In this document: positions 1 to 64,000 of the stretch, piece by piece
How positions within the stretch are numbered: position 1 is the first letter of the stretch
Layout: each line of letters begins with the position of its first letter
DNA from: Arcuatula senhousia
Lineage: Eukaryota; Mollusca; Bivalvia; Mytilida; Mytilidae
NCBI GenBank assembly: GCA_963971305.1
Contig: OZ020313.1
Coordinates: forward strand, 22,641,260-22,705,259
DNA length: 64,000 nucleotides
Reading direction: 5' to 3'
Program-made: the position numbers and the translations under genes
Notes under the pieces: model-generated
Told to the model about the DNA's origin: nothing
What the model saw: the letters and a program-made list of their open reading frames with translations, nothing else
The model's database searches: none

Positions 1-60
1 CGTTGTTCCGCATCCAATGGAGAGGGTGAAGGTCACTGTGGGAAAATATCTGATAACCAC
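1..60. repeat. Left terminal inverted repeat of the giant element
   Basis: Matches 31467-31528 in inverted orientation over about 60 bases. Differences are one transition (CCAATGG against CCAGTGG) and a 2-base indel after GGTCACT. Similarity stops after GATAACC. Base 1 pairs with base 31528, so the outer end sits at the window edge and may extend a few bases beyond it. Confidence 0.8.
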
Positions 61-2214
61 AAAGAAATAACATGAACCATCACATAACCGTCTCGATCTT
101 TATCGCTGATCATTACCAAGCCAAGATCATAAAGATCTTACCAGTGAAAATTTAAAATCTCGATCTCACAAATTAGAATAAAAAATCGTTATATATCCAA
201 TTTAAGATCTCTATTCCTTCTCACAAAATCTGTTGTTTTGGTAGATATAAAAAAAGGTTGGGGGGGGGGGTCTTCCAAAACAAATCTTACGAATTAAACA
301 AATAATAATAATTAATTAAATTAACTTAATAAGTCTAATATCTATGTAAAAAAATGGAAGTCTAGCAAATAATTACTAGTTACCACTTACATGTATTCAC
401 TTATTCATTAGATATTTGGTCATATCATATAGACATTAGTTTTTACAATGTCTATGGTCATATTTATGCCAATTAGAATTGAACTTTTACTAATTAACGG
501 TCATACAGGTAACTTAATCACATAGTTAGGGCAAAATAAGACCCATGCTATTTTGTCAGTTTTGGCAAATTAGACACTTCCTAATAATAAAACAAGAAGC
601 TTATGTGATACATATATGATATTATATCCTTGTTTTCTCTTCAATTTCACACAGATTCTCTATTCATAGTTGTTTTAATAATAGTAAAAAAACAAATAAC
701 TGTCACAGTCAGGACTTGTCTGTCGACACCATAACAACTCATTAAAGATCTACCTGGGCTTTAAGTATTTTAGCCACACTGTGCACAAACAGTTCGTAAT
801 TTATTAACCCAGTGATAGTGAACTGTATACCAAAAGAAGGTCACTTGACAGAGTAACATTGTACCTCCAAAAGACTATATAATGTCATAGACTTGTATGT
901 AATAGATCAAGTTTGCCAAGTCATTCAACTTGAATATAATGAATAGATTACATTAACCATAATCCAGTGTCTGCAAGCATACCAAAAAAATATCAGATGC
1001 CCAACTACCATACTTTTCACTTAATTTGTTTCCTAATATCTTATAATGTCTGAAAAAAACATCTAAGCCCACATAGTCACTGACTTCATTTCCACAAACA
1101 TGACAAAAGTCTTACAAAAAAGGTTACAGTGACTGCACCGACAGAGAGTAATACCAGTGTCTTGCCTGCAGTGACTATTTGTCACAGGCTAGACAAAAAA
1201 GGGTATCTTCCAAAATATAATAGAGTTTTCAATAGATATTAGCTTCTCTATTACTTACCTGGTAATTCAGTTCTCTTGTTGCAGCAGAGTGTCATAAATG
1301 ATTTTATAATTCTGGTGTAAAAGATGATGTCCGGCACAGAACTGAAGTCAATGAAACAAGAGAACTAGGATACAGTGACTTTATTTCTCCATGAATATGC
1401 ATGATGTGGAACATAACTGGTATACATCATTTACCCTTACCAAGTCAGTTGTCCCTAACATGTTAAGAAACTGTAGCATGAAGAAAATCTTAATTTCATG
1501 TTAGTTTCCAGCCTTTGCTCAATGTGGTTATTCAGAAAACCATGAAACATATATTGCTGCACAGAATCTCTTTATTCAAGAATATTGTAGGTGATATTTT
1601 ATTCAAACAAAGCAAGTTTCTATGAAACTTGCTTATGATGACAGAATCTGATTTTGACTGAATGGTTCAAGAGTTCACTTCTTGTTTATTCATACTGGTA
1701 ACTTAGATACCAACCTCTAGAATGGTTGGTACTTCTTGCTTAAACACACAATGTGTAAGTGGAGTAACTTTTGTCACATGCAATACACATTCAAAAAAAT
1801 AACTAAGACATCAACTATCATCAATTTATTTCAATAAGATTCAGAGATGTATTTATAAATATTCAGTTATAAAATGTAAATAAATCTGACATGTTTAAGT
1901 AGTGTACAAATTGTGCATACAGTTAATTAGACCTGTGAATGTGTCAGAACAACACAGATACCCCGCCCTGTCTACATGTTTGTTTAAAAAAAGTAAACTT
2001 AAAGGTAAAGAGTCTATCATGTGGACAGATGTAAAAAAATAACTCTATATTATGTGCAATGGTCAGTACTTCATGACATAAATTGTGCACAAAATTTCAT
2101 GACTGATTTGTAGTTATTGAGAAATTAATGAAAAATATAGTGTGACAGATGAACAGAAAAACAAACTATCGGACATAAAAACTACATATTTGGCAACTAA
2201 ATTGACAGGTATAA
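61..2214. other. No gene seen; left subterminal part of the giant element
   Basis: A+T-rich sequence without a supported coding exon. Bases ~1100-1200 (TGCCTGCAGTGAC and CACAGGCTAGACAAAA) look like a decayed end of the GTCTCGCCTGCGAC repeat family seen at 21131-22057. Confidence 0.5.
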
Positions 2215-2740
2215 CAAGTAAATCTGTGAGCTAATGCTCACTAGTGATACCCCAGCTCCCCAAACTATGCCTGGCATACAAGTTCAAATGCTTGGTTAAC
2301 AGGAAGTAGTAAACCTAGGAACATAAAATTGATATACTCCATATAGGGCTATAGGATAAAGCTATATGCAAAATATCAGACCTTTATCTCTTGTAATTAC
2401 TGAGAAACTGTGACGAAAATTTTGCATTCATGATCACTATGTGTAAAAATCTAAGTATTCAGTGAACAGGAAGTAGTTGACCTAGGAACATAAAATCAGT
2501 ACACACCATATTTGTCTACAGGATAAAGCAATATATGCAAAATATCAGACCTCTATCTCTTGTAGTTGCTGAGAAAACTTTGCAATCATGTTTCCTAGGC
2601 GTAAAAATCTAAGTATTCGATAAGAAGGAAGTAGTTGACCTAGAAACATACCGTATTTGTCTATAGGATAAAGCTTTATGCAATAAATCATATCTCTAGA
2701 CTTTATCATCATAAAGAAGAAGAACTCTTTGCACAATACA
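2215..2740 (+). repeat. Dispersed repeat, copy 1 (shared with 50770-51560)
   Basis: Begins near CTGTGAGCTAATGCTCACTAG and contains a unit of roughly 165 bases with GGAAGTAGTTGACCTAGGAA, GGATAAAGC and ATATCAGACC. The same units recur at 50770-51560. Confidence 0.75.
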
Positions 2741-2757
2741 TTTGTACTTTACATATC

Positions 2758-4410
2758 CTATACAATATATATCCCAATTGTATACATCATTAACACTTTT
2801 AACTCTATGTCTGATCTATCTATATCATGTTAACATCAACTTTGGTCATCTAAAACATCCACTCTAGTCTCTAGCATCATACACAATACTATACATATAC
2901 TGTACAATATATATCCCAATCATATACATCATAAACACGTCATACACTATGTCTGATCTATCTATATAATGTTAACATCCACTCTGGCCATCTATAACAT
3001 CCACTCTAGACTCTATCTTAATACACAATACTTTACATATACTGTACAATATATATCCCCATCATATACATCATAATCACTTCATACACTATGTCTGATC
3101 TATCTATATCACTTTAACATCCACTCTGGCCATCTATAACATCCACTCTAGTCTCTATCTTCATACACAATACTATACATATACTGTACAATATATATCC
3201 CCATCATATACATCATAAACACTTCATACACTATGTCTGATCTATCTATATCATGTTAACATCCACTCTGGCCATCTATAACATCCACTCTAGACTCTAT
3301 CTTAATACACAATACTTAACATATACTGTACAATATATATCCCCATCATATACATCATAAACACTTCATACACTATGTCTGATCTATCTATATAATGTTA
3401 ACATCCACTCTGGCCATCTATAACATCCACTCTAGTCTCTATCTTAATACACAATACTATACATATACTGTACAATATATATCCCCATCATATACATCAT
3501 AAACACTTCATACATTGTGTCTGATCTATCTATATTACATTAACATCCACTCTGGCCATCTATAACATCCACTCTAGACTCTATCTTAATACACAATACT
3601 ATACATATACTGTACAATATATATCCCCATCATATACATCATAAACACTTCATACACTATGTCTGATCTATCTATATCATGTTAACATCCACTCTGTCCA
3701 TCTATAACATCCACTCTAGTCTCTATCTTAATACACAATACTTTACATATACTGTACAATATATATCCCCATCATATACATCATAAACACTTCATACACT
3801 ATGTCTGATCTATCTATATAATGTTAACATCCACTCTGGCCATCTATAACATCCATTCTAGTCTCTATCTTAATACACAATACTTTACATATACTGTACA
3901 ATATATATCCCCATCATATACATCATAAACACTTCATACACTATGTCTGATCTATCTATATCACATTAACATCCACTCTGGCCATCTATAACATCCACTC
4001 TAGACTCTATCTTAATACACAATACTTTACATATACTGTACAATATATATCCCCATCATATACATCATAATCACTTCATACACTATGTCTGATCTATCTA
4101 TATCATGTTAACATCAACTCTGGCCATCTATAACATCCATTCTAGTCTCTATCTTAATACACAATACTATACATATCATGTACAATATATATCCCCATCA
4201 TATACATCATAAACACTTCATACACTATGTCTGATCTATCTATATCATGTTAACATCCACTCTGGCCATCTATAACATCCACTCTAGTCTCTATCTTAAT
4301 ACACAATACTATACATATCATGTACAATATATTTCAATGTCTTATACATCATAAACAATTAATACATTATGTCTGATCTATCTATCTATATCATGTTACA
4401 CAAAACTGTA
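2758..4410 (+). repeat. ~142 bp satellite array A (about 12 units)
   Basis: Direct repeats marked by CTATGTCTGATCTATCTATAT and CCATCTATAACATCCACTCT recur every 142-144 bases. It lies just past the stop codon of the transposase-USP gene. The unit nearest 4400 (variant TTAATACATTATGTCTG) is the inverted counterpart of the first unit of array B at 12825. Confidence 0.95.
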
Positions 4411-4505
4411 CATGTGCATACATGTATACTGTACAAAATATATCCCTTTCATAAATTTCTGCTTAATTATGTGGATTGTCTCCATACACTCTCCACTCTA
4501 GTCAT

Positions 4506-4601
4506 CTATTCGGTCACATACGGTCTCTTTAAAGTTCTATAAAATAACATTGTTGGTTGGCCATCAATTACACCAAGGAAACCTGTTGATAACTTTTGAA
4601 T
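4506..4601 (-). CDS. Exon 25 of transposase-USP gene: C-terminal exon
   Basis: Acceptor ctttcag; 31 codons then TAG. GQPTMLFYRTLKRPYVTE matches the final USP strand '(a)YlLfYr'. The protein ends a few residues after the USP fold. Confidence 0.87.
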   Translation of the reverse strand: MQKLSTGFLGVIDGQPTMLFYRTLKRPYVTE

Positions 4602-7600
4602 CTGAAAGAAAAAAAATATGATATAAATTACAATAACATACATGTATAAATGAAAAAATAGAGAGGTGAAGAATAAGAAGTGAATATTCATGACAGCTGT
4701 ATTTGTTTTTTTTTTGTATTCTTTAATTTTCTGTAAATTAGTCCTATGGATTTTCCCTTGGGACTTCCTCATCAGATTTTGATGCACTTTAATGCCACCC
4801 TAATTTCTGTTTTTGTCTGACTTCTTAATATATATCTATATATGTACATGTATATATACTGAATTAAGTTTACAAATATTTATATGAAGTGTGAAAATGT
4901 TGATTGAAAAATAAAAGACTTTTTGTATATCAAATAATTTTCAAATGAACCAAGTGACCTATAGACAAACCTTCATGTCATCCACTCTATACCAATCAGT
5001 ACCAAACTTCACCAGTGTGATATAGTGCCCCGTGCTGAGGGTCTGGCCCTTATGAATCACCACACCAAACAAGTCAAGTTTGTGTTCTTCTTTCTGTTAT
5101 AGATCAGAATTTATATTATTACAGTTACAATGCTTTTACTTTGTGTGAAAACAACAAAACAAATTAAAAGAACATGTGATACCAGGCTTTAAATTTTCAT
5201 AAAATCATGAGCATTTGCAGCCCCTAACAAGGACTATAATAAAAACATTTCAGAAAATAAGCAATGCAGTTGCACAAACTTTAGAAAACACATCAGATGG
5301 ATTGCATATTTTGGTAGATTTGTTTGTGTATAAAAGCTATCTCAATTTACTTAAAACAAGAGTTAACACTAAAGTATGTCTCCCCTGTCTGCACGTTCTG
5401 AAACAAAAATTCCTTGATTATTTCCACTATATTTTGGATAAATATATGAGTACTTCTAGTTTCTGAGATCATAAGGTGTTCATAAACCTTAATATTGATA
5501 TTAAATGTATTGAACATAGTCAAAGTCACTCAACCAGAAAATCAAGGTCAAGGTCAAAATATGAGGATGCAAATGTGCTAAGCTTCTATACATACATACC
5601 AAGTTTCATTAACCTACGACTTATAGTTCTTGAGACATGAATGTGCTCATAAAACTTTAACATTGCTATTATGTCCATTGAAAATGGTCAAAGTCACTCA
5701 AATGGAAAATCAAGGTCAAGGTCAAAAGATGAGGATGCAAATATATTAAGCTGCTACTGAGGCATATGCACCCCAAGTTTTATTAACATAAGACTTATAG
5801 TTCTTGAGATATGGAGGTGCTAATAAAACCTTAAAAAAAGGTATTACTGCTGCCACAGCCTGTAAAGTAACACCTATGTCCTGCAAATTATAAAATGAAA
5901 CTACAAAATATTGTATTCAATCCTATAATAATTAACTGTTTAAACTAAGTGAAATTGAAATGTGTCTTGAAATTATTAAATGCTATGCATACCCCATTTT
6001 CTACAACATATTGTCTCAGATTTAAGTTGAGGTGAAGGTCAATTTTTTTCATTACTTTTTTCCTTGCGTTTGTAAACCTACAAAATAAAAATGGATTACA
6101 GTTCCAGTCATTACATAATTTCATACATTTTAGAATTGTATGTCTATTGCACTATTGAAATTAAAATGTGAAAGTATTCTCTAATCTTGTTAAATCAGAT
6201 AAAAGCTTAATTATTAATGGCAGTGTTTATATTTTATTATTATAAATTCATTGAAACATTATACTTTTATTTATTAGCTATACATTGTATTTATATCTTT
6301 AGTAGGCTTTAAAATAACTGCCATTCTTTACTGTCGATAGATTTATACCTTTGATGTCTAACAGAAAAAATTCATAGTCTAATCTTAACTCTTAGCCACA
6401 GATGGCCTCCCCTAATTGAAACATTTTGTATGTACACATAAAAATGGCAAGATATGGACCAAGAACCTAACCAAAGTCATTTGGGCATAAAATGTAGGTC
6501 AACATTACCTTATACTTTGTGGACTGTGTTATACATGCACTTCCCAAGACACATATACTGGTGAAATATCATAACCTTACTACATGAAGTACCCAAGATA
6601 TGAACCGAAACAAAGAGCTTAACTAAGGTGTTATGCAGCCCACTGTCGTTGTCAAGTCACACTGTCATTTATAGTAGCTATTTTACAAATAATTAGTATA
6701 TACCTATTGAGGTTTAGCACCAAATTCTTTGGAACAGATTTTAGCTGCAATAATCTGCTATGTTCTGTGTTTTTTCTACAACTGTGGAAAAAAATAAAAA
6801 ATATGAAAATTACTTAAAGAAATAACCTGATAATTGTTTGTGTACTCAAATATACTGTAACAAAAACTTTTGTCATTGCAAATTGTATAATGAGTTACTC
6901 AGGTTATACAAAATTCATATCAAAAATTATGTTCATAACATTTCATGTAGATTTTATATAATCAAAAGAAAAACAAAGTTATCCCCCCCACAAAAATTTC
7001 ACTTCACAAAAAACTTATAATATAATCATGTGAAAATTTCAATGTTTATAGTGAATAGTAATAATTATAGCATAACTGTTACTGAACAAACTTCATTATT
7101 GTTAAGAGCCTAGGATGTTGCTTTACCATAAACACGTTTTGTCAACTTTTTCTTCACTAAAATGTTCTTCTAAACACTGGCTTAATGTCTGATGCTGCAA
7201 TGAAAAGAAAAAAGTACATTAATTATCTATGACTAAACAACAGGGACCTTCTTTATCCCGATATGACTTAAACTTGGATGCATTCTATACATCATACTCC
7301 ATGCTCTTTGCCTTCTGAATAAGTTAACCACACCAACAACTTTTAGAAAAGTAGTCAAATGATATTTGAACAAAAGTTTATTTTAATAAATGGTCGACTT
7401 AACTATGGGACAAAGCAATAAAAAAAAGCTTAATTTCATTTAAATTTATTCTGATTCTGCAATAGATCACTGTGTCTGATTTGAAAATATTGATTTCTTG
7501 ATTTGACACTGAAAGAGAAATTACCTTTACAATAGAGAGTGGTAAATCTGTAAACGGTGCTGTAGAGTTGGATTTGGACCCACATGTTTTGCAAGAATCT

Positions 7601-10600
7601 GTAATAATAAAAACTTGTTTCAAAAACTGATATAGATGCGCAACTGGCCTGGAAAGAAAAGACGCTTAATAACTCCATGGTAAAACTGTAGACCAGTAAA
7701 TACAATCTTAGGCCACACAGAATCATTGTTCTTATGATGTTTATATTTTTAAAAGGGAGGGAGCAAGCGAAATATTTTTTATTAATTTTTATTCTAATAT
7801 CCTCATTTATTTTAGGCCCGCGGCATGTTTTTAATTTAAAAAAATCACTATACAAATTTAAACAGTCTTTACTTTTCAATTTTGACATGAGGGCAATTGG
7901 AAGAACAATAAGTTCTGTCTGGCCTCTACTTAATGACTGGTCACCAGTCAATTATTTCTGACTTTGTAATATAAATCCTACCTAAAGCACAGGGAATATT
8001 AAGCTTTGCCTTATGAAAAGAAAATTTTGCAATATGTATTCAAATAATATTACATGCATGCAATTAACTTACATGAATATTGTAACTGGCCGTAGAAAAT
8101 CCGACGTTCATCACTCATGCAGGTTAATCTAAAAAAGGAATAAAATACTTATAGTACAACTAATAAGGAGGGGTGAATATGAATTTAAAAGTCAAAATTA
8201 TTGAATAAAGCCAGTATTCCACGAGTGTATGGTTTAAATATCATTTGTCATTTGAACTGCTTACTCTTCCAGAGCACCTGAGTTTACTCATTACTATTTG
8301 AGTTGATGTTGCTTGTTGTCATTCAGTTGTTTTTTTTTTTTTTGTAATTTTATGTTGTTTGTATCTTTGAATGTCTTTGTTGAACTCGTTTTCTGGTTTT
8401 GTCTTCAAAATTTCAGACTTGCCTCATTGCTTCTCTAAGGTATAAACTTACTTGTTAAAGCATTTGGCCTGTACTTCCTCCATGATTTTGGTGTACATTT
8501 CATAGGGGTCTTGTTGTTGACCAACTGTATAATTTGGCCACACCTCTATTATGATAAAAAAAACCACATTAATTACAAACCTGTGGCCATGTTCATATGT
8601 AAAGACATCATCATCATATTTTGTGTCAGGGTGAGTGCAATTAAACATATTAGCAATGATTCATAATCCTACAAACTCAGGCCAAAACAATGCAAAGCAT
8701 ATTTGTCCAACCATCACTAGGTTCCTACATTGCCTTTATTTAAGCATGGGACAATGAAACGCAAAAAAACGTAATAAAATCAATATTATTTCTGACAGAA
8801 TATAGTACATGTATATGCAGTTACAAGATAAAACAAGTCTAGATAATTTTGGATAATCTTAATGCATCTGTTATATCATGTCCATGTTGAATTAAAACAT
8901 TAACAGGCTAATAAAAAAATCCTAATATAAATTGTTTTCTTACTTGTCATTTTCTCACATAAAGGCTGTGCTGTAATTGGCCCCATTTCAAAAAATTCTT
9001 TTAGTCCACATGTAAAACAGAAATTATCTGAAATGGAAGAAAATAGATTATTTCCATGTTGAATGCATTAAAAACTTAAACAATTTCTTATTGCAAGCAA
9101 AAGAAGAAAAGCATTTTCTATACTACTAAAGAGCAGAATGCCGAGGAGACAAAATTCTAAGTTGGTTCAAAAACAGGAAGTATTGCAAACACATTACACC
9201 ATATGAGACCCCTACCTGAAGCTGTATACCAAATATCAATAGCCTACAATTAATAATTGCTAAGAAACAAGGGGTTGCACTTAGTTGTGCTAAGCATAAC
9301 CCCACTGAGCTGGAATGGGTAGGCACGGTACAACTCATCATGGTGAAGCTGTTTGATATCAATCCCTTTAGTAGAAGCTGAGATATTTTGTTTTACAAAA
9401 ACATTCCCATTGTTTACCCTTAAAAAGTCTAAGTTGGCTCAGAAAAGTTGTGTACTTCATCAATCCCTTCAGTAGAAGCTGAGAACAGAAAGACTGATAG
9501 AGGGACAAGGTGATTGCAATATAGCCCCCTTTCTTACAATTGGGGGTATAATATGTCCTTCCATTGAGCAAAGCAGGACATGGAAATGCTAGTCTACATC
9601 TACATGTATAAGTGCATCTGTCACAATTTTTTTCATATTTATCTGTTATAAAACTCTACAAGTAAAATTACAATAGCACCTAATACTGTCTTCTTTTGCT
9701 TTATAAAACTATTAACATGAAATATATGCAAGAAAGACATAATCCACATATTGGCAGGACATTGATAAATGTTAAAAACAAACTTTTCACTGTGTGTAAA
9801 GGGCTTTTCCGGATTAACCTTCATCACCAATAGGCCACAATACATACTTAAGCAAAAAAATAATAAAAAGAGAGGTGTCCATGGGACACGAATGCCCCCA
9901 CTGGCTCCCAATAAAAAGCTGAAGTCCAACAGGTCTTTAAGTCACTTAGGACATATAGTTGAAGTCCAACAGGTCTTAAAGTCGCTTAGGGCGTAAAGTT
10001 GGTCATGCTGAACCATCCCACATAGTTTCAAATCATTCCCATTTGCAGTTTCTGAGAAAAGCGTGACATAAATTTGGATGGAAGGACAGACATAATGCCC
10101 CCAAATATGTGGTTGCGGGGCATAAAAAGTATTATAACAACCCAATACTTAATGTCCCTTTATCAAACCTTTGCAGTTCTTGTGATGCTGCAGAACTTTA
10201 TGCATGTCTGCCAATCGAAGACACTGCAGTAAGGAATTGGCAAAACATAGATTCATTCTAGGGGGATTCAGTAGTCCACCTCCAGGGAATGGATCTAAAA
10301 AATAAACATTGGTACAAAATAAAATCCCCCCTTACTATGTAATTGACATTTATTGTTTTTTTTTAATTTCTTATAATTTTTCTTCTTCCACCTTGAAGTT
10401 ATTCATGTTGCAAAAATTGTATTTTTTCTGAAAATCTCTTAGTAATTGTGATTTTTTAAATTGCTGTTTGTTTATGTTAGTTGTGTCGTGTACATTTATT
10501 CCACATCTCAATATCGTCTATGCTCTGTGGGGATAATATTTACCTGGAGAACATTTTTTTAATTCAGCCATTTTTCTTTCTTTAAACTGCATGGCTTTTT

Positions 10601-13600
10601 CTGTGAATCTAACTTTTCCTAAAATAAAAACATAGGTAATCTATCGATTACAAAGCTCACCTCGTTGTGGCACTTGTCAATAAGCGTGAATGGACTTTAA
10701 CCATTTTTCTGAAGAGGTCATCCATGCAGAAAAAGTAGGTCACAGCCTGCATCTGAAGCATGCATTGTGTTTTATCAGTAATTTGTACATTTTTCCTTTG
10801 ATGTGTACTGGCTGATAAAGTCTGTCTCACGAACAGGTGTGTATCACCGAAATTATCGGGTCAGTACGTTACGTCACAATTAATTACCCATAAAGAGAAT
10901 ATGTTTCTTCGGGTTCACCAAAACAAGTGATAAAATCGATCTCAAAATAAACTAGAAAAACTGTGAGCCGCAGCTCACAAATAAATACCCCCCACCCCCC
11001 CAAAACATTAATCAGATAAAATTTAGAATAGGAGATGCACATCTACATTATGTCAAAAAGATTGTGTGTAAGTTTCATGAAAATCCATCAATGGGTTTAG
11101 GAGGAGTTGTGGATAAGAGATGGGTACCCCCATGTAGTCTATGGCTTAGTCCATGTCTTGGTATAGAAAACCCTAAAAAGCGGGAATGGACTTTAACCAT
11201 TTTTCTGTAAGTGGTCATTCATTTGGAAAATATAGGTCACATCTAGCATTCGAAGCATGCATGGTGCTTAGCATCACTATGTGCATGTACCATGCCAATA
11301 TGATTGATGTGGCACTTGTCAATATCCGTGTATGGATCTTAACCATTCTTTGGTATGTGGGTGCGGACTCCAACACCAGGGGTATCATATAAGCCCCCCT
11401 CACTTTCGTGAGGTGAGCTAACAAAAATACAATGTATAAGTGTATTGCAAAGTTCTGTCCTTCCTGTATTACCTGAAAAAGTCTATATCTCCTTGAATAA
11501 AAAAATATGTATAATGAATATGCCACTATATCCTAATATACACTTGAAATAAATTATTTTAAATTGTCTAATTGCAGTACCTTCACCATATGCAAGCAAA
11601 AAATCAGTTAAATGATTCTACCGACGAAAGAAGAGTTATATGTGTGTTTTCATAAATAACACAATGATTGTATTAAATTAAAATATGATTTTATTCTCTA
11701 CAATCAATAATTACCTGGCTTATCATTCTTATTTTTGGATACTCCTGACAATGCTGAAAATAAAATCAAATATGAATAAACAGTCGGCCAAAAGTTAAGC
11801 ACCAGCACAATTTAAAATAGCACCCTTGTTTCCTATGTTATTGAAAGATTCTGATCTTTTGCATATAATAACCTTTTGAAAATTAGAACAGTTTTGCATC
11901 TAATAAAAAGTGAGAATAAAGATACATTTTGAAAACATTAATGCCTTATATCGAGTGATTTTACCCAATTCTGAATTCAAGTTTAAGAGAGCAAAAAAGC
12001 AAAAGAATAATTCAGGCAAATCTTGGTGTCAAAGAATCTAACACATGACAACTCTTTGAAATGGTGTGTTGCCAGTCGTGAAAACAAAAAATGAGAAGAT
12101 TCAATGGTTTTTGCAGTTTTGGGGACCTGCCAAAAAATGTCTGCTTTTTCCTGACTTTCCGGCCACGTGGATTTTCAAATGCTTGATTTTTCTAAAATAT
12201 GCATGGAAATAAATATGTTACTAATGGATGATGTAAGTTTGGTTTGTTTTAAAGATTCATCAGAAAAATTAGGCGGAAAAAAATTATTTTCAGGATTTCT
12301 AGAAAACGCTGTCATCTGCTATGGAAACCACTTGGCATATCACAAACCATAGAGGAAATTGGAAATACATTTTACCTGTTTGTAATCGGTCTTTAATCAT
12401 TTTTTCTACTTTCGCTTGTCTAACCCTGGGATCAGCATCTCTGGGAATCAATACATCTCCTTTTTCAACTACAATGATAAAGTATGATCATAATAATTAA
12501 AGTGAACAATATCAGACAAAACCATGACAGAAATTTTATGGTTGCAATGATAGATTGACACTGACTGTTGTAAAATAGTTAGTTTATTTCTTTATTCTTT
12601 ACTCTCTTAAAGTTCAGTCTTTCAGCACCATTTAACATAACAATTGTTTTTTTTACATCACTTGGAAAAATAAATCAATAATAGTAAGAGTACATTGGTA
12701 AACTTGAACATGTTCAAGTATTTGCAAGCATATAATATATAATGAGGTGATATATTGAGAACACATTTCAAGAAATATACAAAAGAATAACTTAAAATTG
12801 ATGGTGTAGTGATTAACGTGTCGGGCTAGATAGATCAGACATAATGTATTAATTGTTTATGATGTATAAGACATTGAAATATATTGTACATGATATGTAT
12901 AGTATTGTGTATTAAGATAGAGACTAGAATGGATGTTATAGATGGCCAGAGTGGATGTTAACATTATATAGATAGATCAGACATAGTGTATGAAGTGTTT
13001 ATGATGTATATGATGGGGATATATATTGTACAGTATATGTAAAGTATTGTGTATTAAGATAGAGTCTAGAGTGGATGTTATAGATGGCCAGAGTGGATGT
13101 TAATGTGATATAGATAGATCAGACATAGTGTATGAAGTGTTTATGATGTATATGATGGGGATATATATTGTACAGTATATGTAAAGTATTGTGTATTAAG
13201 ATAGAGTCTAGAGTGGATGTTATAGATGGCCAGAGTGGATGTTAACATGATATAGATAGATCAGACATAGTGTATGAAGTGTTTATGATGTATAAGACAT
13301 TGAAATATATTGTACATGATATGTATAGTATTGTGTATTAAGATAGAGATTAGAGTGGATGTTATAGATGGCCAGAGTGGATGTTAACATGATATAGATA
13401 GATCAGACATAGTGTATGAAGTGTTTATGATGTATAAGACATTGAAATATATTGTACATGATATGTATAGTATTGTGTATTAAGATAGAGACTAGAGTGG
13501 ATGTTATAGATGGCCAGAGTGGATGTTAACATGATATAGATAGATCAGACATAGTGTATGAAGTGTTTATGATGTATAAGACATTGAAATATATTGTACA

Positions 13601-16600
13601 TGATATGTATAGTGTTGTGTATGAAGATAGAGTCTAGAGTGGATGTTATAGATGGCCAGAGTGGATGTTAACATTATATAGATAGATCAGACATAGTGTA
13701 TGAAGTGTTTATGATGTATATGATGGGGATATATATTGTACAGTATATGTATAGTATTGTGTATTAAGATAGAGTCTAGAATGGATGTTATAGATGGCCA
13801 GAGTGGATGTTAACATGATATAGATAGATCAGACATAGTGTATGAAGTGTTTATGATGTATATGATGGGGATATATATTGTACAGTATATGTAAAGTATT
13901 GTGTATTAAGATAGAGACTAGAATGGATGTTATAGATGGCCAGAGTGGATGTTAACATGATATAGATAGATCAGACATAGTGTATGAAGTGTTTATGATG
14001 TATAAGACATTGAAATATATTGTACATGATATGTATAGTATTGTGTATTAAGATAGAGACTAGAGTGGATGTTAATGTGATATAGATAGATCAGACATAG
14101 TGTATGAAGTGTTTATGATGTATATGATGGGGATATATATTGTACAGTATATGTAAAGTATTGTGTATTAAGATAGAGTCTAGAGTGGATGTTATAGATG
14201 GCCAGAGTGGATGTTAATGTGATATAGATAGATCAGACATAGTGTATGAAGTGTTTATGATGTATATGATGGGGATATATATTGTACAGTATATGTAAAG
14301 TATTGTGTATTAAGATAGAGTCTAGAGTGGATGTTATAGATGGCCAGAGTGGATGTTAACATGATATAGATAGATCAGACATAGTGTATGAAGTGTTTAT
14401 GATGTATAAGACATTGAAATATATTGTACATGATATGTATAGTATTGTGTATTAAGATAGAGACTAGAGTGGATGTTATAGATGGCCAGAGTGGATGTTA
14501 ACATGATATAGATAGATCAGACATAGTGTATGAAGTGTTTATGATGTATAAGACATTGAAATATATTGTACAGTATATGTATAGTATTGTGTATTAAGAT
14601 AGAGACTAGAGTGGATGTTATAGATGGCCAGAGTGGATGTTAATGTGATATAGATAGATCAGAGATAGTGTATGAAGTGTTTATGATGTATATGATGGGG
14701 ATATATATTGTACAGTATATGTATAGTATTGTGTATGAAGATAGAGTCTAGAGTGGATGTTATAGATGGCCAGAGTGGATGTTAACATTATATAGATAGA
14801 TCAGACATATTGTATGAAGTGTTTATGATGTATATGATGGGGATATATATTGTACAGTATATGTATAGTGTTGTGTATGAAGATAGAGTCTAGAGTGGAT
14901 GTTATAGATGGCCAGAGTGGATGTTAATGTAATATAGATAGATCAGACATAGTGTATGAAGTGTTTATGATGTATATGATGGGGATATATATTGTACAGT
15001 ATATGTATAGTATTGTGTATTAAGATAGAGACTAGAGTGGATGTTATAGATGGCCAGAGTGGATGTTAATGTAATATAGATAGATCAGACATAGTGTATG
15101 AAGTGTTTATGATGTATATGATGGGGATATATATTGTACAGTATATGTAAAGTATTGTGTATTAAGATAGAGTCTAGAGTGGATGTTATAGATGGCCAGA
15201 GTGGATGTTAACATGATATAGATAGATCAGACATAGTGTATGAAGTGTTTATGATGTATAAGACATTGAAATATATTGTACATGATATGTATAGTATTGT
15301 GTATTAAGATAGAGACTAGAGTGGATGTTATAGATGGCCAGAGTGGATGTTAACATGATATAGATAGATCAGACATAGTGTATGAAGTGTTTATGATGTA
15401 TAAGACATTGAAATATATTGTACAGTATATGTATAGTATTGTGTATTAAGATAGAGACTAGAGTGGATGTTATAGATGGCCAGAGTGGATGTTAATGTGA
15501 TATAGATAGATCAGAGATAGTGTATGAAGTGTTTATGATGTATATGATGGGGATATATATTGTACAGTATATGTATAGTATTGTGTATGAAGATAGAGTC
15601 TAGAGTGGATGTTATAGATGGCCAGAGTGGATGTTAACATTATATAGATAGATCAGACATATTGTATGAAGTGTTTATGATGTATATGATGGGGATATAT
15701 ATTGTACAGTATATGTATAGTGTTGTGTATGAAGATAGAGTCTAGAGTGGATGTTATAGATGGCCAGAGTGGATGTTAATGTAATATAGATAGATCAGAC
15801 ATAGTGTATGAAGTGTTTATGATGTATATGATGGGGATATATATTGTACAGTATATGTATAGTATTGTGTATTAAGATAGAGACTAGAGTGGATGTTATA
15901 GATGGCCAGAGTGGATGTTAATGTAATATAGATAGATCAGACATAGTGTATGAAGTGTTTATGATGTATATGATTGGGATATATATTGTACAGTATATGT
16001 ATAGTATTGTGTATGAAGATAGAGACTAGAATGGATGTTATAGATGGCCAGAGTGGATGTTAACATGATATAGATAGATCAGACATAGTGTATGAAGTGT
16101 TTATGATGTATATGATGGGGATATATATTGTACAGTATATGTATAGTGTTGCCAATGATGATAGAGTCTAGAGTAGATGTTATAAAAGGCCAGAGTTGAT
16201 GCTAATGGGATATTGTATATGAAATGTTTATGGTGTATGTGACAATGAAAAATGTCATATGATATGTAGAACCCTACAATGATAGGTACATGTAGATTTG
16301 CAGTAGATAAAATCAAGTGATGATGGCATTCAATCCTATCAAGATTTGTAATGATTTGCCCTTACCAGCAGCCCTGAGAACATCATTGGATGCATCCGCT
16401 GTTTCTTCTGGTTCCAGTATCAGTTCTTCACCAGTTAGTTCCTGTACCACTTCTACTGTTGAAGACTGTCCTGAAAATTACAGTAATTACAAAATCATGC
16501 TGTATATCTTTACTTTTGTAAAGTAATTAATTTTCTCAGGAGCTAATTTTCATGAATTCTTCACATAATGTCATTTTGCAGGCAATAATTTTTGTGGTTT

Positions 16601-19600
16601 TGTGTTTTTCCCTTATCATTCATATAGCATTGTATGAAATATTATTTTTTGTGTGCTTTTCTTTCAATCATAAAAAAGGCAAAAATTAGTACATCACAAC
16701 AATTACTACAATATACAATACTTTGAGATACAATATCCAATATCAGCGATAACTTGATTCATTTATCTAGTTTGAGAGTTCATGGATGTTATTATTTGAT
16801 ATCATATTATAAGTCTGTATATTGTTGTTAAAGACTACTTGAGTTACCATTATCTTTTTGCATTTTTCTTCTTTTGGCCCTTGTAGTTAAAGGTGAGACT
16901 ATAACTTCATTCTTCCTTTTGAAACCTTTAGTAGATTTAAAGATAGTAATGAAAAATACATAAAAACATTTGCATGCCCACTCTCCAACACATATCTGCA
17001 TATTTTTAACAACTATTCTACATAACTGTATGTTCATGTGTATCTCTATCTTTTAATTCTTTAATACATGATAATTACTAGTGGGATGATTTTTGTTTCT
17101 TATATCCCCAAACTCATTGATCATCACAATTTATAACAATACTGATACAATTACATGTATTGAATATTAAAATACAAAGGTCATACAAAAAGTATCAAGG
17201 ATCATACATTTTGTGTTAAGGATATACATGCATGAATATTATTATGAGCATGCCAATTATTTCAACACCTCGGTCAACTCAGCAGACAAAATATGTTTAA
17301 GTCTAAAAAAACTAATGATGAATGGACATTAATAGTTTTTGCAATAAAGAAGCTCTCTTAAACAGTGAGGGTATGATATAGATCAAGCCACATACACTAA
17401 AGCATCCACCATACATTCATCTAACTAACACATATAAGATGGAAGTATACTAGGTGAGAGTAATTGACCCTGTTCAAACTTAAAACAGTATGATCAAGAA
17501 TCATAAACTGACATTCTTTTAGCAAACAAATAAAAGTAGTACATTTTTTCAAGAGATTTCTCCTCATTGTTTTACATGTAAATCAATTTAAGTGTGAACA
17601 GGGTGTTACTATTTGATTAAGCAATATATGTTGATAGATCTGTTAGGAAGCATGTGATGTGACATGTTATGATAGATTGGTAAGAGGTATCTAAGATATT
17701 TACTGTGCTGATTATACTCACTCTTCCAAAGTTGTCTAAATAAAATTCATAACAAAAGCCTAGTCTTTAAAAACTGTATTTAGTATATATACACATGTAC
17801 ATTTAAAAGCCAGAAATCCTACATAGTTGGGAAGGGTCTCATTCATAAAAATGGATTTGCATAAAAATTTAAAATGAAAATCTTAAAATTGTACTGAATG
17901 AAAATGTAAAATTTCATTTATCTAATCCACATAGCTTATGAGTTTTAGTGTTCACAAGAAATATTTGACGGACAGACAGACAAACGTATGGACAATGTGA
18001 AAATTATAAAAATGAGGGGCTCTAATAATAATAAGGAATTATCTTATGAATACAGGTATCATGTAAGATATGTTGATCATGTTTATTTTGACCAATTTCA
18101 ATTATTAAGTTTTCACCTTTTCTGCATATTACAAAATTAGACAATAATCAGGGATGTTCAATATTGAAAGAGACCAATTATAACAAAAAGTTTTAACCTT
18201 TTGAAAATATGCAAATATATATTCCGCTGTTGTTAAATTGTATTCTTACCTGATTTTGCAGCAGCTGTTTTTCTGGAGCCTTTTCTACACTGCAATCTCC
18301 CAGTAGCAGATCCTATGATGGGCTTGTTAACATTTGGCTCTGTGATGAACAAACCATCTTTCGGACAGTTCACATCCAACATTCTGTTGATGTTGCCCAC
18401 TGCTGTAATGGCAGTATTCAAAGAAGATTGGCTGGTCACAATATATGATAAATTTTCACAATGCTTCAGCACGAATCTTAACTGTCTTTGGAGAGCTTCG
18501 ACCTGAAACAAATTATTTTTTTTTTTAAAGTTACACTTACCAAATAGCTCTATTCCAACTTGTTTTAAGGCTGTACACATTGTATGTATTGTAGCATTTT
18601 CCGCTAAGAATGTAAAAGTAAGAAAGTTACATTTCAAAAATATGAATAGTTAGCTATCTCCTTCAATAATAATAATAATACCAGGTTTCATTTTCAACAA
18701 GAAAGGAAAAATAAACAAAATTTGCAAGATTTATATTTTCAAAACCAGACAATGAGAAAGTTGTGATTTCAGACCTGTGAAATTTCCTACTGCACAGCTT
18801 TTATGGTTGATGTTAACACAAACTAGCATCTCATCATCTTAAATAACACTAATCATTTCAAAGTTATTTCGATTTCAAAATGGCAAATGGAGATGACAAA
18901 AATTGTATCAAGATACTGTCAACTGGTGGAAAAGGCTATGTATTGATCACATGTTGTTGGATCAGCTTCATCTATGCTTTTGTGCAGTAAAGACTTTGTT
19001 ATGCTGATTTATTTTATTTCATACATGATGGCTAATGAGATCTGAAATACATGTAGCATTGACCCTTTATTTTGCTCACATGGCCAATGTCTGGTAATGA
19101 GTAAATATATCGTAATACAACAATGTATAATTACATCTGTTTCAAGCTTGTCTTGATCATCCGGGATATTGTCATCCAATGTATTCTCAACCTCATCATT
19201 GAGACAGTCAGTGGTACTGGTTCTCAATAGGTCCAAACTAAAATATGGGCTGTCCTTGTAGTTTGACGGTAGATCATCCCATGTAAACCTGTTATTATCA
19301 GATAATAATACAACTAACAGGTGTTTACATGGGAAGTGGTGCCTTTTCCAATCTACACACTGGCAGCTGGGCATTCCATTGCCATTGTCGATTTCAACAG
19401 TATAGAGTAGGTCGTTTTGAGAACTTCCTACTGTGAAGACACCATTGCCTACATCATTTATAGTAATGTTTGATCTCATGTCCTGAGCCTCTATCCATCT
19501 TTTCATTGTATGTTGGACAAAATGATAGGGTCTGTTGTGAAGGAAAGGTGGGACGTCTTCATCATAGGACTTGTATGCAGAGCTGGATTTGATATTTTCC

Positions 19601-22600
19601 TGAACATATCTACAAGTATAAACAAGGAATATTGATAGAAATTCAGAACCTCCCAAACAAACATTATAAACATAAAGAAGATATTTTGTCCTCTTTATCC
19701 TATTATTGATTTTTAAATTTTTCTATGAGGAAATTGGCAATGTGAGCAAAATAAAGTACTGGTATCAATGCAAATGGGGGTATAACATCAGATGCCTAGC
19801 TATTATACTTTTTGAGCAATTCATTGTCCAAAAGAGTCTTACAAAAAATGTTTACACCACCGCTGCCGGAAAGGAATACCTATGTCTTGCCTTCCGCAAC
19901 TTTTTGTCGCAGGCGAGACAAAAAAATAGAGTGTCTGTATACAACAGATTATAGAAGATACATAGAGCAGTAAAGGATTTAGTCATAAGGGGGAGTTAAG
20001 CCAATTTTCCTCAGCCATCTATGTGCTTTATGATTATGAATTTATGATGATAAATATGTTAAAAACTTTCAGGCCGTTTCAATTTACACAATCTTACAAA
20101 GGCCATGAATCAGTTTACATTTTACCTTTGCATGCAGTCAGGAAAATAACGATTCACAATTATGTGAACAAGTTGGCTTATTGTCTGGCTTCTCTTGTAC
20201 CCAATGGACCATAGGTATCCATGTTTGAGATTCCCATTCTGCCGTTCTATACCATTGGTGGTGTTGATGGCATTAACCCTGTCTTGTCGGTACATCTTAA
20301 TCCATCTCTGTGAGAAAAAAAAAACTAATTAAGCAAACCTAAATAATCAAGTAACTATAATACATAGAGTGTCTGCATGTGGAGTCGTACACTTTTTAAG
20401 GTTTTTACTTTTAAAGTGTCAATGACAATTGTTAATCAGTTTCAATGTTTTTTAAAATATAGAGATAAACAAGAAATGTGTGTTTTCAATATAGTTTTGA
20501 AAAAAACACTGTTTATTTTTAATTTTACTGATTACTTTCTTAAAGTAACAAAACATGTAAAATTGCTAAAAATGGTACATGGATTCGTACACCCAAATAT
20601 TTTGCAAATTATCATTCAATTCTTCTCCAGTTCTATAGAGGTTGAAAAACAATCATTTCAATGACATTTTGATACTATTTAGTTATCAAAGATTTGTTGG
20701 ATGACAAAGTGTCTGTTGGTTTATCAGTATGCATTTGTACGGCAGTTTTGACCAACAGTAAAAATGAGTAAAATTTTTTTTGAGCATAGATACTGAAACC
20801 ATGATCGAAACTTTTGACTATATGAATGGAAAGTAATTGAAATAATACTGTTATGCAATTTCCAAGTGATATCGAATCTAACCTTAAACAAAAAAGGTGT
20901 TGTATCAGGTTTAGTTTTGCATCTTTGTCAATAGAGGGTCCCGGAACTTAATAATATTGAAATTGTAATTATTTGCAAGAAATATTCTTTAAAATGTTTC
21001 AATAAATCTGTTTGTCAAATCATTTCATTTAGTGCTCAGTAGATACAACAGTTTGTATAGCAAAATAAAAATTGTATTCGACATCTTTGAAAATCAAGTT
21101 GTCAAATTTAATTTGTAAACGAACATTTTTGTCTCGCCTGCGACGAATGTCGCAAAAAGCGAGACTTAGGTATGGTGATTCCGGCGGCGACGGCGACGGC
21201 GACGGCGACGGCGGCGGCGGCGGCGTCCACAATTGGTTAAAGTTTTTGCTTAAGTCTGTTTTATGTGAACTAGTTATGTTACACCATTGATATTTGGTAT
21301 GCAGTTGCATCAGCATCAGTACAGATCAGTTTTAAAAGGATTTCACCTGTATGCTCCTGCAGTCACGGTCTACTGACTTTGAAATTGTACACTGATTTGG
21401 CCGAGGTTAACCTTATTTCTTAAGTCTGTTTAACATGAAGCAGTTATGTTACACCATTGATATTTGGTATGCAGTTGCATCAGCATCAGTACAGATCAGT
21501 TTTCAAAGGATTTCACCTGTATGCTCCAGCAGTCACGGTCTACTGACTTTGAAATTGTACACCGATTTGGCCGAGGTTAACCTTTTTTCTTAAGTCTGTT
21601 TAACATGAAGCAGTTATGTTACACCATTGATATTTGGTATGCAGTTGCATCAGCATCAGTACAGATCAGTTTTCAAAGGATTTCACCTGTATGCTCCTGC
21701 AGTCACGGTCTACTGACTTTGAAATTTTACACTGATTTGGCCGAGGTTAACCTTTTTTCTTAAGTCTGTTTAACATGAAGCAGTTATGGTACATCATTGA
21801 TATTGGGTATGCAATTGCATTAGCATCAGTACAGATCAATTTCAAAAGTATTTTGTCTGTATGATCCTGCAGTCACAGTCTACTGACTTTGAGATTTTAC
21901 ACTTTTTAACTTTTTACTTATGTCACGAGTGTTTTTTATAAAGCAGTTATGGTTCACCATTTATATTTGGTATGCAGCTGCTTAAGCATTAGTTAAGATC
22001 AGTTTAAGGAGGATTATTACTTCATTTTATACTGTGTCCAGTTGCGACAGGCGAGACATGTCTCTGTGTTAACAGTTTATTATGATTTGGTATCTTTTAC
22101 ACATAAAAATATTTTAAATAACCCTATGGAAACAGAAATATTTTTCTTAAATGCGACATAATGTGCCCCAATATTTTCAGTGTTTAAACTAGAAGACATC
22201 TGTTTCAGATCACAGTTCACTTAATGAGCCTGGTTTTCAATGTAAATAAATCTTACTATTTACCTTTTTTTTGTCCAAATAATGTTTCTGGAACCAGGTT
22301 CTAAGGTTTGAATTCTTCTTCCATTCTTCTTCATTGAATAGCACTTCAATATTTCTCTTGAGTTCTCCTTCGTCTTCCGATTCTGCAACCCTTTTCATGC
22401 TGTTTAAAAGAGGACTCTTCTGTGTTGGCTGCACTCCATGGATAGTGGCATTAACCCATCGGTTCCAGGCCTGTAGGCGATGAAAGTCGCACAGGAATAC
22501 AAAAGTCCCTACATCTGAAAAAACAATTATATAAAATAATAACGTAAGATGTTATCTAACGTATTGTGTCAACCAGAGTGTGTGTATGAAGGACAACAGA

Positions 22601-25600
22601 ATGTCATACATGATGAAGTTACATTTGGCAGTAAAATATGGACCTTAACCAAACAACAAGAACTAAACTTAATTTGACATAGCATAAAATATAGGGAAAA
22701 ATGACCTACTGGTCATATACATCATTAATGTTGTTCGTATATTATAAAAAATATGACACTTTTGTGGGACATCTTTGTATTACATTCTATCATTATGGCT
22801 GTTTTAGATGTTTCATTATTATAGCTTTTCGTTTGTGTTTTTCACTTTGTTTTATTGGTATCAGGAAAACTAACACATGATATAAATGGATGGTAATTAC
22901 TTTATCTGACTGATTTCTCATGAAACTATTATTGTAATAAACTTGATACAGTTGTTGTGAATCAACCACAGACAGTTTTAATTTGCAATTTTGTAGTTAT
23001 AATGTTGGCCACTAAACTTTCAGTTAATTTCTGTTCATTTTGTACATTTTCAAGGAACAATCGATCATACATGTTTATTCACTTCTATTCAGTCTCTTCC
23101 TTGTCTTAGTGCCATGCAGGTGTTTCTTTTCTTCTCCCTGTTTTAATTGCCCTTGAAGAAGGTCTTTTGACCGAAAGTGCTCGGGCCCCTCTTTCATTTT
23201 TCATTTGATTTAAGCGATATGTTTTTGTGTGTTTATAATGTGATTTTACCTTTTAACCTTGTGGCGTACCTGACTTTTAGTATTGTATTGATTTTTAATT
23301 CTGCCACACAGGAACTCCTATTATTATAGATCATACATGTTGTTTACATACATTGATGACATTTAGTCGTGTTTTCAGTCGATGATACATGTAGCCAGAT
23401 TTGGCTTCCTAATAGTTCAATTTTAGCAAATTACTAAAATTTGCTTTCCTGACATTTGGCATCATTGTATGAAATTTACACATTTACATGGACATGAAAA
23501 TGTACTGATAATTCTGTATTATTTTTTTTTTCAAAATTTATATGGATTCTGCATTAATACCTCTAAAAGTTGTCTCCACAGACTGTATCTCCTGTTCACT
23601 GTAATCGGTCATGAAATATCTTGGCTTCCATTCTGGAGTCCATTTTCTGATTACCTTGAGGGCTTCAGAAATAGCTTCTGTGCTTTCTACTTCAACGATA
23701 AAGCAGGCAACTACAATGTAATGCACATTGGTAGGGACAGCCAAAAGGAACAACGGAAGAGAGTATTTACTCGTTCTGTATGTGGCATCAAGCAAAACAA
23801 GTTCTTGTCCATAGCGAAGAAGAAGTCTCTGCTGCCAACGTGTCATATGGACATACAAGAATGAACTCTCTTGTTGACCTAAGTTGTGTATTATATTGTC
23901 ACTATCACAGTCTGTATATTGTTCTGTATTTGCCTGAGTAGCATTTGACTTCCTCCTGTACTCTATGAAGTCATCTGTAGTATCTTGCCATTTCAGAACC
24001 ATTTCATGCAGTTGGTCTTGATCCATGGCACTGTCTCTGCAAATGATAAAACATTTTGTAACTTTAATCAATTATTACACTATGACAGTAGTCTTAGTAT
24101 TGTTCCAATGTTCAGCTTTTCAATACAACAGAAAACGCATGTCACATATTCAATACTATCTAAATTATGTTAAGGATCATCTATGCACTTTGTCTCTTTA
24201 AAGGTGTCAATTTACATATGTAGTATAGCCATATAACTATCCATATTTTACAATGCATATTGCTCACAGCACCCGGGTATACTATCTCAATACATTATTA
24301 ACACAAATTTCTCTTCTCCATACAATTATTTTGCACTTCATTTTACCCAATGCATAAAATCAACCTTTTGAGTGAGAGCTATACTAAACATTGTAAGATT
24401 TACATTTAGTAGATTTAGAATAACATTTTTACTGAGATAAGTGTTGTAGTCTCTTTGATATGTTCCCATATTTTAGTTTATTCCCACATAAATAAAATAC
24501 AGAAATGTATAATACCTGCAATGCATGGTTGCTTGAACCATATGATTTCTTATTTGGGACAGTGTTGGGAAGAATCGTGTGTTGTGTCTTGCTGGTAATC
24601 TTTTTCCTTGAAAAAGATTAGTCTTTACATATTCTTCACACAACAGTTTCATTTCCCGGCTACTGAACACACTCTCCTCTTTTACTTTTTGGTGAATGTA
24701 TTCAGACAACCTCTTATCGATTGTCTGAACACTAGTTGCCATCTGAAAAGATACAAAAGACAAAAAGTTGATACTGGAACAATTTCTAAGTCCTACACCT
24801 ATGATTGTAAATTTGAAACTTTCTTTTCAAAAATGCACATTCAAGTCAACATAAAAATGTTTTCAAATTATTTTTCAAATGATTTCTGTAATACTAAAAG
24901 TTGCCTTGTCTATTTCATTCAAATATAATAATAATAATAATAACTAGCAATAATTTGTGTTGGGATGCCAACACACAAGTTGCCCAAAATCGCCTTGGAT
25001 AGTATTTCTTTCAATTCAGATCAATAAAGTATGCCTAGAAAACAAAATTCATTGAAATCAGACAAAAACCTTCAGTCCAGGTGAGCTAACAAAAAAGATA
25101 TTCCTGCACATCTTTATATGGTGTAATATTACATACCAAGTTTCATAAAATTTTATTTAGTAGTACACAAAATTTTGAAAAGATAGGTTATTTAAAAAAA
25201 ACCTTTTGTACGGAAGAAAAGAATAATGAAAAAAACAAAGAAAAACAATAAAGTTTTTTTCATTTCATGGAAAACACTTTAATTTAATAATAATTAAACT
25301 CTCATAAGGCAGTTATTGCAATTTTAAATTATTGTTACTATCACAACACTGTCAAACACAGGATTAATTGCAGATATTTTGGGACAGATGTACAAACTTT
25401 GGCCAAGTAAGCTTCAAATCACTAAGTACACAAACCTGTCCCTCAATATGGTTTGTATGCTGTGTAGACAGCTCAACATGGTACTGGTGCTCAAGGACAA
25501 TATCATCTTGGTTCTTCATAGCAGACTTGAGCTGTGCTGACATGGCACTCATTCCATGCTTGTTGTTCATATCATGGACCTATAAATATACACAACTTAG

Positions 25601-28600
25601 CCAACACTTTTGTACAGAAAAGGTGGTTACAACATACAACTATTGCTCTTTTTCTGCCAATAATACTTAGTTGCTTGCCTATCTTTTTGGACCTTAGAAA
25701 ACACATTTTGGGTTTTTTTTTTTTAATAAAACAATTTGCACAAGACCTTAACATAATTGATATATGATTTTTTTACATATCACACTTGTTATTACTTTTG
25801 AGAAAAGCAACAAATTTCTAATGCATTCCTTTTATTTAATTTAGCAATAGTATTTCAATATATAAATCAAAATATATCATGAATATAATATTTAAAGTAG
25901 GAATTAAAAAGAGGAGTGTAGTACTTTCATCTATCTCAGGACCAGTCAAGATTGAATGGTGCTATGAACATTGTTATAGCGATTAGTCTTTTATGAGGTT
26001 ATGCTATACTTTATAGGTTTATTAAGCGTTTAATTTAGCGTCAAATGTTTTTGTTTATAAATTTCCTGTCAATTCCTGTCGGTAATTTACAAAATGGAAA
26101 TATTTTTAATTTTCCTCCAGCACATATAGCTAAATGGTGTCTGATGCAAATGTTCCTGTATTCCGATTGGTGTACTTAATGTTTGTGCATCCTTACTCTT
26201 TCGCAAAAACTATTTCCCATTTGTCTATTGTAATTTCACTTGGGTTTGGGCAAGTTATGCAGTATAAATGATTTTCTGATTTACAATGTACATGTTATAT
26301 TAGCAATCATTTTAAATATCTTTCCATTCTTGTTTCATTTGACCCTCTTAGGGCATAACTCGCCCAAAGGGCAATGCAGGTCAGTAAAAGTCCAATATCT
26401 CAGAAATGGAAATAGTGAATGCTTTAAAAGAAGTGATGCTAGTCAAACCTTAAATCCTGGAAACTTTACAATATGTCTTATGTAAAGCTTTGCTTGACAG
26501 TCCAACTTTCTGGTTGTTTGTACAAGCCTTCTCCTTTTTACACTGTAACTATGCTCTTCATCCTGTATTACATAATAATGACAATAGAAAAATACATATA
26601 TGTGATGCAGGAAAATCACCCTTATGGGTAGTCATTTATTAGGCATTTCTTGACTTCAACTAGAGTACTGACAAATTCAGGAAGGACCCAGCAGGAATTT
26701 AATAAAAATGTTTTTAAATTTATCGAACTAATAAACATATAATTTTAATATGCAAATCTTGATATGCTACACAGAAATGGTACAAAATTTCATTACTATT
26801 AATAGGTTTTGAGTTTTAGTGTTCTCAAAATTTGTGACTTTTCTATCAAACATGTCAAAAATGAAATTTTTTTCCAAAAATTATCTCACGGACTACATTT
26901 GAAGCATGAAATTTTACTATGCAAATCATGACAAGCTTACAAAACTTCAAATCCGTATTATTAATAGACTTGGGTTTTAGTGTTCACAAGAATTGTTGAC
27001 GGACGGACAGACAGACAGACAGACAAAGTGAAAACTATAGGCCAATAGGGCATCCACATCTTAAATGAGGGGCCCTAAATATCTTATTTGAACATAAGAA
27101 CACAACAAACTAGCACATAAACTGGGTAACATAGTTTGATTTCTGAAACAGCAATTTGATCTTTTTCAATTGTTAAGTTTTCATAACACTATCACTGTAA
27201 CACTGAAGTTATAATATTATATTATCACAGGCACGGATCCAAGGAAAGGCATACCAGGCCTACGCCCCCACTAAAACCGGCAAAAAATGTTTTTTGTATA
27301 AAATCAACATCCTAAAACACTAAAAATCATTTCGCGCCTCGCTTGACGCTCAGCAAAATTTTCTGTCAAAAAAATCCCCCCAACCTGAAATCCTGGATCC
27401 GCTCCTGTATCAACAAACTCAAGTTTATTTGTTTGTAAAAGTATTCCACTTTTATCTAACCTTTTTTTTATTTTGACGTTCTTTCCTTTCTTTTCCTCTT
27501 CTTCCATCATAGTTTCTACCATGCTGGCAGTCCATGACACGGGTGCCCATTATGATGAATGGAATGCCATCAAATACAATGTTTGGATGGGCCTCTTTCT
27601 GGACATCATACCAGTGTAGTTTCCCTTCATATTTCTTCAAGTCTATATAAACATGATATAATAAAAAAAAAGGTCCATAGGGCCTATATTGCTCACCTGG
27701 GATTCCAACTAAATAACCATTAAAGGGCACCCATTTGACCTAAAATTTTGCACAGTTTAGCTTTGCAAGAAAAGTGTAAATTTGTAAATAACAAACTCCT
27801 ATTTAAAAGGGCAATAATTCTCCTATTATTTGTCTGATTGGCACATTGATAGGTCAAATTTTCTTCTTACATTTATTATTTATCTCCTTTCATTAATAGC
27901 CTTGAAAAGTATAAAATTGGACAATTTGACATTTTAAGGGCAATAATGCCTACTACATATTACAGCGGTAGTCAGATCATAACAAAAATCTGCACACTAG
28001 TTGATCTTATTGTGATGAACATTTTTACCTTATGTCTGAAATTTTATATGTGCTTTTGTTTTCAAGTTATTTGCAAAAATCTACTCTGACCCAATGTTCT
28101 ATTTATAGTAATGGCAGCCAACTTTCAATCAATAGAAATGTTCCAAATGCCCTAAAGAACAATTCTTTTTTAAGTTTGGTTGAAATCGATCTAGTAGTTT
28201 AGGAGGAGTTAGCGTTTTAAGTTTAGACAACAGGCGACGGACACCAAGTGATGGCAATAGCTAACATGGCTTTTGGGCCACATGGGCTAAAAAGGAGCAT
28301 CAGTAATTATAAAATGTACAGGTCTACTATAAGTATTACATTACTATTCATCAGTTAAGCATCAATATTGTTTGATCTTTATTCATACCTAAATAAACCT
28401 AAATTTGTTGTGCTTAAAATGTTTTACCCGTAATTGTCTGATATAATTTATAAAGTTCCTTCTCTTCATAATAACAATTAGAAATCCCTAATACCTCCAG
28501 TAACATGATTAACAAACCCATACTGTGAAAGTATTAATATAAGAGAAGCATTATGCTTGTTTCCCATTCCAGGATAAATAAATATGTTTTAAACAAAAGT

Positions 28601-29105
28601 ATTAATATTCGTGGGGTACCATTTTTCATGATTTTCGTGGATGAGACAAAGCACGAAATTAAATTCCCAACGAACAAAAAATTTTACATTGCTTTTGATA
28701 GAAAATCAGATTAAACCACAAATTCATGAATTCAGTAATATGCCAATCTACAAAATTAAAACCCATGAATTATAATACATACTTTCACAGTATTATATTT
28801 TCAATATGTGCTTTTAGTTATTGTTCATTCATATAACTTAATTGATGAGCTCATCTAAAGTATATTCATAGAAGAATATGTATTCACACTGAGGACAAAA
28901 AATTCAAGTACAAATCAACCGATGATAGTAATTGTGAATTCTATAATTACCAATAGAGCCACCAAAATCTTTCCTGGTACGGTGTATTATAAAGCGGGAG
29001 AATGTGGCAAGTTCAAACTCTGTTACCAATTCCCTAAGGTCTTGCAGGCTGCTGACAAAGCCTGTAAGGTCAGTTGAATGACTTTTAAATAGATGGATCC
29101 AAGAA
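4506..29105 (-). CDS. CaRF/MULE transposase - SWIM - ubiquitin-specific protease fusion (23 joined exons)
   Basis: Joining exons 29105-28951, 27642-27461, 25579-25436, 24742-24516, 24036-23561, 22514-22264, 20307-20126, 19609-19135, 18502-18250, 16470-16366, 12468-12376, 11753-11715, 10618-10544, 10294-10169, 9027-8944, 8545-8452, 8128-8073, 7598-7525, 7194-7127, 6781-6704, 6077-5993, 5093-4971 and 4601-4506 gives one frame of about 1180 codons; every junction is GT-AG with matching phase. Numbering below assumes two tentative 5' exons (1202 residues). Residues ~24-260 resemble CaRF/ALS2CR8. The DDE core has D342 (LLDATY), D403 (FMTDYS), C426/H429 (CDFH) and E522 (NGIERQN). SWIM: C644, C646, C656, H658. 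USP: C925 (NLCFANSLLQCL), QQQDPYEM 988-995, zinc cysteines 1031/1034/1074/1077, H1153 (TGHYIT), D1168/D1169, C-terminal LFYRTL. All catalytic residues are present. Inferred: a transposase that also cleaves ubiquitin or a ubiquitin-like modifier. An exon between 27461 and 25579 may be missing, because the CaRF region shows few of its usual cysteines. Confidence 0.85.
4971..5093 (-). CDS. Exon 24 of transposase-USP gene: USP His box
   Basis: Acceptor ataacag, donor AAG-gtttgt; exactly 41 codons. YDL-like HKLDLFGVVIHKGQTLS, then TGHYITLVK with the catalytic His and WYRVDDMK with the catalytic Asp. Confidence 0.9.
5355..5875 (-). repeat. Nested repeat of the GACTCGCCTGCGA family (inverted to 43475-44500)
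   Basis: In the intron between exons 23 and 24. Two or three diverged units contain GAAAATCAAGGTCAAGGTCA and CTTATAGTTCTTGAGA, the inverse of the units at 43560-44400. The left edge TTAACACTAAAGTATGTCTC matches the inverse of 44495-44520. Confidence 0.75.
5993..6077 (-). CDS. Exon 23 of transposase-USP gene
   Basis: Acceptor tttgtag, donor GGG-gtatgc; phase 0 at the end. Encodes FTNARKKVMKKIDLHLNLNL then RQYVVENG, matching USP 'RF.....kk.....v..p..L.l..y'. Confidence 0.83.
6704..6781 (-). CDS. Exon 22 of transposase-USP gene: second zinc-binding Cys pair
   Basis: Uses the acceptor tttccacag; the later ttgtag acceptor would create a stop codon. Donor AG-gtatat. CCRKNTEHSRLLQLKSVPKN then LVLNLNR matches USP 'C..C......k...i..lP..L.i.lkR'. 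Confidence 0.85.
7127..7194 (-). CDS. Exon 21 of transposase-USP gene
   Basis: Acceptor ttgcag, donor TG-gtaaag. HQTLSQCLEEHFSEEKVDKT matches USP 'sL.dcL..ff..E.l......C', leading into the second Cys pair. Confidence 0.85.
7525..7598 (-). CDS. Exon 20 of transposase-USP gene: first zinc-binding Cys pair
   Basis: Acceptor attacag, donor AAG-gtaatt. SCKTCGSKSNSTAPFTDLPL matches the USP 'C..Cg..s...e.f.dLsl.i' block, giving the first Cys pair of the fingers subdomain. Confidence 0.85.
8073..8128 (-). CDS. Exon 19 of transposase-USP gene
   Basis: Acceptor tttttag, donor T-gtaagt. Encodes LTCMSDERRIFYGQLQYS. The segment IFYGQLQYS fits the 'f.G.l.s.i.C..C' strand just before the USP zinc ribbon. 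Confidence 0.8.
8452..8545 (-). CDS. Exon 18 of transposase-USP gene: USP QQD box
   Basis: Acceptor tagag, donor AA-gtaagt. VGQQQDPYEMYTKIMEEV is the USP QQD box (family: G.QQDaxEfl..ll..l), which helps hold the ubiquitin tail. Confidence 0.88.
8944..9027 (-). CDS. Exon 17 of transposase-USP gene: USP N-terminal lobe
   Basis: Acceptor tttcag, donor A-gtaaga. Encodes DNFCFTCGLKEFFEMGP and on to EKMT. The FCFTC stretch matches the 'H..C....FC..C' insertion seen in USP17/36/42-type proteases. Confidence 0.8.
9125..10130. repeat. Composite repeat in the intron before exon 17
   Basis: Contains a local duplication (GAAGTCCAACAGGTCTTTAAG near 9920 and again near 9960) and the end GGTTGCGGGGCATAAAAAG. 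No coding potential recognised. It appears to be a nested insertion in the giant element. Confidence 0.5.
10169..10294 (-). CDS. Exon 16 of transposase-USP gene: USP Cys box
   Basis: Acceptor tttttag, donor AAG-gtttga. GGGLLNPPRMNLCFANSLLQ then CL is the USP Cys box (family form: GLxNxGNTCyxNsxLQcL) with the catalytic Cys and the upstream Asn of the oxyanion hole kept. HHKNC follows, as in USP17/36/42-like enzymes. Confidence 0.88.
10544..10618 (-). CDS. Exon 15 of transposase-USP gene: linker before the USP domain
   Basis: Acceptor atttag, donor CAG-gtaaat; phase 1 on both sides. Encodes GKVRFTEKAMQFKERKMAEL and KKCSP. Confidence 0.78.
10955..11412 (+). repeat. Dispersed repeat (related to 46870-47240 and 49170-49515)
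   Basis: Starts CTGTGAGCCGCAGCTCAC, itself palindromic, and ends CGTGAGGTGAGCTAAC. It contains TTAGGAGGAGTTG and GATGGGTACCCC, which recur at 46990-47030 and, inverted, at 49200-49250. Confidence 0.7.
11715..11753 (-). CDS. Exon 14 of transposase-USP gene: 39-base linker exon
   Basis: Acceptor ttttcag, donor G-gtaatt; phase 1 on both sides. Encodes ALSGVSKNKNDKP. Short, but the phase fits both neighbours. Confidence 0.7.
12376..12468 (-). CDS. Exon 13 of transposase-USP gene: basic linker
   Basis: Acceptor attgtag, donor G-gtaaaa; phase 1 on both sides. Encodes VEKGDVLIPRDADPRVRQ followed by AKVEKMIKDRLQT. Confidence 0.78.
12825..16250 (-). repeat. ~142 bp satellite array B, inverted relative to array A (about 24 units)
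   Basis: Units marked by GATAGATCAGACATAGTG and GGATGTTATAGATGGCCAG recur every 142 bases and are the reverse complement of array A. Two unit types alternate (TATGATGGGGATATATATTG and TAAGACATTGAAATATATTG). It fills most of the intron between exons 12 and 13 of the transposase-USP gene. The last units, beyond 16140, are decayed. Confidence 0.95.
14390..16090. repeat. 852 bp higher-order repeat (2 copies) in array B
   Basis: Marker variants recur 852 bases apart, i.e. six 142-base units: CAGAGATAGTG at 14661 and 15513, CAGACATATTG at 14801 and 15653. Surrounding unit types follow the same order in both copies. Confidence 0.85.
16366..16470 (-). CDS. Exon 12 of transposase-USP gene: acidic linker
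   Basis: Acceptor ttttcag, donor G-gtaagg; phase 1 on both sides. Encodes an acidic run containing LTGEELILEPEETADASND. The intron after it holds the large satellite array. Confidence 0.8.
16471..18249. other. Intron 11 of the transposase-USP gene
   Basis: No coding exon seen. Bases ~17935-18025 hold a dispersed repeat tail with GACGGACAGACAGACAAACG and GAGGGGCTCT, also present at 26800-27075. Confidence 0.5.
18250..18502 (-). CDS. Exon 11 of transposase-USP gene: linker
   Basis: Acceptor ttttcag-type (gtttcag), strong donor TCAG-gtaaga; 84 codons plus one base. Encodes a probable helical segment (VEALQRQLRFVLKHCENL) and a basic end (RKGSRKTAAAKS). No known domain recognised. Confidence 0.82.
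19135..19609 (-). CDS. Exon 10 of transposase-USP gene: SWIM zinc finger
   Basis: Acceptor cttgtag, donor GAT-gtaatt; 158 codons. SCQCVDWKRHHFPCKHLL gives C-x-C-x9-C-x-H, a canonical SWIM zinc finger, expected C-terminal to a MULE core. An acidic tail (CLNDEVENTLDDNIPDD) follows. Confidence 0.9.
19835..19925 (+). repeat. Solo end of the GTCTCGCCTGCGAC repeat family
   Basis: Ends TTTGTCGCAGGCGAGACAAA after a short body with CACCGCTGCCGGAAAGG. It matches the inverse of 21128-21185 and lies in the intron before exon 10. Confidence 0.7.
20126..20307 (-). CDS. Exon 9 of transposase-USP gene: catalytic Glu
   Basis: Acceptor ctcacag, donor AAG-gtaaaa; 60 codons plus 2 bases. INTTNGIERQNGNLKHGYL matches the 'TNN.vErqN..fK..yL' block that carries the catalytic Glu of MULE-type transposases. 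Confidence 0.88.
21131..22057 (+). repeat. Non-autonomous element with GTCTCGCCTGCGAC ends and internal ~175 bp tandem units
   Basis: Left end GTCTCGCCTGCGAC, right end TTGCGACAGGCGAGAC (inverted). Inside are a (GGCGAC)n run at ~21182-21222 and four or five tandem units marked by ACACCATTGATATTTGGTAT and GTCACGGTCTACTGAC, decaying toward the right. It is nested between exons 8 and 9. Confidence 0.85.
22264..22514 (-). CDS. Exon 8 of transposase-USP gene: CDFH motif
   Basis: Acceptor ttttcag, donor AAG-gtaaat; ends in phase 0. Begins DVGTFVFLCDFHRLQAW, the MULE C-x2-H motif followed by a conserved QAWxRW. A charged helical stretch follows. Confidence 0.88.
22515..23560. other. Intron 7 of the transposase-USP gene
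   Basis: No exon or clear element end seen. Contains the text CTTGAAGAAGGTCTTTTGACC typical of dispersed repeats, but the edges are not resolvable by eye. Confidence 0.4.
23561..24036 (-). CDS. Exon 7 of transposase-USP gene: MULE DDE core, both Asp residues
   Basis: Acceptor tttgcag, donor G-gtatta; 158 whole codons. Contains SAMDQDQL, then VLLDATYRTSKYSLPLF with the first catalytic Asp, and RYFMTDYSEQEI with the second. The spacing and the hydrophobic strand between them are those of MULE transposases. Confidence 0.9.
24516..24742 (-). CDS. Exon 6 of transposase-USP gene: end of CaRF-like region
   Basis: Acceptor ttttcag, donor AG-gtatta; 75 codons plus 2 bases. The block LPARHNTRFFPTLSQIRNHM matches the conserved nRRFyPt..dIrNHm segment of CaRF/ALS2CR8 and related MULE proteins. 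Confidence 0.85.
24940..25095 (-). repeat. Inverted fragment of the repeat that ends at 34750
   Basis: AATTTGTGTTGGGATGCCAA, then CACACAAGT and AAAATCGCCTTGGATA, is the inverse of 34690-34746. A fragment of the repeat that hosts the giant element therefore also lies inside it. Confidence 0.7.
25436..25579 (-). CDS. Exon 5 of transposase-USP gene
   Basis: Acceptor tttatag, donor CAG-gtttgt; exactly 48 codons, phase 0 at both ends. Contains STQHTNHIEGQ, the His-rich segment found before the 'nRRFyPt' block in CaRF-like proteins. Confidence 0.8.
26800..27080 (+). repeat. Dispersed repeat tail with CAGA run
   Basis: Contains GACGGACGGACAGACAGACA and GAGGGGCCCTAA, shared with 17935-18025. Lies between exons 4 and 5. 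Confidence 0.6.
27461..27642 (-). CDS. Exon 4 of transposase-USP gene: CaRF-like core
   Basis: Acceptor tatatag, donor AAG-gttaga. Completes an Asp codon and encodes LKKYEGKLHWYDV to a lysine-rich end, with DGIPFIIMGTRVMDCQHG typical of CaRF-like proteins. Ends in phase 0. Confidence 0.8.
27671..28290 (-). repeat. GCTCACCTGG-family element, inverted copy
   Basis: Left end TTGCTCACCTGGGATTCC, right end GGCCACATGGGCTAAAAA. The GACGGACACCAAGTGATGGC segment near the right end corresponds to the start of the copies at 35223 and 52874, inverted. Nested in intron 3. Confidence 0.7.
28521..28792 (+). mobile_element. MITE with TACTGTGAAAGTAT inverted ends
   Basis: Perfect 14-base inverted ends, TACTGTGAAAGTAT at 28521 and ATACTTTCACAGTA ending at 28792. 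The body GTGGGGTACCATTTTTCATG is shared with the elements at 39506 and 61149. Confidence 0.8.
28951..29105 (-). CDS. Exon 3 of transposase-USP gene: start of CaRF-like region
   Basis: Acceptor tttcag, donor G-gtaatt. Fifty-one whole codons, starting SWIHLFKSHSTDLTGF and ending TRKDFGGSI, phase 1 at the 3' end. The TRKDFG motif begins the CaRF/ALS2CR8-like region. Confidence 0.8.
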
Positions 29106-29159
29106 CTGAAAAATATTATTCTAAAGTTAACATTACAATTCTTTCATAATATTTCCAAT

Positions 29160-29440
29160 ATGCATATATAACAAAATTAATACTCAAGTGGATGTTATAG
29201 GGTACCAGAATGGATGTCGGTTTTGTCTGTAGACTTCAATAGTAAGAAAGATAAGAAGAACTGATTGAGTTAAATTAATCGTTATACAATACTCAAGTGA
29301 ATGTTATATTGTACTGGAGTGGATGTCAGATTTGTCTGTAGACTTTAATGACTAGTAAAAATAATATTAAAAATAATATTTTTATGTAATTATAACATGG
29401 TTACTCATTTGGAGAGAAGTTACCCATTTGGGTAACTATT
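29160..29440 (+). repeat. Short diverged duplication
   Basis: ACTCAAGTGGATGTTATAG and ACTCAAGTGAATGTTATAT, ~110 bases apart, each followed by TTTGTCTGTAGACTT. The GTGGATGTTATAG core resembles the 142 bp satellite. Confidence 0.6.
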
Positions 29441-29450
29441 CCCCATCTGA

Positions 29451-29640
29451 TGTAGGTAATCATCGAGTTCGAGTCAGAGTTAAAGTTAAGATATCTCATT
29501 TATTAAACATGTTAAATGAGATATCATATATATTAATTTTACATGAGATATATGATATATCTTATATATTTTATTATATGAGATATTTTATATATTATAT
29601 ATGATATCATTAAATATATGAGATATCTTCAATGTTGATT
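29451..29640 (+). repeat. Solo end of the hexamer foldback family plus GAGATAT palindromes
   Basis: TGTAGGTAATCATCGAGTTC, then GAGTCAGAGTTAAAGTT, matches the outer end of the foldback element at 48881. It then runs into A+T-rich inverted repeats of GAGATAT to 29640. Confidence 0.7.
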
Positions 29641-30329
29641 AAATATGAAAATGGCGTGTCATAAGCATTGATAAGAGTAGCTTAAAAAACAAGTAAATGC
29701 ATTGTCTAAAATCTTAAGAAAACGGTGACAAGCTACATGTAGAATCGTGCATTGCTAAATACTTGTAGGATTTAGAAATAAGCTAAATGTATGCCTTATA
29801 AAACTATAAAAAAAACATGACAAATTTTGCATATACATGTATGCCAACTATGCATGTAAAAAAGGAGGAACATCCAGAAGTGGCAGGAAGGAGGGCAACC
29901 CTGGTGTAAAAATAGCTGATTATATAGGAAATCACTGACTTGTTACAAGTAAGGCCCCTACCATTTCATGTGAAACCATGCATGTGTTATATGAAACTGA
30001 CACATTTTTTGTGACATGTTAATGGGAGTCTCTTATTCAAAAAATGTGATTAGGGGATATATATAGTATACACAGACTTAGTTGTTTAACACAAAGGGGT
30101 ATTCTTTTCTAAAATTCTTTACTCCTGCTAAATCCCTAATGGAGCTCGTAGTTACAGCATTCTACTGTCTCACTGACACATTTGTTTTGCCTCTTGAATA
30201 TCGTTTTCCTGACGTCATATAAATATTTCATTTAACTTGATAAGCTAGGTGTCTTGGAAAGTTATTTTTCACAATAGTGTGGCTCCCCGAGGTTAAAAAT
30301 GACCTGCGACCTGAGGGCTTTTAAATGGC

Positions 30330-30810
30330 GACTTCCAGTGTTCTCAAGAGAGTTCCTCCTTGTCTTGTTGTTTTCATACAGTATTTTGTCTTAGGTTCTC
30401 TCTTGTTGAATTGAACTTTTGTCGATTGAGTTTTACAGTGTGTTTTATATGTAGCTTTGTGCAAGCTTATCAATAGGGGGAAGGTTGGATCCAAAAAACT
30501 AGTTTAACCCCGCCACATTTTATATGTGCCTGTCCTAAGCCAGGAAACTTTGCCAAAGCCTTTGTTTGTCCTTGTCATTCTATGTTAACTGTTTTATGTC
30601 AAGAATTGAGTCTTTCGTTGATGATTTAGGGATTGGTTTTGATACTTTTGTATTGTATTATAAGTCTTGGGCCAATGCAAGACGGTAAGCAGTGACCTAT
30701 GGTCATGTTGAAGACTGCTTGCTGTTTTCCGTTGTGATTTTTTGAATTGCTGTTTGTTTATGTTTGTTGTGTCGCGTACACTTATTCCACATCTCAATAT
30801 CGTATATTCC
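30330..30810 (+). repeat. Dispersed SINE-like repeat
   Basis: Contains AACCCCGCCACATTTTATAT and GTGCCTGTCCTAAGCCAGGA, and ends in the core GTACACTTATTCCACATCTC found at least five more times in the window. Confidence 0.65.
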
Positions 30811-30973
30811 AACCTACACTTCATAAAAACGACCTATGCCAAAAAACGACCTGTGACCTCCGCCAAAATATGCCTTTTAAAAGCGACCTTGCGACCTGAG
30901 GGGGTACCCTGCGAGAGCCCCAATAGTATTGTTCAATCTAAATTAAAGCATCAGAGTTTCAAAGACTGCTTAC

Positions 30974-30996
30974 CTGTACGGCCCCAACCCCTGAAA
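30974..30996 (-). CDS. Tentative 23-base second exon of the transposase-USP gene
   Basis: A strong donor (CAG then gtaagc) ends at 30974 and an acceptor (tgtacag) precedes 30996. The 23 bases read FQGLGPY plus two bases that complete a serine codon with the exon at 29105. The frame is closed by TGA just upstream, so the exon cannot be much longer in this frame. Confidence 0.35.
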
Positions 30997-31323
30997 CTGT
31001 ACATATCATATATTGCTAGGTAACCATAAACAGAAAATTTTTAAATAATGTTTGATATTGTATACAAAAATAAATAGTTATAGGCATATCTATTCTATCT
31101 ATAGTGCTTATCATACTTATATATGTCTTGCGTAATAATTAGTAGTGCTTTTATGAATGCATATATTATTATTATTTTAAATGTACTGTATTCACTACTT
31201 GTGTGTAGTATTGTTTTGTTATTGTTATTGTATGCATGCACGACTATTTGACTTGTTATGTTTCATCGCTGGGGCTTGTGTTGTACTGTTTTGCATGTGC
31301 CGTCCGAGTTTTCGTATGCTTTG

Positions 31324-31419
31324 TCATGTGAACCTTTCTATGCATTGCATTTCATGGTTAGTGCCAGTTTCTACTTCATCAGTTCCATCCATGTCATCGT
31401 CAGTGTTAGTGTCAGCCAT
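31324..31419 (-). CDS. Tentative first exon of the transposase-USP gene (acidic N-terminus)
   Basis: On the minus strand an ATG at 31419 opens a 31-codon frame beginning MADTNTDDDMDGTDE, ending in TGA at 31326-31324. It lies ~50 bases inside the right TIR, where a transposase start is expected. A weak donor (GATGAA then gtagaa) after codon 15 would give phase 0 and fit the tentative microexon at 30996-30974. Transcript data would decide. Confidence 0.35.
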   Translation of the reverse strand: MADTNTDDDMDGTDEVETGTNHEMQCIERFT

Positions 31420-31466
31420 GTTGCATGTTATTGTTGGTAGGAGCGATGGTTGTCTATTTTATATTT

Positions 31467-31528
31467 TCGGTTATCAGATATTTTCCCACTAAGTGACCTT
31501 CACCCTCTCCACTGGATGCGGAACAACG
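31467..31528. repeat. Right terminal inverted repeat of the giant element
   Basis: Inverted copy of 1-60. Its outer edge, GGATGCGGAACAACG, abuts a sequence ending TTTTTGACATC that matches units of the neighbouring array (compare 33970-34020), which fixes the element end to within a few bases. Confidence 0.8.
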
Positions 31529-34500
31529 TTGATCGATTTTTGACATCAAAATTTTTTATCGTCGGCCATTTTCAAAATGGCCGCCGTTTCCCGCCAAAAT
31601 TAAAGTTATTCTGATTTTTATGAAAATTGGTTTACAAGGTAATAGTGGTATGCTGAGTTCAATTTTGGAATCGAAATTTTTTTGGGGGCCGCCATTTTCA
31701 AAATGGCCGCCATTTCCCGCCAAAATTAAAATTACTCCGATTTTAATGAAAATTGGTATATAGTGGTATGGCAAGTTGATTTTTGACATCAATTTTTTTT
31801 ATCGTCGGCCATTTTCAAAATGGCCGCCGTTTCCCGCCAAAATTACATTTACTCAGATTTTAACGAAAATTGGTATATAAGGTAATATATGTATGGTGAG
31901 TTGATTTTTGACATCGAAATATTTTTATTGTCGGCCATTTTAAAAATGGCCGCCGTTTCCCGCCAAAATTAAACTTACTCCTATTTTGATGAAAATTGGA
32001 TAAATTAAGTTATCTCAATTGCCAAGAGACATTGACAAAGAGGGGTACGTGAGGGGACATGTATGTGACTCGCTTGCGATCACAATTAGAACTAGTTATT
32101 ATTATTTTTCTCGGTATTCTGGACCGTGAACTTGTCCACCTCATTTTTTCGACATCTTTTAAGGTAGGAAGCTGAAACTTCATAAATCAAGAGTATGGAA
32201 TGGGAAATTGTGCTTTTTGTATTTTTCGTCGAAATCGAACGACCCCTTATAGGTCAAAAAAGGGCCTCAAAATGGCTCCTCGAAACCGAAGTTGAATTTT
32301 TCCTGGCATTTCTGATCCGGCAGGGGTAGGACAAGTTCCTTTATGGGGTAGGTGTAGACTTTCAATACCTTTCATTTAAAAAAAGAATTTTGAAAATCGG
32401 ACTTACGGTTCTCAAAATTTTGCAAAAAATCGAAATTTAAATTTTTTGTCAAATTGAGTTATCTTTCTTGTTACAATATATTTTGTAATAGTAATGAAAA
32501 AAATTCTCAACTTTATTATTTCTTAATGAAAATCGGTTTACAAGGTAATAGTGGTATGCCGAGTTCATTTTTGGTATTGAAAATTTTTTTTGGCGGCCAT
32601 TTTCAAAATGGCGGCTAAAATTTCCCGCCAAAATTTAAACTTGCTCCGATTTTGATGAAAATTGGTATATAAGGTAAAAGTGGTATGGCGAGATGATTTT
32701 TGACATGAAAATATTTCTATCGTCGGCCTTTTTCAAAATGGCCGCCTTTTCCCGCCAAAATTAAAGTTACTCCGATTTTGACGAAAATTGGTATATTAAG
32801 AAATAGTGGTATGGCGAGTTAATTTTTGACATAATTTTTTCTTTATTGTCGGCCATTTTCAAAATGGCCGCCGTTTCCCGCCAAAATTAAAGTTACTCTG
32901 ATTTTGATGAAAATTGGCATATAAGGTAATAGTGCTATGGCGAGTTGATTTTTGACATCGAAATTTTTATTTCGTCGGCCATTTTCAAAATGGCCGCCGT
33001 TTCCCGCCAAAAATCAAAGTAACTCCGATTTTAATGAAAATTGGTATATTAGGTATTCTCAAATGCCCAAACACATATTGACAAAGAGGGGTACGTGAGG
33101 GGACATGTATGTGACTCGCTTGCGATCACAATTAGAACTAGTTATTATTATTTTTCTCGGTATTCTGGATCGTGAACTTGTCCACCTCATTTTTTCCACA
33201 TCTTTGAAGGTAGGAAGCTGAAAATTCATAAATCAAGAGTATGGAATGGGAGATTGTGCTTTTTGTATTTTTCACCGAAATCGAACGACCCCATATAGGT
33301 AAAAAAAGGGCCTCAAAATGGCTCCTCGAAACCGAAGTTGAATTTTTCCTGGCATTTCTGATCCGGCAGGGGTAGGAAAAATTCCCTTATAGGTTAAGTG
33401 CGGATATATAATACCTTTCATTTAAAAAAAAAATTTTGAAAATCGGACTTACCGTTTTCAAAATTTTGCAAAAAATCGAAAAAAAAAAATTTTGTAAGAT
33501 TGAGTTATCTTTCTTTGTACCATATATTTTGTGATATTAATGAAAAAAATTCTCAACTTTGTTATTTCTTAATGAAAATTGGTTTACAAGGTAATAGTGG
33601 TATGCCAAGTTCAATTTTGAATCGAAATTTTTTTTGGGCGGCCATTTTAAAAATGGCCGCCATTTCCCGCCAAAATTAAAATTACTCCGATTTTAATGAA
33701 AATTGGTATATAAGGTAATTGTGGTATGGCGAGTTGATTTTTGACATCAAATTTTTTTTATCGTCGGCCATTTTCAAAATGGCCACCGTTTCCCGCCAAA
33801 ATTAAAGTTGTTCTGATTTTGATGAAAATTGGTTTACAAGGTAATAGTGGTATGCCGAGTTCAATTTTGGAATCGAATTTTTTTTTGGGCCGCCATTTTC
33901 AAAATGGCCGCCATTTCCCGCCAAAATTAAAATTACTCCGATTTTAATGAAAATTGGTATATAAGGTAATAGTGGTATGGCAAGTTGATTTTTGACATCA
34001 AAATTTTTTTATCGTCGGCCATTTTTAAAATGGCCGCCGTTTCCCGCCAAAATTAAATTTACTCAGATTTTAACGAAAATTGGTATATAAGGTAATATAT
34101 GTATGGTGAGTTGATTTTTGACATCGAAATATTTTTATTGTCGGCCATTTTAAAAATGGCCACCGTTTCCCGCCAAAATTAAACTTACTTCTATTTTGAT
34201 GAAAATTGGATAAATTAAGTTATCTCAAATGCCAAGAGACATTGACAAAGAGGGGTACGTGAGGGGACATGTATGTGACTCGCTTGCGATCACAATTAGA
34301 ACTAGTTATTCTTCTGATTCTTTATCGTAAAGTTGTCCTCCCTAATTCAAGAAAATGATTCAAGGAAATTGAATAACACTTGTTGGATTGGATAGTGGGT
34401 CACTCAAAGGCGTGTAATCAAGTTTTGAAATTTTCAAGATGGCCGCCGTTTCAAAATGGCGGCCGTCGGAAAAAGTGGGCGGAAATTTTTTTTTCATCGG

Positions 34501-34750
34501 ATCGTCCTGAAAATTGGTCATCTGGGTAAAGCGGGTATGCTGAATTCAAATCTGCGACCGGATTTGAAATCCGACTTCCGGTTTCAAAATGGCGGCCATT
34601 TTACTACACCCGCCCCCCTTAAAAATGTGAACTTTGTCCGATTTCAATGAAATTTGATTTCTATACATATTTTATTGTACTGAAAGGGACGAAAAAGTAT
34701 CCAAGGCGATTTTGGGCGACTTGTGTGTTGGCATCCCAACACAAATTATA
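31529..34750 (+). repeat. Tandem array with palindromic GGCCATTTTCAAAATGGCC core
   Basis: About 13 units of ~120 bases, each with the near-palindrome GGCCATTTTCAAAATGGCC, then TTTCCCGCCAAAATTAAA and ATGAAAATTGGTATATAAGG. Three longer blocks recur (AGGGGTACGTGAGGGGACAT at 32041, 33087 and 34251), giving a higher-order period of about 1.05-1.16 kb. It ends GGCATCCCAACACAAATTAT at ~34746, 40 bases before an SF3A2 exon. The giant element ends at its left border. Confidence 0.92.
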
Positions 34751-34786
34751 GCTAGTTTCATTTGATTTTTTCTCTCTAATTATTAG

Positions 34787-37700
34787 ATTGACTATCCAGA
34801 AATCGTTGAAGGTATAATGCCACGACATAGGTTTATGGCTGCTTATGAACAGAAGGTGGAACCACCAGATAGGAAGTGGCAATATTTACTGTTTGCCGCA
34901 GAACCATATGAAACTATAGCGTTCAAGGTATCATAATGTGTAATGTTTTAATATACAAATACCAAAACAGGTAATTTGGTTATGCTGTGTATGTATATTT
35001 CAATGAGTTAAATCAAAACATTGGAAGGTCAAAAACCCAAAGTATTGAACAAAAAGTACTCAAAACCAAAAAAAAACCAAACAGGAAAGCCAAATCCAGC
35101 ACTGAGGTTATTGAGCATGAGCAAAACAAGAAAAGAAACTTGGGGTTTTAAACAATTTTTGTCCCCAGCCGCAACGCGTCGGAGGGACTTAGTAATGGTC
35201 TCCGTCCGTCCATCACGTTTTTAGCTCACCTGGCCAAAGGCCATGTGAGCTATTGCCATCACTTGGCGTCCGTCGTCGTCGTCCGTCGTCGTCGTCCGTC
35301 GTCGTCGTTAACTTTTCTTCAAACTTCTTCTCCTCTGAAACGGCTGCACAGATTCAAACCAAATTTGGTCTGGTGGTACTTTAGGGTATCCCCCACAGAA
35401 CTGATGTGGGGATTTTTGATTCGTCGAAAAACATGGCCGCCGTTGCTAAAAATAGACCAGGGGGGTCAGACTACTGTTTTTGGCTTGTAAATCAAAAAGT
35501 ATAAGAGATAGATGAAATCTGATGCCACGCTACTGCTTCAGCATCAAAAGTTCTACAAAAGTCTCCATTCAGTCGAAGTTGTCAGATGACCCCTTATGGG
35601 AGTTACGGCCCCTAAAAGGTGAAAAATAGCATTTTTTCATGTTTTTTGGCCTATGGAATGAAAACTATTGCAGATAGAGAGAAGCTGTTGCTTGCTTAAG
35701 TGTTCAGCTCATTTAGCTCTACAAAAGTCTCCATAAGGTCAAAGTTGTCAGATGACTCTTTATAGGGGTTATGGTCCCTTAAAGGCAAAAAATAGAGTTT
35801 TTGGCCTATAGAATGAAAACTATTGCAGATAGAGAAAAGCTGTTGCTTGTTTAAATGTTCAGCTCGTTTAGCTCTACACAAGCCTCCATAGGGTCGAAGT
35901 TGTCAGATGACCCCTTATAGGGGTTACGGCCCCTTAAAGGCAAAAAATAGTGTTTTTGGCCTATAGAATGAAAACTATTGCAGATAGAGAAAAGCTGTTG
36001 CTTGCTTAAATGTTCAGCTCATTTAGCTCTACAAAAGTCTCCATAGGGTCGAAGTTGTCAGATGACCCCCGATAGGGGTTACAGCCCCTTAAAGGCAAAA
36101 AATAGTGTTTTTGGCCTATGGAATGAAAACTATTGCAGTTAGAGAAAAGTTGTTGCTTGCTTAAATGTTCAGCTCATTTAGCTCTACAAAAGTTTCCTTA
36201 GGGTCAAATTTGCCAGATGACCCCTTATAGTGGTTACGGCATCTTAAAGACAAAAAATAGTGTTTTTGGCCTAAAGAAAGAAAACTTTTTTAGAGAAAAG
36301 ATGTTGCTTGCTTAAATGTTCAGCTTAATTAGCTCTACAAAAGTCTTTTTAGGGTCAAGTTGTCAGATGACCCCTTTAAGGGGTTATGGCCCTTTAAAGA
36401 TGAAAAATAGTGTTTTTTGCTTTGAAATGAAAACTATTGCAGATAGAGAAAAGCTTTTTATTGCTTAAACATTCAGCTCATTTAGCTATACAAAAGTCTT
36501 CAAAGGGTTGACATTAAGACCAGGTGAGCGATTCAGGCTCCTGGGAGCCTCTTGTTTGTGGGTGCAACTCCTTGGACACTACTGAACGGATGTTGCTAAA
36601 ACTTTACACAACAATAGGGTACAATTAGTAGATGATCATCCCATATTTGTAATTTTCCAAATGGCCACCGTTTCCATGGAAACAGGGAAGAAAGGTCAAA
36701 ATATAGGACATTCAATATCTCGGTTACCTAGGTGCACAGGATTCTGAAATTTTGTAGGCTGATAGAGCAAAAGGTACTCTATAATAATACGAAAAAAAAT
36801 TTTGAAGTGATATTTACGGTTTTCGAGTTATTTACGAATTTGTGATTTTTCAGTCCGAAAATGGGACTTTGTCAAACGTTTTTGTGGGTGCAACTCCTTG
36901 GACACTACTGAACAGATGTTGCTGAAACTTTACACACTGATAGGGTACTATTAGTAGGTGATCATCCCATATTTGAAATTTTCAAAATGGCCGCTGTTTC
37001 CATGGAAACGGGAAGAAAGGTCAAAATATAGGACATCCAATATCTCGGTTATCTAGGTGCACAGGGTTCTGAAATTTTGTAGACTGATAGAACAAAAGGT
37101 ACTCTATAATAATACGAAAAAAAATTTGAAACAATATTTACAGTTTTTGAGTTATTTACGAATTTGTGATTTTCTGGTCCAAAAAATGGGACTTTGTCAT
37201 ATCAAACATTTTTGTGGGTGCAACTCCTCGGATACTACTGAACGGATGTTGCTGAAACTTTACACACTGATAGGGTACTGATAACAGGTGATCATCCCAT
37301 ATTTTGACAACCTATTTCTATCGTTTCTCAGAGAATATATTGCTTGAATTGACAAACCACACAACTTTTATGCGGCGGCGGGGGACACATGGCTACGAGT
37401 AGCAATCTTGTGAAGTTTACAATCATAGATTTCAACAACAAAAAAGTTTATCTATTTTATTAATCAGGTTGGTAACCTATCATTTATGTGTGAATTCTTC
37501 ATAAAAATCTTACTATGCATAAAAGACTAAGAAAATTACGCTCTGCCAAACCTGGTGAATAAGATAGAGTAATAATTAGAATAAGAATTTTTTTCAGTAA
37601 ATTTAACTTTTGCAACTTGATGTCAAGAAGATGCTCATTTATCAACACAATTAACAAATTTAATTAAAAATTTCTATGGATTAAAGGTATTGTAAACCAA

Positions 37701-38912
37701 TTTATTTTCATGACTACAATCTTTTGCGTTATTGTCAAAGGGCAATTTTCCAGGTATTCATTTTCGTTATTATTCCTGAAAAACTAACATTACTATCTAA
37801 AAGTTATTTAGTTCACGACAATATATTTTTTGCGAATTTTGTGAAATCTGGGAATATAAATTGCTCCGGAAAATGAGTTGGTTTATAGTATCACATTGTG
37901 TCATAATTATGAAAAATAAGGAAAATTAATATATTCATGTATTTCTGTTAATCCATCTGCTGTTTTAATGACTTTAAAAATCATTGACTTTTGTATTCAT
38001 TGAAAGTATCTAAAACTTTTACAGGTTCCTAGCAGAGAAGTTGACAAAGACTCCAAGAAATTGTGGACACATTGGAACAAAGAAACAAAGCAGGTTGGTG
38101 CATACTTGATTATATAATCATGGGGTTTGGTAGATGATTTAAAACATACTAGATTAGATATGTGTATGATTCAAAACCAAAAGAAGATTTTTTGGTGCAA
38201 ATATTTTCGTTGGATTTATATTTGCAAATATACTAGTGATAAGAATTCCATATGAATAAACCTCTTGTGAAAATTTTCACTTTAACAGTTATAAAAAAGT
38301 TTGTTATATCAGAAAATAAGTTTGTTATATCAGAAAATAATGCAGTTGTACTCGAATAGAGAATTTCATATAAATGCTGATAATAGGATTACCCTATTAT
38401 CAGCATTTATATGAAATTCTCTTTTCACTGCACCTGGGTTATTATAGCATTTTTTTTAAGAGAGCAAAATAGTGTGTTTGAGGGATAACAATTTTAATTG
38501 AAAAAAAAATAATTTGTTTCCTTTTTTGTTGCAGTTTTTCCTACAGTTTGCATTCAAAGGAGAATCAAAGATGCCAGCACCAACTCCATCAGGACCCCCT
38601 CAACAGTCCCAGCCACCACCACAGAATGCACCACAGCTGCCACTCCCTCCACGACCCCACAGGATGCCGATGCCACCACGTCCACCACCACCCCCAGGGA
38701 TGATGATGAGGCCACCCCCTATGCCTCCACCACCGGGCACATTCATGGGACATCAAGGAATGCCGCATGGTCCACCTCACCTGGGGATGCCAGCCCCTCC
38801 TCCCCCTCCAGTTCCTCCTCCTGTTCCCCCACCAGTTGTTTCACATGGAGGGGGACCAGGACCAATAGCTCCTCCACCCCCTCCACCCCCATCAAAACCC
38901 CCAGAATCTTAG
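34787..38912 (+). CDS. SF3A2: Splicing factor 3A subunit 2, C-terminal three exons (5' part not in window)
   Basis: Exons 34787-34927, 38025-38093 and 38535-38912 join in frame (47 + 23 + 125 residues), all GT-AG and phase 0. The first reads IDYPEIVEGIMPRHRF, then EQKVEPPDRKWQYL and AAEPYETIAFK; the second VPSREVDKDSKKLWTHWNKE; the third FFLQFAFK, then a proline-rich tail with PPPPPP runs. This matches the conserved part of SF3A2 (SAP62), a subunit of the SF3a complex of U2 snRNP acting in pre-spliceosome assembly in the nucleus. The proline-rich tail follows as in other SF3A2 proteins but lacks the long HPP-type repeats of vertebrates. The N-terminal matrin-type zinc finger must lie upstream; I do not recognise it in 1-34786, which suggests an intron of at least 34.8 kb. 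The second intron (34928-38024) also holds nested repeats. Confidence 0.95.
35156..37412 (+). repeat. Dispersed repeat split by a nested insertion
   Basis: Left part 35156-35222 (GTCCCCAGCCGCAACGCGTC to CACGTTTTT) and right part from ~36554 (TTTGTGGGTGCAACTCCTTG) are contiguous, inverted, in the copy at 51727-52582. The right part has two to three ~330-base units with AACGGATGTTGCTGAAACTT and ends near GCGGCGGCGGGGGACACATG. Confidence 0.85.
35223..36553 (+). mobile_element. GCTCACCTGG-family non-autonomous element, nested insertion
   Basis: Left end AGCTCACCTGGCCAAAGGCC, then ATGTGAGCT (self-complementary); right end CCAGGTGAGCG, then a hairpin AGGCTCCTGGGAGCCT. Outer ends are inverted over ~10 bases. 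Inside are about six ~170-base tandem units (ATTTAGCTCTACAAAAGTCT). No protein seen. Confidence 0.8.
38358..38422. repeat. Perfect 30 bp hairpin in an SF3A2 intron
   Basis: Arms 38358-38387 and 38393-38422 are exact inverted copies around a 5-base loop (ATTAC). It lies about 110 bases upstream of the last SF3A2 exon. It may be a small foldback repeat. Confidence 0.9.
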
Positions 38913-38979
38913 AACAATTAAACTGTGGAGAAATACGTCGAAAATATGTATATCATGTTTTAAAGGAACTCATTTTAAA

Positions 38980-38985
38980 AATAAA
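38980..38985 (+). terminator. Poly(A) signal of SF3A2
   Basis: AATAAA 68 bases after the stop codon, the first such hexamer downstream. Confidence 0.6.
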
Positions 38986-39505
38986 ATATTCTAACTAGTA
39001 GTTTATAATTTGTACTTGCAAGTGTAAATTTTGCATCTTGCATTGTTTACATATTCTGTGGACAAATTTTATAGTAAACCATCTATCTGTCTAAATATTT
39101 TGATTAAAACAAGAAACATGGATGCTGAACATCATAGTTATGAAGATGCTGACTGTCTGACTTTGTATCATCTTATGTCTGAGTTGTCTTAAAACAACTT
39201 TAATAAAACTTGGTACAGCTCCTAGCGAAACCTAAGAATCTGTGAAGAAAGCAGATGATATTTATATATGAATAGAAAATATGCATTTATGCAATATATG
39301 TGTACACTCAGGTAGAAAAAAAATGAGATGTGGGATAAGTGTCACTACCATATAAACTGTAATTTAAAAAATCTAAAATGAAAAACAGCCAACAGCATTC
39401 AATGTGACCAGCTGTTTTACAATGGACCCTAGATTAAGATATGTGTATGATTCAAAACCAATCCTAAAATGTCAAAGAATGACCCCCTTCTTGACATGGA
39501 ACAAA

Positions 39506-39711
39506 TACCGTGGTTTCATTTCTTGGGGTACCAATTTTCGTAGTTTTCGTCAACCACTAACATATGAATCCAACGAAGTATTATTTTAACATTGATTCCT
39601 TTGCAGCAACATGTTCAAACCAAGAAATTAAAAATCAAATGAAATATCCTTATAAGCATGATAAGAGAAACAACAAAAATGATACCCATGAAAATAAATG
39701 AATCCACAGTA
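39506..39711 (+). mobile_element. MITE with TACYGTGGWTTCATTT ends
   Basis: Left end TACCGTGGTTTCATTT, right end AAATGAATCCACAGTA (inverted, two mismatches). The body GGGGTACCAATTTTCGTAG is shared with 28600 and 61265. Confidence 0.8.
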
Positions 39712-41880
39712 ACAAAACTGAATGAGTACAAACATCAGCTTTGATAAAGATTCTTGGCTTAGGAATGGCACATGTAAAATGTGGTAGGGTTAAAGTAGTT
39801 TTTTTGTGGGCCCAACTATTTTCCCTTTTGATAATCAATAACAAAGCACAAAAGTAACGCAAAGTAAAATCAAATGTTTAATGCAACAAGAGAGAGCCTC
39901 TGTTTTCCCACTTAAGGGATTGCTTTTAAACTTTGTACACTTGTGTACCAGAAAGTGAACAAATAGAACAACTACAGATTGAAGTCCAATCACTTAAAGC
40001 TGCAGTACAGGAGTTAACCCAGTATGCTGCTCAAGGGTCCACTGGGTCCTGTAATTGTTTTAGTGTGTGCTTTACCAAGTTCTGATTAACAGTTTAAGAG
40101 TTTTATCCATTTTACTGCTTTCTTTCAATAACAATTAAAAGCTATTGTACCCCTGTGTACCTGATCTTTAGGTTGTTTTCTTGACTAACTAGTTTCTTTA
40201 TTATTACTTGCAAGGTGCATGTAGAGCATGTTTGGGCACTAGTTAAGAAGCTTAAACATTAGAGATCTGGTGAGCGATTCAAGCTCTTGGGAGCCTCCAG
40301 TTATCATTAAAATGAGATTCACTTCTGCAGATCTGAGCATATCTTGCCAACTGTGAAAGATGACATGATTGCTGGTGGCACCCTTTCTTCCAGATTTTAA
40401 AGGAAAACTTTCTCAATTCATGCTTGATTAATCACAGAAGAAGGGGGTATCTTTCTTATGTAAACCAGCTGAAGGTCAGAACGGTAACGTCACAAAACTT
40501 TAGACAGGTAGGATATGAAGATAAGAACAAAATGACAAACAATGAACTGTTAACACAGATATGTCTCGTCTATCACAGTAAAAAATGAAGTAAAAAAAAA
40601 GATGCTAATGTTGTGTCTTCAACATGATGAAGGGGTCAATTATGTGGCAGAAACATCACTTGCAATTACTCATGAAATTGATCTGTATTCATGCAAATGA
40701 AACTGTATACCAAGTATCAGTGGTGTACTATTTCTTGTTCACAGACTAGGAAAAACAAGCATTCTGAGAGTATTTTCGTAAAGAGATTTTCGGCTCCTTT
40801 ACTTGAGATGGGGAAAACTCGCAATAATAACAATTTATATAAAGTTCAAATAATAATTATTTTCATAGAAGTAAATACAACAATAACAATAAAGTACACA
40901 AATGGAATGTCCAATTTCACAAAAGTCCTCGCTAACGGTGAATCCGTATGTATAAAGTTCGTAATGGGAAGTCCGTATAGTTTCGCTTGGAAAATCCGAA
41001 GTGTGCTTAATGCTCAAACAGTCCCTATTTATCTTCAAATATGTGACACTATTCGCCTAATTGCAAATTATCTAATTGAATTAAAATGAGTACAATAGAT
41101 CGAAAAGTAAATTTGACATAAGATTAAGTAATTAACAAATCTCTACTTGACGTGAAATGACATGATTTTTTCCTAATTAAACAGTCCCGACTCTTGAGTA
41201 AAAAAGTTTAAATTCCCACTATGACAGTATTGGCAATTTGCGAAACAATACATAGTTCTTCCCTACCGGCCTCATATTTCAGTCACTGTAAAAAAAATTA
41301 GAGAAATTATTTTTTTTATTTTTTTTTTATGCTGATTAGGATACTTAAAACAAAATGTAGAAGTAGAGTTTGTTCTAGTTTATGGCCTTAATTCGTTACT
41401 GGCCAAAAACATAACTGAGGCAACTGACTTGCCGAAACAAATTTTAGACGAAAACATTAACGTTTGTCGAGTAAAGCCGTTTTTATACCCCCGAAAGATA
41501 GAAGGAATTTAAATGCGTGTTGATCCAAAGAAAAAAATGCAGAATGGAACTGCTGCACAGTTTGCCCAAACTGCGGCATCCGTAGTCTGAGATGGATGCC
41601 TTGAATGCTTTGGCCGGAAATAAAATACCAGGAATAAAATAAAACCCGAAAACCACTTATTTGTTGTGTCGCATGTGCCATAAATTATTAAGATAACTTG
41701 GAGTTAAATCTAGATTATTAGAATTTTTGCCTACTTGTATTACATGAATTAATAAATGTTATACCACTCTTTATTTCATATCGTCACAATATCGATTTGC
41801 CGTAATAAGAAAATTCTTATTGTTACCGTCGTAAACGATTAGGTCTCCGTCCTGTCATCAGTCCCCGATTTTCGTGTTTG

Positions 41881-41911
41881 CCGTAACAATAAGAATTTCT
41901 TATTGTTACGG
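41881..41911. repeat. 31-base perfect palindrome
   Basis: CCGTAACAATAAGAA and its inverse are separated by one base. A partial relative (AAGAAAATTCTTATTGTTAC) lies ~70 bases to the left. Confidence 0.85.
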
Positions 41912-41989
41912 TTTGCCCAAATTTGCCGTAACCGTATCCTGTGCCAATTATTTTTACGTATCCTGTGCCAATTATTTTACATATTAAGC

Positions 41990-42425
41990 TTGATCAGTTC
42001 ATTATCTGCAAGGGATAATAAAAAATTCAAGTGCAGAAAATAAATTTCAGTGGACTTTCAAAGTTCAATGGGCCATACCTCGTGCAAAAATTTGCAGCTG
42101 GAAATTAAATGAAACATAAACTTGATCTGTAACTCATCATGGTAGACTCGCATACCGAAAATCAGTTCATTATCTATAAACATTTAGAATAAAGTGCAGA
42201 AAATGAAATTTCAGTGAATGTTCAAAGTTCAAAGGACATAACTGACTCTCGTAAAAATTTGTGGATCCACACGAAACTCGAACTTGATCTGTAACTCATC
42301 ATGGTAGACCCGCATACCATATCTATAAGCGTTTAGAAAAAAAACGGAGAAAACTGAGGCGTAACAGACAGACGGACGGACGGGCAGAGTGCAAACCTAT
42401 AGTTCCCCTCGGCTTTACCCGTAGG
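41990..42425 (+). repeat. ~180 bp unit repeat (TCAGTTCATTATCTATAAGC family)
   Basis: Units contain TGATCTGTAACTCATCATGG and AAATTTCAGTGAA. The same repeat lies at 48740-48880 and 50128-50690, where it is split by the foldback element. Confidence 0.75.
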
Positions 42426-43474
42426 GGACTTAAAACATTAACATTTACCTAAAAATGTATAAAATCTCGTCAGAAGATCGTGACTGCATTAACATACGAT
42501 TAATTCCTCTTGGAATTGGCCTGTACTGATGCTTACGCAACTGCATACTAAATATCAATTGTGTGCAATGAAGTCTCCATCTTTAACAGACAAAAAAAAA
42601 CATATTTACCTAGGCCAAACCAATATTAAATCCCAAAGTCAATAGACCGTGACTGCAGAAGTAAGCAGATAAAATGTTCTTTGAATTAATCTGTACTGAT
42701 GCTAATGCTAATGCAATTCCAAATATCAATGGTCCACCGCAACTGGTTCAGATGAGATGCTTTTAAACTGATCACTACATACCAACTATCAATGGTGTAC
42801 CATAACTTGTTACAGTAATGTTGCTGTGTAATAGCTAGGCATCTGATATTTGGTATACAGACTTTGGGTTGTGGTTTATGCAAATGGTGATATGCCGTAT
42901 GACCTTGACCTCATTTTCATGCTTCAATGACTCTGTAAACTTAGGTCTTTTTCAGCGCGTAAACTTCTTTGAAAGACTTCTGCGGAAATGAATTGCTTGA
43001 AAAGTATAATACTTAGACATCTGAAATTTGGTGTACAGACAATTGGGTTTATGGTTTATGCAACAGATAGACCGTGGCATGCCGTATGACCCTGACCCCA
43101 AATTTATGGTTCAATGACTCTATGAAATTAAATCTTTTTTGGGGGTCATAAACTTCTTTGTAGGACTTGTGGAATATGAATTACTTGAATAGTATAATAG
43201 CTAGGCATCTGATATTAGTATAAAGACACTTAGGGTTGAAGTCTACGCAACTGAAGGCTGCTGGCTGTTTTCCATTGTGGATTTATTTAAATTGTCGTTT
43301 ATATAGTAGGTTGAGTCGTGTATACTTATTCCACATCTCATTATCTTCTATTTAGTAGATAATGAATTACTTTAAAAGTAGTAATTCTTAGGTATCTGAT
43401 ATCAGTTATCAGTTATTTAGTATATCAACAACTGTTACCATGCCATGTCATGATGTTACCTTGACTCCATTTTT

Positions 43475-44500
43475 GACTCGCCTGCGAAGCAGAGTTTCTT
43501 AACCGGCGGCGGCGGCGTTAGCTTTTTGGAAAAAGTTTTATAAGCATCTCCATATCTCAAGAACTATAGGTCCTAGGTTGATGAAACTTGGTATGCATAT
43601 GCCCCAGTAGTAGCTTAGCACAGTTGCATCCCCCAATTTTGACCTTGACCTTGATTTTCCGGTTGAGTGACTTTGACAATTTTCAATACATATTATAGCA
43701 ATGGAAAAGTTTTGCGAGCACCTCCATATATCAAGAACTGGAGATGAAACTTGGTATGAATATGCCCTAGTAATAGCTTAGCACAGTTGCATCCCCATCT
43801 TTTGACCTTGACCTTGATTTTCCTGTTGAGTAACTTAGACAATTTTCAATACATATAATAGCAATGGAAAAGTTTTGCGAGCACCTCCATATATCAAGAA
43901 CTATAGATGAAACTTGGTATGCATATGTCCTAGTAATAGCTTAGCACAGTTGCATCCCCATCTTTTGACCTTTACTTTGATTTTCCGGTTGAGTGACTTT
44001 GACAATTTTCAATACATATAATACATGTAGTAATGGAAAAGTTTTGCGGGCACCTCCATATATCAAGAACTATAAGTCCTAGGTTGATGAAACTTGGTAT
44101 GCATATGCCCCAGTAATAGCTTAGCACAGTTACATCCCCATCATTTGACCTTGATCTTGATTTTCAGGTTGAGTGACTTTGAAAATTTTCAATACATATA
44201 CATGTAATACCAATGTTAAGGTTTAGCAAACACCTCCATATCTCAAGTATTATTGGTCCAAGGTCGATGAAACTTGGTATGCATATGCCCTAGTAATAGC
44301 TTAGCACAGTTGCATCCCCATCTTCTGACCTTGACCTTGATTTTCTGGTTGAGTGACTTTGATTATTTTTATTGCATATACTAGCAATGTTTAAGTTCTA
44401 TAAACATCTTTTGATCTGAGAAACTGAAAATCCATGTAAATTCAAAATATAGTGAAAGTAAGAAAGAATAATTATTTCTGATGGTGCCGGCAGGCGAGAC
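43475..44500 (+). repeat. Non-autonomous element with GACTCGCCTGCGA ends and internal tandem units
   Basis: Left end GACTCGCCTGCGAAGCAGAG, then a GGC run; right end GCCGGCAGGCGAGAC. About five tandem units of ~180 bases carry TTGCGAGCACCTCCATATAT and TTGACCTTGACCTTGATTTT. Same family as 21131-22057 by its ends, but different internal units. Confidence 0.8.
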
Positions 44501-45150
44501 ATACTTTAGTGTTAACTCTTGTTATACTTCAATGACCCTGTGAACTTGGGTCATTGGAAGATGTGAACTTTTTTGGAAGACTTTTGTGGAAAATTATTTG
44601 CTTGAAAAGTCTTATACTAATATGGGACCTTAACCTCATGTTAACACTTTCATTACTTTATGGTTTATTGTGGTGCTCAGTTTTTCGTGAACTGTGGTAC
44701 CTATTATCACTAAAGGTCCTTTGTGGTTGTTAAGTTTCATTCTGTCATTTGCCTTCAGTGTCTTTCTAATCGAAAGGACTAACCAACTCGTACTTATTTT
44801 GAATTGCCGCTTCATTGTGGACTGTGTCGCGTACACTTATTCCATATCTCATTATTTTCTATTTAGGCCTAAATTCACCTTTATGAGTTTGACAGTGACG
44901 CCTACAAAGACGAGACATACTTTTAGTGGTCACACCTGTTTATTATAAAAGCTGCTGCAATTTGGGAAAATTTTGAAACTTAATAATTCGAAACCAAGCA
45001 TGGAAAGGTGATCCATTGTTCACACACAGGAAAGAGTATATACCCAATATTGATAACCATTTTGATTTAGTTATTGGTTTGGGGGTCAGGTGTCACCACT
45101 AACCTTAAAAACATTCTTATCTCTTCTGGATGTCCTTGTTATAAGTTATA

Positions 45151-46380
45151 ATGGATATGGGTTCTTCACGCTATGGTATGTTGGTTCTGTTATTCCTTAT
45201 TCCAAATGTGGAATCCTTTGATTTGGACGAGGTTGGTAAAGTGGTGACCATGTTGACCTCAAAGTTAATACAGCAAGAGGAAAGAATTGAATATCTGGAA
45301 AAGCAAGTGATTGACAAATATGAAACAGAAATACGCAGTTTGAAGCAGGACATCCAGAGTCTAAAAGATAACAAACACGACTCAAAAGGTAACATATGCA
45401 TAATTTTGCTGCATGGACTATGCTGCTTAAGCGATTTTTCTTACTTATGTATCAACAACATATAGAAACTTGAGAAAAGTGCAATGTATTCTTAATAAAA
45501 AAGAAGCAATTCAGCTATTTAAAGATAACTTATTTGTATACTTCGGTAGGCGTGCTTTTCAACAGAAAATGGATGTTAAATTGCATGGACACTAGCAATC
45601 GAAACTAACCTTCACATTAGTGAAATTGTTGGTGGATTTAAATTCCACGGCATCATCTGTTTTGTGTTGAAGAACACATCAAAGCTAATAAATTCTTCGT
45701 GTAAAGCAGGAATTGCTTACCCTTTCGGATCACATGTGTTTTAAAGGGAGTTCCACTTAGTTAAGTTCTTTTTGTTCGTTTTTTTTCCATATTGATGCAA
45801 GTTGTCTCCATAGTGTTTATGAATTTTGTCGTTGTTTATTTGGAATATATGATTTTAATGCCAATTTGTGATTTCTTTGATTAGAGGTTTATTTACTCTC
45901 TTAACTTTTACATTTACTTGTCTTTTTATAGACAAAAGGCTTTTACTTGAGAGTACGCCATCACCCAACCATGTGACTTCTGCGTTCTATGCTGATTTAA
46001 GCCACCATGAAGATAAAGCAGGAAGCCATCATATCTTCATTTTTGACGAAGTGAAACTGAACTATGGCGGACACTATGACCACTTTACAGGGGTATATAC
46101 GGTTCCTGTCACCGGAATTTATGGGTTTACTTATTCTATCAGAGCGGGAGGTTCCGTTTCCGACACGATAGAAATTATTCGAAATGCAGCCGTTGAAGGA
46201 GCCGTGTTTATTCATGAAGATCGTCTCCAGGAAACTGTAACAGGAAATGCCGTCATTCATGCAATAAAAGGGGATAAGATTTTCATCCGTTCCCAACCAG
46301 TGACCCCCTTCACTGGGATCGTCTTAAGTGATGTAAGAGGTCGTTCATCTTTCGCGGGCTGGTTGATTTTTGAGGAATAA
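45151..46380 (+). CDS. Secreted C1q domain-containing protein 1
   Basis: Two exons, 45151-45388 and 45932-46380, join in phase 1 to give 228 residues. Residues 1-22 (MDMGSSRYGMLVLLFLIPNV then ES) are a signal peptide. Residues ~30-76 are a predicted coiled coil (KLIQQEERIEYLEKQVIDKY). The C1q domain follows from SAFYADLS to the end, with IFIFDEVKLNYGGHYD, FTGVYTVPVTGIYGFTYSI and the closing SSFAGWLIF. There is no collagen stretch, as is usual for bivalve C1qDC proteins, which are secreted lectin-like immune recognition molecules; the ligand is unknown. The next gene, 1 kb downstream, has the same exon plan and intron phase, so the two are tandem duplicates. Confidence 0.93.
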
Positions 46381-46381
46381 A
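46376..46381 (+). terminator. Possible poly(A) signal overlapping the stop codon of C1q gene 1
   Basis: AATAAA spans the TAA stop (46378-46380). It may be fortuitous; no other exact hexamer was noticed in the next 150 bases. Confidence 0.3.
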
Positions 46382-46869
46382 ATCTACAAATTATTGACTT
46401 GTCTTATAAAACAATGTGCGGTTCTTTAACATCATTATACATTCATAAAAAGATACATTTTGAAACATCAAACAAGAAAACAATATACTTTAAAACTGTA
46501 AAAAGCAACTAACAGTTTCCAGCTTTGGATGCTTGTTTTTTAAAGCATTGTCTTTCAGTTACAAAAAAAAAAATAGCGAGAGAGCTAAAAAAAAAACCAA
46601 CAACATCTCAAGTATTCTTATATTCACCAGTTTAAAAACAGTATGAAACCATTGGTAGTTAAGTCACAATTTGACGAAATTGCTTACACCTCTGAACCAC
46701 TTGGGTTAACTCTAGTTTTAGACGTGTATTAATAGTTGTTTTTATTTATATATTTTTTTTATCTGAGTTTCTTTCGAATTTCAATACGTCTTGAGATTCG
46801 AATACTTTTCAGTTGGTTCAGTTTAACTTCCTACATTATAATTTTCAAACCACAATCTAAAATAAAACT

Positions 46870-47240
46870 AGAAGCCTCACAAATTAATACCTCCGCCCCT
46901 AAAAATCATGTTGATCAAATTCTAAAATAGAAGGTGCACATTATGTCACAAAGATTGTGTGAAAGTTTCATGACAATCCATCAAAGGGTTTAGGAGGAGT
47001 TGCTGAAAACAGATGGGTACCCCTTGTCACCAAATGGCCAAGTCCGTGTTTTGCCATAGGAAACCCCAATATCATTCTGATAAAATTTTAAAATAGGAGA
47101 TGCACATCTACATTATGTCAAAAAAAATGTGTTAAAGTTTCATGAAAATCCATCAAGGGCTTAGGAGGAGTTGCGGATAAGGATGGGTAACCCTTGTAAG
47201 TGGAACAGCTAAGTCAATGTTTTGCTATGGGAAATCATAT
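46870..47240 (+). repeat. Dispersed repeat (family of 10955-11412)
   Basis: Two diverged units between the C1q genes, each with TTAGGAGGAGTTG and TGGGTA after a TCATGACAATCCATCAA-like stretch. Confidence 0.7.
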
Positions 47241-47359
47241 TCATTAAAAACTACACAATGTAGAACTTCAATCAAAATAACAAAGTCTTATCTACACAAC
47301 TGACACATTTTCATATACATAACAGACACGAAGTTTGTCGGATTTCTTGTAATTTCTGA

Positions 47360-48553
47360 ATGGGGAAATTATGGATTTTAGTGAATTTAGTTTTGTTCTG
47401 TGGGGTTTTAGGATCTTTGGGAACAAATTTCTCTGATAACGACCTTGAATTGCGTCTACAAAATGTTGAACAAACAATGGCACTCCAGTCAAAGATTATC
47501 GAAGAACAGAAAATGCGTATATCAAGTCTCGAAACCCGCTGTGACCAGACCGACGAAAGAGGTAATGATACTACTTTTAAAGGCACAAAACTAAAAAGAA
47601 ATAATTTCTAAAACATAAAATATTTGTTTTATTCCGAAAAGTAAAACCAGAATAAACCCGCATAAACCCCCAGGCCTTACTATTGTCTGATTGTTCTATT
47701 GTTTTATGCTTTATTGTTCGTATCGTGAGTCTGCATACATATACGGGTAACGGGGTTTATTTTAGCACGGAGTTACGATCATTACTCCATGATTTTAGTA
47801 AATGCGATTACAATCAAAACCCATGTATAGCATTTTTCTATTCTTCTTGCTTGTTTCAATTTTGTGGAATTTGTGAACATGTGTTCAAATGATGTTGTAA
47901 TCGTCCTCCAACAATAAATTAAGAGTCTGTACCAGAGAAAACAATTTGCAAAGTCCTGAAATTTGTCGAAAACCAATAATTTCAAAAAGAAACAAAGCAC
48001 AACAAAAAGCCATTCTTTGATGATTGCAGATTTGTTTTTGAGACACGCTCTGTTTAATAACTACATTAACCTGATTACAGAGCGAAGACTTCTTGCTGAT
48101 CAATCCATTGAAACACCATGTACATGTCTGTCTAAAGTAGTTGCTTTTTATTCATACTTGAGCCATCCCGAAATCGACCCAGGAAACCATCACACCCTTA
48201 TATTTGACGTTGTCAAAACTAACACAGACAACGTCTACAACAAGTTTACAGGCGCTTTTACTGCGCCAGTCAGCGGGATTTATGGTTTTACATACACGAT
48301 TCGGATGGGAGCACACACGTCAATAATATTTGGGCCTTTTGAACTCGTGCGGAACGATGTTGCGGAAGGAGTCATATTCTTTAGTATGAGTGGGGGTCAG
48401 GAATCTGAAACTGGGAACGTTATTATCCACGTTGACGCCGGAGATAAGGTTTTTATAAGAACCCACTCCACACACCCGATGGACAGTAACATTTATAGCG
48501 ATACAAATGGGTGGACATCTTTTGCTGGGTGGCTCATACATCCGGATCAATAG
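47360..48553 (+). CDS. Secreted C1q domain-containing protein 2
   Basis: Exons 47360-47561 and 48081-48553 join in phase 1 for 224 residues. Residues 1-20 (MGKLWILVNLVLFCGVLGSL) are a signal peptide; ~28-60 a short coiled coil (LELRLQNVEQTMALQSKIIE). The C1q domain starts at VVAFYSYLSH and shows HTLIFDVVKTN, NKFTGAFTAPVSGIYGFTY and the closing TSFAGWLIHPDQ. The junction (ERRLLADQS) is similar to DKRLLLEST of gene 1. It has a cysteine pair (TPCTCLS) before the domain that gene 1 lacks. Paralogue of the upstream gene, same strand; presumably secreted by haemocytes or epithelia, not shown by sequence. Confidence 0.93.
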
Positions 48554-48647
48554 ATACATTGAAGTGGTATATTTACCTATTTATAAAACATACATCAAGT
48601 CTGAAGCGTTTGGTTTTACTTCAATTTACGCGTGCAACTTTTAAGTA

Positions 48648-48653
48648 AATAAA
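48648..48653 (+). terminator. Poly(A) signal of C1q gene 2
   Basis: AATAAA 95 bases after the stop codon. Confidence 0.55.
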
Positions 48654-48871
48654 TACTCGTCCCATTGAGTAACAAGCATTCTGAGAGTATTGCAAACCAA
48701 TACATAATCCCTTCCGGTCTGATAAAAATTTGTTAATCAAAACAAAATATAAACTTGAAAAAGCGATAATAAAAATGTGCAGAAGAGTAAAATTTCAGAC
48801 ATTTTTCAAAGTTCAAAGGTCAATAACTTAATTTATACTTGATCTGCAACTCATCATAGTTGACTCACGTA

Positions 48872-50136
48872 CCAAAAAGTGGGTGTAGGTAATCGTCGAG
48901 TTAGAGTTCGAGTCAGAGTTAAAGTTCGAGTTAGAGTTCGAGTTACAATTCGAGTTCGAGTTAGAGTTCGAGTTAAAGTTCGAGTTATTTTTCGAGTTCG
49001 AGTTAAATTTTGAGCTAACTCGAAACAGTTATTTTCATAGACATAGTCGAGTTACGACTCGAGTTCGAGTTAGAGTTCGGGTTAGAGTTCGAGTTACAAA
49101 TCGAGTTAGAGTTCGAGTTACAAATTATTTATTGTTCTATGTCCAGAATCGGTCTTTCGTTCATCATTATACCCCCTCTTGTCCGTCCTGCTTTCCTTAC
49201 ACTTTAGGGTACCCATCTCTTATCAAAACTCCTCCTAAACTCCTTGATGAATTTTCATGAAACTTTCACACGATCTGTGTGACAAAATGTAGATATGCAC
49301 CTCTTTTAAAATTTGATCAAACTGATTTTGGGGAAGCGAAACATGGAATTCGCTATTCAACTATCCGCAACTTCTCCCAAACCCATCAATGGATGTCAGT
49401 GAAACTTTCACACCATCTTCGTGAAATAGTGTAGATTTGCACTCTAGTTTAAAATTTGATCTGTTTGTAGGAAAGAGGTAGCGGGGTATTTATTAGTAAG
49501 CCACGACTAACAGTTTTTCTAGTTTGTTTAGGGATTTGTTTTAAATCTTATGCATTGTATTTTTTATTTCCAACTTTTTCCAAGCCAGAATATTTATAAA
49601 CAAAAACAGCCCCCCTCAAAATCAAATGGTCGTCCCCTTAGTCTTGTCCTAAAAACCAAACTGACGACTTTGATTAAAATTAAAACTTTTTTTTTCTTTT
49701 TTCTGTAAACGCGGCCTTTTTTTTTGCAACAAAATAAACCAAGGTATTTCAAAGTATTGTCTCGTCCTTGGGAGAATTAACATATTTTCTTTTCTTAAAC
49801 CACAGCACAACATAATAGATGTCTGAATTATTATTTTTTCTCGTGGAAAGTGTTGTAGTTTGCTAAAAATAGGTTTTCTTTAGGTCGGAACACTAACTCG
49901 AACCCGATTTGTAACTCGAACTCTAACTCGAACTCGAAATTTAACTCGAGTCGTAACTCGACTATGTCTATGAAAATTGCTGTTTCGAGTTAGCTCAAAA
50001 TTTAACTCGAACTCGAAAAATAACTCGAACTTTAACTCGAACTCTAACTCGAACTCGAATTGTAACTCGAACTCTAACTCGAACTTTAACTCTGACTCGA
50101 ACTCGAACTCGATGATTACCTACACCCCCAAAAAGT
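48872..50136. mobile_element. Foldback element with hexamer arms and 9 bp target duplication
   Basis: The element is 48881-50127 (1247 bases). It starts GGGTGTAGGTAATC and ends with the inverse, GATTACCTACACCC apart from one base. Arms of ~240 bases (to ~49125 and from ~49885) are built from GAGTTC/GAGTTA/AAGTTC hexamers. CCAAAAAGT flanks it on both sides (48872-48880 and 50128-50136), a perfect 9-base duplication. The interrupted target is the 41990-42425 repeat family. The ~760-base centre has no gene and includes an inverted copy of the 10955-11412 repeat. Nine-base duplications and long TIRs point to MULE-type transposition. Confidence 0.9.
49170..49515 (-). repeat. Dispersed repeat inside the foldback loop (inverted)
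   Basis: GGGTACCCATCTCTTATCAA and AACTCCTCCTAAACTCC are the inverse of segments at 11090-11130 and 46985-47025. Confidence 0.7.
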
Positions 50137-50690
50137 AGTTCATTATCAACAAGCGTTTAGAAAAAAAATGCGGAAAACTGAAATTACAGTGAATTTTCCA
50201 AGTTCAAAGGGTCATAATTTCCATAAAAAATTGGACTTCTATGAAACTTATACTTGATCTGTAACTCATCATTATAATACCACATACAAAAAATCAGCTC
50301 ATTATCTGAAAGCGTTTAGAGGAAAGTGCGGAAAACTGATATTTTGGTGAATTTTCAAAGTTATAAGGACCATAACTCCTGTAAACATTTGCAGACCTAC
50401 ACGAAACTTTACACTGATGTGTAAATCATCATGGTTAACTCACACACCAAAATTCAGTTCACTATCTATAAGCTTTTGGAAAAAATTGCGGAAAACTTAA
50501 ATTTCAGTGAATTTTCAAAGTTCAAAGGGTCATAACTCCCATAAAAATTTGCGTACCACTTGATCTGTAACACATCATGATCAACTCACATACCAAAAAT
50601 CAGTTCATTATCATAAAGCATTTCGAAAAAAGTGCGGAAATCTGAGGCTCGACAGACGGACAGACGGATAAGAGGGCAAAAGTCCCTTTA
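50137..50690 (+). repeat. Right part of the host repeat split by the foldback element
   Basis: Three units of ~180 bases with TTCATTATCTGAAAGCGTTT, continuing the left part at 48740-48871. It ends with a GACAGACGGACAGACGGA tail. Confidence 0.75.
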
Positions 50691-50769
50691 GGGTACTAGA
50701 ATAAGAACTGAGCAGGTTCACAATGGTAAAATAAGGCATCTTCAACTTTTAAGTAATGCTTTAAGGAAC

Positions 50770-51560
50770 AACAAGTAAATCTGTGAGCTAATGCTCACTA
50801 GTGATACCCCCGCTCCCCAAACTAAGCCACGCATACACGCTTGAATACTCTGTAGACAGGAAGTAGTTGACCTTGGAACATAAAATCACTACCGGTATAC
50901 ACCATATGGAACTATAGGATAAAGCTGTATACAAAATTTAGACCTCTATCTCATGTAGTTGCTTTGGAAACTGTGACGGAAATTTTGCATTTATGTCCAT
51001 TATGTGTAAAAACCTATGTATTCGGTAAACAGGAAGTAGACTACCTAGGAGCATAAAATCGGTATACACCATATGGTACTATAGGATAAAGCTATATACA
51101 AAATATCAGACCTCTATCTCATGTAGTTGCTTGGGAAAATGTGACGGAAATTTTGCATTTATGTCCATTATGTGTAAACCTAAGTATTCGGTGAACAGGA
51201 AGTAGACTACCTAGGAGCATAAAATCGGTATACACCATATGGTACTATAGGATAAAGCTTTATACAAAATATCAGACCTCTATCTCATGTAGTTGCTTGG
51301 GAAAATGTGACGGAAATTTTGCATTTATGTCCATTATGTGTAAAAACCTAAGTATTCGGTAAACAGGAAGTAAACTACCTAGGAGCTTAAAATCGGTAAA
51401 CACCATATGGTACTATAGGATAAAGCTATATACAAAATATGAAAACTCTATCTCATGTAGTTGCTTAGAAAACTGCGACGAAAGTTTTGTTACGGACGGA
51501 CGAACGGACGAACGGACAAGGGTAAAACAGTATACCCCCCTCTTCTTCGAAGCGGGGGGT
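50770..51560 (+). repeat. Dispersed repeat with ~165 bp tandem units (family of 2215-2740)
   Basis: Starts CTGTGAGCTAATGCTCACTA. Four units with TTCGGTAAACAGGAAGTAGA and GGTACTATAGGATAAAGC. It ends with a GACGGACGAACGG run and AAGCGGGGGGTATAAAAAG. Confidence 0.85.
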
Positions 51561-51574
51561 ATAAAAAGAAAAGA

Positions 51575-51670
51575 ACGGAAGATAATGAGATGTGGAATAG
51601 GTGTACGCGACGCAACATACAAAATAAACCACAATTTAAAAAATCCACGATGGAAAACAGCCAGCAGCCT
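51575..51670 (-). repeat. SINE-like core repeat, inverted
   Basis: GATAATGAGATGTGGAATAG, then GTGTACGCGACGCAAC: the inverse of the core at 30735-30805 and 44820-44865. The ATGGAAAACAGCCAGCAG end matches the inverse of 43255-43275. Confidence 0.7.
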
Positions 51671-51726
51671 TTGTGACCAGTGGTGGTCGCAATGATAAAA
51701 CGATAAAATTTATCACAATGATAACA

Positions 51727-52582
51727 AGATTGCTACGCGTAGCCATGTGTCCCCCGCCGCCGCATAAAAGTTGTGTGGTATGTAAATTCGAGCGATATAT
51801 TCTCTGAGAAACAATAGAAATTGGTTGTTTGGGAGACGAAATCATTCAGTCAAAAAATTTGACAAAGTCCCATTTTTTGGACCGGAAATTCACAAATTCG
51901 TCAATAAGTCAAAAACTGTAAAAATTGCTTCAAAATTCTTTCTGTATTTTTAAAGAGTACCTTTTGCTCTATCAGCCTACAACATTTCAGAACCCTGTGC
52001 ACCTAGGTAACCGAGATATTGAATGTCCTATATTTTGACCTTTCTTCCCGGTTTCCATATAAAACGGCGTCCATTTTGAAAATTTCAAATATGGGATGAT
52101 CACCTACTAATAGTACCCTATCAGTGTGTAAAGTTTCAGCAACATCTGTTCAGTAGTATCCGAGGAGTTGCACCCACAAAAACGTTCGACAAAGTCCCAT
52201 TTTTCAGACTGAAAAATCACAAATTCATAAATAACTCGAAAACCGTAAATATCGCTTAAATTTTTTTTCGTATTATTATAGAGTACTTTTTGCTCTATCA
52301 GCCTACAACATTTCAGAACCCTGTGCACCTAGGTAACCGAGGTATTGAATGTCCTATATTTTGACCTTTCTTCCCAGTTTCCATGGAAACGGCGGCCATT
52401 TTGAAAATTTCAAATATGGGATGATCACCTACTAATAGTACCCTATCAGTGTGTAAAGTTTCAGCAACATCCCTTCAGTAGTGCAGTAGTGTCCGAGGAG
52501 TTGCACCCACAAAAAACGTGACGGACCGACGGACGGAGACCATTTCTAAGTCCCTCCGACGCGTTGCGGTGGGGGACAAAAA
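51727..52582 (-). repeat. Uninterrupted inverted copy of the 35156-37412 repeat
   Basis: From ATTGCTACGCGTAGCCATGT to ACGCGTTGCGGTGGGGGAC. CCCACAAAAAACGTGACGGA spans the site where the nested element sits at 35222/36554 in the other copy. Confidence 0.85.
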
Positions 52583-52873
52583 AGGCATATGCAACTTTTA
52601 AGAAATAATCTCCCCATTAAGTAACAAAAAAGTGAACTGGCTCACAATGACAAAATATTATTTTTTATTTTAAGTAATGCTCTTCCCATTAATTTAAAAA
52701 CTAAACGCCTCAGCTTTGGTAGTACCGCATCCGGATAAACAAACACCAAAAAAAAAACAATCATAAAACACTTCATACACAAAAATCGCTAACACAAGAT
52801 AATGGTGCTTCACTCAAGACATTGTATGAAAGACAACATGTGCTCGAATTAAACAGACTTGATCAGCTTTTTT

Positions 52874-54309
52874 AGCTAACCTGACCCGAAGGGTCATGTG
52901 AGCTATTGTCATCACTTGGCGTCCGTCGTCCGTCGTCCGTAAACTTTTTAAAACGTTAACTCCTCTGACACCATAAGTCCAATTGCAACCAAACTTGGTA
53001 TGGTTGTTCATTAGCATTCGGTGCTTAGAACTGATGTGGGGATTTTTGATTCGTCGTAAAACATGGCCGCCATGGCTAAAAATAGAACATAGGGGTAAAA
53101 TGCAGTTTTTTGCAAATAACTCAAAAACGGCTACAGATATCAAAATTCTGGCAATTTAAAAGTGATCAGCACCTCAAGATCTACCTACCCTGAAATTTTG
53201 AAGAAAATCCAACGACCATGTAGGAGTTATTGCCCTTTTTGTGGATTTTTTGCAAATTTTGCACCTGTTTAGCTCAATATCTTGAAAACTATACTAGATA
53301 TTTGAGAAATTTAAATTGCATATTGTTAAGCACATCAAGATCTACAAAATATGTAATAGGGTCAACGTTGTAGGACCTTTCCTTTTAGGAGTTATTGCCC
53401 TTAGAACGTCAAAATTTAGCATTTTAACAGCATTTCCTCATTACATTGAAAACGTTAACTCCTCTGACACTTTAAATCCAAATGGAACCAAACTTGGTAT
53501 AGTTGTCTATTAGCATTAGGTGTATAGAACTGATGTGGGGATTTTTGATTGGTCGTAAAACATGGCTGCTGTGGCTAAAAATAGAACATAGGGGTAAATG
53601 GCAGTTTTTTGCAAATAACTCTAAAACGGTGACAGATTTCAAAATTTTAATTGGAAACAAAAGTGATTAGAACCTCAAGATCTACCAGCTCTGAAATTTT
53701 GAAGAAAATCCAACAACCCATGTAGGAGTTATTGCCCTTTTTGTGGATTTTTTGCAAATTTTGCACCTGTTTAGCTCAATATCTTGAAAACTATACAAGA
53801 TATCTGAGAAATTTAAATTGCATATTGTTAAGCACATCAAGATCTACAAAATTTGTAACAGGGTCAACGTTGTAGGACCTTTCCTTTGAGGAGTTATTGC
53901 CCTTGGAACGTCAAAATTGAGCATTTTAACTGCATTTCCTTATATTGAAAATGTTAACTCCTCTGACACTTTAAAGTCCAAATGGAACCAAACTTGGTAT
54001 TATTGTTTATTATTATTAGGTGTATAGAACTGTCGTGGGGATTTTTGATTGGTTGTAAAACATGGCCGCTGTGGCTAAAAATAGAACATTATGTTAAACT
54101 GCATTTTTTTGCAAATAACTCAAAAAGGGTGACAGATTTTTAGATTTTGATTGAGAAGAAAAGTGATCAGCACCTTTAGATCCACCATATTGTCAGATGA
54201 CCCTCTTATTAATCTTATGACCCTTTCAACGTTAAATAGATTTTGCCTTATAACCTTTACTTCAGGCACATATGTCAGGTGAGCGATTTAGGCTCCTGGG
54301 AGCCTCTTG
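52874..54309 (+). mobile_element. GCTCACCTGG-family element, copy 2
   Basis: Left end AGCTAACCTGACCCGAAGGG, then TCATGTGAGCT; right end CAGGTGAGCGATTTAGGCTC, then CTGGGAGCCTC. Two to three internal units of ~480 bases (AACGTTAACTCCTCTGACAC). The body differs from the copy at 35223 while the ends are shared. Confidence 0.8.
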
Positions 54310-55372
54310 TTTTCTTAAATAGCAATGTATGGAACATTTTAATTTGATTCGTCTTTCCTTCCTAGCACAAACATAACAAACATGAAAACACAAACAAGAG
54401 CTCTAATGAAGTAATGTCAAGTTTGGTGTTAATAATAGTTTTTGTATTGTCATCCTTAACCAGCTTTGACTGGACTAAATATGTCAATGTGTAGTTTTTC
54501 AACAAGTAGGAAATGCTTAGGGAAATGCTTTTAACCTTTTCCGCTCTCGTTTCTACGTTAATTGTGGTTTCGTTGTTTTTCACGCTTGTTCTGCATTTTT
54601 TTGTTTTATCTTCTTTCTAGTCTGGTGGTTATTGCTATTTACAAAACAAACAGCTTTGCACTATATTTTTACAAGATTCCCCAGAACACGGCTTAGGACA
54701 AAGACCAGCAACACTTTTTTTCGGTTCGACCAAAGAAAAAAATAAAATAAAAATACAGTTGTAGAAACGAAAGCCATTTCTCGCAATACCACCAATGATA
54801 GACATATCCCATAATTAAACCACCTATTGTATTTCGTCGTCTATATTTTCATTTCTTCACCGAACATAAAAATCTAATGAAATATATGGATGTGCACAAA
54901 GTGGATGTGCACGCATCTATTATGTCCAACCTATGAAAGTAGATGGGCATATAGTTTTCGGGTCCGTTTGTCTGTCCCAAATCAGGCTGAAGCTACTTTA
55001 ATTTTCCATGTTGCGGACGGGGCAATATTTCTTTTGGACATATTATTTTGTTATGTAAATCACGAAACGGTAATCAAACCGTTTGCATTGGTAATTGGTT
55101 GGTGATAGACACCAAAGTTAGCTCACACAGAGACCCGTACAACGAAAGAAAATGTTTTTTTTTTCTTAGATAACAATGTTTGAAAATTTCAATTCCATTC
55201 GCATTTTTTCCTAGCACAAACAAACTTATAACAAACATGAAAACACAAATAATAGCTCCAAGTTAAGCCAAGGAGAGAGGGTTTTACAACTTTAACAGCT
55301 TCCATTTTTTATTAACAGCAGTCAATGCAGATTGGATCGAATCCATGCATATGCATGTTCACTAAGATAGAA
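54310..55372. other. No gene seen between two repeats
   Basis: Contains a local duplication: TAGCACAAACATAACAAACA near 54363 recurs as TAGCACAAACAAACTTATAA near 55213, both followed by CATGAAAACACAAA. No supported exon. Confidence 0.45.
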
Positions 55373-56230
55373 AACAAGAGGCTCCCAGGAGCCTGAATCA
55401 CTCACCTGGTATTGATGTCAACCCTATGAAGACTTTTCTATAGCTTAATGAGCTGAATGTTTAAGCAAGAAAAAACTTTTCTCTATCCGCAATAGTTTTC
55501 ATTCTGAATAAGCAAAAACACTATTATTCAACTTTTAAGGGGCTAGCTGTAACCCCTATAAGGGGTAACTAGTATCTGACAACTTCGACCCTATGGAGAC
55601 TTTTGTAGAGCTGAATGAGCTGAACATTTAAGCAAGCTATTCTCTATCTGCAATAGTTTTCATTCTATAGGCCAAAAACATGAAAAAACACTATTTTTCA
55701 CTATTAAGGGGCTGTAACCCCTATAAGAGGTCATCTGAAAACTTTGACCTTATGGAGACTTTTGTAGAGCTTAATGAGCTGAACATTTAAGCAAGCAACA
55801 GCTTTTCTCTATCTGCAATAGTTTTCATTCTATAGGCCAAAAACATGAAAAAATGCTATTTTTGACCTTTAAAGGGCCATTACCCCTATCAAAGGTCATC
55901 TGAAAACTTCGACCCAATGTAGACTTTTGTAGAGCTTTTGATTCTGAAGAGCCAAAGATCCTTCGGAGTTATAAGCTATTTTAAGTGATTTTACCCAATG
56001 TTCTATTTTTAGTAACAGCGGCCATGTTTTTTATCGAATCATTTTAAATGAAGATCGTTTGTTGCCAACATGTCATATGGCATTCCTGCTAAGTTTCAGT
56101 TCAATTGGTTTTGTGGTTTCAGAGAAGAAGACTTTTGAAATTGTTAACGGACGACGGACAACAGACGACAGACGACGGACGCATTTATAGTGATGGCATA
56201 AGCTCACATGGCCTATGGCCAGGTGAGCTA
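55373..56230 (-). mobile_element. GCTCACCTGG-family element, copy 3 (inverted)
   Basis: Left AACAAGAGGCTCCCAGGAGC, right GGCCTATGGCCAGGTGAGCT. Internal ~170-base units (AGACTTTTGTAGAGCT) are the inverse of those at 35700-36500. Confidence 0.85.
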
Positions 56231-56631
56231 AAAAATATGTTTAAATAAATAAAAAAAGTAAATATTATCTTTAAAGTCAATAGACTATTTAATATAAATA
56301 ATACATAACAAACATTTAGTAAAGCCTTGTTACACTAATATATACTATAAAGCAGGATATGGTTAATATGAAAGACTTATATCACAACATTATATCATTA
56401 CTAACACATTTAGATTACATACGTTTTTTGAAAGGCACCAAGATTTTAGCTCAATTACACGATGCCCTTGATTCTAAATTGAACTTGACATCCTGAACAT
56501 TGCAAAAGTATATCTATAATATGATTTATTAAGTTCAAGAACAAACATAGAATAGTTACACGATGCCCTGGTTTATATAAAAAGTTGACCTTCAAGCGAC
56601 ATCGTGTACTTATTTACAATATCCTTTTTGA

Positions 56632-56637
56632 TTTATT
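56632..56637 (-). terminator. Candidate poly(A) signal for the 56791-57535 gene
   Basis: AATAAA on the minus strand, ~155 bases past the stop codon. Confidence 0.4.
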
Positions 56638-56790
56638 TCATATCTTAAACAAAGTTTTTGATAATAATTAAAAATAAATCGAATATATCAACAACCAGAG
56701 TTTAAAATCGCTAGGGGCTTTTCAATACACTCTTTTATGGGTTTTAAATTCAAATTCCTTTCACAGAAAAAAGATATCTTTATAAATTTT

Positions 56791-57535
56791 CTATACTTCG
56801 TCATCATTACTGTTTGTTGTCTTTTTAAAATTGATTAATAGAGGTAAAAGTTTATTTTCATCTGATGGGGGAGCATCTTGTGACGACATTTCTGTTTCAA
56901 TTTCCGATGCCCGCCTTTTTTTCTTTGATGTAAAGGACAAGTCTTCAGGTTCATCTTGTGGGTTGTCCTTGAAATGTCTGTTATAGTAACTCGTTGGTGT
57001 AGATGGATAGAGTCTTTTATTATTAGAAGGATATGTCTCGAAGCTAAGAGGGCTAAGAAGTCCAAAACTATCAAGGTTTAATTTAACGTCTGGTGAGATA
57101 TCGATGTCATTTTGTATATTTGTCCGCACATCAAGTGGTTTAAGATTTGGATGTTTTCGTTCATACGATGGTGAAAAATGAAATCTTCCAGACGCAATCC
57201 TTGGGTCGGGTATTGAAATTGTAGAACGCTCCTGTAGATAACCTTGCTGCTCAAAGTTTTCACTGTCCACGTTAGATGTCAGAGAACTGCTTTTCGATGA
57301 TGGTTGATCAGTTTTATCATGTATTTCGTGGTCTCTCCTTGACCCGTTGCTAGATCCTTGTTCACCATTATTGTTGAGACCACCAACCGGATTTGTCACG
57401 GTGTACGAATCGACAGCTGGCTCCTCTTTCAGACCCGGATAAGGAAATCGGTTTTGAAATAAAGGTAAGTCACATTTGTTATGTGGTTTGGCACCTCGCT
57501 GACCTTTCTGTATCATTGAAGGTTGTTGCATGAAC
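56791..57535 (-). CDS. Last exon of a probable transcriptional regulator with a PEDLS motif
   Basis: A single open exon of 247 codons to TAG-type end, preceded by a clear acceptor (attttacag) at 57536, so upstream exons lie elsewhere, probably across the 57.5-59 kb gap or beyond. I do not recognise the family. Seen: low-complexity, Ser/Asn-rich, no structured domain; LKEEP fits a sumoylation motif (hydrophobic-K-x-E); PEDLS is the CtBP co-repressor binding motif (P-x-D-L-S, as in Krüppel and Ikaros), followed at once by basic SKKKRR, a possible nuclear signal. Together these suggest a nuclear regulator's C-terminal regulatory tail. A DNA-binding domain would be in earlier exons; an NFIL3-like bZIP is one guess, not supported directly. 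Confidence 0.6.
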
Positions 57536-59150
57536 CTGTAAAATTTTAATATGAAATGTCAGATGTGATTTCATTTATGTGTAAAAAGTTAATATGTAAT
57601 ATGTAAAATTTCCCTGATTTTAAATGTAGACATTACAATCAATATTATTCAATCTAACACAGTGATTATTCAATCTAACACAGTGGCATTCTGTTTGTGA
57701 TAATTAAAAATTCATACATCACCCGGGTTAACCCGAGATCGTGAAATCGGTGGTTATCGTGAACTCGGTTATCGAAAATTGTAAACAAACGGGAATATCA
57801 ATGAATATACCAGAGGGAAACGGTAAGTTTTGACTTATTATTCAGATTTTTTCAGAAGTAAAATATGGTTTTGTATTAACAATTGAATGAAGTTTAAAAT
57901 TGTATTCGTTACATTCAATTTAGTTTATTATCTAAGAAATAGTTACGAGTTTAAGTGGATGTTTGTCAAATATTTAAATTTTTTTCGTGCATTTTCATAG
58001 ATTTCGTAGTTACGCAATCAAAATCATGCAAAACCAAAAATCAAAAACTCTTTATCTATCATACCTGCAGCCACTCTTCACGCGGCATTCATCAAATTTC
58101 TTTAGATCAACGGTAATTTCAAATTATTGAGGCATGGTGCAACAAAAATATGTAGTCGTTAACGCGGTTAAAAATCAAAGCTGTTATCGTTTAACTCGGT
58201 TTAAGTTATCGTAAACATAACAGTATCCCCTATACTAAAACATACTGTACCTGTTTAAATGAGGACAATATTCTGTCGGAATACTAAATAAAGGTTTATA
58301 GTGAACGTTTTTGTTATGATTTGCTCACAAACTATTGAATCATTCAATTCTTTGAATTATGATGTTTTTTTTTCTATATGAAAAGGTATTTTCTTGCCAG
58401 TTCATTATTAAAAGTATAATAGTAAACGCAGAATACGCATACATGTTCTAGCATTATGAACTTCGATTAAAAATCACAAAATTATGAAACTGTGCACCAC
58501 TTTTTTTCCCGACTGAATAAAAATACGCTTTATCGAAACTTTTCCCCTTTGCCCTACCTGGTTTTGTAAATGGGTCCACACTCTAAAAGTGAAATAATTG
58601 ATGCTTTAAAAAAAAAACGGGCTATGTACGCAACTGGTTTTTTTTTGGACTAGAAAAAATAAACAAAACTTCTTCAAGTTAAATGGTCATTCCCGCAAGG
58701 CTTCCATGCAATTAGATTTTCTATCTCTTTGAAGATTGGTTTGTCATGGGGTTTGTTTTGTATTTTCTACTGGATTTGACACACTAAATAGGAAATTTAT
58801 AGCAGCGCTATTGGTGTGCTTAGGCAAGTGGGAACCGGTTACTCTTCCGGAGCACCTTAGTTCACTCTTGTTTCGGTTTTGTCGTTGCCCCTTCGGATTT
58901 TTGACCTTCGAATATTCGTGCCTTTTTGCTTTTTGTATCTGCTAATCATTCTTGATGCATTAATTGATTTTCTTTATATTTGCTATATTTTTTCTTATAG
59001 ATAACGTAGATTGAGACTAACTGATTTAGCATTTATTTGTAACCAGCGACTTATGGCTAATTCAGCAATCATAATTGACCTAAATTACACACGCTTTTGA
59101 TGCTTAATTTTCAAACCTCTTTAAAAATATCTTTAAATTTCTTTGCAGAT
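57536..59150. other. Intron/intergenic DNA between a minus and a plus gene
   Basis: No exon supported. Around 57720-58220 there are repeats of GTTATCGT and AACTCGGTT motifs and the palindromic CCGGGTTAACCCG. Around 58800-58930 lies a dispersed repeat (TACTCTTCCGGAGCACCTTA), also at 8264-8300. Confidence 0.45.
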
Positions 59151-59837
59151 ATGGAAAGTGAGCCAGTGGTAGAGACCGAAGCACTCGATGGGTCTTTCCT
59201 GGACATTTCAAGTGAGGAAACCGTTGATACAAATAATAATGCTAATTTTGAGTGCAATACTTGCAAAGCTAAATTTTGTCATTTATTTAGTCTGAGAAGG
59301 CACTTGAACAAACACAAAGATGGCCCAAAATTTTCTTGCGCCTCTTGCCATCAGTATTTTAGTAGTGATGATTTATTAGAGTCTCACCGGACAAGATGCC
59401 ATAGCACTAGACTTCTTTGTGCAGAGTGTGGTAAAGACTTTAAGACAAAATCAAGTCTTGAAAACCACTTGGTACAGGTCCATAAACATGAAAAGGAAAC
59501 AACATTTAAATGTCCATTTGAAGGATGCGAAAAGATGTTTACAAGGAAGCAGCCATACCAATTTCATCTGAATAAGCATACTGGAGTCAAACCTTATGAT
59601 TGCCATGAATGTGGCCGTAAGTTTATCAGTCTATACAAAAAAAATCAGCACGAGAAAATATGTCGTGGCGTTGCTGAGATAAAATGTTTAATATGCAATA
59701 CGAAGTTTACAGATCGAGCCAGCTTAAAGAGGCATGACAACTCTAAACATAAAGGATTAAAACATGTTTGTCAATGTGGAAAGCAATATACACAGCATTC
59801 TTCTTTGAGGAGACACCAAGAATCAAAGAACCATTAA
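59151..59837 (+). CDS. C2H2 zinc-finger protein, seven fingers
   Basis: The start ATG at 59151 lies 2 bases after a good acceptor (ctttgcag at 59148), so an upstream non-coding exon is likely; an in-frame ATG at 59097 would fall in the intron. The product is 228 residues: an acidic N-terminus (MESEPVVETEALDGSFLDIS), then fingers FECNTCKAKF, FSCASCHQYF, LLCAECGKDF, FKCPFEGCEKMF, YDCHECGRKF (ending in C rather than H), IKCLICNTKF, and HVCQCGKQY, where only one residue separates the two cysteines. The linkers are mostly not TGEKP; only finger 4-5 has HTGVKPY. Probably nuclear and nucleic-acid binding; the TFIIIA-like spacing of finger 4 is noted but I cannot name the orthologue. Confidence 0.88.
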   Translation: MESEPVVETEALDGSFLDISSEETVDTNNNANFECNTCKAKFCHLFSLRRHLNKHKDGPKFSCASCHQYFSSDDLLESHRTRCHSTRLLCAECGKDFKTKSSLENHLVQVHKHEKETTFKCPFEGCEKMFTRKQPYQFHLNKHTGVKPYDCHECGRKFISLYKKNQHEKICRGVAEIKCLICNTKFTDRASLKRHDNSKHKGLKHVCQCGKQYTQHSSLRRHQESKNH

Positions 59838-60112
59838 ACATTGAAACTCCTTTTTTCAATTTGAAATTGTTGTTAAAATCTTAGTATGTTTTGTTTTATT
59901 TTACTTCAAGGCTGTGAAGAATGTTAATGATTATGTACTTTGTCTGTTATATGTTTTTATGTTGGTTTTTATGCCATCTCTGCAGTCGGGTAAACTGATA
60001 TTTTGTTTTGCTTTGCGTTTAATCTTTAATATAAGTATCGCAATTATTGATCAATCGTAAGCCATTTGTTACTTTAGAAGTTTTGTTGTTATTGTATAAT
60101 TATGTTAAAACA

Positions 60113-60118
60113 AATAAA
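60113..60118 (+). terminator. Poly(A) signal of the C2H2 gene
   Basis: AATAAA 276 bases after the stop and 67 bases before the stop codon of the convergent minus gene. Confidence 0.55.
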
Positions 60119-60184
60119 GAAAGGAATTCATATATAAATATACATATTGTATTTCGTGTACTATAGTATCAAAGTGATTTTAGA

Positions 60185-63100
60185 TTAAAGGTCAGGCAAA
60201 TCTCTTAATCCAAGCCTTCTATGGGCTGGGATTTTTGAGTCATCTCTTGCGTGGAATTGACGTACTCCTTGTTCACCATGGGCTGATTCGAATGGAGATT
60301 TGATTTTTCCATCCTTTCGTCGATGTTTCTTTGAGTCCCTCATTTGTGTATCGAAGAAGTGATCTCTGAAAAGTAGCAATATTCTAAAAGTTTTATTTTA
60401 ATATTAAACGATCGACATTGTGAAGAAACTAGAGTGTTGTAAGGTGCTGTTTAATGTGATTTAATAGCCATTGGATTCATCCAGCTCAATTGACAGCTTT
60501 CATTTTTTGTTCGCATAGCTTAAACTCAAATCAATGCTCGCAGTGTTTAGTTTTGTATATTAAATGGTCTACCTATATATTTGTTCAAGATGGAAGATAT
60601 AGCTTGCACAAGTTACACTGCAAACTTTTCTTGCACTTCCTTCATTATTTTTCACATATTATCAAGGGATAACACTGTAATTAACAAACAAAGAGGTAAG
60701 CGTTTGAACATCAGTAAGCATATTATTTACAAACTGCAAAGTTTTGATAAAACTTATACAAGTAGTGGTAGATATTACATGTACATTTATAAGTGGATTT
60801 AAATGTGCTTAGTATTAAAAGCTTCAATAGTAATGATTAATGGCTAAAAAAAATAAAATTTCATTGGTTGTATACTTAGGCTCTATTACTCTCATCTGTG
60901 ACAGGCGGACATTGGTGTTGCGTTCACTTCCACCTTCAATCCCACACACTTGGTATGGGTATACATTCCGTTTGCATGTTGCCATCGAAAAGGACCTTTT
61001 ATAAGAAAAAAAAAGGCTGTAGCTTTTAGACTTCGAAATTTTAATGCAAACAAAAATGCACTACCAATTTTTTTTATAGATGAATACAGATAAACATGTA
61101 TTTTTTTTTCCAAATGTGTTGCAAATTTTTCCGATTTCAAAGTTCACATACTGTGGATTCATTTATTCTTGTGGATACCAATTTATATGGTTTGATGATA
61201 AAAGGACCAGTTCGAGGATTCTTAATCGTTGTTCTGTGGTCTGCTGTATACATATTAATGTTAAATTTCCTTTTCGTGGGGTATCAAATTTCGTGGGTCC
61301 AGACTAGCCACGAAAACCACGAAAATTGATACCTCACGAATAATAAGGAAACCATAGTATATATTTTTTTTTGTAAAACCTGGCCTACACAATAAATTAA
61401 AAACAAAAAATGTTTAACAAAGAGGGAATATTGCCCATTGGTTATAAAGCTCGCTCAAAATTTTTTCCCAGAAGATATCGTGTGCAAGTAGACAAATGAG
61501 GAATCTCACAGGTGAGTACAGATTGAAAAAAATTGAAGAAGAAAAAGATTGAAACCTCTTCCGATTGAAAAAAAAAGGATCAATGGCAGTGCCAGGGATG
61601 TTACAAAAAATACTTTTTTCGGTGCACCAACCCGAGTTCAATCTATTTACGGCTTGAGTTCGCGTAGCTGATTTTTGTTCGGTTGTTTTATGTTACAAAT
61701 AGTGTTATATGCTTAACCGAGTTGGTCTTTGTCGTTTTTGACTATTGACATTCAACTGTCTAAGCCATTGGTACATTTTATCTCTTTACAGACTTACTCC
61801 TGCTTTTTTAAAAGAATAAATGTAATACCTGTTAGGGTTAATTCTCATTTTCTCTATTTCTGCAACAGCTTGCATAATCTTTGGAATGCTATCTGGTTTA
61901 GGAGTACCCTTTCCTGTTGAGTCAAGATCTCTGAAGGTAGAGAAAAAGTTTTCTACTTGCTGCGAACTTATTGCCCTTGAATTGTATCTGCCTCCACAAA
62001 TTGGATAAATTTGAATCTTTCTTTCAATGTGCGTAACTAGTGCTTCGAATGTTTGTATGGGTATTCCTCTGATATATCTTGTAGGAGGAGGAAATGTTTT
62101 GGAATCATATTCTTCAAGAAGCCATTTTCTCAGTTCAATTCTTGACTTGCATCTATTAAGTGCACTCACTCCAGGTTCATCCTCAGAATCAAACCATTCA
62201 CGAATCAATCTGCAAAACTGCCTTTCAGCAAAAAACTCTTCTGGCATACTTGCTTCAACATCTTCACCAAACACTCTTCTCGCCAATGAGACATCTTGTT
62301 TATCAACACAATCTAAAATCAATGTGATATTAAGAGATGTTTCTGCAGATTCTGCAGCTATTTCCCACGCTTTCCGATTCAGCCCTTCTATTCCACTTGT
62401 GCAAAGTTTTGTTCTAAGACACGTTAATATGTGGCTTGCGTCGGTAAAATGAAATCGAATTTTGTTATCACCATTTACTGCTGGTTGTGAAAACCAGTGA
62501 ATGTCGTTATCGGTACTTTCAACGTCAATACCATTTGGTATTGGAGACTTTAGCTGCCAGTCTGTGTAAGTGTTCTCCCATGTGTTTTCAGAAAGGAGTT
62601 TTGCGAGGTTCTCTTTACTTTCCTGCTCTAAATAGATGCAACATAGTTGTTTTAAAGATTTTATCGACTGTTTTCGTCGAATTGGCTTTCTCATTTCAGA
62701 ACTTTGTTTTTCGAATTCTAGCTCTAGAAAGCTGGAGACTATTCTGGGTTTTGTCCAAGAACTTTGATAATCAGGGAAGGCGTCATCATACACATCTTTC
62801 AAGGTCTTGATGCAAGCTTGAAGTTCAAATTTATTGAAATGAGTGTTACAAGATGACTTTGTTTTGAAAAAACGTTGGAATTGTACAGAAGAAACCTGTG
62901 ACCATTTATGTTTTCGCTCCGCTTCTTCATTTGCTTGAAGTGTTTTCAACATTCGTTCGAAATCTTGTGCTGTAATTACCCTGAAATGTTGATGATCAAC
63001 TAACAAATTGTCATTAGATGTAGAATTGTCCATGTGTGTAATAACAGTCTCGGGTAAATTGGGTTCAGTTTGGGTATGAGCTAAATTTATTTCATTCTCT

Positions 63101-64000
63101 TCAGAAAAAATGTTTCCTGCAAGTTCAAACGTGGCGTCAACTTCACCCATGTACAGAACATTCATAGCTGACGCCATTAGAGTACCAGTCGTGTTTTCTA
63201 TTGTTTTCGGGTAAACACTTGGTCTGCCGGTCAAGTCTTTATCAGTCTCATTCATATTTACTTCAGGGTTGTCTACATTTTGTGTCATTGCTGTGTTAAC
63301 TTGAAAATTCTCTCGTTGAAATTCGATAAAGCAATCTTCCAAACCGATAAGAGGATTTTCTAATTCTGAATTGGCGGTAAAGTGGGTTCTATCATTTGCT
63401 GATGAAATAACTTTATTTATTTCTTCCATTGTAGTCATGTCAGCTTCCAGCTCAGAGGTAATAAGATCATTGCATAATCCTACTGACACCGCTTCATGTT
63501 CGTCATTTGAATCTTGTTGTGAGTTTTTAGCGCATTTTCTTGAATTTGAAGTACTTCGTTTATTCCCATTCAGTTTTCCTACTACCTTTTTGTCTCGTGC
63601 ATGTTCGTACACAACTAAAACACCCGTCTGGTTGTTTTTTTCATAATGCACATCATCAGTGTTTTGGACTACCCACGTGTTCTTTATCATTCGCGCGATT
63701 GACCCTTTATCCATTGAATTAATTCTTTTCCAGTGATCTTTCTGAAGTTGAAGGACCGTTAATGGTTCGTCCTTTTCGTTCCTTACGCCATATCTGTGCC
63801 ACTGACCATCACTTGATGTCGCCAGAATCCTAAGTCCTTGTTTTTCACAATGAGAAATGACTTCATTTGCCATTTTCCGGAATGTTGCGTTATTCATACT
63901 AGACCCTTTCATTGCATAGGCAATTGGATGTGCCAAACTTACTTCAGGATTGTATATTCTATCTACATCGTTTACCATGTAAACAAGTATTTCAGTTGCA
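60185..64000 (-). CDS. Unknown protein, possibly transposase-derived (5' partial, two exons)
   Basis: Exon 61829 to the window edge and exon 60185-60365 join (AG/A, phase 2) to read RINPNRDHFFDTQMRDSKKH, giving about 784 codons in the window. The frame stays open upstream of the Met at 63978, so the protein starts outside. Seen: the opening block YNPEVSLAHPIAYAMKGSSM then SSDGQWHRYG and LTVLQLQKDHW; a long variable acidic middle; a C-terminal block SSQQVENFFSTFRDLDSTG, KGTPKPDSIPKIM and RINPNR. The blocks separated by a variable middle, and an 'xxENFF' helix near the end, recall P-element/THAP9-like transposases or proteins captured from them; I am not sure, and no catalytic triad was assigned. 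The last exon is strongly basic (KKHRRKDGKIK). Convergent with the C2H2 gene. Confidence 0.75.
61149..61359 (+). mobile_element. MITE in the intron of the unknown gene
   Basis: Left end TACTGTGGATTCATTTATTC, right end GAATAATAAGGAAACCATAG, then TA. The body CGTGGGGTATCAAATTTCGT is shared with 28600 and 39530. Lies between exons 61829 and 60365. Confidence 0.8.

What the first reader, a model, noticed from the sequence alone, without database searches (positions are those of the whole stretch)
4506..29105. MULE transposase fused in one frame to a complete ubiquitin-specific protease
Seen: 23 GT-AG exons with matching phases give one open frame that carries MULE D, D, E residues, CDFH, a SWIM finger and then a full USP fold with Cys, QQD, zinc-ribbon and His boxes, ending normally. 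Known: plant Kaonashi MULEs carry a Ulp1-like SUMO protease, and CaRF/ALS2CR8 proteins are relatives of MULE transposases; I know of no described MULE-USP fusion. Inferred: the element may remove ubiquitin from its own transposase or from host repair or silencing proteins. No stop or frameshift was found, which suggests recent activity or selection.
Basis: partly seen in the sequence, partly recalled or inferred. Interest (0 to 1): 0.93.

Follow-up and report, generated by a model that had tools for sequence, protein, structure and literature searches.

The report
Bivalve transposase-deubiquitinase fusion gene
A mollusc genome, probably a bivalve's, carries a gene that joins an enzyme descended from a jumping gene to an enzyme that removes ubiquitin; scallops appear to carry the same combination, while oyster relatives have a SUMO-type protease in that place.

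Summary
The fusion is real as a gene model and recurs elsewhere. On the minus strand 25 GT-AG exons (29061-28951 to 4601-4506) splice into one open frame of 1,226 codons plus stop; the 5' start exon was not found. The product has CARF/ALS2CR8, MULE, SWIM and complete UCH (USP) domains with catalytic residues kept. Argopecten irradians has an annotated protein of the same architecture; a Mizuhopecten model runs from the MULE half into the USP Cys box, then ends. Of 41 MULE-type relatives fetched, 2 carry USP sequence; two oysters, Mytilus, a hemichordate and Hydra carry Ulp1-type proteases instead. Scallop and oyster linkers are homologous, so the protease seems exchanged on one scaffold; the window's own linker shows no such likeness. 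'Recent activity' is not supported: 24 introns, no convincing TIRs, 38-45% identity to the scallop protein. A resident gene is likelier, though DDE is intact and copy number could not be tested. MULEs with Ulp1 or OTU are in print; ten full-text searches showed no MULE-USP fusion. New variant of a known kind; transcript and function untested.

The parts
4506..29061 (-). whole gene model, 25 exons, 1,226 codons plus stop, 5' start exon missing
   Evidence: Pfam
24516..29061 (-). exons 1-5: CARF/ALS2CR8 region (Pfam match at residues 45-256)
   Evidence: Pfam 1.5e-36; tblastn with P0001-P0003
20126..24036 (-). exons 6-8: MULE RNase-H domain, D342 (23789-23787), D403 (23606-23604), CDFH, E520 (20247-20245)
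   Evidence: Pfam MULE 8.4e-10, ZSWIM1-3 RNaseH-like 5e-10; residues; tblastn 4.8e-38
19135..19609 (-). exon 9: SWIM zinc finger
   Evidence: Pfam SWIM 1.5e-5
18250..18502 (-). exon 10: helical end of the MULE half; Priapulus P0003, without a protease, ends shortly after this segment
   Evidence: alignment
10544..16925 (-). exons 11-15: linker between the halves; not significantly similar to the scallop linker; RVxF-like GKVRF at residues 908-912
   Evidence: 552 and 86 of 1000 shuffles as high
4506..10294 (-). exons 16-25: USP catalytic domain, C949, QQD, zinc ribbon, H1177, D1192, and the stop codon
   Evidence: Pfam UCH 1e-29; USP36 nearest solved chain 1.1e-21; residues
12827..16325 (.). 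142-bp tandem array (24 copies) inside intron 12, between the two halves
2668..4385 (.). 142-bp tandem array (11.6 copies), inverted relative to the other and about 91% alike, 121 bp beyond the stop codon

Best explanation
This is an old bivalve gene descended from a CARF-type MULE transposase whose C-terminal protease is a ubiquitin-specific protease, where relatives carry an Ulp1-type protease. Shown: one open reading frame with all catalytic and zinc residues; the same fusion annotated in Argopecten and, up to the QQ box, in Mizuhopecten; the Ulp1 alternative in two oysters (and, weaker, in a Mytilus model); homologous linkers in scallops and oysters. Inferred: the CARF/MULE/SWIM part binds particular DNA and the USP removes ubiquitin from proteins at those sites. 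The likeliest substrates are chromatin or repair proteins such as ubiquitylated H2A/H2B (nearest solved chains: USP36, then 6tbm_Q, which I recall as the SAGA subunit Ubp8); removal of ubiquitin from the protein itself is possible too. It is more likely a resident low-copy gene than a mobile element still moving.
For: Open frame and domains. P0001 Argopecten irradians, 1,094 aa, E 1.1e-183, precomputed ALS2CR8+MULE+ZSWIM1-3+UCH; P0005 Mizuhopecten LOC110447122 continues into the USP Cys box. USP halves: window vs P0001 90 identities and 108 mismatches, score 476 against a shuffled mean of 32.8; vs P0005 45 and 33; 0 of 200 shuffles as high in either. Window USP scores 187 bits against P0001 and 66 against the Haliotis USP48-like P0004. 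Both USPs have USP36 as nearest solved chain (1.1e-21 and 6.9e-12). Ulp1 instead of USP: PF02902 at or above its cut-off in 6 of 42 proteins scanned (P0006 Ostrea, P0028 Saccostrea, P0040 Mytilus, P0041 Ptychodera, P0012 and P0030 Hydra). Scallop vs oyster linker: 0, 1, 0 and 0 of 1000 shuffles as high in the four pairs. MULE tree: the window and ten rows, seven of them named bivalves and three unnamed, form one side of a branch at 100/99.
Against: No transcript was seen. The window linker is not significantly similar to the scallop one, so continuity across exons 11-15 rests on splice sites, phases and the scallop models. The tree does not join the three USP rows directly: window+P0001+P0005 as one clade has p-AU 0.023; with P0020 (unnamed, 117 residues after SWIM) added it is 0.216. 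The solved-structure match to Ubp8-like 6tbm_Q (3.8e-20) is nearly as good as that to USP36. Low copy number is inferred from a capped listing; the window's own genome could not be searched. A fully kept D-D-E would also suit a transposase still in use.
Confidence: 0.62

Rival explanations
1. Two neighbouring genes in one orientation, a MULE-derived gene and a USP gene, that gene models and phase-compatible introns run together.
For: The linker is long and not measurably conserved between window and scallops; a 3.4-kb satellite array lies in intron 12; exon 10 meets a stop at 18233-18235 if its intron is retained; there are in-frame ATGs before the USP.
Against: The same order, strand and frame are annotated in Argopecten and, in part, in Mizuhopecten. 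Oyster relatives on a linker homologous to the scallop one also run into a protease in one protein. All phases match across exons 9-16.
Confidence: 0.17
2. An autonomous MULE, still mobile or lately so, that carries a USP to protect its transposase or to loosen host silencing at its insertion sites.
For: DDE, SWIM and USP residues are all kept. Hydra relatives form 11 of the 40 listed clusters, with up to 24 member sequences (isoforms may be among them). An 84-bp inverted repeat, 1-81 and 31445-31528, 85.7% alike, brackets the whole gene. A MULE review lists minisatellites near the ends of some Phantom and Rehavkus elements (PMC6446971, passages read).
Against: 25 exons over 24.5 kb; only one entry each listed for Argopecten and Mizuhopecten; the 84-bp pair may be a dispersed repeat, and its left copy is cut by the window edge; two other bracketing pairs are only 61-63% alike, and the window is rich in inverted repeat pairs.
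Confidence: 0.18
3. The USP was joined to the MULE independently in scallops and in this lineage.
For: p-AU 0.023 against window+P0001+P0005 as one clade; the window linker is not alike.
Against: The USP domains are about 45% identical to each other, far nearer than to P0004, and both are nearest USP36 among solved chains; one clade is not rejected once P0020 is included (p 0.216).
Confidence: 0.12

Closest known systems
Kaonashi (KI) MULEs / KIU genes of plants
   Same: MULE that carries a cysteine protease of the ubiquitin-like system (Ulp1/C48) (PMC6117577, PMC2528002, PMC13317346: passages read).
   Different: Plant elements, many copies, Ulp1 not USP; in KI-MULEs the protease lies in reverse orientation or in a separate gene of the element.
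CARF-MULE proteins with Ulp1 in oysters and Hydra (P0006, P0028, P0007, P0012), and shorter models of Mytilus P0040 and Ptychodera P0041
   Same: Same MULE-type scaffold with a protease at the C end; for the oysters a linker homologous to that of scallops.
   Different: Protease is C48 (in several Hydra proteins with a C-terminal PHD), not USP. The models differ in completeness: P0028 and P0041 show no CARF match, P0040 no SWIM match.
MuDR-6_HM of Hydra
   Same: A MULE listed with an ovarian-tumour (OTU) gene, another deubiquitinase class (table passage in PMC6446971).
   Different: OTU fold, not USP; not compared here by sequence.
CaRF/ALS2CR8 and ZSWIM1/3
   Same: Pfam domains ALS2CR8 and ZSWIM1-3 RNaseH-like are present.
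   Different: No protease in those named host genes (recalled).
USP36
   Same: Nearest solved structure of the USP half, 1.1e-21; 6tbm_Q follows at 3.8e-20.
   Different: USP36 has no transposase domain (recalled).

Membership tests
MULE transposase | RNase-H-like core with D, D, E | tested here: met
   Pfam MULE 8.4e-10; D342, D403, E520
MULE transposase | CxxH motif and SWIM finger | tested here: met
   C424/H427; SWIM 1.5e-5
MULE mobile element | terminal inverted repeats | tested here: inconclusive
   best bracketing pair 84 bp, 1-81/31445-31528, left copy cut by the window edge; others 61-63% alike
MULE mobile element | 8-11 bp target-site duplication | not testable with these tools
   if the 84-bp pair marks the ends, the left end lies outside the window
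MULE mobile element | several copies in the genome | not tested
   The genome search not answered
USP (peptidase C19, UCH) | Cys box, QQD, His box, Asp | tested here: met
   N947, C949, QQD1015, H1177, D1192; UCH 1e-29
USP (peptidase C19, UCH) | zinc ribbon, two CxxC pairs | tested here: met
   C1055, C1058, C1098, C1101
USP (peptidase C19, UCH) | cleaves ubiquitin | not testable with these tools
   needs an enzyme assay
Ulp1-type MULE (Kaonashi-like) | Peptidase_C48 domain | tested here: not met
   no PF02902 match in the window product at E up to 1 (draft) or 0.01 (model)

The most novel reading that the evidence does not exclude
MULE-derived proteins of animals use a C-terminal slot for proteases of the ubiquitin family, and lineages have exchanged the enzyme in that slot (Ulp1 in oysters, Mytilus, Hydra and a hemichordate; USP in scallops and this species) on one conserved DNA-binding scaffold. 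They thereby made sequence-targeted deubiquitinases or deSUMOylases out of a transposase.
Probability: 0.4. Interest if true: 0.8.

Novelty: new variant of a known kind. Interest (0 to 1): 0.66.

Why it matters
Ulp1 in plant MULEs was reported in 2006 (cited in PMC6117577) and a 2026 review still calls its precise function unknown (PMC13317346, passage read). Finding Ulp1, and in its place a USP, on related animal MULE scaffolds suggests that control of a ubiquitin-like modifier is what matters, not one protease family. That makes a direct test possible: same scaffold, two enzymes, compare substrates.

Tried and rejected
Rejected: (1) chance assembly of exons: unspliced tblastn finds both halves. 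(2) Window linker homologous to the scallop linker: I thought so from the alignment, but shuffles do not support it (552 of 1000 for P0001, 86 of 1000 for P0005; the five linker exons alone 333 to 1719 of 2000). (3) A PP1-docking RVxF motif conserved in linkers: seen in window, P0001, P0005, P0028 and P0040, but the pattern also turns up in 12 others of the 43 proteins scanned; kept only as a lead. (4) Viral carriers: 18 pattern matches in viral contigs, none a relative. (5) First-draft exon ends at 27696, 19080/18603 and 10279 were replaced by 27642, 19135/18502 and 10294, and exon 10618-10544 was added, by eye after comparison with P0001 and P0002; for exon 10618-10544 the later shuffle test gives no support. 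(6) A USP-only search of residues 965-1260 of the first 1,266-residue draft scored no hit among 764 candidates and missed even P0001, so that tool's misses say little. (7) Literature: ten searches; beyond the papers named in the report I saw listings only, among them PMC6207730, PMC7368280 and PMC3774672, which I did not open.

Full report
What was checked. The minus strand from 29600 to 4300 was translated in three frames and splice sites were scored with a general metazoan matrix recalled from memory. A first joined draft of 1,266 residues already gave ALS2CR8, UCH, ZSWIM1-3 RNaseH-like, MULE and SWIM above Pfam cut-offs. After comparison with relatives the model has 25 exons, all introns GT-AG, phases matching throughout, 1,226 open codons and a TAG at 4506. 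Pfam on this final model: ALS2CR8 1.5e-36, UCH 1e-29 over profile positions 8-254 of 254, ZSWIM1-3 5e-10, MULE 8.4e-10, SWIM 1.5e-5. The catalytic triads and zinc ligands of both enzymes are present.

Is it one gene? Searching about 5.8 billion proteins with the draft gave four hits at E up to 0.001 among 3,290 candidates. The best, P0001 of Argopecten irradians (1,094 aa), carries ALS2CR8, MULE, ZSWIM1-3 and UCH in one protein; its UCH match stops at profile position 163 of 254, as the gene model ends there. A profile search (A1, four rows) gave 40 hits at E up to 1e-10 among the 7,988 candidates scored. Among them P0005 of Mizuhopecten yessoensis runs from the MULE half into the USP Cys box and ends after VGQQ in the gene model. 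Pfam does not list UCH for P0005, but its USP start has 59 identities and 19 mismatches to that of P0001. Comparing the window USP with all 42 fetched proteins finds P0001 (187 bits), P0005 (88) and the plain USP48-like P0004 (66) and no others at E up to 0.01. So 2 of the 41 MULE-type relatives carry USP sequence, both scallops. These are annotation-based gene models, not transcripts that I saw.

What sits there in relatives. All 42 fetched proteins were scanned with Pfam. Peptidase_C48 reached its cut-off in 6: Ostrea edulis P0006 (39.5 bits against 20.7), Saccostrea cucullata P0028 (38.1), Ptychodera flava P0041 (67), Hydra P0012 (23.1) and P0030 (21.3) and Mytilus coruscus P0040 (21.1, marginal, in a model without SWIM). 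Hydra P0007 was below (18.7). P0041 has SWIM and C48 but no CARF or MULE match; P0028 has no CARF match. By likeness to the tail of P0012, seven more Hydra proteins carry the same protease region at E under 1e-50 and P0014 weakly (1.7e-14). Seven Hydra proteins show a PHD finger (P0007, P0008, P0012, P0016, P0017, P0025, P0030), one of them above cut-off (P0016). In the three Hydra tails printed the HW and Q-Q-Q-x-N-G-x-D-C-G signatures of Ulp1-like proteases can be read directly (recalled as signatures). The other relatives, many of them fragments, show neither protease. The scallop linkers are alike to the oyster linkers (scores 81, 67, 86, 61; 0, 1, 0 and 0 of 1000 shuffles as high), so scallop USP and oyster Ulp1 follow a shared linker start of about 47 residues. 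The window's own linker shows no significant likeness to any of the four linkers compared (552, 86, 975 and 56 of 1000 shuffles as high).

Tree. On the MULE columns a 19-row tree puts the window with ten rows (seven named bivalves, three unnamed) at 100/99 and beside P0020, an unnamed protein, at 95/95. Holding window, P0001 and P0005 as one clade is rejected at p-AU 0.023; with P0020 included it is not (0.216). P0020 has 117 residues after SWIM, so its protease is unknown. A 42-row quick tree (P0004 dropped, window added) gives the same grouping at 99 with Mytilus P0040 added, and warns of long branches; the 19-row tree left out 23 of those 42 rows, P0040 among them. One origin of the fusion is therefore possible but not shown by the MULE tree; the USP domains themselves (about 45% identical; 187 bits against 66 to P0004; both nearest USP36 among solved chains) favour it.

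Mobile or resident? The gene spans 24.5 kb, with repeats in at least 10 of 24 introns. Inverted pairs that bracket it: 1-81 with 31445-31528 (85.7%, E 5.8e-16, left copy cut by the window edge), 863-1083 with 42924-43146 (61%, 3.3e-5), and 4253-4388, part of the satellite array, with 29086-29217 (63%, 0.002), plus weaker ones. None is convincing as a TIR. The two 142-bp arrays, inverted to each other and about 91% alike, enclose the USP exons; they could in principle let that segment flip. Copy number in the window's genome could not be tested. I lean to a resident gene (about 3 to 1).

How it may work. From the parts: CARF, RNase-H and SWIM regions give DNA binding, and the USP gives removal of ubiquitin near the bound site. 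Substrates are guesswork; USP36 and Ubp8 activity on H2B is recalled, not tested. Self-stabilisation is the main alternative.

What is known. Plant KI-MULEs/KIUs with Ulp1 (PMC6117577, PMC2528002, PMC13317346; passages read) and a Hydra MULE with an OTU gene (PMC6446971; table passage read) show the kind. The main text of PMC6446971 holds none of the words ubiquitin, protease or peptidase. PMC10027918 (passages read) reports MULE-derived FHY3-type factors in molluscs, without the word ubiquitin. Ten full-text searches, five of them with ubiquitin or USP terms, showed no MULE-USP fusion in their listings; subscription papers and preprints were not covered.

Noticed in passing
2668-4385 and 12827-16325: 142-bp tandem arrays, inverted to each other and about 91% alike, enclose the USP exons; recombination between them could flip the USP half. 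A weak match to the same unit lies at 29086-29217, just before exon 1.
   Followed up: partly
1-81 and 31445-31528: 84-bp inverted repeat, 85.7% alike, bracketing the whole gene; possible TIR or dispersed repeat, left copy cut by the window edge.
   Followed up: partly
10613-10611 (exon 15) and linkers of P0001, P0005, P0028, P0040: RVxF-like PP1-docking motif (pattern recalled) before the protease; P0028 also has SILK before it. Chance matches are common.
   Followed up: partly
45859-46377 and 47960-48550, + strand: Two C1q-domain open frames (Pfam 4.6e-19 and 2.9e-19).
   Followed up: no
59079-59834, + strand: C2H2 zinc-finger open frame of 252 codons.
   Followed up: no
61789-63999, - strand: Open frame of 737 codons reaching the window edge, no Pfam match at 0.01; unidentified.
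   Followed up: no
Hydra proteins P0007, P0008, P0012, P0016, P0017, P0025, P0030: MULE-SWIM proteins followed by an Ulp1-like protease region and a PHD finger, in clusters of 2 to 24 member sequences.
   Followed up: partly
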